A stretch of DNA of 45,486 nucleotides from Acidobacteriota bacterium (GTDB lineage Bacteria > Acidobacteriota > Blastocatellia > Pyrinomonadales > Pyrinomonadaceae), in the NCBI GenBank assembly GCA_020200135.1, contig JAIVJI010000001.1:1-45486 (forward strand). The letters run 5' to 3'. A program made the position numbers and the translations under genes. Below, one piece after another: positions 1 to 45,486 of the stretch. The notes under the pieces were generated by a model. It had not been told where the DNA came from, did no database searches, and was given only the letters and a program-made list of their open reading frames with translations. The stretch's first letter is position 1; each line of letters opens with the position of its first letter.

Positions 1-604
1 CGCCGATGGCGATGACGCCGAAGACGAGGAAGAGCAGCGTCTGAAACGTGTTGACCCAGGCGGTGCCGCGCATCCCGCCGAAGAAGACGTAGGTCATCAC
101 CACCAGCGCGACGATGCCGCCGCCGAACCAGAAGGGGACGAAGCCGCCCGAGATGGCCGACAGAGTAGTGCCGCCGCCCATGATGCCGATGATGATGTAG
201 GGGACGAGCAGGACGGCCTGCACCGCGAAGATGACCGTGCCGATGTGGCCGCACTCCCAGCGGTCGCGGAAAATCTGGACGGGCGTGATGAAGCCGTACT
301 TCTTCCCCAGCGCCCACACGCGCGTCCCGATGAGGAAGATGGTCAGCGGGATGACGAGCCCCGACGAGGAGGCCATCAGCCCGTAGGTGACGATGCCGTT
401 GGTGAAGGCGTGGCCCGAGGAGCCGAGGATGGCCACCGCCGTCATGTTCGTCCCGAAGAGCGAGAGCAGGAAGACGAACGTGCCGAGCGAGCGGTTGGCG
501 AGGAAGAAGTCTTCGGCGCCCCCGTCGCGCGAGCGGCGGAAGGCGAAGACGCCGATGTAGACGACGACCGCGAGGTAGACGAAGACGAAGATGGCGGGTA
601 TCAA
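1..604 (-). CDS. sodium:solute symporter (SSS family), 3' end cut off by window
   Basis: About 201 codons are visible and the frame runs off the left edge. Read on the minus strand, the protein begins with a short hydrophobic segment, then [20 protein letters not shown], followed by several membrane helices, including [19 protein letters not shown] and the [19 protein letters not shown] stretch. These are typical of the N-terminal half of SSS-family Na+-coupled symporters. The start is inferred to be TTG at 604, which shares the bases TTGA with the stop codon of the upstream DUF3311 gene, so the two are probably translationally coupled. DUF3311 proteins commonly precede SSS symporters and are thought to be small accessory subunits. 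The substrate cannot be told from this part. Confidence 0.85.
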
Positions 605-846
605 CGCTCCTCACCCCCCTCCGGCCTTTCGGCGTCGGGCCCCTCGACGTCGCGCTCGATGTGGTGCGGCCACGCGTGGCGGACGAGCAGCCACATCAGC
701 AGCGAGGCGGCGACCGAAAAGCACGCGTGGTAGAAGAGGCCGACGGGGATGATGCCGAAGACCGGGTAGGGCGTGCGCCAGAACCAGATGTCCTGGTGGA
801 GCACGTAGAGCGCGGCGACGGCCAGGACGAGCAGTACACGTTTCAT
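601..846 (-). CDS. DUF3311 small membrane protein, symporter partner
   Basis: This 81-residue protein has two predicted membrane helices, at about residues 3-14 and 33-55. Between them lies the family-typical segment [20 protein letters not shown], and the C-terminal tail is charged and Glu-rich. The DUF3311 family is found next to sodium:solute symporters, as here, where the genes overlap by 4 bp (TTGA). The role as a symporter accessory subunit is inferred from this pairing and no activity is known. The start is ATG at 846; a weak GAGG lies about 12 nt upstream. It is the first gene of the operon and lies downstream of the putative promoter at 935-964. Confidence 0.8.
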
Positions 847-1205
847 CGGGGGTCGTATCCTCGAACCGCTGGCGAGGGCTGTTAATGTTTTTAAAAGCCG
901 CCGACCGAGAAAGGCGCGCGCGGCGGGCTCGCCAGTTATACGCGCACGGGGCGCGCGGGTTCAACCCCGAAGGCGAATAACTTGAGCGGGGCGGCGCTTT
1001 CGTCCGCCGAATTGGAAGGACGTCCGACGGCCGGGACGCCCGCGCGGATTAGTTTAAAAGTTTCGCGCGCGGGCGAACCCCCGCGACCCGGACTGGCGTA
1101 TTATGCCTCGTCTACCCCGGTATCAACGGAGCGGCCGGCCCGACCCGCAGACCCGGCCGCCCCCGCCCGACCCCGAGACGCCTACAGACTTTTTGGAGGA
1201 GCCCG
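847..1205. other. divergent intergenic region, no gene
   Basis: This 359-bp stretch separates the minus-strand symporter operon from the plus-strand esterase. No convincing short gene or RNA was seen in it. It holds the putative minus-strand promoter described separately and a TATTAT box at 1099-1104 on the plus strand without a convincing -35. A strong Shine-Dalgarno (GGAGGAG, about 1195-1201) sits just before the esterase ATG. Confidence 0.6.
935..964 (-). promoter_or_regulatory. putative sigma70-type promoter of DUF3311-symporter operon
   Basis: On the minus strand TTGAAC (964-959) is followed after 18 bp by TATAAC (940-935). This predicts a transcript start near 928 and a leader of about 80 nt before the DUF3311 ATG. 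The call rests on motif match and spacing only. Confidence 0.4.
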
Positions 1206-2490
1206 ATGAAAACGAAACCCAGCCTGGCCCCCTTGAGAGACGGACGCACCCGCCGGAAGGGATTCGCCGGCGCCGCGCTGCTGGCGCTGCTCGCCGCGCT
1301 GCTCGCCGGGGCGGGCGCGCGCGCAGGCGCCGCCCGCCGCCGGCGACGCGCCCGAGCGTCTGGTCATCAAGTCGCAGGTGCTCGGCGAGGAGCGCACCGT
1401 CCTCGTCCGCGTCCCCGCCGGATACGCGCGCGGCTCGGAGCGCTTCCCCGTGCTCTACATGACCGACGGCGACGCGCACATTCAGCACACGAGCGCGACC
1501 GTTCAGTTCCTCGCGCGCAACGCGCGGATGCCCGAGATGATAGTCGTCGGCGTGACCAACACCGACCGCACGCGCGACCTGACGCCGACGCGCGTCGAAC
1601 AGCTCCCGGGCAACCCGAACGTGCGCTTCCCGACGAGCGGCGGCGCCGACAAGTTCCTCAAGTTCTTCGAGACCGAGCTGATCCCGCTCGTCGAGTCGAA
1701 GTACCGCACGCAGCCCTTCCGCGCGCTCGCGGGGCACTCGCTCGGCGGGCTGTTCGCCGTCCACGCGATGCTCACGAAGCCGGAGCTGTTCAACTCCTAC
1801 ATCGCCGTCAGCCCCTCGCTCCAGTGGGACAACTTCGTGATGATCGACCGCGCCAAAGAGTTCTTCAAGGCGCGGAAGGAGTACAACCGGACGCTCTTCG
1901 CCTCGCTCGGCAACGAGCCGGGCGACATCGGCGACGCCTACGGGATGTTCCGCGAGGTGCTGCAGAAGCAGCAGGCGGGCGGCTTCGCCTGGGAGGCCGC
2001 GCGGTACGAGGACGAGGACCACGGCTCGGTCGTCATGCGCAGCCACTACGCGGGGCTGCGGAAAATCTATGACGGCTGGCAGTTCCCGCGCGACCCGAAC
2101 ACGGGCGCGGTCGCGGGCGGCCTGAAGGGCGTCGAGGAGCACTACCGGAAACTCTCGTCGCGGCTCGGCTACACGATTCTGGTGCCCGAGGCGCTGATGA
2201 ACCAGGTCGGCTACCAGCTGCTCGGCCAGAACAACATGGAGGAGGCGGTCGCCGCCTTCAAGCTCAACGTCGAGCGCTACCCCGCTTCGGCCAACGTCTA
2301 CGACAGCCTCGCCGAGGCGTACGAGCGCGGCGGGAAGCTCGACCTCGCGCTCCCCAACTACGAGAAGGCGTACACGCTCGGCCAGCAGACTAACGACCCC
2401 AACACGCGCGTCTTCAAGACCAACTTCGAACGCGTCAGCGCGCAGGTCAAACAGGCCGGCGCCGGCAGCGCCGCCACCGAGAAGAAGTGA
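1206..2490 (+). CDS. secreted alpha/beta-hydrolase esterase with C-terminal TPR, reading frame broken
   Basis: The body of the protein is open from 1237 to 2490 in one frame. It reads AQAPPAAGDAPERLVIKSQ and then an esterase domain of the Fes/esterase D-like type (VLYMTDGDAHI, nucleophile elbow GHSLGG at 1735-1752, and DEDHGSV carrying the likely catalytic His). Two TPR-like helical repeats follow (VGYQLLGQNNMEEAVAAFKLNVE, SLAEAYERGGKLDLALPNYEKAY). No ATG lies in this frame between 1237 and 1378. The only good start, ATG 1206 with a GGAGGAG Shine-Dalgarno, lies in another frame and encodes a clean signal peptide (positively charged N-terminus, then LLALLAALLAG). A one-base frame difference near 1305-1330, in a G/CG-rich run, must be bridged. 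This is either an indel in the sequence or a true frameshift. If intact, the product is an exported esterase; the substrate is unknown. Confidence 0.75.
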
Positions 2491-2536
2491 CGAGGGCTCC
2501 CGCCGCGTAGCGGCGACCCCCACCACGGTAGATGTC

Positions 2537-2593
2537 CCAGGGAGAGACGTGGACGCAGCTAAAGCCTTTAGCTGCGTCCGCGTCTCTCCCTGG
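2537..2593. repeat. 57-nt near-perfect extragenic palindrome
   Basis: Two 28-nt arms (2537-2564 and 2566-2593) flank a single central base. Twenty-seven of 28 pairs match and the remaining pair is a T/G wobble. The outer ends read CCAGGGAGAGACG and CGTCTCTCCCTGG. It lies between the esterase stop and the TPR gene start. A TATACT box follows directly at 2596-2601. No T-run follows, so it is not a standard intrinsic terminator. It may be a mobile extragenic palindrome or a strong mRNA leader hairpin. Confidence 0.85.
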
Positions 2594-2627
2594 TATATAC
2601 TCGACGAAAATTCCCCTCTTGGAGAAG

Positions 2628-3539
2628 ATGAGGACGCTTTTCGCACTCCTGCTTTGTCTCTGCGGCGCGGCCGCGTCGGCGCGCGCGGGCTGCGTCGAGT
2701 CGGCGCCGCAGGTCGCGCCGTCACTGTCGCCCGAGACGCGGCGCGACTTCGAGGCGAGGCTCGCCCGCGCCCGCGAGGAGTTCGCGCGGGGCACGGACGC
2801 CGAACGCTTCATCTGGCTGGGGCGTCGGACGGCCTACCTCGGGCGCTACAGGGAGGCGGTCGGGATTTTCACCGAGGGGCTCAAGAAGTTTCCCGCCGAC
2901 GCGCGGCTCTACCGGCACCGCGGGCACCGGCTCATCACGCTGCGCTGCTTCGACGCGGCCGTCAAAGACCTTGAGCGTGCGGCCGCGCTCGTCAGGGGCA
3001 GGCCCGACGAGGTCGAGCCCGACGGGCTGCCGAACGCGCGCGGCGTCCCGACCAGCACCCTGCAGTCGAACGTCTGGTATCACCTCGGGCTGGCCCGTTA
3101 CCTCAAGGGAGATTTCCGGCGCGCTCTCGCCGCGTACCGCGAGGCCGAGAAGGTTTCGACCAACCCGGACATGCTCGTCTCGACGACGCACTGGCTCTAC
3201 ATGACGCTGCGCCGCCTGGGGCGCGAGCGCGAGGCGGCGGCGACCCTCGCGGCGGTCGGGGACGGCCTCGACGTTATCGAGAACGGGGACTACTACCGTC
3301 TCGTCAAGCTGTACCAGGGTAAGCTGAAGCCGACCGAATTGCTCGGCGAGGACGTCAAGGCTCCCGACACCGTCGGCGGCGCCACGGTCGGGTACGGCGT
3401 AGGGAACTGGTTCCTCTATAACGGCCGGCGCGAGCTGGCCGAGCAGCTCTTCCGGCGCGTGACGGCCGGGAGCCAGTGGGCGAGCTTCGGCTACATCGCG
3501 GCCGAGGCCGAGCTGGAAGCGAAGCGCCCGCGGCGCTGA
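2628..3539 (+). CDS. secreted TPR-repeat protein, unknown function
   Basis: The product is 303 residues long. The start at ATG 2628 is chosen because it opens a signal peptide (MRTLFALLLCLCGAAASARAG) and follows GGAGAAG. Upstream in-frame codons would only translate the palindrome. TPR-like helical pairs follow: WLGRRTAYLGRYREAVGIF, LYRHRGHRLITLRCFDAAVK, VWYHLGLARYLKGDFRRALA, and a C-terminal NGRRELAEQLFRRVTAGS. A conserved tail (YYRLVKLYQGKLKPTELL, with GNWFLYNG) recalls many Bacteroidota/Acidobacteriota hypothetical TPR proteins. A role as a periplasmic scaffold is a guess from the repeats. No partner gene is evident. Confidence 0.75.
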   Translation: MRTLFALLLCLCGAAASARAGCVESAPQVAPSLSPETRRDFEARLARAREEFARGTDAERFIWLGRRTAYLGRYREAVGIFTEGLKKFPADARLYRHRGHRLITLRCFDAAVKDLERAAALVRGRPDEVEPDGLPNARGVPTSTLQSNVWYHLGLARYLKGDFRRALAAYREAEKVSTNPDMLVSTTHWLYMTLRRLGREREAAATLAAVGDGLDVIENGDYYRLVKLYQGKLKPTELLGEDVKAPDTVGGATVGYGVGNWFLYNGRRELAEQLFRRVTAGSQWASFGYIAAEAELEAKRPRR

Positions 3540-3587
3540 TGCGCGCGCGGGCGTTAGGTCTAGTTTAAAGAAGGGGAAGTCATAGTC

Positions 3588-4604
3588 ATGTCGCACACTA
3601 GAAATTTTCGGCTGTCGGCCGCCCTGCTGGCGGCGCTCGTCCTGGGCCTCGCGCCGGGCGCGTCCGCGCAGAAGGATAAGGACAAGAAGAAGGGGCCGCC
3701 GCCGCAGGGGACGGCCGTCCTCTGGCGCGAGCCGGCGGACGTTTCGGCGCTCGACCTCTTACAGGGCCCGGGCGGCGCGGAGATGAAGCCCGACCTCAGC
3801 CGTCTCACCTTCGTCAAGGAGGAGAAGGGCGGCTACTCGAAGAAGTACCGCGTGCGCGACGCGGCGGGGCGCGTGTGGGTCGCCAAGATCGGCAAGGAGG
3901 CGCAGCCCGAGACGGCCGTGACGCGGCTGGTCTGGGCCGCCGGCTACCCCGTCGAGGTCACATACCTCGCGCCCTGCGTCAAGATAGACGGCGCGCCCCG
4001 TCCCAAGGAGGCCGAGCGGTGCGAGGGCGGCGGCTACGCCAACGTGCGCTTCGAGGCGCGGCCCGGGAACGTCAAGCGGCTCGACGCGTGGCGCTGGGAG
4101 TCGAACCCCTTCTCGGGGACGCGCGAGCTGCGCGGGCTGAAAATTATGATGGCGCTCGTCGAGAACTGGGACATGAAGGACGACAACAACCGCGTGCTGG
4201 CGGTGAACGGCGCTTCGGGCACGGAGTTGCAGCACGTCGTCAGCGACCTCGGCGCGACCATCGGGAAGACCGGCGGGCAGAGCGGGCCCATCGCCTTCAT
4301 CCGTCAGGTCAAGGGCACACGCAACGAGCCCGAAGACTACGCCAACGACAAGTTCGTCGAGGGCGTCGAGGGCGGCCGCGTGCGCTTCAACTTCAGCGGG
4401 AAGAACAGCGAGATGATGCGCGACATCACGGTCGAGGACGCGCGCTGGCTGGGCGGGATTCTGTCGCGGCTCTCGGACGAGCAGATAGAGGACGCCTTCC
4501 GCGCGGCCAACTACAACCCGGAGGAGGTGCGTCTGCTGGCCGCGAGCGTGCGCGGGAGAATCAACCAGCTCACCAGCCTCCCGGCCGCGCCGGCCACGCC
4601 GTAG
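3588..4604 (+). CDS. secreted protein with protein-kinase-like residue pattern
   Basis: The 338-residue product has a signal peptide (cleavage near residue 27, ASAQ) and a Lys-rich linker. The mature part shows an ordered set of residues like those of the protein-kinase/HipA/FAM20-CotH fold: Lys100 in VWVAKIGKE, Glu108 in ETAVTRLVWAAGY, Asp195 and Asn200 in VENWDMKDDNN (like the HRDxxxxN or NxDRHxxN loop), and Asp220 in SDLGATIG (like DFG). The kinase reading is inference from this pattern; the family is otherwise uncharacterised. The Shine-Dalgarno GAAGGGGAAG lies about 10 nt before the ATG. It is convergent with the cyclase gene, 9 bp away. Confidence 0.6.
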   Translation: MSHTRNFRLSAALLAALVLGLAPGASAQKDKDKKKGPPPQGTAVLWREPADVSALDLLQGPGGAEMKPDLSRLTFVKEEKGGYSKKYRVRDAAGRVWVAKIGKEAQPETAVTRLVWAAGYPVEVTYLAPCVKIDGAPRPKEAERCEGGGYANVRFEARPGNVKRLDAWRWESNPFSGTRELRGLKIMMALVENWDMKDDNNRVLAVNGASGTELQHVVSDLGATIGKTGGQSGPIAFIRQVKGTRNEPEDYANDKFVEGVEGGRVRFNFSGKNSEMMRDITVEDARWLGGILSRLSDEQIEDAFRAANYNPEEVRLLAASVRGRINQLTSLPAAPATP

Positions 4605-4613
4605 TGGTCGGGG

Positions 4614-5420
4614 CTAGTCGTTCCTGACAATCGCGACGGCGCGGAGCGGGCCGCCGCTCCCGCCCCGAATCTTCATCGGGAGCGCGACGACGTGGAAGCC
4701 GCGCGCGGGGAGCCGTTCGAGGTTGGCGAGGTTCTCGAAGGCGGGCACGTCGCGCTCGAAGAGGACGCGGTGGCTCTCGAAGAGTTTGGACTGGCCGTAG
4801 TCGATGCTCGGCGTGTCGAGCCCGACGGCCTTGATGCGCCGCTCGCCGACGAGCCAGCGCGCGGCGTCGGGGTGCAGGCCCGGAAAGTGGAGCTTGGCGA
4901 CCGCCTCCGCCCCGCGCTCGTCCGTCCCCATGTACGCGCGGCGGTCGGGCCAGCGCCGCCCGAAGCCCGTCCGCAGTAAAAGTATCGAGCCGTCGGGCAG
5001 GCGGCCGTGCTCGCGCTCCCACGCGGCGAAGTCTTCGACGGAGACCTGATAGTCCGCGTCGCGCGCGCACTTCTCCGACACGTCGAGCAGCACGCCCGCG
5101 CCCATGAGCTGTTCGAGCGGGATGCGGTCGGCGGTGTTGCGCCCCTCCGCGAAGTGTACGGGCGCGTCAAGGTGCGTGCCGCCGTGCTCGGCGGTCGAGA
5201 AATTGTTCGCCGCGTAGTAGTACCCGCCGGGCGTCATGCCCTCCGCGACCTTCTCAAGTTTGAACCCCTCGGCCGTCGGCCAGAACACGGTCTGCTCGTC
5301 GTAAGCGTGCGACAGGTCAACCAGCGTCCCCGCGAACGGGTCGGCCGGCGCACCCGACCCGCACGAGAGCGCCAGCGCCGACGCAGCCATCAACACGAAA
5401 AGCCCGGACTTTCGTTTCAT
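4614..5420 (-). CDS. cyclase-family (KynB-like) metal-dependent hydrolase lipoprotein
   Basis: This 268-residue protein belongs to the cyclase superfamily (formamidase/KynB and related hydrolases). The metal-binding signature reads EHGGTHLDAPVHF, and the later KAVGLDTPSIDYG and GFHVVALPMKI segments are also family-typical. The start at ATG 5420 opens a lipoprotein signal (MKRKSGLFVLMAASALALSC) with a lipobox-like LALSC, so the enzyme is probably anchored in the periplasm. An upstream in-frame GTG at 5438 would spoil the signal. There is no kynurenine gene nearby, so the substrate is open. It is divergent from the glycosylase gene. Confidence 0.82.
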   Translation of the reverse strand: MKRKSGLFVLMAASALALSCGSGAPADPFAGTLVDLSHAYDEQTVFWPTAEGFKLEKVAEGMTPGGYYYAANNFSTAEHGGTHLDAPVHFAEGRNTADRIPLEQLMGAGVLLDVSEKCARDADYQVSVEDFAAWEREHGRLPDGSILLLRTGFGRRWPDRRAYMGTDERGAEAVAKLHFPGLHPDAARWLVGERRIKAVGLDTPSIDYGQSKLFESHRVLFERDVPAFENLANLERLPARGFHVVALPMKIRGGSGGPLRAVAIVRND

Positions 5421-5541
5421 CGGCGTCAACCTCAACACAAGAAGCGTCTTCAGACCGCGAGCAGCGCCGGAGCTTATCCCAACGCAAAGCCCCGCGCAAA
5501 ACTTTTCAGCTGGCGCGCAATCGGGTTAAGCTCCAGGCGGC

Positions 5542-6087
5542 ATGACCACCTACTGCGACTACGCCTCCGGTGACCCTCTGCACGGGTCGTATCACGACGG
5601 GGAGTACGGCTTCCCAGTGGAGGGGGACGCGGCGCTGTTCGAGCGTCTGGTGCTCGAGATAAATCAGGCGGGGCTGTCGTGGGCGACCATCTTAAGGAAG
5701 CGCGAGGCGTTCCGGAGTGCGTACGGCGGGTTCGACGTTGACACGGTCGCAGCCTACGGCGAGGCGGACAGGGCGAGGCTGTTGGGCGACGCCGGGATAG
5801 TGCGCAACCGTCTGAAGGTCAACGCGGCGGTCGAGAACGCGCGGCGGGTCGCGGGGCTGCGCGGGGAGTTCGGGTCGTTCAAGGGCTGGCTCGACCGCCA
5901 CCACCCGCGCGCCAAAGACGAGTGGGTGAAACTCTTTAAGAAGACCTTCCTCTTCACCGGCGGCGAGATAGTCGGCGAGTTTCTGATGAGCACCGGCTAC
6001 CTGACGGGCGCGCATCGAGAAAACTGCCCGGTCTACGAAAAAGTTTTAGCTTTAAACCCGCCCTGGGCGGCCGGCCGCATCCGATGA
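5542..6087 (+). CDS. tag: DNA-3-methyladenine glycosylase I
   Basis: The enzyme removes 3-methyladenine from alkylated DNA (base excision repair, cytoplasm). The 181-residue protein is of normal family length. It shows the N-terminal CDYASGDPLHGSYHDGEYG (compare CGW...YHDxEWG in E. coli Tag), LEINQAGLSWATILRKREAF with the substrate-pocket Glu, IVRNRLKVNAAVENARR, and the C-terminal SFMQ-equivalent GEFLMSTGYLTGAHRENCPV. The N-terminal Cys, the His and the C-terminal His and Cys fit the Tag zinc site. The stop overlaps the next start by 4 bp (ATGA), so it is co-translated with the acetyltransferase. Confidence 0.88.
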   Translation: MTTYCDYASGDPLHGSYHDGEYGFPVEGDAALFERLVLEINQAGLSWATILRKREAFRSAYGGFDVDTVAAYGEADRARLLGDAGIVRNRLKVNAAVENARRVAGLRGEFGSFKGWLDRHHPRAKDEWVKLFKKTFLFTGGEIVGEFLMSTGYLTGAHRENCPVYEKVLALNPPWAAGRIR

Positions 6088-6653
6088 CGGACAAGACTGC
6101 CTTCGTCAACATCGAGACGCAGAGGCTCGTGCTGCGCCGCTTCGCCGACGCGGACCTCGCGGCGTTTCTCGCCTACGCCAACGACCCCGCCGTGTCGCGC
6201 TACCAGAGTTGGGAGTCTTACACCGAGGCGCAGGCCAAAGAGCTGATCGGGCGGCAGAAGGCGGCCGAGCCGGGGCGGCCGGGCGAGTGGTTCTCCTTCG
6301 CGGTCGAGCTCAAGGAGACGGGCGGGGTGGTCGGCCACGTCTCGCTGAGCGTCAAGGCGGAGGACGCGCGGCAGGGCGAGACGGGCTTCGCGCTCGCGCG
6401 CGCGTGTCAGGGGCGGGGCCTGGCGCGCGAGGCGGCCGAGCAGGTGCTCGCTTACGCCTTCGACGTGCTCGGGCTGCACTGCGTCGTGGCGGTCACGGAC
6501 TGCGAGAACACGCGCTCGGCGGCGCTGCTCGAAAGGCTCGGGATGAGGCGCGAGGCGCACTTCGTCGAGAACATCTGGTTCAAGGGCGCGTGGGGCTCGG
6601 AGTACCTCTACGCCATCCTGCGCAGGGAGTGGGCGTCGCGCCGACGCGCCTGA
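6084..6653 (+). CDS. GNAT acetyltransferase, RimJ/RimL-like
   Basis: The 189-residue protein has the layout of RimJ/RimL-type N-acetyltransferases: TQRLVLRRFADADLAAFLAY at the N-terminus, a beta-strand core (SFAVELKETGGVVGHVSLSV), the acetyl-CoA loop ARACQGRGLAREAAEQVLAY (Q/RxxGxG/A type), and NTRSAALLERLGMRREAHF near the end. It probably acetylates an amino group of a protein or small molecule. The substrate cannot be assigned. It overlaps the tag gene by ATGA and is likely in the same transcript. Confidence 0.85.
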   Translation: MTDKTAFVNIETQRLVLRRFADADLAAFLAYANDPAVSRYQSWESYTEAQAKELIGRQKAAEPGRPGEWFSFAVELKETGGVVGHVSLSVKAEDARQGETGFALARACQGRGLAREAAEQVLAYAFDVLGLHCVVAVTDCENTRSAALLERLGMRREAHFVENIWFKGAWGSEYLYAILRREWASRRRA

Positions 6654-6739
6654 GCACTCTCGACGGCTCACGCGCCGGCCATGATACGGGCGAATCCAGC
6701 ACCATTTTCAAGAGGGTCGGAAAAAGGGGGAGGCGGGCG

Positions 6740-7522
6740 ATGCTTTTAAAAGACAGGGTGGCGTTCGTGACGGGCGCGGGTTCCGGGATAGGCAAGGCGG
6801 CGGCGCTGCTGCTGGCGCGCGAGGGCGCGCGTGTCGGCGCGCTCGATGCCGACGGCGAGGACTTGGAGAAGACCGTCGCCGAGATAGAAGGCGCGGGCGG
6901 GAGCGCCCTCGCGCTGGTCGCCGACGTGTCGGACGCGGCGCAGGTGCGCGCGGCGGTCGAGCGCGTCGCGGTCGAGTGGGGGCGCGTGGACGTTGTCTTC
7001 GCCAACGCGGGCGTCAACGGCGTCTGGGCGCCGCTCGAAGCGCTCGAGCCGGACGAGTGGGACAAGACGCTCGACATCAACCTGAAGGGGACCTACCTCA
7101 CCGTCAAGTACGCCGCGCCGTACCTGAAGCGGCGCGGCGGCTCGGTCGTCATCACCTCCTCGGTCAACGGCACGCGCATGTTCAGCAACACGGGCGCGAC
7201 GGCCTACGCCTGCTCGAAGGCCGGCCAGGTCGCCTTCGCCCGGATGGTCGCGCTCGAGCTGGCCCCCGACAGGGTGCGCGTCAACGTCGTCTGCCCCGGC
7301 GCCATCGAGACCAACATCGAGGAGAACACCGAGAAGAGGGAACTGGAAAAGGTCAAAGCGCCCGTCGAGTTCCCCGAGGGCAAGGTTCCCCTGACGCACG
7401 GCAAGCCGGGGAGCGCCGAGCAGGTCGCCCAACTCGTCCTCTTCCTCGCCTCCGACGCGTCGAGCCACATCTCGGGCACCGAGGTCTTCATCGACGGCGC
7501 GCAGTCCCTGCTCCAGGGTTGA
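6740..7522 (+). CDS. SDR-family NAD(P)-dependent oxidoreductase
   Basis: The 260-residue classical short-chain dehydrogenase has TGAGSGIG (nucleotide-binding glycine motif), NAG in FANAGVNG, the catalytic Ser in VVITSSVNG, YACSK (Tyr and Lys of YxxxK), PGAIETNI and a C-terminal GTEVFIDGAQS. An acidic residue (DADGED) after the second strand suggests NAD rather than NADP. The start ATG 6740 is 6 nt after GGGGGAGG. It precedes the TetR-AraC pair, whose first gene has its own promoter, so this SDR may be a regulated target, but that is inference from position only. Confidence 0.88.
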   Translation: MLLKDRVAFVTGAGSGIGKAAALLLAREGARVGALDADGEDLEKTVAEIEGAGGSALALVADVSDAAQVRAAVERVAVEWGRVDVVFANAGVNGVWAPLEALEPDEWDKTLDINLKGTYLTVKYAAPYLKRRGGSVVITSSVNGTRMFSNTGATAYACSKAGQVAFARMVALELAPDRVRVNVVCPGAIETNIEENTEKRELEKVKAPVEFPEGKVPLTHGKPGSAEQVAQLVLFLASDASSHISGTEVFIDGAQSLLQG

Positions 7523-7569
7523 CGGCGGCCGGGTCGGCGGCCGGGACGAGCCCGGCGAGAAAAAATACA

Positions 7570-7597
7570 TTGCCAAAACGAACGTTCGTGCTATATT
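7570..7597 (+). promoter_or_regulatory. promoter with embedded TetR-type operator
   Basis: TTGCCA (7570-7575) and TATATT (7592-7597) are spaced by 16 bp. The perfect 12-bp palindrome ACGAACGTTCGT (7578-7589) lies inside the spacer, where a bound repressor would block RNA polymerase. Only 7 nt separate the -10 box from the TetR ATG, so the transcript would start at or next to the start codon (leaderless). No Shine-Dalgarno is present. Autoregulation by the TetR protein is inferred. Confidence 0.68.
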
Positions 7598-7604
7598 AGA
7601 CGGC

Positions 7605-8327
7605 ATGACGACGGCCGGCGGGACGACGGAGGCGGGGGGCGGGCGTCCTTCGGCGCGTGCGCGCAGGGCGCACGGCGAGCGGACGCGGCAGGCCATCCTG
7701 GAGGCGGCCGTCAACATCGCTTCGGAGGAGGGGCTCGAAGGCTTGACCATCGGCCGGCTCGCCTCCGAGCTTTCGATGAGCAAGAGCGGGCTGTTCGCGC
7801 ACTTCGGCTCGAAGGAGGAGTTACAGCTCGCCACGGTCGGGGCGGCGCGCGAGGTCTTCGTCCGCGAGGTCGTCGGCCCGGCCTTCGAGGCCGAGAAGGG
7901 GGTGGCGCGGCTCTGGTCGCTGTGCGACGTCTGGCTCGCGTACGTTGAGGGCGAGGTGTTCCGCGGCGGGTGCTTCTTCGCCGCCGCGGCCGCCGAGTTC
8001 GACGGGCGGCCGGGCGCGGTGCGCGACCGCGTCGCTGGAATCATGCGCGAGTGGCTGTCGCTGCTCCGCCGCTCGGTCTCGGAGGCGCAGGCCGCCGGCC
8101 AGCTCGGGCCCGACGCCGACCCGGCGCAGCTCGCCTTCGAGCTGAACGCGCTCGAGATGGGCGCCAACTGGGCCTTCCAGCTCCTCGGCGACCGGCAGGC
8201 TTTCGCGCGCGCGAGAGAGGCGATGCTCGAACGCCTGCGCCGCGACGCCACCGCCCGCGGCCTGCCGCTCCTGCCCGCCCCCAAACGCGCGAAGGGTCGC
8301 GCCCCGCGAGGTGGTTCAAAAACATGA
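7605..8327 (+). CDS. TetR/AcrR-family transcriptional regulator
   Basis: The 240-residue protein has an N-terminal TetR DNA-binding domain (RQAILEAAVNIASEEGLEGLTIGRLASELSMSKSGLFAHFGSKEELQ, residues about 28-76). The ligand domain contains RGGCFFAAAAAEFDGRPGAVRD, resembling the TetR_C subfamily of YxaF/YvdT-like repressors. A Lys/Arg-rich tail ends the protein. The palindromic operator inside its own promoter points to autorepression. Its stop overlaps the AraC gene start (ATGA at 8324), so the two regulators are co-expressed. The ligand is unknown. Confidence 0.88.
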   Translation: MTTAGGTTEAGGGRPSARARRAHGERTRQAILEAAVNIASEEGLEGLTIGRLASELSMSKSGLFAHFGSKEELQLATVGAAREVFVREVVGPAFEAEKGVARLWSLCDVWLAYVEGEVFRGGCFFAAAAAEFDGRPGAVRDRVAGIMREWLSLLRRSVSEAQAAGQLGPDADPAQLAFELNALEMGANWAFQLLGDRQAFARAREAMLERLRRDATARGLPLLPAPKRAKGRAPRGGSKT

Positions 8328-9193
8328 GCACGACAGACGGACACCTTTCTTCTCCACTCGTCGAGAAGCGGAGCGCCGCGTGGGGCGCCGTCCGCGTAGA
8401 CCACTGCCGCTTCGGCGAGGGGCAGCTCCCCGAGCACAGCCACCCGGAGCACATGCTTCTGCTCGCGCTCAGCCGTTGCAGCGGCGAGCTGAGCGCGGCG
8501 GGCGGTTTTCGCACGCGCGCGCAGGTGCGCGGCGGCGTCTGCGTCGTCCCCTCGGGGCAGCCCTTCACGGCGCGGCTCGGGGGCGATACGGAATGTCTCG
8601 CCATCTACCTCGACCCCGCGCTGGTCGCGCGCGCGGCGCGCGACGCGGGCGACGCCGGCCGCCGCTTCGAGGTCGTCGCGCGCAGCAAGCCGCGTGACCC
8701 GGTCGTCAGCCGCGTCGGGCTGGCGCTGCTGGCCGAGATGCGCGAGGGCGCGGCCCGCGACGGCGTCGCGCGGCTCTACGCAGAGTCTCTGGCGAACGTG
8801 CTGGCCGTCCACGTGCTCAGGCACTACACGGCCGACGGGGCGGAGCCGCGACGCTTCGCGGGCGGGCTCTCGGGGCCGACGCTGCGGCGCGTGCTCTCCT
8901 ACATCGCCGACAACCACGAGCGCGACCTGAGCCTGGAAGACCTGGCCGGCGAGGCCGCGATGAGCACCTTCCACTTCGCGCGCCAGTTTAAACGCGCGAC
9001 CGGGACGACGCCGCACCAGCACCTTCTCAAGTTCAGGGTCGAGCGCGCGAAGGAGCTTCTGGTCGAGAGCCACCTGCCGCTCGCCGAGGTGGGCCTGCGC
9101 ACCGGCTTTAGCCACCAGAGCCACTTCACGCGGCTCTTCCGACGCTACACGGGCACGACGCCGCTGGGCTACCGCTCACGCGCGCGCGCGTAG
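8324..9193 (+). CDS. AraC-family transcriptional regulator
   Basis: The 289-residue regulator has an N-terminal cupin-like sensing half (QLPEHSHPEHMLLLAL, then VVPSGQPFTARLGG) and a C-terminal AraC/XylS DNA-binding half. Its two helix-turn-helix units are SLEDLAGEAAMSTFHFARQFKRATGTTPHQHL and LAEVGLRTGFSHQSHFTRLFRRYTGTTPLGY. The start ATG 8324 overlaps the TetR stop by 4 bp. Paired TetR and AraC regulators in one leaderless transcript suggest a two-step control circuit. The signal and targets are unknown; the upstream SDR is a candidate target. Confidence 0.9.
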   Translation: MSTTDGHLSSPLVEKRSAAWGAVRVDHCRFGEGQLPEHSHPEHMLLLALSRCSGELSAAGGFRTRAQVRGGVCVVPSGQPFTARLGGDTECLAIYLDPALVARAARDAGDAGRRFEVVARSKPRDPVVSRVGLALLAEMREGAARDGVARLYAESLANVLAVHVLRHYTADGAEPRRFAGGLSGPTLRRVLSYIADNHERDLSLEDLAGEAAMSTFHFARQFKRATGTTPHQHLLKFRVERAKELLVESHLPLAEVGLRTGFSHQSHFTRLFRRYTGTTPLGYRSRARA

Positions 9194-9309
9194 GGCGCCG
9201 AACGAGTAGCAAGATTCATCAACGCCGAGCAAGAAGGGGAAATACGCCGCGCCACGTCCGGGTCTAAGCTCCATCCCGTCGGTTAATTCGACGGGGAGGA
9301 ACAGGAGCG

Positions 9310-10029
9310 ATGACCAGGATGCTGAGAGGATTTTTCACGGCGGCGATGCTTTTGACCCTGCTCGGCGCGGGCGCGGCGGCGCAGGTCTCAGGGCGCGGGG
9401 CGCGGGAGTTGATCGCGCGCGGCAACGAGCGTTACGCGCGCGCCGAGTACGAGGCGGCGATCAAAGTTTACTCGCTCGTCCCGGCGGAGGCGGGCGAGGC
9501 TTACTCGCAGGCGCTCTACAACATCGGCGTCTGCCGCTTCGAGCTGTGGCAGACCGAGGAGGCCGCAGCGATGTACGCGCGCGCGGTCGAGTCGCGGGGC
9601 GGGCGCTACCCGAAGGCTTCCTACGCGCTCGGCGTCGCGCTCGAAGAGCTGGGGCGCGCGGCGGAGGCGAAGGAGTCTTACGCGCGCGCCGCCGCAAAGG
9701 GTTACGCGCCCGCGCACTACAAGCTGGGGATGCTCGCGGCCGGCGCGGGCGACGTGGGGCTGGCGGCGTCGCACTTCCGCGAGGCGGTCAGACGCTCGAA
9801 GGGCAAGTTCCCGGCGAGCCGCAACAACCTCGGCGTGATGCTCGCGCGCGCGGGGCGCCTCGACGAGGCCGAGCGCGAGTTCGAGGCGGCGCTCGGCGAG
9901 TCGGAAGGGAAGTTCGAGGAGGCGGCGCACAACCTGAAGCTCTGCCGCACGCTGCTGGCGGCCGGCCGCGCCGGGAGCGGCCCGGCGGAGATGAGAATCG
10001 CGGCGTCGGCCGGCGGGTTCAGAAGGTGA
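9310..10029 (+). CDS. secreted TPR-repeat protein
   Basis: The 239-residue protein opens with a signal peptide (MTRMLRGFFTAAMLLTLLGAGAAAQ) and then has TPR units about every 34-36 residues: ELIARGNERYARAEYEAAIKVY, SQALYNIGVCRFELWQTEEAAAMYARAV, YPKASYALGVALEELGRAAEAKESYARA, APAHYKLGMLAAGAGDVGLAASHFREAV and NNLGVMLARAGRLDEAEREFEAAL. The Shine-Dalgarno GGGGAGGAACAGGAG lies just upstream. It is probably a periplasmic protein-protein interaction scaffold. No specific partner can be named. It precedes the small unknown gene by 14 bp. Confidence 0.82.
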   Translation: MTRMLRGFFTAAMLLTLLGAGAAAQVSGRGARELIARGNERYARAEYEAAIKVYSLVPAEAGEAYSQALYNIGVCRFELWQTEEAAAMYARAVESRGGRYPKASYALGVALEELGRAAEAKESYARAAAKGYAPAHYKLGMLAAGAGDVGLAASHFREAVRRSKGKFPASRNNLGVMLARAGRLDEAEREFEAALGESEGKFEEAAHNLKLCRTLLAAGRAGSGPAEMRIAASAGGFRR

Positions 10030-10043
10030 GACGGAGGGGAGGG

Positions 10044-10502
10044 GTGACGACGTTGGAGACGAAGCCTTTGGACGTGATGGCCATCCTCAAGCTCTACGAG
10101 CTGAGGGGCGAGGCGCGCATGCGCGAGGCGCGCGCGTGGTTCTTCTCGGAGTTCGCGCCGCGTTCGGGCAAGGACATCGTCCGGCTCATGCTGAGCGGCG
10201 AGCGGCAGAGCGCCTCCTACCGGATGGTCGCCTCTCACTGGGAGGTGGCGGCCTCGTTCGTCAACAACGGCGGCATCGACGAGCGGCTCTTCCTCGAAGG
10301 CAACACGGAGCACGTCGTCGTCTACGCCAAGCTCCAGCCCTTCCTCGCGGAGGCCCGCGAGCTGATGGGCGAGCCCGACTATCTGGCGAACCTCGAACGC
10401 CTCGTCCTGAAAATCCCGAACGTCGAGAAGAAGCTCGAAAACCGCCGCCTCCTCCTGGAGCGATGGTCACAGGCGCACGCGGCCGCCGGAGAGCGGTCTT
10501 AA
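10044..10502 (+). CDS. conserved hypothetical protein, DUF4760-like
   Basis: The product is about 152 residues from GTG 10044, preceded by GGAGGGGAGGG. ATG 10077 is an alternative start, giving 141 residues. The body (LYELRGEARMREARAWFFSEF, then YRMVASHWEVAASFVNNGGIDERLF and HVVVYAKLQPFLAEARELM) is all-helical with no signal peptide or membrane segment. It resembles small soluble proteins grouped under DUF4760, but this match is from memory and weak. It is convergent with the histidine phosphatase gene, 9 bp away. No function is proposed. Confidence 0.6.
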   Translation: MTTLETKPLDVMAILKLYELRGEARMREARAWFFSEFAPRSGKDIVRLMLSGERQSASYRMVASHWEVAASFVNNGGIDERLFLEGNTEHVVVYAKLQPFLAEARELMGEPDYLANLERLVLKIPNVEKKLENRRLLLERWSQAHAAAGERS

Positions 10503-10511
10503 ACGGCTCGC

Positions 10512-11240
10512 TCAGCGCCGCGTGCGCAGTTCGGGCGCGGCGAGGTGCGGCACGGCGTTAAAGGTGAAGAGCAGCGTCGCTTCGGCGCGCAGTTGGAGGA
10601 CGGTGTAGGCGGTGTTGAGCAGCACGGCCGCGAGGCGCGGGATGTGTTCGTCAGAGGCTTCGAGCGCGCGCGCCGTCCAGATCGCCGTCGGCACGGCCGA
10701 GGTGAAGACCGCGACGTTCTCGCGCGGCCGTGTGGCCGTCATATCTAAGCGGCAGGCGGCGACGCGCGCGATGAACTGCCGCCACGTCTCGCCCGTATGC
10801 GGGTAGCGCCCTTCTACCCACGCGTCCATGACCTTCGTGTCCGAAGCGCGCCAGACTCTGTGCACGTCGGCCGTGTGGTCGCCCGCGTGCGCGCGCAACT
10901 CGGCGTTCACCTCCTCAAACTCCTGCTTGAACTCTTCGTCGTCCTCACACATCATCGGCGCGATCTCTTTGTAGATGCCGTGGAAGTCGAACTCGTCCCA
11001 GCCCTCGTCGGGCGTCAGTTCCGGGAAGCCGAGGCCGGCGTCGGCGTAAGCCCCGGCGACCTCGGCGGCCGTCTGCCGCTGGCGTTTGAGCCCGCCCGCG
11101 TAGGCGCGCGCGAACTCGACGCCCTGCGAGACGAAGTACTCGCCCAACAGGCGCGCCTGCCGCCGCCCCAGCCCCGAGAGCGTGTCGTACTCGTCGCGCG
11201 TGCCCGCCTGTCCGTGACGGACGAAATAGACGTTGCTCAA
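10512..11240 (-). CDS. histidine phosphatase-family protein, second catalytic His replaced
   Basis: The 242-residue protein starts with the RHG signature (VYFVRHGQAGTRDEYDTLSGLGRRQA) and has the AGGLKRQRQTA phosphate-binding Arg segment of the phosphoglycerate mutase/SixA-like branch. At the position where most members have a second His (V-S-H-G), this protein reads AVFTSAVPTAIW, with Ser in place of His. Some acidobacterial and proteobacterial members have such TSGG or TSA variants. It lies 24 nt downstream of fadE on the same strand, so the two are likely co-transcribed. The substrate is unknown. Confidence 0.8.
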   Translation of the reverse strand: MSNVYFVRHGQAGTRDEYDTLSGLGRRQARLLGEYFVSQGVEFARAYAGGLKRQRQTAAEVAGAYADAGLGFPELTPDEGWDEFDFHGIYKEIAPMMCEDDEEFKQEFEEVNAELRAHAGDHTADVHRVWRASDTKVMDAWVEGRYPHTGETWRQFIARVAACRLDMTATRPRENVAVFTSAVPTAIWTARALEASDEHIPRLAAVLLNTAYTVLQLRAEATLLFTFNAVPHLAAPELRTRR

Positions 11241-11264
11241 GTCCGAACCCCGGCCCCCTCGTCT

Positions 11265-13046
<1,782 letters not shown>

Positions 13047-13094
13047 GGGGAAGCGTCCTTTTCGTGGAATCGCCCGCGCCCGCGAGAAGGGCGG

Positions 13095-13144
13095 TTGACG
13101 CTGGGCGCGGTTCGGCGTTATAACTACCGACCGTCCGGTCGGTA
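13095..13144 (+). promoter_or_regulatory. TetR-gene promoter and TetR-type operator, shared with fadE
   Basis: TTGACG (13095-13100) and TATAAC (13119-13124) are spaced by 18 bp (17 bp if the box is read as TTATAA). The operator follows at once at 13125-13144: TACCGACCGTCCGGTCGGTA, with 8-bp inverted arms around 4 bases. The GTTATAAC segment is itself a palindrome, so it could also serve a minus-strand promoter toward fadE. The 15-bp motif ACCGnnCGGTCGGTA inside it recurs at the TonB receptor promoter near 40.46 kb. Confidence 0.68.
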
Positions 13145-13215
13145 CCATAGCATCACGGCCCGCGGCGCACAAGCGCGACCCGGCGACGCGCACTTTCAGA
13201 CACCCTTTGGTCAAG

Positions 13216-13842
13216 ATGAGAGCACAGAAAAAGTCTGCGCCCAACAACGAGCGTCTGGCCGAAATCTACCGCGCGGCCGCGCAGATCATCCTCCGCAAGG
13301 GCTACGACGCGACCTCGGTCAACGACATCGCCAACGCTTTGGGGATGACCAAGGCCGGGCTCTACCACTACATCAACGGCAAGAAGGAGCTGCTCTTCGA
13401 CATCATGAACTTCGGGCTCAGCGAGCTGGACGAGGAGGTGGCCGAGCCGGCCCGGGCCATCGCCGACCCGGCCGCGCGGCTGCGCTTCGCCGTCGCGGCG
13501 CACGCACGCCTCGTCACGCGCGGGCAGGGGGCCATCACGATCCTGGTGGACGAGATCACGGCGCTCACGCCGCCGCAGCAGCGGAAGATAACGCAGCGCA
13601 AGCGCGCCTACTTCGACTTCCTGCGCGGCACGCTCGACGAGCTGAAGGCTGCGGGGCAGCTTCAGGACGTGGACACGACGGCCGCCACCTTCGGCCTGCT
13701 CGGGATGATCAACTGGCTCTCGCGCTGGTTCCGCCACGGCGGCGCTCTCTCCGAGGAGCAGGCGGCCGACCAGCTCGTCCGCATCGCCTTCCACGGCATC
13801 CTGCGCCCCGCGAGATTGAAAGCAGTAGACAGTAGCCAGTAG
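13216..13842 (+). CDS. TetR-family regulator of the fatty-acid block, KstR2-like
   Basis: The 208-residue protein has an N-terminal HTH (LAEIYRAAAQIILRKGYDATSVNDIANALGMTKAGLYHYINGKKELL) and a helical ligand domain ending with GMINWLSRWFRHGGALSEEQAADQLVRIAFHGI, the pattern of KstR2/acyl-CoA-responsive TetR proteins. ATG 13216 is preferred over an in-frame TTG at 13207. It heads the co-directional etf/acyl-CoA dehydrogenase cluster and diverges from fadE, with a strong operator between. Repression relieved by an acyl-CoA ligand is inferred. The last residues (AVDSSQ) and the stop codon are contributed by the heptad element described at 13823-13934. Confidence 0.88.
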   Translation: MRAQKKSAPNNERLAEIYRAAAQIILRKGYDATSVNDIANALGMTKAGLYHYINGKKELLFDIMNFGLSELDEEVAEPARAIADPAARLRFAVAAHARLVTRGQGAITILVDEITALTPPQQRKITQRKRAYFDFLRGTLDELKAAGQLQDVDTTAATFGLLGMINWLSRWFRHGGALSEEQAADQLVRIAFHGILRPARLKAVDSSQ

Positions 13843-13934
13843 GCTCCGCTTCACGGATGTTGACGCTGAGACTCGGGCGGTTCGATATGACGAAGGGGTT
13901 TCTACTGACTACTGTCTACTGACTACTGTCTACT
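13823..13934 (+). repeat. heptad-armed intergenic element, copy A
   Basis: The left arm CAGTAGACAGTAGCCAGTAG (13823-13842) has TAG at 13826, 13833 and 13840, every 7 nt, so there is a stop in each frame. A core of about 59 nt ends in CGAAGG plus GTTT. The right arm (13902-13934) is built of four CTACTGA/CTACTGT heptamers and a final CTACT. The arms are inverted repeats of each other and can pair. The third TAG is the stop codon of the TetR gene, and the etfB ATG comes 5 nt after the right arm with no Shine-Dalgarno between. Confidence 0.85.
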
Positions 13935-13939
13935 TCATC

Positions 13940-14746
13940 ATGAACATCCTCGTCTGTCTCAAGCAGATTCTCGACCCGGAGGTGCCGGCGCGCGACTTCC
14001 GGGTTGACGCGGCGCGGCGCGAGGCCGAGCAGGGGTCGGCCAGCCTCGTGACGAACATCTTCTGCGAGAACGCGCTGGAGACCGCGCTGCAACTGCGCGA
14101 GCGCGCGGGCGGCGCCGCGAAGATAACGGTGCTCTCGTGCGGGCGGCCGTCGGCCGAGGACTCTCTGCGCAAAGCGCTGGCGATGAAGGCCGACGCGGCC
14201 GCGCTCGTCGTCGACGAGTCGGACGCGACGCCCGACCCGCTCGCGGTGGCGCGCGTGCTGGCGGCGGCGATTCAAAAGCTCGGCGCGTTCGACCTCATCA
14301 TGACGGGGCGCGAGGCGGGCGACTGGGGCGCGGGGCAGACGGGCGGACTCCTCGCCGAAGAGTTGGGGCTGCCCTGCGTCTCCTTCGTGGACACGGTCGA
14401 GGTGGCGGGCGGCGTGCTGCGCCTGAAGCGGCAGACCGACGCCGGCTGGGAGTTGATAGAGGCGACGCCGCCCGTCGTCGTCACCGTGACCAACGACGAG
14501 CACAACGTCCCGCGCATCCCGAAGGTGCGCGACGTGATGATGTCCTACCGCCAGCCCCTGACGAAGCTCACGCCCGCCGACCTCGGGCTCTCCGACGAGG
14601 CGCGCGCCGCCGACGGCTACTACGAGGTGGCCGAGCTTTTCATCCCGCAGAAGGAGACGCGCTGCGACTTCGTCGCCGGCGACACGCTCGACGAAAAAGT
14701 GGACGCCTTCGCGCGTCGCATCGTCGAAGTAACACGCGCCCTGTAA
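13940..14746 (+). CDS. etfB: electron transfer flavoprotein beta subunit
   Basis: The 268-residue EtfB subunit pairs with EtfA to carry electrons from acyl-CoA dehydrogenases. Typical features are NILVCLKQILDPEVP at the start, ENALETALQLRER, LIMTGREAGDWGAGQTGGLLAEELGLP and the EtfB signature segment VTNDEHNVPRIPKVRDVM. The loop EAGDWGAGQTG differs from the mammalian AMP-binding form (DDDxNQTGQ). Whether this ETF is of the bifurcating kind cannot be settled by reading. It starts 5 nt after the heptad element and has no Shine-Dalgarno. EtfA follows after a 27-nt gap. Confidence 0.92.
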   Translation: MNILVCLKQILDPEVPARDFRVDAARREAEQGSASLVTNIFCENALETALQLRERAGGAAKITVLSCGRPSAEDSLRKALAMKADAAALVVDESDATPDPLAVARVLAAAIQKLGAFDLIMTGREAGDWGAGQTGGLLAEELGLPCVSFVDTVEVAGGVLRLKRQTDAGWELIEATPPVVVTVTNDEHNVPRIPKVRDVMMSYRQPLTKLTPADLGLSDEARAADGYYEVAELFIPQKETRCDFVAGDTLDEKVDAFARRIVEVTRAL

Positions 14747-14773
14747 TCGTCCGGCCCTGCCGCACTCCGTTTT

Positions 14774-15744
14774 ATGAACGACGTCTGCATCATTCTTTTC
14801 GGCGCGGCCGGGTTCGACAAGGCCGCGCAGGGGTTGGCGGGCGCGGGGCGGCGTCTGGCCGTCGAGCTGGGCGGGAGTCTGCGTGCGGTCGTCGTCGGCG
14901 AGGGCGCGCAGGCTCTGGCTCCGGAGGTCGCGCGCGTCGCGGACGAGGTGACGGTCGCAGACCAGCCGGGGCTGGCCGAGTACCAGCCGGAGACCTGTCT
15001 GACGGCGCTCGCCGAATTGTGCGGGACCCGGCGGCCGCGCGCGGTGCTGCTCGCGGGCGACACTTACAGTCAGGAGACGGCGCCGCGCCTCGCGCACCGT
15101 CTGGGCGGGAGCGCGGCGGGCGACTGCGTCGAGGTGCGCGTCGCGCCGGGCGGGATGGTGCGCGTCTCGCGGCAGGTCTACGGCGGGAAGGCGCAGGCGG
15201 TGCTCGAACTGAAGAGAAGCCCGGCGGTCGTGTGGCTGCGCGCGCGCTCGTTCACGCCCGCGCCGGCGCGCGCCGAAGCCGGCGCGGTGACGCGCGCGGC
15301 TCTGAACGTCCGGCCCGACACGCGCGCGCGCGTCGTCGAGCGCGGGCGCGAGGAGTCGGGCGAGGCGCGTCTGGAAGAGGCGCGCGTCATCGTCTCGGGC
15401 GGGCGCGGCATCGGCGGGCCCGAGCCGTTCGAGTCGGAGCTGAAACCTCTGGCGGAGCTGCTCGGCGCGCAGCTCGCCGCCTCGCGCGCGGCGTGCGACG
15501 CGGGCTGGGTGCCGCCGACGTGGCAGGTCGGCCAGACCGGCAAGAAGGTGACGCCGGAGCTGTACCTCGCCGTCGCCATCACCGGCGCGAGCCAGCACAT
15601 GGCCGGCATCTCCGAGGCCAAAACCATCGCCGCCATCAACACGGACCCCGACGCGCCCATCTTCAAACACTGCCGCTTCGGCATCGTCGAAGACTACCGC
15701 AAGGTCGTCCCGCTGCTGCGCGAGAAGCTGTCCGCGCTGATGAA

Positions 15745-15748
<4 letters not shown>
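14774..15748 (+). CDS. etfA: electron transfer flavoprotein alpha subunit
   Basis: The 324-residue EtfA binds FAD. The N-terminal half is the ETF alpha/beta fold. The C-terminal FAD domain has [49 protein letters not shown] and [22 protein letters not shown], the standard EtfA signature. Its stop overlaps the start of the membrane iron-sulfur protein (ATGA at 15745), which makes that protein the likely electron acceptor from EtfAB to the quinone pool. Confidence 0.94.
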
Positions 15749-17868
<2,120 letters not shown>

Positions 17869-17878
17869 GGTCGCCGTT

Positions 17879-19057
17879 ATGGACTTGAATCTGACACCGG
17901 GCGAGCAGCGTTTCCGCGACGAGTTCCGCGCGTGGCTGAGCGAGAACGTCCCCGGGGAGTGGAAGGGCGCCGGCGCCGGCTCCGAAGACCGCGCGGAGTA
18001 CATCGAGTACCTGCGCGACTGGCAGCGCAAGCTCTACGACGGCGGCTGGGCCGGCATCTCCTGGCCGAAGGAGTTCGGCGGGCGCGGCGCGAGGCTGATG
18101 GAGCAGGCCATCTTTCAGGAGGAGCTGGCGCGCGCGAACGCGCCGCAGCTCGTCGGCACCATCGGGCTGTCGCTCGTCGGCCCGACCATCATCTCGCTCG
18201 GCAACCCGGAGCAGAAGGCGCGCTACCTGCCCAAAATTCTCTCGGGCGAGGAAATCTGGTGCCAGGGCTTTTCGGAGCCCAACGCCGGGAGCGACCTCGC
18301 CGCGCTCGGGACGAAGGCCGTACGTGAGGGCGACGACTTCCGTGTCAACGGCCAGAAGATTTGGACGAGCTTCGCGCAGCTGGCCGACTGGTGCCTGCTG
18401 CTCGTGCGCACGGACTCAGAGGCGCCGAAGCACAAGGGCATCACCTGCCTTCTGGCAGACATGCGCGCCGAGGGCGTGTCGGTGCGGCCGCTCCGCCAGA
18501 TGTCGGGCGACTCGGGCTTCAACGAGGTCTTCTTCTCGAACGTGCGCGTGCCGGCGTCGCGTGTGTTGGGCGAGGTCGACAAGGGCTGGACGACCGCCAT
18601 CACCGCGCTGATGAACGAGCGCGCCAACCTCGGGACGGGGATTCAGGTCGTCTTCAAGCGCCAGCTCGAAGCCCTCGTCGCGCGCTCGCGCACGGTCGAG
18701 CGCGGCGGCCGGCCGGCGAGCGAAGACCCGCTCGTCCGCCAGAAGCTCGCGCAGGCTTACCTCGAACTCGAAATCCTGCGGCTCAACACCAACCGCGCGC
18801 TCACCTCGCTCTCGAAGAGCGGCGTCCCCGGCGCCGAGGGCTCCATCCAGAAGCTCTACTGGAGCGAGATGAACCAGCGCACGCAGCAGTACGCGCAGGA
18901 GATACTCGGCCCCTACGGCCAGCTCAAGGACTTCGACAGGGGCGTGTGGGAGTACGGCTACCTGCGCACGCGCGGCAACACCATCGAGGCGGGCACCAGC
19001 GAAATCCAGCGCAACATCATCGCCGAGCGCGTCCTCGGCCTCCCCAAGAGCTACTGA
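17879..19057 (+). CDS. acyl-CoA dehydrogenase, FadE29/FadE26-like catalytic subunit
   Basis: The 392-residue acyl-CoA dehydrogenase has WCQGFSEPNAGSDLAAL (FAD/substrate loop), QKIWTSFAQLADW, MSGDSGFNEVFFSNVRVP and EAGTSEIQRNIIAERVLGLP. The residue before GTSEIQ is Ala, not the usual catalytic Glu. Instead Glu247 in LMNERANLG occupies the place used as the base by one subunit of actinobacterial two-subunit (ChsE-type) dehydrogenases. The next gene, 12 bp on, encodes a second dehydrogenase-like chain lacking this residue, so a heteromeric enzyme is likely. Electrons would pass to the neighbouring EtfAB. The exact substrate is unknown. Confidence 0.88.
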   Translation: MDLNLTPGEQRFRDEFRAWLSENVPGEWKGAGAGSEDRAEYIEYLRDWQRKLYDGGWAGISWPKEFGGRGARLMEQAIFQEELARANAPQLVGTIGLSLVGPTIISLGNPEQKARYLPKILSGEEIWCQGFSEPNAGSDLAALGTKAVREGDDFRVNGQKIWTSFAQLADWCLLLVRTDSEAPKHKGITCLLADMRAEGVSVRPLRQMSGDSGFNEVFFSNVRVPASRVLGEVDKGWTTAITALMNERANLGTGIQVVFKRQLEALVARSRTVERGGRPASEDPLVRQKLAQAYLELEILRLNTNRALTSLSKSGVPGAEGSIQKLYWSEMNQRTQQYAQEILGPYGQLKDFDRGVWEYGYLRTRGNTIEAGTSEIQRNIIAERVLGLPKSY

Positions 19058-19069
19058 GCACTTCTCATC

Positions 19070-20215
19070 ATGGACTTTGATTTAAGCAAGCCGCAGAAGC
19101 TTTTGAAGGAGTCGGCGCGGGCGCTGCTGGCGCGGGAGTGCGGGCCGGGGCGCGTGCGCGAGCTGATGGAGACCGAGACGGCGCACGACGACGGGCTGTG
19201 GCAGGCGATGGCCGACCAGGGCTGGACGGGGCTCGTCGTGCCGGAGGAGCAGGGCGGCCTCGGGCTGGGGCTGGTCGAGATGGCGGCCGTGGCCGAGGAG
19301 ATGGGGCGCGCCTGTCTGCCGGGCGCGTTCCTCTCGACGCTCTTCGCGGCGGCGCTGGTCGAGCGAGCCGGGAGCGCGGAGCAGCGCGACAGGTATCTCG
19401 AACCAATCGCGGCCGGCGAACTGAGGGCGACCGTCGCGCTGCTCGAAGAGGGGGCGAGCTGGGAGCCGGGCGGCGTGAGGCTCGCGGCGTCGCGCGACGG
19501 CGGCGACTTCACGCTCGCGGGGCGCAAGCTGTTCGTGCCGGACGCTGGCGTCGCCGGCCTCATCGTCTGCGTCGCGCGCGACGGCGACACGCTCGCGCTC
19601 CTGCCGGTCGAGCGAGGGGCCGAAGGGTTGACCGTCACGCCGACGCCCTCGATGGACGCGACGCGCAAGCTCTACGAGGTCGCGTTCGACGGCGTGCGCG
19701 TCGCCGGGCGGGAAGCGCTCGGCGCGGACGGCGACCCCGCCGGGGCGCTCGCCGGCGCGCTCGACGCGGCGACGGCCGTGCTGTGCGCGGAGATGGTCGG
19801 CGGGATGCAGTGGGTGCTGGACGCGTCGGTCGAGTACGCCAAGACGCGCCAGCAGTTCGGCCGCCCCATCGGCTCGTTCCAGGCCGTGCAGCACATGTGC
19901 GCCGACATGCTCCTGTTGACCGAGAGCGCGCGCTCGGCCGCCTACTACGCCGCGTGGGCCCTGACCGAGCGTGACCGGGCGGCCGGGCTCGCCGTCTCGA
20001 TGGCGAAGGCCTACTGCTCGGACGCCTACCGCGAGGTGGCCAACCGCGGCGTGCAGGTTCACGGCGGCATCGGCTTTACGTGGGAGCACGACCTGCAACT
20101 CTATTACAAGCGCGGCAAGTCGTCCGAGACGCTCTTCGGCGACGCGACCTGCCACCGCGAGCGCATCGCCCGCCGCGTCATAGACGGCGGCTCGGCCGGA
20201 GGCCCAAAGCGATGA
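19070..20215 (+). CDS. acyl-CoA dehydrogenase, FadE28-like partner subunit
   Basis: The 381-residue chain has an acyl-CoA dehydrogenase fold but weak catalytic motifs: LEEGASWEPGGV replaces the usual TEPxxGSD loop, and KRGKSSETLFGDATCHRERIA replaces YEGTSEIQ. YAKTRQQFGRPIGSFQAVQH and NRGVQVHGGIGFTWEHDLQLYYKR are well conserved. This mixture is typical of the FadE28/FadE27 type partner in two-subunit acyl-CoA dehydrogenases. It is flanked by its presumed partner (12 bp upstream) and overlaps the SDR start by ATGA. A pairing with the upstream chain is inference. Confidence 0.87.
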   Translation: MDFDLSKPQKLLKESARALLARECGPGRVRELMETETAHDDGLWQAMADQGWTGLVVPEEQGGLGLGLVEMAAVAEEMGRACLPGAFLSTLFAAALVERAGSAEQRDRYLEPIAAGELRATVALLEEGASWEPGGVRLAASRDGGDFTLAGRKLFVPDAGVAGLIVCVARDGDTLALLPVERGAEGLTVTPTPSMDATRKLYEVAFDGVRVAGREALGADGDPAGALAGALDAATAVLCAEMVGGMQWVLDASVEYAKTRQQFGRPIGSFQAVQHMCADMLLLTESARSAAYYAAWALTERDRAAGLAVSMAKAYCSDAYREVANRGVQVHGGIGFTWEHDLQLYYKRGKSSETLFGDATCHRERIARRVIDGGSAGGPKR

Positions 20216-20988
20216 CGGCACACGTCAAGGAATTGTTCGACCTGACGGGACGCGCGGCGATTGTCACGGGCGGCTCAAGGGGCTTGGGTAAGGAGATGGC
20301 CGAGGGGCTGGCCGAGGCCGGCGCGTCGCTGATGCTCTGCGCGCGGCGCGAGGAGTGGCTCGCGCCCACGCTCGAAGAGTTCCGTGGGCGCGGCTTCGGC
20401 GCCGAGGGGATGCTCTGCGACGTGGCCGACCCCGCGCAGGTGCGGGCGGTGGTGGACAGGACGGTCGAGGTGTTTGGTAAAGTTGACGTCCTCGTCAACA
20501 ACGCCGGCGTCTCGTGGGGCGAGCGCCCCGAGAGCATGCCGCTCGACAGGTGGCAGAAGGTCATCGACGTGAACCTGACCGGCGCGTTCCTCTTCGCGCA
20601 GGCCGCCGGGCGCGAGATGCTGAAGCGGGAGTACGGGCGCATCATCAACGTCTCTTCGGTCTCGGGCCTTCAGTCCTCGGCCGACGGGCCGCACTACGTC
20701 GGCTACGCGGCGTCGAAGGCCGGACTGTTCGGCCTGACGCGCGAGCTGGCGGCGACGTGGGGGCGCAGCGGGATACGCGTCAACGCCATCGCGCCCGGCT
20801 TCTTCCACTCGCGCCTCACCGAGGGCATCATCGAGCGCGCGGAGGCGTCGATCAAGGCGCGCTCGCCGCTCCCGCGCGTCGGCCGGGAGGGCGAGCTGAA
20901 GGGCGTCGCGGTCTTCCTCGCCTCCGACGCGTCGAACTACATCACGGGGCAGACCATCGTCGTGGACGGCGGGCGCACCATCGTTTAA
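20212..20988 (+). CDS. SDR-family oxidoreductase of the fatty-acid block
   Basis: The 258-residue classical SDR has [16 protein letters not shown], the catalytic Ser in [13 protein letters not shown] for the Tyr/Lys pair, [11 protein letters not shown] and [11 protein letters not shown]. An Arg in CARREE after the second strand suggests NADP(H). The start ATG 20212 overlaps the upstream stop (ATGA). Within this cluster it probably oxidises or reduces a hydroxy- or ketoacyl-CoA, by analogy with SDRs in other acyl-CoA operons; the substrate is not shown by sequence. Confidence 0.88.
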
Positions 20989-20998
20989 GGAGGGGATG

Positions 20999-22699
<1,701 letters not shown>

Positions 22700-22701
22700 G
22701 T

Positions 22702-22820
22702 ATGCGACTACTCGAAGGGAAAGTCGCCATCATCACGGGCGCGGCGCGCGGCATCGGCCGGGCGTGCCGCTGAGCGACTACGTCTCCGGGCAGGTGCTCG
22801 AAGTGACCGGCGGCCTCTGA
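22702..22820 (+). pseudogene. SDR gene remnant with large internal deletion
   Basis: ATG 22702, two bases after the ligase stop, opens a perfect SDR N-terminus (MRLLEGKVAIITGAARGIGRAC). The frame then hits TGA at 22771. In another frame, starting at about 22764, a perfect SDR C-terminus follows directly (PLSDYVSGQVLEVTGGL) and ends at TGA 22818-22820. About 39 residues of a roughly 250-residue enzyme remain, so around 600-650 bp of the middle is missing and the junction is out of frame. It is either a true deletion or an assembly error. Confidence 0.82.
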
Positions 22821-22855
22821 CGCGTGTAGACTGAACCCCGCACGGCCAAAATCCC

Positions 22856-23592
22856 ATGACCGACCACGAAACCATCAAGTTCGACATCTGCTGCGCCGCG
22901 CGCCTGCTCTACCGGCAGGGGCTGAGCGTCGCCAACGCCGGCCACCTGAGCGTCGCCACAGGCCCCGGCGAGATGCTCGTCAACCACTTCGGCCCGTCCT
23001 TCGCCACGCTCAGGCCCGAGAACGTCGTGCGCGTCAGCTTCGAGGGTCAGGTGCTCGACGGCGACGCCTACGTCAACGACACGATACGCCTGCACGGCAT
23101 CATCCACCGCGAGAACCCGCGCGCCGTCGCGGTCGCGCACACGCACCCGCCCTCGGTCGTCACGCTCTCGGCGCTGAGGGTCGTGCCCGAGGTCTACGAC
23201 CAGGAGAGCTGCCTGCTCGCCGACGACGTGGGCCTCGTCGATGACGACTACGAGGGGCTCGCCGCCGAGGAGGAGCGCGTGATGCCCATCGCGGACGCGC
23301 TGCGCGAGAAGCCGGTCGTCATCCTCCCCAACCACGGCGCAATCACCACGGGCGAGGTCATACAGGTCGCGATGCTGCGGATGATGCTGCTCGAAGGCAT
23401 GGCCGAGCGCCACCTCGCCGTCGCCCGCGCCGCGCGCGACCTCGGGCGCGAGCCGGTCGCCATCGCGCCGGCCGCCGCGCTCCGCGCCAAGGCCGAGATA
23501 GCGCGCATTCCCGTCCTGCCGCTGCTGTGGAAAGACCTGCTCATGCGGCTGCGCCAGACTGACCCCGACCTGTTCGAAGGGCGAGAAAATTG

Positions 23593-23593
<1 letters not shown>
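22856..23593 (+). CDS. class II aldolase/adducin-family protein
   Basis: The 245-residue protein shows the class II aldolase fold: SVANAGHLSVATGPGEML (phosphate/substrate loop), HGIIHRENPRAVAVAHTHPPSVV with the HxH zinc ligands, and ILPNHGAITTGEVIQVAMLRMMLLEG with the third His. Family members include fuculose and ribulose phosphate aldolases, epimerases and decarboxylases; many uncharacterised members sit in catabolic operons. Here it lies between the ligase/SDR genes and the FadN-like gene, and its stop overlaps the next start (TGATG at 23591-23595). The reaction in this pathway is not known. Confidence 0.82.
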
Positions 23594-26004
<2,411 letters not shown>

Positions 26005-26025
26005 ACTAAGGGGGGACGTGAGAGA

Positions 26026-26508
26026 ATGACGCGGACGGCCGAGGACGAGAAGACCGAAGACGGCGCGGAGCCGCGCCGGGCGCTGAGCGGGCTCGAATAC
26101 ATGCGCCAGCTCCTCTCGGGCGAGCGCGAGGCGTCGGGGATGGCGCGGCTGATGAACATGCGGCTCGTCGAGGTCGAAGAGGGGCGCGCGGTCTTCGCCG
26201 TCGCGCCGGACGAGCGCCACTACAACGGCCTCGGCATCGCGCACGGCGGGCTGGCGGCGACGCTGCTCGACTCGGCCCTCGGGTGCGCCATCAACACGGC
26301 GATGCCGGCGGGGCGTGTCTTCACGACGCTGGAGATGAAGATCAACTACGTCCGCCCGATGCGGCGCGAGACGGGCGAGGTCGTCTGCGAGGCGCGCGTG
26401 CTCCACGCCGGCTCGCGCGTCGCCACGGCCGAGGGGCGCGTCGTCGACGCCGCGGGCAAACTCTACGCGCACGGCACGGCGACCTGTATGCTGTTCCGCG
26501 CGCGCTGA
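26026..26508 (+). CDS. PaaI-family hotdog thioesterase
   Basis: The 160-residue protein has the hotdog signature ERHYNGLGIAHGGLAATLLDSALGCAINTAMPAG, with HGG followed by the LLD helix carrying the catalytic acid, then TTLEMKINYVRPM. It probably hydrolyses an aromatic or short acyl-CoA to release CoA trapped in dead-end intermediates. A paralogue with nearly the same core is encoded at 32653. A GGGGGGACGTGAGAGA purine-rich stretch precedes the ATG. It sits between FadN and the MaoC gene. Confidence 0.86.
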   Translation: MTRTAEDEKTEDGAEPRRALSGLEYMRQLLSGEREASGMARLMNMRLVEVEEGRAVFAVAPDERHYNGLGIAHGGLAATLLDSALGCAINTAMPAGRVFTTLEMKINYVRPMRRETGEVVCEARVLHAGSRVATAEGRVVDAAGKLYAHGTATCMLFRAR

Positions 26509-26537
26509 AAGACTTTGACGAAGCGGGGGCCTGAAGG

Positions 26538-26909
26538 ATGAAGGTCGGCGACGTGGTGGCGTGGGAGCGCACGTTCACGGAAGAGGACGTGCGCGACTTC
26601 GCGCGGCTCTCGGGCGACGAGGGCGAGCACCACCTGCGCCCGGACGAGGCGGGGCGGCTGATGGTGCACGGGCTGCTGACGGCGACGCTCCCGACGAAGA
26701 TAGGCGGCCAGCTCAATTTCATCGCGCGCCAGTTGACGTTCCGCTTCCGGCGCCCCGTCTTCGCCGGCGACACCGTGCGCTGCGAGGTGAAGATCGAGGG
26801 GCTGACCGACGCCGGGCCGTACACGCAGCTCCGGTCCTCGTGGGTCTGCCGCAACCAACACGGCAAAGAGGTGATGGCGGGCGAGGCCGAGGGCGTGGTT
26901 AGAATTTGA
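26538..26909 (+). CDS. MaoC-like (R)-enoyl-CoA hydratase
   Basis: The 123-residue single-hotdog protein has VAWERTFTEEDVRDFARLSGDEGEHH, which corresponds to the D-x4-H hydratase motif (Asp in SGD, His in EHH), and MVHGLLTATL after it. (R)-specific enoyl-CoA hydratases of this family interconvert trans-2-enoyl-CoA and (R)-3-hydroxyacyl-CoA. The stop TGA (26907-26909) sits at the edge of the ATTTGAA-rich repeat where the AT-rich island begins. Confidence 0.8.
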   Translation: MKVGDVVAWERTFTEEDVRDFARLSGDEGEHHLRPDEAGRLMVHGLLTATLPTKIGGQLNFIARQLTFRFRRPVFAGDTVRCEVKIEGLTDAGPYTQLRSSWVCRNQHGKEVMAGEAEGVVRI

Positions 26910-26910
26910 A

Positions 26911-26926
26911 ATTTGAAATTGCAGAG
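26911..26926. repeat. left imperfect direct repeat of AT-rich island
   Basis: ATTTGAAATTGCAGAG here is repeated as ATTTGAAATTCAGAG at 29192-29206, in the same orientation, on the far side of the AT-rich island. The left copy is preceded by a further ATTTGAA unit. The two differ by one base. It may be a target duplication or recombination site of the inserted segment. Confidence 0.6.
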
Positions 26927-27022
26927 TACTTCGTTGATCTGTGCCGTGTGTGTCTTGCTCCGCAGGCGTTCGCCGAAGCGCGATTTAATCATGCTGAATG
27001 TTGATTCGACGTTCCTTACGGT
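26921..27022 (-). pseudogene. transposase C-terminal fragment (DDE IS, IS5/IS1182-like)
   Basis: Read on the minus strand, about 34 residues give NVESTFSMIKSRFGERLRSK followed by THTAQINEVLC. This is the well-known C-terminal block of DDE transposases (V-E-S-x-F-S-M-I-K-x-K-F-G ... R-S-K-T ... Q-x-N-E-V-L-C-K). A stop (27025-27023) precedes it, so the N-terminal part is gone. The block is broken off just after NEVLC, exactly at the left direct repeat. It is a scar of an insertion sequence at the edge of the island. The exact IS family is uncertain. Confidence 0.72.
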
Positions 27023-27069
27023 TCATCCGCAGAGCTTACAAAATCCGGCTTCTCAGACACCCTCTAGTT

Positions 27070-27537
27070 CTATGGATGCCGTCCAAAGTAAAAAGTCTCG
27101 TTAGACGGGTCAAGCGCAAAGCGCATTCGCTCAAGACAACCATGTAAGCCTAAAAAGGATATGGGTAAGAAATTTGCAGGTAGGTTCTGACCGGTATCAG
27201 GGACGAAAGCAGTTGCCTGAAAGTCTAGACCATTACCCTCTTGAGCATGAAGAATAAGATTTGCGCGGTGAACGCGCCCCCGTAACGGCACCCCCTGAAT
27301 GCGGATAGTTGTCGCTTCAAGAGCATCCTCCGGGTCAAGCCAAAGGCGCTCTGCCAAATCAGGCGAACAGACTAAGTATGGCGCACCCGTATCAAGTACG
27401 GCCGCCTCTTGCTCACCTTCTATCTCTATCTCGATCATGACCCGCGGCGTTATGTCATCCCTTCCGGGTATAGGGGTGTAAGAATAGCGCAATGCGCCTG
27501 TTGCGAAAGAGTCTCCGTTGGTGAAGTTCAGGAGCAT
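27070..27537 (-). CDS. retropepsin-like (clan AA) aspartic protease
   Basis: The 155-residue protein has a single retropepsin-like domain. The catalytic triad is DTGA (Asp49-Thr-Gly-Ala, in AAVLDTGAPYLVC), and the second hydrophobic-Gly element is in LPISFLGLHG near residue 130. Retropepsins act as dimers, so one domain is enough. There is no signal peptide or membrane segment. It is directly coupled to the DUF5678 gene (stop TAG then ATG with no gap, at 27540/27537). Base use is AT-rich compared with the flanks. The target protein is unknown; the upstream operon partners are candidates. Confidence 0.78.
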   Translation of the reverse strand: MLLNFTNGDSFATGALRYSYTPIPGRDDITPRVMIEIEIEGEQEAAVLDTGAPYLVCSPDLAERLWLDPEDALEATTIRIQGVPLRGRVHRANLILHAQEGNGLDFQATAFVPDTGQNLPANFLPISFLGLHGCLERMRFALDPSNETFYFGRHP

Positions 27538-28320
27538 CTAGTAAGTTCTTGTTACTAAGATACCGGTGCCTTTCGTACTTCCGATTTTGGCTACCAACTC
27601 TTTTTGTGAATCCGCCGTCCCTAGCAACTCTCCATCTCTGAGTGCAACCCATTTACCCTTATACTTTTCGCTGTATATCCGTAGCCATTCCAGATTAGCG
27701 CCACGCTTAGGGTTTGCTGGCACTTCAGCAGAATTGATTTGAGGCGGCGCGAGTACGTGCGCATACTTTTGGAGTTCTACATTGTGGGGGTGAAGCCTTG
27801 CCCCATCCGCCGAAAGACGGCGAGCCGCTAGGTGAGCGCCAGCCTCTAGCGCCAACCGGATGATACGAATAAAATCTGTAGCTGACTTGTTCTTCAACTC
27901 ATACTCTTTAAGCGCGTCTAAAAAGGCAGCCTCATTCCCTGTTCTTGCAGCCGCCTCTAAGCGGGGTATTATCTTACGCTGCCGAAGTTGTGCGCTTTTG
28001 GCCGAGATCACCTCGGCAGTGTGCCTACAGGTTGCCCGCACACGGCGGAAGGCAACTTCGCGTTCATCGTGAGTCTGAGGGTAAGGCGCATATGCAATAT
28101 CTTGAAGCAAACGGTAAAAACAGACCCCCGCAAGAATATTACGGGCCGCCCGCTCAATTGTTTGGGGGTCTAATGCGGGCGCACTTGGCGGCCGGTATCC
28201 GCTGTAGTGCGACACCAGACACCCCTGCCTATCTAGCAAATCGGTCATTAGGCCCCGATGCTTAGACACAATTGGATAATCGTCCCAATCAATCTCTCTA
28301 TTGGTTGTTTGCTGCGTCAT
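27538..28320 (-). CDS. DUF5678-containing protein
   Basis: The 260-residue protein has a helical N-terminal part (residues about 50-190, rich in Arg/Ala/Leu, with ALKEYELKNKSATDFIRIIR) and a C-terminal DUF5678 module: WLRIYSEKYKGKWVALRDGE followed by LLGTADSQKELVAKIGSTKGTGILVTRTY. DUF5678 modules are short domains of unknown function that are often encoded beside retropepsin-like proteases, as here. Its start overlaps the upstream unknown gene by 23 bp and its stop abuts the protease ATG, so the three are one operon. It carries no signal peptide. The function is unknown. Confidence 0.75.
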   Translation of the reverse strand: MTQQTTNREIDWDDYPIVSKHRGLMTDLLDRQGCLVSHYSGYRPPSAPALDPQTIERAARNILAGVCFYRLLQDIAYAPYPQTHDEREVAFRRVRATCRHTAEVISAKSAQLRQRKIIPRLEAAARTGNEAAFLDALKEYELKNKSATDFIRIIRLALEAGAHLAARRLSADGARLHPHNVELQKYAHVLAPPQINSAEVPANPKRGANLEWLRIYSEKYKGKWVALRDGELLGTADSQKELVAKIGSTKGTGILVTRTY

Positions 28321-28963
28321 CTGTATCCCGCCTCTTCACGAACGCATCTACTGAAGGGGATAATCTTTCTAATTCTGTGTCAAGGTTAAAGCCTTTCAAA
28401 TTCGTCGCAGTTGTAGTCGTGATAAAGAGGTACGTCGCGCCCTTAGGGGTAGTCTGTATCGTTGCCGTTGCGATTTCTTGCTCCTTAGGAAGTAGAAGTG
28501 AAATCCCCATAACTAAAGAGCCAGCCAGTACCTTTTCAGAAGTAACTAGTGGAAACGGCAAGGTGATGGCGGGCGTGAAGGACTCATCGAATATATATGC
28601 CGCGTGCAAATGCGCCTCTATCATGTCGCCCTTGAAAAATCTACTAAGCCATTCGGCGCAGTCATACACATTAGGTAGCCGCTTGTTCTCCGACTCAACC
28701 TCCATTGTAGAGTTATGAAACCTAAGTTCTACCGAGCCCTCACCCCCCTTATTCAGCCTGACCGTTAAGTGAGCGTGGGGCTTAAGAGGCTCAGCGCTGA
28801 TACCGAACGAGAGCGTCACTTCCGTGTTACCATCCTCGTCAACCGTGAATTCGTCAGGGTTTAGCTCTCTGGCAGTCTCCAAAAAAGCAGCTTCATCTAG
28901 GGCTTCACGCGCGAACTTAGAATTCAATTCCAACATATCGCACTGGAAGTCATCCATGCTCAT
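28298..28963 (-). CDS. unknown protein, first gene of AT-rich operon
   Basis: The 221-residue product is taken from ATG 28963, which has TTAAGG 6 nt upstream. A TTG at 28996 would extend it by 11 residues. I do not recognise the family. Visible features are an acidic N-terminal half (ARELNPDEFTVDEDGNTEVTLSF), alternating beta-strand-like segments (HLTVRLNKGGEGSVELRFHNSTMEVES), and a hydrophobic stretch AITLPFPLVTSEKVLAGSLVMGISLLL that might be a buried strand-helix or a weak membrane segment. It overlaps the DUF5678 gene by 23 bp. Codon use is AT-richer than that of the surrounding genes. Confidence 0.65.
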   Translation of the reverse strand: MSMDDFQCDMLELNSKFAREALDEAAFLETARELNPDEFTVDEDGNTEVTLSFGISAEPLKPHAHLTVRLNKGGEGSVELRFHNSTMEVESENKRLPNVYDCAEWLSRFFKGDMIEAHLHAAYIFDESFTPAITLPFPLVTSEKVLAGSLVMGISLLLPKEQEIATATIQTTPKGATYLFITTTTATNLKGFNLDTELERLSPSVDAFVKRRDTDDAANNQ

Positions 28964-29026
28964 TGGTAGCCTTAAGTCCTTTCGCCGGGCAAACAAATAG
29001 CGAACGGGTACACGCCCGCGAGGATT

Positions 29027-29032
29027 ATTATA
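29027..29032 (-). promoter_or_regulatory. putative -10 box of the island operon
   Basis: On the minus strand this reads TATAAT, a perfect -10 box, about 60 bp before the ATG of the first island gene. The bases 17 bp upstream do not make a good -35, so the call is tentative. Confidence 0.35.
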
Positions 29033-29130
29033 TAAGAGGCGGGAAGGATACAGGAAGATGCCGCGTGCGTCACGAAAATTCGACGTGGTGGGTAAATTGT
29101 GGGCTAAACTGGCTTTGCGAGCGAGCCAGA

Positions 29131-29180
29131 CTTTTGTAACAGCGGGACTACTTTTGAAACAGAACGGCCTTTTGTAAAAA
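29131..29180 (+). repeat. three iterated CTTTTG(T/A)AA units
   Basis: CTTTTGTAACAG (29131), CTTTTGAAACAG (29151) and CTTTTGTAAAAA (29169) recur with 20- and 18-bp steps, roughly two helical turns, between the island operon promoter and the right direct repeat. The spacing would suit protein binding on one DNA face or iterons of a mobile element. Confidence 0.5.
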
Positions 29181-29191
29181 AGCCATTTCAG

Positions 29192-29206
29192 ATTTGAAAT
29201 TCAGAG
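29192..29206. repeat. right imperfect direct repeat of AT-rich island
   Basis: ATTTGAAATTCAGAG matches the left copy at 26911-26926 except for one missing base. The thiolase gene begins 23 nt further on, so the repeat marks the return to high-GC operon sequence. Confidence 0.6.
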
Positions 29207-29228
29207 CAGACGGCGGGGAAGAGTTTTT

Positions 29229-30413
29229 ATGAGGGAAGCAGTTATCGTGGCCGGCGTGCGGACGGCGGTCGGGAAGGCGCCGCGCGGGAGCCTGCGCACG
29301 GTGAGGCCGGACGACATGGCGGCGGCCGTCATCGAGGATTTGCTGCGGCGCGTGCCGGGGCTCCCGCCCGAAACGATTGACGACGTGGTCATGGGCTGCG
29401 CCACGCCCGAGGGCGAGTCGGGGACGAACGTCGCGCGCATCGCCGCGCTGAGGGCGGGGCTCCCGCACGAGGTGCCGGCGGTGACGGTCAACCGCTTCTG
29501 CTCGTCGGGGTCGCAGACCATCGCGCAGGCGGCCGCCTCCATCATGTCGGGGATGGCCGAGTGCGTCATCGCGGGCGGGACGGAGTCGATGTCGATGCTG
29601 CGCGGCAACACCAAGTTCCGCCCCAACCCGCACCTCGTCGAGCACCGCCCCGGCGTCTACCTCTCGATGGGGCTGACGGCCGAGAACGTCTCGCGCCAGT
29701 ACAACGTCACGCGCGAGGAGGCGGACGCCTTCTCCTACCGCAGCCACCGCCGCGCGCTCGCCGCGATTGAGGAAGGTAAGTTGAAGGACGACGGCATCGT
29801 CCCGCTCGAAGTCGAAGTCCGCGAGGTCGGAGAGGGCGGCGCGGTCAGAGAGAGGCGCCTCACGTTCGACACGGACGAGGGGCCGCGCCCCGACACGACG
29901 CCCGAGGGGCTCGCCAAGCTGCGCCCCGTCTTCCACGTCAAGGGGACGGTGACGGCCGGCAACTCCAGCCAGACCTCGGACGGCGCGGCGGCCGTCGTCG
30001 TGATGTCGCGCGAGCGGGCCGAGGGGCTGGGGCTGAGGCCGCTGGCGCGCTTCGTCTCGTACGCGGTGGGCGGCGTGCCGCCCGAGATCATGGGGATGGG
30101 GCCGGTGGTGGCCGTGCCGAAGGCGCTGAAGCTCGCGGGGCTCAAGCTCGAAGACATCGACCTCGTCGAGCTGAACGAGGCGTTCGCCTGCCAGGCCATC
30201 GCGGTGATGCGCGAGCTGGGGATGGACGACGAGCGCGTGAACGTCAACGGCGGCGCGGTCGCGCTCGGCCACCCGCTCGGCGCGTCGGGCGCGAAGCTGA
30301 CCGTGCAGCTTCTGGGGGAGATGCGGCGGCGCCGGTCGCGCTACGGCCTGGTGACGATGTGCGTCGGCGGCGGGCAGGGCGCGGCGACCGTCTTCGAGAA
30401 CCTTCAGACCTGA
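29229..30413 (+). CDS. fadA: acetyl-CoA acyltransferase (thiolase)
   Basis: The 394-residue thiolase performs the last beta-oxidation step, cleaving 3-ketoacyl-CoA with CoA. Active-site Cys91 is in [15 protein letters not shown]; the second half has [30 protein letters not shown] with the catalytic His, and [14 protein letters not shown] with the second Cys. It is the natural partner of the FadN-type enzyme encoded at 23593. The AT-rich island separates it from the other catabolic genes, which would otherwise run on without a break. Confidence 0.93.
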
Positions 30414-30448
30414 GCGCGACGGGGCGCCCGAGAGGAGTCGTGGGACGG

Positions 30449-31672
30449 ATGAGCGTTGAAGACCCTTACTTCGGCTTTCAGGTCTCGGGGCGCGCGAAGC
30501 ACATCTACCGGCGGCTCCGCGAGTTCATGGCGGAGCACGTCTACCCGAACGAGCGGAAGTTTCACGAGCAGGTGGAGGCGGGCGAGCGCTGGCAGCCCGT
30601 CCCCCTGGTGGAGGAGTTGAAGGCGAAGGCGCGCGCCGAAGGGCTCTGGAACCTCTTCCTGCCCGAGAGCGAGTACGGCGCCGGGCTGACGAACCTTGAG
30701 TACGCGCCGATGGCCGAAGTGATGGGGCGCTCGGCGCACTTCGCGCCCGAGGTCTTCAACTGCTCCGCGCCGGACACGGGCAACATGGAGGTGCTCGTCC
30801 GCTACGGCTCCCCGGAGCAGAGGGAGCGCTGGCTGCGTCCGCTGCTCGCGGGCGAGATTCGCTCGTGCTTCGCGATGACCGAGCCCGAGGTGGCCTCGTC
30901 CGACGCGACCAACATCCGGGCGAGCATCACACGCGACGGCGGCGAGTACGTCCTGAACGGCCGCAAGTGGTGGACGAGCGGCGCGGGCGACCCCCGGTGC
31001 AAGGTCGCCATCTTCATGGGCAAGACCGACCCCGAAGCGCCGCCGCACCGACAGCAGTCGATGATCCTCATCCCGATGGACGCCGAGGGCGTGCGCGTCC
31101 GCAGGATGCTCACGGTCTACGGCTACGACCACGCGCCGCACGGCCACGCCGAGGTGACGTTCGAGAACGTGCGCGTGCCCGCGTCGAACATCCTTTTGGG
31201 CGAGGGGCGCGGCTTCGAGATAGCGCAGGGGCGTCTGGGGCCGGGGCGGATACACCACTGCATGCGCCTCATCGGGATGGCCGAGCGCGCGCTCGAAGCG
31301 ATGTGCCGGCGCGCCGCCTCGCGCGTGGCCTTCGGCCGGCCGCTGGCGACGCAGGGGACGATTCGCGCCGACATCGCGCGCTCGCGGATAGAGATAGAGC
31401 AGGCGCGCCTGCTGACTTTGAAGGCGGCGCTGATGATGGACACGGTCGGGAACAAGGCGGCGCGCGGGGAGATCGCGATGATAAAAGTGGTGGCGCCCAG
31501 CCTGGCGCTGCGCGTCATCGACCGCGCGGTGCAGGCGCACGGCGGCGCGGGCGTCTCGGAGGACTTCCCGCTCGCCTCGATGTGGGCCAACGCGCGCACG
31601 CTCCGCCTCGCCGACGGCCCCGACGAAGTCCACCTCGAATCGCTCGCGCGGATGGAGCTGAAGGGGTACTAG
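30449..31672 (+). CDS. acyl-CoA dehydrogenase, ACAD10/11-like
   Basis: The 407-residue dehydrogenase has the ACAD10/ACAD11 features [57 protein letters not shown] and [22 protein letters not shown]. The usual catalytic Glu (YEGT) is replaced by Asp (LADGPDEVH). Known members (human ACAD11, Pseudomonas LvaC) act on phosphorylated 4-hydroxyacyl-CoA made by a linked kinase. Such a kinase is encoded 1.5 kb downstream at 33165. ATG 30449 is the likely start. MaoC, DinB and thioesterase genes follow closely. Confidence 0.9.
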
Positions 31673-31676
31673 CCGC

Positions 31677-32132
31677 ATGACTGAGATCGAAGGCGTGGAG
31701 AAGCTCGGGCTTCTGGTCGGGCAGGAGGCGGGCTTAAGCGAGTGGGTCGGGGTGTCGCAGGAGCGCATCCACAGTTTCGCCGAGGCGACCGAAGACCGCC
31801 AGTGGATTCACACCGACCCGGAGCGCGCGGCGCGCGAGTCGCCCTTCCGTGTGACCGTCGCGCACGGCTTCCTGACGCTCTCGCTCTTGAGCGAGATGGG
31901 GCGGACGGCCGTCGCGGTCGGCGGGGTGAGGATGGGAATCAACTACGGGCTGAACCGCGTGCGCTTCGTCGCGCCCGTCCCCTCGGGGTCGCGCGTGCGC
32001 GGGCGCTTCAAGCTCGCGGCGCTCGAAGAGATTAAGGGCGGCGTGCAGGCGACGTGGGACGTGACGGTCGAGCGCGAGGGCGGCGGCAAGCCTTGCTGTA
32101 CGGCCGTGTGGCTGGTGCGCTACTACGTCTGA
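31677..32132 (+). CDS. MaoC-family dehydratase/hydratase
   Basis: The 151-residue hotdog protein has the hydratase motif (ERIHSFAEATEDRQWIHTDPERA, Asp and His in the D-x4-H order) followed by FRVTVAHGFLTLSLLSEM, the NodN/MaoC pattern. It starts 4 nt after the ACAD11-like gene stop. It could hydrate the enoyl-CoA released by the upstream dehydrogenase. It is a second hydratase in the block, besides the MaoC at 26538 and the crotonase domain of the FadN-type protein. Confidence 0.85.
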   Translation: MTEIEGVEKLGLLVGQEAGLSEWVGVSQERIHSFAEATEDRQWIHTDPERAARESPFRVTVAHGFLTLSLLSEMGRTAVAVGGVRMGINYGLNRVRFVAPVPSGSRVRGRFKLAALEEIKGGVQATWDVTVEREGGGKPCCTAVWLVRYYV

Positions 32133-32179
32133 AGCGCGGCCGAGTTCGGGCGCGGGCCGGAGGGTTTGCGGGAGGTGGC

Positions 32180-32656
32180 ATGGGCGAAGTCGCACGGATA
32201 GGCAGTCAGCTCAAGCGGGCGATGGAGGGCGGGGCGTGGCACGGGCCGGCGCTGCTCGAACTCCTCGCCGACGTGTCGGCCGAGCGCGCCGCCGCAAGGC
32301 CGGTTCCCGGCGCGCACGGCATCTGGGAGATAGTGCTGCACATCGCGGCGTGGCAGAATTTTGCGGCCGGCGCGGTCGAAGGAGGGGCGATGCCGGTTGA
32401 CCTCGCGGACGGAGCGAACTGGCCGCCGGTCGCGGACGCGTCCCGTGAGGCGTGGCGCGGGACGGTCGCGGAGGTCGGCGCGGCCGGCAAGCGCCTGCGC
32501 GACGCGCTTCGCAGGTTCTCGGACGAAGACCTTGAGAGGACAGTCCCCGGCCGCGAGTACAACTTCTACTTCCTGCTTCACGGCGTCGCCCAGCACGGAC
32601 TCTACCACGCGGGGCAGGTCGCCCTGCTGAAGAAGGCCCCGGCGGAAAACTTATGA
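32180..32656 (+). CDS. DinB-family protein
   Basis: The 158-residue protein is of DinB/YfiT type: a four-helix bundle with metal-binding His at EIVLHIAAWQNF and in the C-terminal LLHGVAQHGLYHAGQVALLKK (the H-xx-Y-H-x-x-Q motif). Family members include thiol-dependent (mycothiol/bacillithiol) transferases and uncharacterised proteins. ATG 32180 follows GGGAGG. The stop overlaps the thioesterase start by ATGA, so it is an internal operon gene, but its part in acyl-CoA metabolism is unknown. Confidence 0.82.
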   Translation: MGEVARIGSQLKRAMEGGAWHGPALLELLADVSAERAAARPVPGAHGIWEIVLHIAAWQNFAAGAVEGGAMPVDLADGANWPPVADASREAWRGTVAEVGAAGKRLRDALRRFSDEDLERTVPGREYNFYFLLHGVAQHGLYHAGQVALLKKAPAENL

Positions 32657-33168
32657 GCGGCACTTCCGAAGACGCGTCGCGCACGCGCACCTTCACTTGG
32701 GACGACCCGCGCGCGCTGGCCGAGGCGGCGCGCGGCCTGTCGGGGATAGAGTTTCTGCGCAAGGTCGCCTCGGGCGAGCTGCCGCGCCCGCCCATCAGCG
32801 CGCTGATGAACTTCGGGCTGGCGGAGCTCGCGGAGGGGCGCGCGGTCTTCACGGTCGAGCCGGCCGAGTACCACTACAACCCCATCGGCGTCGTCCACGG
32901 CGGGCTGGCGGCGACGCTGCTCGACTCGGCGATGGGGTGCGCGGTGCATTCGACCCTGCCGGCGGGCGCCGGCTACACGACGCTCGAGGTGAAGGTCAAT
33001 TTCGTGCGGCCGCTGACGGCCGAGACCGGCGTGGTGCGCTGCGAGGCCGAGGTCATACACGTCGGCGGCCGCACCGCGACCGCCGAGGGCAAGGTGCTCG
33101 ACGCCGCGGGGAAGCTCTACGCGCACGCCACCACGACCTGCATCATCTTTCGCACGGAACGCGGATGA
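32653..33168 (+). CDS. PaaI-family hotdog thioesterase (second copy)
   Basis: The 171-residue protein has YHYNPIGVVHGGLAATLLDSAMGCAVHSTLPAG and TTLEVKVNFVRPLTAETG. This core is almost the same as that of the thioesterase at 26026, including HGGLAATLLDSA. The N-terminal GLSGIEFLRKVASGELPRPPI also matches LSGLEYMRQLLSGE in the paralogue. It overlaps the genes on both sides by 4 bp (ATGA at 32653 and 33165). It probably clears aberrant acyl-CoAs. It arose by duplication of the other gene or of a common ancestor. Confidence 0.86.
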   Translation: MSGTSEDASRTRTFTWDDPRALAEAARGLSGIEFLRKVASGELPRPPISALMNFGLAELAEGRAVFTVEPAEYHYNPIGVVHGGLAATLLDSAMGCAVHSTLPAGAGYTTLEVKVNFVRPLTAETGVVRCEAEVIHVGGRTATAEGKVLDAAGKLYAHATTTCIIFRTERG

Positions 33169-34271
33169 GCGACACGCCCGACAGACAGACCCCCGGCGCG
33201 ACGGACACGCGCCCCGTGCGCCCGAGCGAGCAGCTCGACTGGGAGTCGCTCGCGGCGTACCTGCGCGCGCTCATGCCGGGGATGGCCGACGTGTCGTTCG
33301 ACGCGGACGCGCCGCTCGAAGTCGAGCAGTTCCCGGGCGGCCACTCGAACCTGACGTACCTTCTGCGGTTCGGGCGCGAAGAGTTCGTGATGCGCCGGCC
33401 GCCCTTCGGCCCCGTCGCGCCGAAGGCGCACGACATGGCGCGCGAGTTCCGCATACTGCGCTCGGTGCACCCGGTCTTCCCGCTCGCGCCCAGGCCGCTG
33501 CTGCTCTGCGAGGACGCGCAGGTCGTCGGCTCGGTCTTCTACCTGATGGAGCGCCGGCGCGGGCTGGTGGTGCGCGGCGAGGAGCCGCCCCAGCTCGAAG
33601 GCCGCCCCCGCGAGAGGCGGCGTGCGGGCGCGGCGGTGGTGGACGCGCTCGCCGAACTGCACGCGGTGGACGTGGGCGCGCACGGGCTCGTCTCGCTGGG
33701 GAAGCCCGCCGGGTTCGTCGAGCGGCAGGTGCGCGGCTGGGCGGAGCGCTGGCACAGGTCGCGGACGGGCGAGCTGCCCGAGATGGACGCGCTCGCCGCG
33801 TGGCTCGCGGAGCGTCTGCCGCCAGACCCCGCGCGCCCGGCGCTCGTCCACGGCGACTACAAGCTCGACAACGTGATGCTCGACGCCGGGGACGTGCGGC
33901 GCGTCGTCGGCGTCTTTGACTGGGAGATGAGCGCGGTCGGCGACCCGCTCGTAGACCTCGGCATCCTGCTCGGCTACTGGGTCCACACCGCGGCGGCGGC
34001 GCGGCGCGACGACAGCGTGGCTACGGTCACAGACCGCGAGGGCTGGCTCACGCGCGAAGAGATTCTCGAACGCTACGGCTCGCGGACGGGGTTCGACCTG
34101 AAGGGCGTCGGCTTCTACGAGGTCTTCGCCGTCTTCAAGCTCGCCGTCGTGCTGCAACAAATCTTCTTCCGCTACCAGCGCGGCCAGACCGACGACCCGC
34201 GCTTCGCCGCGCTCGGCGAGCGCGTCTCGTGGCTGGCGCACGTCGCCGCGCAACTCGCGGAAAAACAGTAG
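33165..34271 (+). CDS. ACAD10/11-type acyl-CoA kinase (APH-fold), LvaA-like
   Basis: The 368-residue phosphotransferase has the aminoglycoside-phosphotransferase fold: EQFPGGHSNLTYLL (nucleotide loop), EEFVMRRPPFGPVAPKAHDMAREFRIL (Lys/Arg and substrate segment typical of ACAD10/11 N-domains), LVHGDYKLDNVMLD (catalytic Asp and Asn) and VFDWEMSAVGDPLVDLGILLGYW (metal Asp). In human ACAD10/11 this domain is fused to the dehydrogenase and in Pseudomonas it is LvaA; both phosphorylate the 4-hydroxy group of 4-hydroxyacyl-CoA. Here it is a separate gene in the operon of the ACAD11-like dehydrogenase. Its stop codon is the first TAG of the heptad element at 34266. Confidence 0.85.
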   Translation: MSDTPDRQTPGATDTRPVRPSEQLDWESLAAYLRALMPGMADVSFDADAPLEVEQFPGGHSNLTYLLRFGREEFVMRRPPFGPVAPKAHDMAREFRILRSVHPVFPLAPRPLLLCEDAQVVGSVFYLMERRRGLVVRGEEPPQLEGRPRERRRAGAAVVDALAELHAVDVGAHGLVSLGKPAGFVERQVRGWAERWHRSRTGELPEMDALAAWLAERLPPDPARPALVHGDYKLDNVMLDAGDVRRVVGVFDWEMSAVGDPLVDLGILLGYWVHTAAAARRDDSVATVTDREGWLTREEILERYGSRTGFDLKGVGFYEVFAVFKLAVVLQQIFFRYQRGQTDDPRFAALGERVSWLAHVAAQLAEKQ

Positions 34272-34371
34272 ACAGTAGACAGTAGCGCTGCGCGTTACGG
34301 TCGCTGACGCTGTCTATCATAACGATTCAGTTGCCGATGGTTTTTCTACTGACTACTGACTACTGTCTACT
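34266..34371 (+). repeat. heptad-armed intergenic element, copy B
   Basis: The left arm CAGTAGACAGTAGACAGTAG (34266-34285) has TAG at 34269, 34276 and 34283, one per frame. The core of about 60 nt contains TTACGGTCGCTGACGCTG and ends in CGATGG plus TTTTT. The right arm (34346-34371) has three CTACTGA/CTACTGT heptamers and a final CTACT. The first TAG stops the kinase gene. The alcohol dehydrogenase ATG (34377) comes 5 nt after the right arm, as at copy A, again without a Shine-Dalgarno. Confidence 0.85.
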
Positions 34372-34376
34372 TACCC

Positions 34377-35480
34377 ATGAACATCAACGCCGCGATACTC
34401 TGGGAGCAGGGCGCGCCGCTGTCGGTCGAGGCGGCGGAGCTGGGGGCGCCGCGCGCGGGCGAGGTGCTGGTCGAGTTGAAGGCGGCGGGCGTCTGCCACA
34501 GCGACCTGCACCCGGCGCGCGGCGACTGGCCGACGCGCACCCCGCTCGTGCTCGGGCACGAGGGCGCCGGCGTCGTGCGCGAGGTCGGCGCGGGCGTCCG
34601 GGGCGTGCGCGAGGGCGACCACGTCGTCTTCTGCTGGGCGCCGCCGTGCGGCGCGTGCCCGCCGTGCCTCGAAGGCCGGCCCGTGCTGTGCGACCGACTG
34701 GAGCGGACGACCTACCGCAACCGCCTGCCGGCGGGCGACACGCTGCTGACCGCGCGCGGCCAAAGGCTGGCGCACTACAACGGCACCGCCTGCTTCGCGG
34801 ACTTCGCGGTCGTGGCGGAGGAGGGCGTCATCAACGTGCCGGCGGACGTGCCGTTCGAGGCGCTGGCGACGCTGGGGTGCGCGGTGGTGACGGGCGTCGG
34901 CGCCGTCATGAACGCGGCGCGCCCCGAGGCGGGCGCTTCGGTTGTGGTCATCGGGACGGGCGGCGTCGGCCTCAACGTCGTGCAGGGCGCGCGGCTCGCG
35001 GGCTGCGCCCGCATCGTCGCGCTCGACACGCGCGCCGAGCCTCTGCGCCTGGCGCGCGAGTTCGGCGCGACCGACGCGGTCGAAGCGTCGGGGCAGAATG
35101 TGACCGAGCGGGTGAGGGAGTTGACCGACGGGCGCGGCGCCGATTACGTCTTCGACACGGTGGGCGCGCCCGCGACGCTCGCGCAGGCGCTCTCGTACGC
35201 GCGCAAGGGCGGGACGGTAGTGGTGACGGGGCTCTCGCGGCTCGACGCGCTCGCCTCGTTCCCGCTATTCTCCTTCGTCATGCAGGAGAAGCGCCTCGTC
35301 GGCTCGCTCTACGGCTCGGGCCGGCCGGCGCGTGACGTGCACCGCCTCGTCGAGCTTTACCGCGAGGGCCGGCTCAAGCTCGCAGAACTCTCCGCGCGCA
35401 CCTACGCGCTCGCCGAGGTCAACGACGCGCTCGCCGCGCTCTCCGGCGGCGAAGGCGCGCGCGGCATCATCCGCTGGTAG
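34377..35480 (+). CDS. zinc-dependent alcohol dehydrogenase (class III-like)
   Basis: The 367-residue medium-chain dehydrogenase has CHSDLH and LGHEGAG for the catalytic zinc, the structural-zinc cluster CGACPPCLEGRPVLC (C-x2-C-x2-C-x7-C), LGCAVVTGVGAVMNAA, and the NAD-binding GTGGVGLNVVQGARLAG. Asp in IVALDTRAE suggests NAD. It resembles the class III/NDMA-type branch. It ends the plus-strand catabolic run and could oxidise alcohols or hydroxyacids entering the pathway; this is inference. It is convergent with the next gene, which is 9 bp away. Confidence 0.88.
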   Translation: MNINAAILWEQGAPLSVEAAELGAPRAGEVLVELKAAGVCHSDLHPARGDWPTRTPLVLGHEGAGVVREVGAGVRGVREGDHVVFCWAPPCGACPPCLEGRPVLCDRLERTTYRNRLPAGDTLLTARGQRLAHYNGTACFADFAVVAEEGVINVPADVPFEALATLGCAVVTGVGAVMNAARPEAGASVVVIGTGGVGLNVVQGARLAGCARIVALDTRAEPLRLAREFGATDAVEASGQNVTERVRELTDGRGADYVFDTVGAPATLAQALSYARKGGTVVVTGLSRLDALASFPLFSFVMQEKRLVGSLYGSGRPARDVHRLVELYREGRLKLAELSARTYALAEVNDALAALSGGEGARGIIRW

Positions 35481-35489
35481 AAGAAAAGA

Positions 35490-36470
35490 TTAACTGACGA
35501 GCAACACTTTGCCGCTGCGGCCGGGGCGTTCGGAGTGCGCGGCGGCGGCGAGGACTTCGGAGAGCGGGTACTCGGCCTCGACGGGCGGGACTATCTCGCG
35601 GGTCGCCATCGAGCGCAGCATCTCGGCGACCGTCGCCTGCTGGCGCTCGGGCGGCGCGGAGCGCATCCAGTCGCCGAGCCAGAAGCCGCGCAGCGTCGTC
35701 GTCGCGAAGATCATCCGCCCGCCGTCGACGGGCGTCGGCCGCCCCGAGAGCAGCCCGTAGACGAGCATCACGCCGCCGCGCCCGAGCGCGCTCAACACGG
35801 CCGCGCCGGTCTCGCCGCCGACCGCGTCGATGGCCTTCCGCACGCCTTCCTGGCCCGTAATCTCGCGCACGCGCGCGGCGATGTCCTCCCCGTCCGTCGA
35901 GATGCAGGCGTCGGCGCCGAGCGCCAGAAGCTCCTCGGCCTGCTCGCGCCGGCGCACGACGTTGATGGTCTTGAAGCCCCGCTGCCGCGCTATCTGCAAG
36001 ACGACGCGGCCCAGGGTCGAGCCGGCCGCCGTCTGCAAGAGCCACTCGCCGGGTTTGAGTGCCAGCTCCTCGACGCACATGATCCAGGCCGTCAGCGGGT
36101 TGACGACGAACTGCGCGGCGGTCTGGTCGCTGACGCCCTCGGGGACGGGGATGAGCTGCGCGGCCGGGGCGACGACGTACTCGGCCCACGTCCCCGCCAC
36201 GCCGAGGGGTATCACGCGCTGGCCGGCGCGCAGGTGTCCGACGCCCTCGCCGACTTCCGCCACCTCGCCCATGCCTTCGAGCCCCGGAGTGGCCGGCGGC
36301 ACGGGCAGCGCGCCGTAGAGCCCGCGCACCGTGAGCAGGTCGGACGGGTTGATGGGGCGCGCGCGCATCCTCACCAGAACCTGGCCGGCGCCCGCCTCGG
36401 GGCGCGGCACGTCCTCCACGCGCAGAACCTCCCGCGGGTCGCCGAACTCGTGAAACCTGACGCTTTGCAT
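35490..36470 (-). CDS. MDR oxidoreductase, 2-enoyl thioester reductase-like
   Basis: The 326-residue protein has the MECR/ETR-like layout: FGDPREVLRVEDVPRPEAG, RPINPSDLLTVRGLYG, TPGLEGMGEVAEVG, LQTAAGSTLGRVVLQIARQRGFKTINVVRR (the NADP-binding loop) and DAVGGETGAAVLSALGRGGVMLVYG. Zinc ligands are absent. Reduction of a trans-2-enoyl thioester with NADPH is the best guess, but quinone oxidoreductase-type members look similar. AAAGGAG lies well before the ATG, just after the heptad element at 36488. It is downstream of the 4HBT thioesterase on the same strand. Confidence 0.82.
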   Translation of the reverse strand: MQSVRFHEFGDPREVLRVEDVPRPEAGAGQVLVRMRARPINPSDLLTVRGLYGALPVPPATPGLEGMGEVAEVGEGVGHLRAGQRVIPLGVAGTWAEYVVAPAAQLIPVPEGVSDQTAAQFVVNPLTAWIMCVEELALKPGEWLLQTAAGSTLGRVVLQIARQRGFKTINVVRRREQAEELLALGADACISTDGEDIAARVREITGQEGVRKAIDAVGGETGAAVLSALGRGGVMLVYGLLSGRPTPVDGGRMIFATTTLRGFWLGDWMRSAPPERQQATVAEMLRSMATREIVPPVEAEYPLSEVLAAAAHSERPGRSGKVLLVS

Positions 36471-36487
36471 GGTTGTCTCCTTTGAAA

Positions 36488-36597
36488 AGTAGACAGTAGA
36501 TAGTAGTCAGTAGTCAGTAGAAAAACCTTCGCAGCCAGGCCGCCGGCCTGTCAAGATTAACGTCCGCCGAGCAGAGCCTACTGACTACTGTCTACTG
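36488..36597 (-). repeat. heptad-armed intergenic element, copy C
   Basis: Read on the minus strand, the left arm CAGTAGACAGTAGTCAGTAG (36597-36578) has TAG in all three frames, and the core of about 57 nt (36577-36521) begins GCTCTGCTCGGCGGACGTT and ends CGAAGG plus TTTTT. The right arm (36520-36488) has CTACTGA/CTACTAT/CTACTGT heptamers. The core aligns with copy A (GCTCCGCT...CGGATGTT). The third TAG stops the upstream thioesterase. The downstream gene starts 17 nt further on and has AGGAG. Confidence 0.85.
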
Positions 36598-36997
36598 CAT
36601 TTTCGCCTGCGAGCGCGGCGCGCAGGGGCGGCGGTATCTCGGCGGGCTTGCCGCCGCGCATGACGACGACCGTCATCGTGCCCTCGACGGCGAGCTGCTC
36701 CCCCTCGTCGAAGACCCGGTAATCGTACCGGATGGAAGTCCGCCCGAGCCTGCCGACCGTGAACAGCAGACGGAAGGGCGCGTCGAGTTCGAGGATGCGT
36801 GTGAACTTACATTCGAGGTGGACGCGCGGGAAGTCGTACTCCCGGCGGCGCGGGTCGAAAGGCCAGCCCACGCCGCGCATCAGCTCGCCCTCGGCCTCCT
36901 CGACGATCTCGAAGATGCGCGGGAAGTGCAGGCGGCCGGCCGCGTCGGCGTCGGCCCAGCGCAGGCGTCGTTTGAACTCTATCTCGGGAGCCGGCAT
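36578..36997 (-). CDS. 4HBT-type acyl-CoA thioesterase (YbgC/FadM-like)
   Basis: The 139-residue hotdog protein has RWADADAAGRLHFPRIFEIVEEAEGELMR, the 4HBT signature with the catalytic Asp, and VHLECKFTRILELDAPF plus a beta-strand run ending TMTVVVMRGGKP. It hydrolyses acyl-CoA thioesters; the chain preference is unknown. The last six residues AVDSSQ and the stop come from the heptad element at 36488. The TonB receptor gene lies upstream on the same strand, separated by a GC-rich hairpin. The enoyl reductase-like gene follows. Confidence 0.85.
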   Translation of the reverse strand: MPAPEIEFKRRLRWADADAAGRLHFPRIFEIVEEAEGELMRGVGWPFDPRRREYDFPRVHLECKFTRILELDAPFRLLFTVGRLGRTSIRYDYRVFDEGEQLAVEGTMTVVVMRGGKPAEIPPPLRAALAGENAVDSSQ

Positions 36998-37007
36998 GGA
37001 TGAATTA

Positions 37008-37044
37008 AGGGGGGCCGGCGCCGGGCCGACCCCCCTCAGTTTTT
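37008..37044 (-). terminator. GC-rich hairpin with T-run between TonB and thioesterase genes
   Basis: AGGGGGG (37008-37014) pairs with CCCCCCT (37030-37036); CCGGCGCCGG fills the loop region and can also pair. On the plus strand TTTTT follows at 37040-37044, the standard terminator form. On the minus strand, which the TonB gene uses, only TTAATT follows, so it would be a weak terminator or attenuator before the thioesterase gene. The strand given is that of the TonB gene. Confidence 0.45.
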
Positions 37045-37075
37045 AACACGTCCCCGTCGCAACGTCCCGCCCGGC

Positions 37076-40000
37076 CTAGAAGTTGAACCTGACGCCGAAC
37101 TGGAGCTGGCGGGGGTTCGAGGCCGAGGTGAAGCCGAGCGGCGAGGTGGGCGCGGCGGCGCGGTTGCCGCGCGCGCGCGTCGAGGCGAGCACGCGGAGCT
37201 GGTCGAGCGGCAGCCCCCCGACGACGTTGTTGACGCCGGCGAGGTTCGTCCGGTTGAAGAGGTTGAAGCCCTCGAAGGTCAGCTCGAGGAACATGTCCTC
37301 GTCGAAGCGGAAGCGGCGCGCGAGCCGCGCGTCGAAGCTGTAGAGCGGCTCGCCGAGGCCGGTGTTGCGCCCCGTCTGGAACGGGCGGTCGGACTGCGAG
37401 CGGCCGTCGTTGTTGGCGTCGATGCCGAGGAGCAGGTTGAAGGGGCGCCCCGAGCCCGCGATGAAGATGGGCGAGAACATCCAGTCGCCGAAGACCTTGT
37501 CGGCCGGCGAGTCGCCTTCGAGCGGGCTGCGGAAGACGCCGCTGAAGACGGCGCGGTGGCGCTGGTCGAAGGCCGAGACGGCGCGGTCGGCGCGCACGTT
37601 CAAGGGGTCCTGCGCCGACCAGTCGCTGTTGAAGTCGGTCACCTCGTCGATGGACTTCGAGAAGGTGTAGTGCGCGTTGAGGCTGAAGTTGTTGGCGAAG
37701 CGGCGCTGCACCGAGACGGTCGCCGCGTGGTAGAAGGAGTTGGCCGACGACTCGTAGACGTTGTCCTGGAAGCGGAGCGGGTTGCGGAAGTCCGAGGACG
37801 TGCCGAGGCAGGAGGTGGGCGAGGTCGCCACCGCCGTCGGGAAGCGGACGTAGCAGGGGATGCCGAAGGTCGGGTTGAAGCCGGTCCTCTTGAACTGGTT
37901 GGTGTCGCGGTTGCGCGTCAGGTGGATGCCGCGCGTGAAGAGGTAGCTGACCTCCAGCGAGACGCCCCGACCCACGTCCTGCTGCGCGCCGGCGCTCGCC
38001 TGGTAGGTCGTCGGCGTCTCGTAGTGCGGCTCGGCGAGGAAGCGGACTTCGAGCGGCGCGCCCGGCCGGGGCGTGATGCCGAACTGCGCGAGGTCGGCGG
38101 CCGTGATGCTGCGGTTGCCGATGACGCCCTGCGCGAGCAGCGTGCCGTAGATGGTCGTCGAGGCGGGGACGCCGAGCGGCGCCGAGGTGGCCGTCGAGAG
38201 CACGATGTTGATGGGGTCGCCGGGGATGCCGCTCAGCGTCTTGGTGACGTTCGCCACCGAGTAGATGGTGTAGCCGGTGAAGATGCCCGCGCCGCCGCGC
38301 AGCACCGTCTTGCCGCCGCGGAACGGCGACCACGAGAAGCCGACGCGCGGCTGGAAGTCGTTCTTGTCGAGCGGCATGTAGAACGGCTCGTCGCTGAGCG
38401 AGTAGCGCAGCCCGTAGTTGAGCGTCAGGTTCGGCCGCACCTTCCAGGTGTCCTGCGCGTAGAGCCCGTAGCGGTAGGTGAAGGAGTTGACCTCCGAGGT
38501 GCCGAAGCCCTGCTGGTAGACGATGGGCAGGTTGAGGTTAAAAGCCTGGAGCGCGTTGATGGGCGTGTTGATGTCGCCCAGCAGCGTGGCGCGCTGGGTC
38601 GCGTCCGAGACGTTGGCGTTGATGAAGCCGCGCAGCTGCGCCAGCGTCGCGGCCGGGACGAGGTTGGCGAGCGGGATGGCCGCGCCGAAGTTGAAGCGGC
38701 CGCCGAAGAAGGTCTCGTTGTTCGACGAGACGTCGGAGGCGATGAACGAGCCGCCGAACTTGAAGGTGTGGGCGCCTGCGACGTGCGAGACGTTGTCCAT
38801 CAGCTCGTAGTCGCGCTGGATGGTGGCCGAGGGGAGGAAGATGTCGCGCCCGAAGAAGCCGAAGCCCTCGATGTTGAACTCGGGGCCGACCCCGTCGTTG
38901 GGGATGACGTCGAAGTCGAGGTAGCGGTACTGCGCCTTCAGCTCGTTAAAGGTGTTGGGGCTGAACTGGTGGCTCTCCGAGGCGAGCACGCCGCCGTTGA
39001 AGGTGTCGAGCGTGCGGCCGCGCGAGACGGCCGTCAGCGCGCCCGCCGCCTGGTTCTCGAACTTCGAGCCGTTGAGGAAGAAGCGGACGTAGGCCGAGTC
39101 GCGTTCGCTGAAGTTGTGGTCGAAGCGCGCGCCGAAGGTCGTCTGCTGCGACTCGAAGGGGAACTGCCCCGAGGCGCTGGTGAAGAGGTTGACGGTGCGC
39201 GGGTAGCGCGCCTGGGTGGTCGTCAGCGTCCCGGTCAGCGCGGCGCCGAGCGCCGCGAAGGGCGTCCCCGCCAGGAAGCCGAAGAGGCGCGACTGCGACG
39301 CGGTGACCTGGAAGATGTTGGTCGTCTGGAGGAGGTTGACGAAGGTGGTCTCGTCCTGGCTGAAGCGCTCGACGGTCGTGAAGAAGAACGTCTTGTCCCG
39401 CCGGATGGGGCCGCCGACCGAGCCGCCGAACTGCTGGCGGCTGAAGGGCGCCTTCTCGCCCGGGCTGAAGTCGAAGGCGTAGCGCGCGTCGAAGCGCTCG
39501 TCGCGGAAGAGCCCGAACGCGGAGCCGTGGTAGCGGTTCGAGCCGGACTTGGAGACGATGTTGACCATCCCGCCCGACGAGCCGCCGAACTCGGCGTTGT
39601 AAGAGTTGCGCAGGACCTGGAACTCCTGCACGCCCTCCTGGCTGATGGTCGCCTCGACGCCGCCCGAGACCGTGTTGGTGCTGCCGCCGTCGACGGCGAT
39701 GAGGTTGCCGCGCCCGTTGTTGCCGCCGAAGGAGAGCCCGGAGTTGGGCGTCTGCGCGACGCGGAAGTCCGAAGCGTCGGCGATGTTGTCGGCGTCCGAG
39801 ACGCCCGGCGTCAGCAGCGCGTAGTCGAGGTAGTTGCGCCGGCTGATGGGGAGGTTCGTGATCTGGCCCGCGCCGATGACCGTCGACTGCTGCGTGCGGT
39901 CGGTGTCGACGACCTCGCCGCCGGCCACGACCTCGACCGACTCCTGGATGCCCTGCGCCGAGAGCTGGACGGGGATGTTGGCCTGCTGGCCGACGGTCAG

Positions 40001-40300
40001 CTCGACGCGGGTGGAGCCGGGCGCGAAGCCGCCGCTCGCGGCCGCGACCTTCAGCTCGTAGGTGCTCGGGAGCAGGTTGAGGAAGACGTAGTTGCCTTCG
40101 CCGTCGGTGTTGGTCGTGCGGCTCGTGCCCTTGGCCGTGTCGGTGATGGTGACGGCGGCGTTCGGCACCGCCGCGCCCGAAGAGTCCGTGACCTGGCCGC
40201 GCAGCTCCGCGGTCGAGCTCGAAGCTTGCGAGAAAGCGGGGGAGACTCCGGCGGCGACGACGACGAGCGCCGCCAGGAAGAACTGAGTCAGGCTTCTCAT
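37076..40300 (-). CDS. TonB-dependent receptor, Oar-like, with carboxypeptidase-regulatory-like domain
   Basis: The 1074-residue outer-membrane receptor has a signal peptide ([24 protein letters not shown]), a carboxypeptidase-regulatory-like beta-sandwich (about residues 32-115, [21 protein letters not shown] ... [15 protein letters not shown]), a plug domain (about 120-260, with [21 protein letters not shown]), then a long beta-barrel ending [10 protein letters not shown] with the C-terminal Phe used for barrel insertion. Oar-like receptors are typical and very numerous in Acidobacteriota; the ligand is unknown, and lipids or peptides are possible. The operator motif in its promoter (near 40456) links it to the TetR of the fatty-acid block. 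Confidence 0.92.
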
Positions 40301-40453
40301 AACGTTGAAATCTCCTTGCGTGCGTAGCGAAGTGGCGACGGTCAGGCGGCGCGTGTCCGCGTGCGCGGGGTCGGCGAGGCGCGCGTCAGAACGGTCGTGG
40401 AAAAAGTCCGAAAAAGGGAATGGAGCCGGAGCCCGAGAACCGGGAAAAATGGT

Positions 40454-40498
40454 TTACCGAACGGTCGGTAACGTAACACCGGGGCTGGTAAACGTCAA
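40454..40498 (-). promoter_or_regulatory. TonB-receptor promoter with TetR-type operator
   Basis: On the minus strand TTGACG (40498-40493) and TACGTT (40475-40470) are 17 bp apart. The palindrome TTACCGAACGGTCGGTAA (40454-40471) starts at the edge of the -10 box and covers the transcription start. It shares ACCGnnCGGTCGGTA with the operator at 13125-13144, with the same geometry (TTGACG, -10, operator). The leader before the receptor ATG is then about 165 nt. Confidence 0.65.
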
Positions 40499-40545
40499 TC
40501 TTTTTGTGACGCGCGGGGCGGCGTGTTTGTTGGCGGCGCGAACAA

Positions 40546-41649
40546 TTAGCGCGGCGCGCGCGGGTCGATGAGCGCCTTGACGACGCGCCCGGAGGCGACG
40601 GCTTCGAGCGCCTCGCCCGCGCGCGCGAGCGGGTAGGTTTCGAGCGCGAGCCGCGCCCAGGGGGCGGAGCGCACGGCGTCGGCCATCAGCCGCGCGCCCC
40701 TGTAGAAGTGTGAGAAGTCCGAGCCCCAGCAGCCGCGCACGTCGAGGTGTTTGCGGTTGAGGTCCCGGTGAGGGTTGAAGGCGACCTCGCCGTGATCCGT
40801 GTACTGCCCGACGACCACGACGGTGCCGGCGTCGCGCGCGTAGCGCATCGCCTCGACGACCGCGCCGGGCGAGCCCGTCGCCTCGATGCACACGTCAGCG
40901 CCGCGCCCCTCGGTCTCGGACAGCACCCACGCGGCGCGCTCCTCCGGCGTGTGCTCTTCGACGTCGAGCGTGGCCGAGGCGCCGACCGTGCGCGCGGCCG
41001 CGAGGCGGCTGGCTGGCGCGCCGGTGCAGATGACGCGGAGCGCGCCGCGCATCAGCGAGAGCGCGACGGCCGAAAGCCCCACGGGGCCGGAGCCGAGGAC
41101 GAGCACGGTCGAGCCTAACGGGATGTCGGCGCGCTCGACGGCGTGAATCGCGGTCGGCAGCGCGCAGCCGCCCGCCATGAAGCGCGCGGCGTCCACGCCT
41201 TCGAGCGCGACGGGGCGCGTCCCCGGCTTGAGGTAGATTTTCTCGGCCCACCCGCCGGCGAGCGTGTCGCGGAGGCCGTAGGTAATGCCGTAGACCTTGC
41301 GCGAGGGGCAGCGCGTCGTCGTCTTGGCGACGAGGCATTGCCAGCAGGCGTGGCAGGTGCGGTGCACGTCGAGGAAGGTGACGCGGTCGCCCTCGCGGAA
41401 CGCGCGCCCGTCAACGTCGAGCAGCCGGCCGCGAATCTTTTCGAGCCGCCCGACCGAGACGTGCCCCGGAATGAGCGGGTAGGGGACGCCCGCCAGCCGC
41501 CCGCGTTGCAGGTGTACGTCCGTCCCGCAGACCTCGCTCAGCTCGACGGCGAGCAGCGCCGAGTCCTGCTCAAGCTCGGGCTCGTCCAGCTCGCGCAGCT
41601 CAACCGGCTCGCCCGGCCCCGGCATCACCGCCGCCAGCACTCCGCTCAT
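40546..41649 (-). CDS. zinc-binding alcohol/polyol dehydrogenase
   Basis: The 367-residue MDR has SEVCGTDVH and IPGHVSVGR for the catalytic zinc, a Cys cluster (CHACWQCLVAKTTTRC) for the structural zinc, and the nucleotide motif VLGSGPVGLSAVALSLMRG with the cofactor segment VICTGAPASRLAAARTVGA. It resembles threonine/sorbitol dehydrogenase-like zinc dehydrogenases. ATG 41649 is chosen because the -10 box is only 7 nt upstream. A longer in-frame extension exists but lacks homology. Its stop lies about 245 bp before the TonB gene. The substrate is unknown. Confidence 0.84.
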   Translation of the reverse strand: MSGVLAAVMPGPGEPVELRELDEPELEQDSALLAVELSEVCGTDVHLQRGRLAGVPYPLIPGHVSVGRLEKIRGRLLDVDGRAFREGDRVTFLDVHRTCHACWQCLVAKTTTRCPSRKVYGITYGLRDTLAGGWAEKIYLKPGTRPVALEGVDAARFMAGGCALPTAIHAVERADIPLGSTVLVLGSGPVGLSAVALSLMRGALRVICTGAPASRLAAARTVGASATLDVEEHTPEERAAWVLSETEGRGADVCIEATGSPGAVVEAMRYARDAGTVVVVGQYTDHGEVAFNPHRDLNRKHLDVRGCWGSDFSHFYRGARLMADAVRSAPWARLALETYPLARAGEALEAVASGRVVKALIDPRAPR

Positions 41650-41656
41650 GCGGACA

Positions 41657-41685
41657 TTTGTAACACGAACGCGCCGGTCTTTGAA
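41657..41685 (-). promoter_or_regulatory. putative leaderless promoter of the zinc dehydrogenase
   Basis: On the minus strand TTCAAA (41685-41680) and TACAAA (41662-41657) are 17 bp apart; 7 nt then lead to ATG 41649. No Shine-Dalgarno is present, so a leaderless transcript is likely, with the same 7-nt spacing as the TetR gene at 7605. The -35 overlaps that of the plus-strand promoter at 41681. Confidence 0.5.
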
Positions 41686-41709
41686 CTTTCGCGCGGGCGG
41701 GGCTAACTT
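41681..41709 (+). promoter_or_regulatory. putative promoter of the 41716 gene, divergent and overlapping
   Basis: TTGAAC (41681-41686) and TAACTT (41704-41709) are 17 bp apart, and ATG 41716 follows after 6 nt. The -35 hexamers of the two divergent promoters share the same bases because TTTGAAC contains both. Confidence 0.45.
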
Positions 41710-41715
41710 GGGGGC

Positions 41716-42093
41716 ATGGGTGAAGAGTTTGGTCCGAGCGGCGACGCGCTGGTCTTCGTCTACAACGCCGACAGCGGCGTCTTCAACGCGCTGGCCGACG
41801 CGGCGCACAAAATCTTTTCGCCGCGCACCTACGCGTGCAACCTCTGCGCGCTGACGCACACGGCGGTCGGGATGCGCGTCGAGTGGAAGCGGTTTCTCGA
41901 AGGGCTCGACCGGCCGCCGGAGTTCCTGCACGCGGACGAGCTGGAGGCGCGCTACGGCGTGACGGGCGTGCCGCTGCCGGCGTTGTTCCGGAGGGAGGGC
42001 GCGCGCCTGTCCGTGCTGGCCGGCGCGGACGCCATCAACGCCTGCGGGACGTTGGACGAGCTGAAGCGCCTCGTCCTCGACGTGTCGCGTTAA
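41716..42093 (+). CDS. small CxxC-containing protein, unknown function
   Basis: The 125-residue protein begins LVFVYNADSGVFNALADAAHKIFSPRTYACNLCALTHTAVG, with a CNLC (CxxC) motif near residue 41, then GMRVEWKRFLEGLDRPPEFLH and PLPALFRREGARLSVL. It may be a thioredoxin-like or zinc-binding protein. I recall similar small proteins in many bacteria but no named function. It is divergent from the zinc dehydrogenase and shares the promoter region with it. Confidence 0.6.
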   Translation: MGEEFGPSGDALVFVYNADSGVFNALADAAHKIFSPRTYACNLCALTHTAVGMRVEWKRFLEGLDRPPEFLHADELEARYGVTGVPLPALFRREGARLSVLAGADAINACGTLDELKRLVLDVSR

Positions 42094-42251
42094 GCCCCCG
42101 GCCCATGGCCGGAACGCATAACAACGCATACAATGACGCCCCTTCACGGAGTCTCTTGTGCACATTGAATGGGGCGCGGGTGATGCCGGGCGTCGGGCGG
42201 CACGAACGACCGCACTCTTTCCAGCGTAAGAGCGAGAAGGAGGCTTCCGGC

Positions 42252-42776
42252 ATGGTTTACCTACTCGTCGCCGTCCTGCTCCTGACCGCGTGGCAGCTCA
42301 CCCTGAGGGCCCGCCGCGAAGGGCTGCTCCGGGTCGTGAAGGGCCTGGCCGTGGCGGCAGTTTTCGGCTTGCTCGCGGGGGTCTTCATCGGCCTGGGAGC
42401 CCGCGCCGGGATGGCCGCCATCACTTTCGCCAACGGCGGCACGCCGAGCATTACGCTGGCCGGGTCATTCACCGTCGTCTCAACATTCTCAAGCTACGGC
42501 ATAGCGCTGGGCATCGTGTACGAAGGGCTGTTCCGGCGCCTGCTGCGGGCGAACGGTTTAGCATACGGGGGCTTGTTAATGTTGTCCTCGTGGTACCCGC
42601 TCGCGCAGGCGGCCGCGCAACAGCTCACGGGACAACCGGCCTCCATCTCACTCGTCATCACCTCGGGTATTGTCGTCGCCCTGATGTGGCTGCCGTACGG
42701 GCTGACTCTGGAGGCTCTGCTCAGACGTTGGCAGAGCCGTATGACTGCGCGGACGGTTGCTAACGCCGCCGCCTGA
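42252..42776 (+). CDS. predicted multi-span membrane protein
   Basis: The 174-residue protein has about four to five hydrophobic segments: the first at residues 2-15, then VVKGLAVAAVFGLLAGVFIGLG, FTVVSTFSSYGIALGIVYEG, YGGLLMLSSWYPLAQAAAQ and SLVITSGIVVALMWLPYGL, followed by an Arg-rich C-terminal tail. ATG 42252 is 8 nt after GAAGGAGG. No family is recognised and no function is proposed. GC appears slightly lower than in neighbouring genes. Confidence 0.6.
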   Translation: MVYLLVAVLLLTAWQLTLRARREGLLRVVKGLAVAAVFGLLAGVFIGLGARAGMAAITFANGGTPSITLAGSFTVVSTFSSYGIALGIVYEGLFRRLLRANGLAYGGLLMLSSWYPLAQAAAQQLTGQPASISLVITSGIVVALMWLPYGLTLEALLRRWQSRMTARTVANAAA

Positions 42777-42793
42777 CAACGGCATACACCTGT

Positions 42794-43747
42794 TCAGGGC
42801 GCGGGGGGAAGGTCGGCCGGGCGTTTGAGGAGTTTGAGGAGGCGGTCGGGATAGTCGGTCATGATGCCGTCGACGCCGAGGTCGAGCAGGCGGCGCATGT
42901 CCCCTTCGGAGTTGACCGTCCAGGCGTGGACGCGCAGGTTGCGCGCGTGCGCGGCCGCGACGAACTCGCGGCTCAGAACGTTCAGGGCGCCGGCGCGCTC
43001 CGGCACCTGTAGCGCCTGCATCGGCGGGCCGTACGAGCCGGCAAAGCCAGACCTTTGCAGCGCGAGAAAGCCCGCGGCCTCGGCCGTGCTGGCGGAGGTC
43101 GCGACCTCCGGACACTCGCGGCGGAACCGCTCCATTGTGTCGCCCGCGAACGCCGCGACGAGGACGCGCGTGGCCATCCCGTGCTCGCGTATCAGGCGGC
43201 AGAGGGGCGCGACGATGGGAGGCTCGGACTGCTTGGGCTCGATGTTGAAGCGCGCGCCGGGCAGCGCTTCGAAGACCTCGCGCAGCGTGGGGACGGTGAT
43301 CCCGCGCCCGCGAAGGGGGAAACTCCTCCCGCCGTCGGGCGACCAGCGGTGCGCGGCGTCGAGCCGCTTCAGCTCGGCGAGCGTGAGCTGACGGACGCGC
43401 CCCTCGCCGTCGGTCGTGCGCCCGACGGTCTCGTCGTGGATGACGACCATCTCGCCGTCGGCCGTCGAGCGCACGTCCGTCTCGATGACGTCGACGCCGA
43501 GCGCGGCGGCGCGCCCGAAGGCGTGGAGCGTGTTCTCGGGCCACAGCCCCGCGCCGCCGCGGTGCGCGATGACGAGCGGACGGCCGGGCGCGTCCCGACT
43601 GAAATAGGGGTGCCCGGCCACGGCCTCACCCGCCGCGGGCGACACGGCTAGGTAGAGCCCGGCGGCCAGCAGCAGCGCAAGGCCCGCGGCAGCCGACGCG
43701 GCGAAGAGGATGACGCGTCCCCGCCCCCCTGTTCTCGACGCGCACAC
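42794..43747 (-). CDS. glycerophosphodiester phosphodiesterase
   Basis: The 317-residue product has an N-terminal membrane anchor or signal (VILFAASAAAGLALLLAAGLYL), then the GDPD barrel: VIAHRGGAGLWPENTLHAF, IETDVRSTADGEMVVIHDETVGRTTDGEG, FNIEPKQSE and AWTVNSEGDMRRLLDLGVDGIMTDYPD. His, Glu and Asp of the metal site are all present. It hydrolyses glycerophosphodiesters to glycerol 3-phosphate and alcohol, probably in the periplasm. The start is GTG 43747, two bases after the KDG kinase stop (TAA GG GTG), so the genes are translationally close. Confidence 0.86.
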   Translation of the reverse strand: MCASRTGGRGRVILFAASAAAGLALLLAAGLYLAVSPAAGEAVAGHPYFSRDAPGRPLVIAHRGGAGLWPENTLHAFGRAAALGVDVIETDVRSTADGEMVVIHDETVGRTTDGEGRVRQLTLAELKRLDAAHRWSPDGGRSFPLRGRGITVPTLREVFEALPGARFNIEPKQSEPPIVAPLCRLIREHGMATRVLVAAFAGDTMERFRRECPEVATSASTAEAAGFLALQRSGFAGSYGPPMQALQVPERAGALNVLSREFVAAAHARNLRVHAWTVNSEGDMRRLLDLGVDGIMTDYPDRLLKLLKRPADLPPAP

Positions 43748-43749
43748 CC

Positions 43750-44769
43750 TTAGCGCTGGACGCGCCCCGAGGCGTCGCCTTTGACGAGGGCCTCGACCTC
43801 CGCGACGGAGACGAGGTTGAAGTCGCCGCCGATGGAGTGCTTGAGGCACGAGGCGGCGACGGCGAACTCCAGAGAGTCCTGCGCGCCCCTGCCGGTGAAG
43901 AGGCCGTAGACGAGACCGGCCGCGAACGAGTCGCCGCCGCCCACGCGATCCACGATGTTGATGTCGTACTTCCGCGACTGATGCACGCGCCCTTCGTACA
44001 GGAGCATCGCCGACCAGCCGTTCTCGTCGGCCGAGCGGCTCTCGCGCAGGGTGATGGCGACGGACTTCAAATCGAATTTCTCGGCGAGCGTGCGCGCGAC
44101 CTGCTCGTAGCCTTCGGCCGAGACGTGGCCGCCCTCGACGTTCGAGCCCTCGGCTTTAATGCCGAAGACCTTCTCGGCGTCCTCCTCGTTGCCTATGCCG
44201 ACGTCCACCCATTCCATCAGGGAGGTCATCGTCTCCCCGGCCTGCGCGGGCGTCCAGAGCTTTTTGCGGTAGTTGAGGTCGCACGAGACGGTGAGCCCCG
44301 CCTCCTTCGCCGCGCGGCACGCCTCGGCGGTCGCCTCGGCCACGCGCGGCCCGAGCGCGGGCGTGATGCCGGTGAAGTGAAACCAGCCCGCGCCGTCGAA
44401 GACCTTCGCCCAGTCGAACTCGCCCGGCGCGACCTGTGAAATGGAGGAGCCGGCGCGGTCGTAGACGACGACCGAAGCGCGCTGGCTGGCGCCCGTCTCG
44501 AGGAAGTAGACGCCGATGCGGTCGCCGCCGCGCGCGACGAAAGAGGTGTCCACGCCGTGAGAGCGCAGCACCGAGACCGCGCCGTCGCCGAACGGGTTGG
44601 CGGGCAGCCGCGTGACGAGGCGGGCGTCGAGCCCGAAGTTGGCGAGCGAGACGGCGACGTTGGCCTCGCCGCCGCCGTAGGTCAGCTCAAGCTCCCGGGC
44701 CTGTGAGAACCGCAGCCGCCCCGGCGTCGCCAGCCGCATCATGATCTCGCCGAACGTGACCACACGCAT
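43750..44769 (-). CDS. kdgK: 2-keto-3-deoxygluconate kinase (PfkB family)
   Basis: The 339-residue PfkB-family sugar kinase has VTFGEIMMRLATPGRLRFSQ at the start, YGGGEANVAVSLANFG, and the C-terminal anion-hole signature DRVGGGDSFAAGLVYGL with the catalytic Asp. It phosphorylates 2-keto-3-deoxygluconate to KDPG. The downstream partner function is the KDPG aldolase encoded 28 bp upstream in transcription order. ATG 44769 follows GGGGGAG by 8 nt; an earlier in-frame start at 44817 is less likely. Confidence 0.88.
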   Translation of the reverse strand: MRVVTFGEIMMRLATPGRLRFSQARELELTYGGGEANVAVSLANFGLDARLVTRLPANPFGDGAVSVLRSHGVDTSFVARGGDRIGVYFLETGASQRASVVVYDRAGSSISQVAPGEFDWAKVFDGAGWFHFTGITPALGPRVAEATAEACRAAKEAGLTVSCDLNYRKKLWTPAQAGETMTSLMEWVDVGIGNEEDAEKVFGIKAEGSNVEGGHVSAEGYEQVARTLAEKFDLKSVAITLRESRSADENGWSAMLLYEGRVHQSRKYDINIVDRVGGGDSFAAGLVYGLFTGRGAQDSLEFAVAASCLKHSIGGDFNLVSVAEVEALVKGDASGRVQR

Positions 44770-44797
44770 GACGGTTTCTCCCCCGCAACGTCGCGCG

Positions 44798-45445
44798 CTA
44801 CTTCCCGCGCGCCTCACGAATCTTCGTGACGAACTCGCGCGCCGTGCGCGTGACGGCGGCGAAGTCTCCGGTCTTGGCCGCGCCCGTCAGGCTTGAGCCG
44901 GCGCCGACCGCGACCGCGCCCGCCTTTATCCATTCGGCGACGTTCGACAGGTCAACGCCGCCCGTCGGCATCAAAGGCGCCTGCGGCAGCGGCCCGCGGA
45001 TGGCCTTGATGATGGGGGGGCCGAACGCCTCGCCGGGGAAGAGTTTTACAATGTCGGCGCCCGCCTCCAACGCCTCGATGACTTCGCGCACCGTCATCGC
45101 GCCGGGCATGACCGGCACCTGGTAGCGGTTGCACAGGCGCACGGTCTCGACGTTGAGCGAGGGCGCGACGACGTAGGACGCGCCCGAGAGGATGGCGATG
45201 CGCGCCGTCTCTGGGTCGAGCACGGTGCCCGCGCCGAGTATCAGCTCCGCAGGCTTGTAGCGTGCGGCCAGCGCCTCGATGACGCGGTGCGCGCCGGGCA
45301 CGGTGAAGGTCATCTCGACGGCGGGGCAGCCGCCTTCGAGCACCGCGTCGGCCGTGCGCTGCGCCGTCTCGGCCGACTCGGCGCGGACGACCGCGACCAG
45401 GCCGGCGTCGGTGATGCGCCGCAGGATGTCGAGCTTGGGTATCAT
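44798..45445 (-). CDS. eda: 2-keto-3-deoxy-6-phosphogluconate aldolase
   Basis: The 215-residue class I aldolase cleaves KDPG to pyruvate and glyceraldehyde 3-phosphate. Features: GLVAVVRAESAETA, VEMTFTVPGA with Glu, LGAGTVLDPETA, ADIVKLFPGEAFGPPIIKAIRGPLP with the Schiff-base Lys in KLFPG, and PTGGVDLSNVAEWIKAGAVAVGAGS. With kdgK it forms an uronate/Entner-Doudoroff-type module. The start ATG 45445 has GAGGAGA about 11 nt upstream, and more operon genes may lie off the right edge. Confidence 0.92.
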   Translation of the reverse strand: MIPKLDILRRITDAGLVAVVRAESAETAQRTADAVLEGGCPAVEMTFTVPGAHRVIEALAARYKPAELILGAGTVLDPETARIAILSGASYVVAPSLNVETVRLCNRYQVPVMPGAMTVREVIEALEAGADIVKLFPGEAFGPPIIKAIRGPLPQAPLMPTGGVDLSNVAEWIKAGAVAVGAGSSLTGAAKTGDFAAVTRTAREFVTKIREARGK

Positions 45446-45486
45446 CGCTGGCGGTTCTCCTCACGCGCCCGAGCGCACGCCGAGCA

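What the first reader, a model, noticed from the sequence alone, without database searches (positions are those of the whole stretch)
13823..36597. Family of three heptad-armed intergenic elements carrying three-frame stops
Three elements (13823-13934, 34266-34371, 36488-36597) have the same build: a left arm of TAGNCAG heptamers, a core of about 57-60 nt that aligns between copies (ending CGAAGG or CGATGG plus a T-run), and a right arm of CTACTGN heptamers that is the inverted repeat of the left. Because 7 is 1 modulo 3, three TAGs spaced 7 nt apart give a stop in each frame (copy A: 13826, 13833, 13840). Each copy lies between two co-directional genes and is oriented the same way relative to them. 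This looks like an undescribed short mobile or selected intergenic element, adapted to end translation whatever the frame.
Basis: seen in the sequence. Interest (0 to 1): 0.85.

Follow-up and report, generated by a model that had tools for sequence, protein, structure and literature searches.

The report
Heptad-armed mobile elements at gene ends
Scattered between the genes of this bacterium, which belongs to a genus of Acidobacteriota, are copies (77 read here) of a short DNA element whose two ends are arrays of a seven-letter word carrying a stop codon; 33 of the 79 gene ends lying at these copies take their stop codon from the element, and it likely spreads as a small mobile element.

Summary
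Confirmed, and larger than seen. The three loci are F1-core elements between inverted CAGTAGN arms. The genome holds 570 exact CAGTAGNCAGTAG matches (reversed-letter control 0), roughly 136 elements. I read 77, from 81 clusters; none has plain outward arms. Of 79 facing gene ends within 100 nt, 78 lie at -34 to +15 nt and 33 stop at a TAG of the element; five more ends lie farther off. Core type follows gene layout: unstructured, directional F1 between co-directional genes (55 of 60; strand 45:10), terminator-like F2 between convergent genes (10 of 11; Fisher 4.8e-10). CAGTAGN is one of 21 heptad flavours in samples of five genomes; period 7 gives 32 inverted pairs in 397 kb, seven other periods 0 or 1. 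Orthologous sites are empty, same-flavour or different-flavour. I read these as non-autonomous mobile elements tolerated at gene 3' ends. No Y1 transposase was found in three element-rich congeners. Heptamer repeats and GTAG-REPs at stop codons are published; new here are inverted arms in many flavours, layout-matched cores and turnover at the same sites.

The parts
13823..13842 (+). Copy A left arm, CAGTAGN x3; third TAG (13840-13842) is the stop of the TetR-type gene
13843..13901 (+). Copy A core, F1 type, 59 nt
13902..13935 (+). Copy A right arm, CTACTGN array, ending 4 nt before the next start codon
34266..34285 (+). Copy B left arm; first TAG (34269-34271) is the stop of the APH-family gene
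34286..34345 (+). Copy B core, F1 type, 60 nt
34346..34372 (+). Copy B right arm
36578..36597 (-). Copy C upstream arm (element reads on the minus strand); third TAG (36580-36578) is the stop of the thioesterase-like gene
36521..36577 (-). Copy C core, F1 type, 57 nt
36487..36520 (-). Copy C downstream arm
13216..13842 (+). Upstream gene of A, TetR-type regulator
   Evidence: Pfam TetR_N and TetR_C_24 on the longer ORF 13207-13839; gene call
13940..14746 (+). Downstream gene of A, electron transfer flavoprotein domain
33165..34271 (+). Upstream gene of B, APH-fold phosphotransferase family
   Evidence: Pfam APH on the longer ORF 32697-34268; gene call
34377..35480 (+). Downstream gene of B, zinc-type dehydrogenase
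36578..36997 (-). Upstream gene of C, thioesterase (4HBT) superfamily
35490..36470 (-). Downstream gene of C, zinc-type dehydrogenase

Best explanation
The three loci are copies of one dispersed family of about 110-nt intergenic elements (an F1 core between inverted CAGTAGN heptad arms) that likely spreads as a non-autonomous mobile element and is likely tolerated only at the 3' ends of genes, where a TAG of the element is now the stop codon of 33 of the 79 facing gene ends. Shown: dispersed copies with homologous cores, inward arm polarity, placement at stop codons, use of the first, second and third arm TAG, empty orthologous sites with a native stop in one congener, and core type matched to gene layout. 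Inferred: that copies arrive by insertion; that purifying selection removes copies elsewhere; that the three-frame inward stops widen the landing zone by making loss of the native stop harmless; that F2 cores end transcription from both sides in convergent gaps and so survive only there, while unstructured F1 cores let transcription pass between co-directional genes. CAGTAGN is one of several heptad flavours built on the same plan. What moves the elements is unknown; a Y1 (RAYT/IS200) transposase was not found in three congeners.
For: 570 exact 13-mers, control 0. 77 of 81 clusters have the plain inward-arm form, the other 4 are one-armed or mixed, none is plain outward. F1 found again at five places outside the training set, each with heptad arms. 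Facing gene ends at -34..+15 nt in 78 of 79 within 100 nt; five more lie 191-1717 nt away. Empty sites in G002 at B and C with native stops, filled in G000 and G003; further empty/filled pairs. Nested copies (by eye). CCGTRAA flavour amplified in this genus (96 to 587 matches in G000-G003, 20 in G004, at most 4 in the other 35 of 40 genomes). F1 co-directional 55/60, F2 convergent 10/11, F1 strand 45:10. F2 cores fold (13 of 14 z<-3 against 50 mononucleotide shuffles), F1 cores do not (1 of 61). The same address for CAGTAG elements in 80 named loci: 88 of 99 facing gene ends within -40..+30 nt, 53 of 60 outside Acidobacteriota (approximate gene finder).
Against: No target-site duplication and no clean boundary was seen; at B the spacer appears replaced rather than split. 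No mover found; the two Y1 genes of G000 have no heptad array beside them. Occupied sites recur between species more than free landing predicts (G003 armed at 6 of 6 own-armed against 6 of 30 own-unarmed sites, p=0.0005; G002 3 of 7 against 4 of 30, p=0.11), which fits site function or hot spots as well. The inward-stop bias is weak by flavour, 8:3, and weaker in other genomes (inward 3-frame arms 24 of 32 in G001, 5 of 16 in G002, 16 of 38 in G003, 11 of 30 in G026, against outward 3, 2, 2 and 7). Stop-side anchoring was not significant in the sample of all flavours (stop side closer in 12 of 20).
Confidence: 0.55

Rival explanations
1. The elements are host-serving gene punctuation: selection keeps an armed spacer at certain gene ends (translation stop, hairpin, terminator or mRNA 3' protection), and heptad arms turn over in place.
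For: Occupied sites are shared between species while flavours differ; core type fits gene layout; F2 cores look like two-way terminators; whole window elements fold better than all 200 shuffles (z -5.7, -3.5, -4.2); CCGTRAA arms keep pairing through their variable base (42 of 43, shuffled mean 0.65).
Against: The variable base of CAGTAGN arms is not complementary beyond chance in the inner register (0.405 against 0.401; the best other register, F1-type shifted by one unit, is borderline: 0.431 against 0.371, reached by 48 of 1000 shuffles). F1 cores are unstructured, and sites B and C do without an element in G002. The eight genes scanned in the window show no common theme.
Confidence: 0.22
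2. The arms are ordinary long simple-sequence repeats grown by polymerase slippage, copied to the other side by hairpin-templated repair; no mobility.
For: Heptamer SSRs are over-represented in many genomes and slippage has been proposed (passages of PMC4692102 and PMC4679880). Adjacent N bases within an arm are identical slightly more often than chance (145 of 353, shuffled mean 126, maximum 152).
Against: Slippage does not explain 61 F1 cores recognised across the genome, inward polarity, near-exclusive period 7, or whole elements at sites that are short spacers in a congener. In CAGTAGN arms the seventh base varies between neighbouring units (units were picked by the other six bases).
Confidence: 0.1
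3. They are GTAG-tagged REPs/REPINs moved by a RAYT-type Y1 transposase.
For: GTAG in each arm unit and a small covarying stem GC-TCC-GC at the start of F1 (12 of 42 sequences changed on both sides at one pair); GTAG-REPs also sit close to ORF 3' ends and often supply the TAG stop (PMC3733652 section 15).
Against: No Y1_Tnp match in the drafts of G001, G002, G003, all element-rich; the two in G000 are 148- and 151-aa frames without a heptad array beside them; REPs are 20-40 bp palindromes (abstract of PMC3733652), not heptad arrays round a 58-nt core.
Confidence: 0.08

Closest known systems
TAACTGA direct repeats of Beggiatoaceae, Cyanobacteria, Bacteroidetes (MacGregor 2015, PMC4679880; abstract, passages, sections 9 and 24 read)
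   Same: Intergenic heptamers, stops in all three frames, some overlapping the upstream stop codon, mostly within a few nucleotides of the downstream start codon
   Different: In the main genome direct repeats of 2-6 copies with one inverted case; no core and no second arm; proposed as a binding site of a post-transcriptional regulator
GGGAATC / GGGGA(T/C)T heptamers of Xanthomonas and Nostoc (Rehm 2015, PMC4692102; passages read)
   Same: Heptamers between aligned ORFs, close to or overlapping stop codons, 70 and 75 convergent inverted pairs in two species, mostly between the same genes in both
   Different: Read as G-quadruplexes; CAGTAGN and CCGTRAA have no G-tracts, so that reading cannot cover the class; no core families in the passages read
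GTAG-tagged REPs and REPINs (Di Nocera 2013, PMC3733652; abstract and section 15 read. Bertels and Rainey 2011, PMC3116915; search listing only)
   Same: Dispersed, palindromic, mostly between co-directional and convergent ORFs, close to 3' ends, TAG stop supplied to ORFs
   Different: 20-40 bp hairpins linked to RAYT genes; here heptad arrays around a long core and no Y1 match in three congeners
MITEs (recalled)
   Same: Short, non-autonomous, inverted ends, many copies, empty sites
   Different: No target-site duplication or parent transposon found; ends are variable-number heptad arrays
STRR heptamers of heterocystous cyanobacteria and small dispersed repeats (recalled; not read)
   Same: Heptamer tandem arrays in intergenic DNA
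   Different: Could not be compared in detail

Membership tests
Intergenic heptameric repeats | Tandem units of 7 nt, enriched over other unit lengths, in intergenic DNA | tested here: met
   Inverted pairs in 397 kb: period 7 = 32, periods 5,6,8,9,10,11,13 = 1,0,0,1,0,0,0; 32 of 35 elements (window included) fall in gene gaps
Intergenic heptameric repeats | Stops in all frames, used by the upstream gene | tested here: met
   33 of 79 facing gene ends stop at a TAG of the element
GTAG-REP / REPIN | GTAG followed directly by a stable hairpin | tested here: inconclusive
   Only a 3-pair stem with some covariation; F1 cores unstructured as a whole
GTAG-REP / REPIN | A RAYT (Y1_Tnp) gene in the genome | tested here: not met
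   0 matches in G001-G003; 2 short ones in G000; drafts 90-94% complete
MITE | Presence/absence at orthologous sites | tested here: met
MITE | Target-site duplication | tested here: not met
   None visible by eye in the compared sites; flanks diverged 10-20%, so not final
MITE | Parent transposon with the same ends | not tested
   Long elements with heptad ends and a gene inside were not searched for
Intrinsic terminator (F2 cores only) | GC-rich hairpin followed by a T-run | tested here: met
   13 of 14 F2 cores z<-3, with A- or T-runs at the foot in many; the simple scan tool did not list the one F2 site in the stretch given to it

The most novel reading that the evidence does not exclude
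A cross-phylum class of heptad-armed elements works as movable gene punctuation: interchangeable 7-nt arms end translation in all frames from both sides, and the cargo core is matched to gene layout (two-way terminator where genes meet, open directional core where they follow), spread by a mechanism other than Y1 transposases, with flavours replacing one another at the same gene ends.
Probability: 0.3. Interest if true: 0.8.

Novelty: new variant of a known kind. Interest (0 to 1): 0.6.

Why it matters
Heptamer repeats have been reported piecemeal in unrelated bacteria with unrelated explanations (translation regulator site, G-quadruplex, slippage). Here many heptad words share one plan (inverted arms, core, stop-codon address) in one genus, and CAGTAG arms recur in several phyla. 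That makes an open question, why seven and why at gene ends, testable in culturable carriers such as Mesorhizobium. It also shows a mobile-looking DNA that supplies the stop codons of dozens of host genes in one genome.

Tried and rejected
Y1 transposase as mover: two genes in G000 with no heptad array beside them, none found in three congeners. F1 as a structured RNA: RNAalifold finds 3 pairs only, core z mean +0.30, no Rfam hit at gathering threshold in six sources. CAGTAGN arms as a pairing-selected hairpin: variable bases not clearly complementary, although CCGTRAA arms are. Promoter in F1: none by the scan of window 30000-45000; terminator-like sites there number 4 against a shuffle mean of 7.1, but two of the four lie in copy C. 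nhmmer with the F1 core gave no hits at E<=1; the covariance model did. Loss of Shine-Dalgarno motifs downstream: 16 of 47 with motif against 137 of 306, p=0.21. The first gene finder picked antisense ORFs and was replaced.

Limits of the counts: most of the 77 copies were fetched through a pattern from the F1 3' boundary, so the F1:F2 ratio is biased; layout given type is not chosen by it. Of 81 clusters 4 were left out as not plain. One search dropped E12, E40, E49, E57, E65 (no gene on one side or gap >700). One search counts only gene ends within -60..+100; five more facing ends (E32, E40, E49, E57, E65) lie farther. The 397-kb sample is three contigs chosen for length from the list, so not blind. 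Alignment A2 took 42 of the 44 F1 cores of 50-62 nt listed (L077 and L084 left out by eye) out of 61 F1 copies. Model R1 was run on 22 of the 80 named loci. The strict site detector missed arms visible by eye at one G002 site (L158:14409). Besides period 8, inverted pairs of period 6 occur in G002 (2), G003 (1), G001 (1) and of period 13 in G001 (1). One search found five papers holding one of the sequence strings; by their titles none concerns bacterial repeats, and I did not open them.
Full report
Observation. The three elements are present as described. Each has a left arm of CAGTAGN units, a 57-60 nt core and an inverted right arm of CTACTGN units. In all three the gene that reads into the element ends at a TAG of the arm: the third for the TetR-type gene at A, the first for the APH-family gene at B, the third for the thioesterase-like gene at C.

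Genome-wide. CAGTAGNCAGTAG occurs 280 times forward and 290 reverse in the 5.27-Mb draft, with none for the reversed-letter control. The 77 elements read in full hold 4.19 such 13-mers each, so about 136 elements are expected. In 554 kb fetched round matches (window included), 81 clusters of three or more units were found; 77 have the plain form, arms pointing inward, 4 are one-armed or mixed, none is plain outward. Same-genus drafts G001-G003 hold 118, 268 and 371 matches; in the 36 other family and class genomes numbers run from 0 to 1371.

Two core families. F1 (61 of 77) is about 58 nt, loosely conserved, directional, and not structured (mean z +0.30, 1 of 61 below -3). F2 (14 of 77) is a GC-rich hairpin, many copies with an A-run before and a T-run after, like a two-way intrinsic terminator (mean z -5.2, 13 of 14 below -3). 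F1 lies between co-directional genes in 55 of 60 cases (1 convergent, 4 divergent), F2 between convergent genes in 10 of 11; Fisher p=4.8e-10; five elements had no usable context. In co-directional gaps the F1 core runs with the genes 45 times and against them 10 times (p=2e-6). A covariance model of F1 finds five copies outside its training set, at 35.5 to 79.8 bits, in 442 kb of this genome, and weaker copies in G001, G002 and G003, but none in the G026, G037, G023 and G027 samples or in 22 named loci of other groups. So the F1 core appears confined to the genus, while the arms are not.

Address. Of 79 gene ends that face one of the 77 elements within -60..+100 nt, 78 lie between -34 and +15 nt; five further facing ends are 191 to 1717 nt away. 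In 38 of the 79 the stop codon lies in the element, wholly or in part; in 33 it is a TAG of the element: first arm unit 18, second 4, third 8, fourth or fifth 2, and one at the very edge. All three frames are therefore caught in practice. Stop codons outside the element are mostly TGA (27 of 41), as TGA leads in background genes.

A wider class. A search blind to sequence, for two period-p runs whose units are reverse complements, gives in 397 kb of this genome 32 pairs at period 7 and 1, 0, 0, 1, 0, 0, 0 at periods 5, 6, 8, 9, 10, 11, 13; a few pairs of period 8 (2, 2, 5, 3) appear in G001, G002, G003 and G026. Over samples of five genomes there are 21 heptad flavours, CAGTAGN (34 of 93 elements) and CCGTRAA (17 of 93) leading. 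In this genome arms read inward stop all three frames in 53 of 70 cases, outward in 3 of 70; arrays of shuffled heptads do so in 47%. In G001, G002, G003 and G026 the inward figures are 24 of 32, 5 of 16, 16 of 38 and 11 of 30, outward 3, 2, 2 and 7. Counted by flavour the bias is 8 inward-only to 3 outward-only, with 3 both and 7 neither. An adaptation to stop translation is thus suggestive, not shown.

Arms are not all alike. In 11 CCGTRAA elements the variable purine of one arm pairs with that of the other in 42 of 43 cases (shuffled mean 0.65, maximum 0.91 in 1000). In CAGTAGN elements the variable base pairs no more often than chance in the inner register (0.405 against 0.401); the strongest other register is borderline (48 of 1000 shuffles, F1-type shifted by one unit). 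CCGTRAA elements are true palindromes; CAGTAGN arms are two arrays whose seventh base drifts.

Orthologous sites. The window is syntenic with G002 and G003, the long stretches mostly at 79-88% identity. At B and C, G002 has a short spacer and its own stop codon, G000 and G003 have elements; G003 arms are CAGTAGG/CAGATGG and its core at B runs the other way. Elsewhere one site carries CAGTAGN in G000 and GATGAGT arms in G002 and G003; another carries CAGTAGN, TTTCAGT and GGTRAAT in the three species. At a further site G002 ends CAA TAA, G003 CAG TAG of an element and G000 ACG TGA of another flavour at the same codons. With a strict detector G003 is armed at 6 of 6 sites armed in G000 against 6 of 30 unarmed ones (p=0.0005); G002 at 3 of 7 against 4 of 30 (p=0.11). 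Elements nested in elements occur (by eye). Occupied gene ends tend to persist while the occupant changes.

Beyond the genus. One of its records, titled Acidobacteria bacterium gp4, is letter for letter the G001 contig over 8000 bases, which places the window's genus in Acidobacteriota group 4. In the 80 loci, 88 of 99 facing gene ends lie within -40..+30 nt of the element (Acidobacteriota 35 of 39, Alphaproteobacteria 28 of 29, Chloroflexi 13 of 13, Planctomycetes 4 of 4, other 8 of 14, with a gene finder trained on the window's genome and groups assigned by me from titles, so approximate).

Mechanism. Best supported: non-autonomous mobile elements tolerated at gene 3' ends, whose inward three-frame stops let them replace a native stop without harm; F2 copies survive only where a two-way terminator does no damage. 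The insertion step, the selective filter and the benefit of the stops are inferred. Against it: no target-site duplication, no mover, and more site sharing than free landing predicts. A Y1/RAYT mover is excluded for G001-G003 as far as 90-94% complete drafts allow.

Known and new. Heptamer repeats with three-frame stops at ORF ends (PMC4679880), inverted heptamer pairs at stop codons (PMC4692102) and GTAG-REPs that supply TAG stops (PMC3733652, section 15) are in print. I found no paper on this family or on inverted arms of many flavours with layout-matched cores, which cover open-licence papers only.

Noticed in passing
L191:14598-14695, L173:1252-1335 and others: CCGTRAA palindromes, a flavour nearly confined to this genus (277 matches of AACCGTRAACCGTRA in G000, 587 in G001, at most 20 in any of the 36 genomes outside the genus).
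   Followed up: partly
L199:8130-8261 (G026): An element of one heptad flavour nested between the arms of another.
   Followed up: no
L158:17230-17254: A 24-nt remnant in G000 with left units and one right unit and no core, where G002 and G003 carry full elements of other flavours (by eye).
   Followed up: no
G001, G002, G003, G026 samples: A few inverted pairs of period 8 (2, 2, 5, 3), absent from the G000 sample.
   Followed up: no
L120, L121 (G000:C104): Two Y1 transposase frames 14 kb apart on one contig; in L120 other transposase-like frames lie beside it (by eye).
   Followed up: partly
G003:C6:77022-77102 and similar: Near-perfect palindromes of CAGTAGG/CAGATGG heptads with very short cores.
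   Followed up: no
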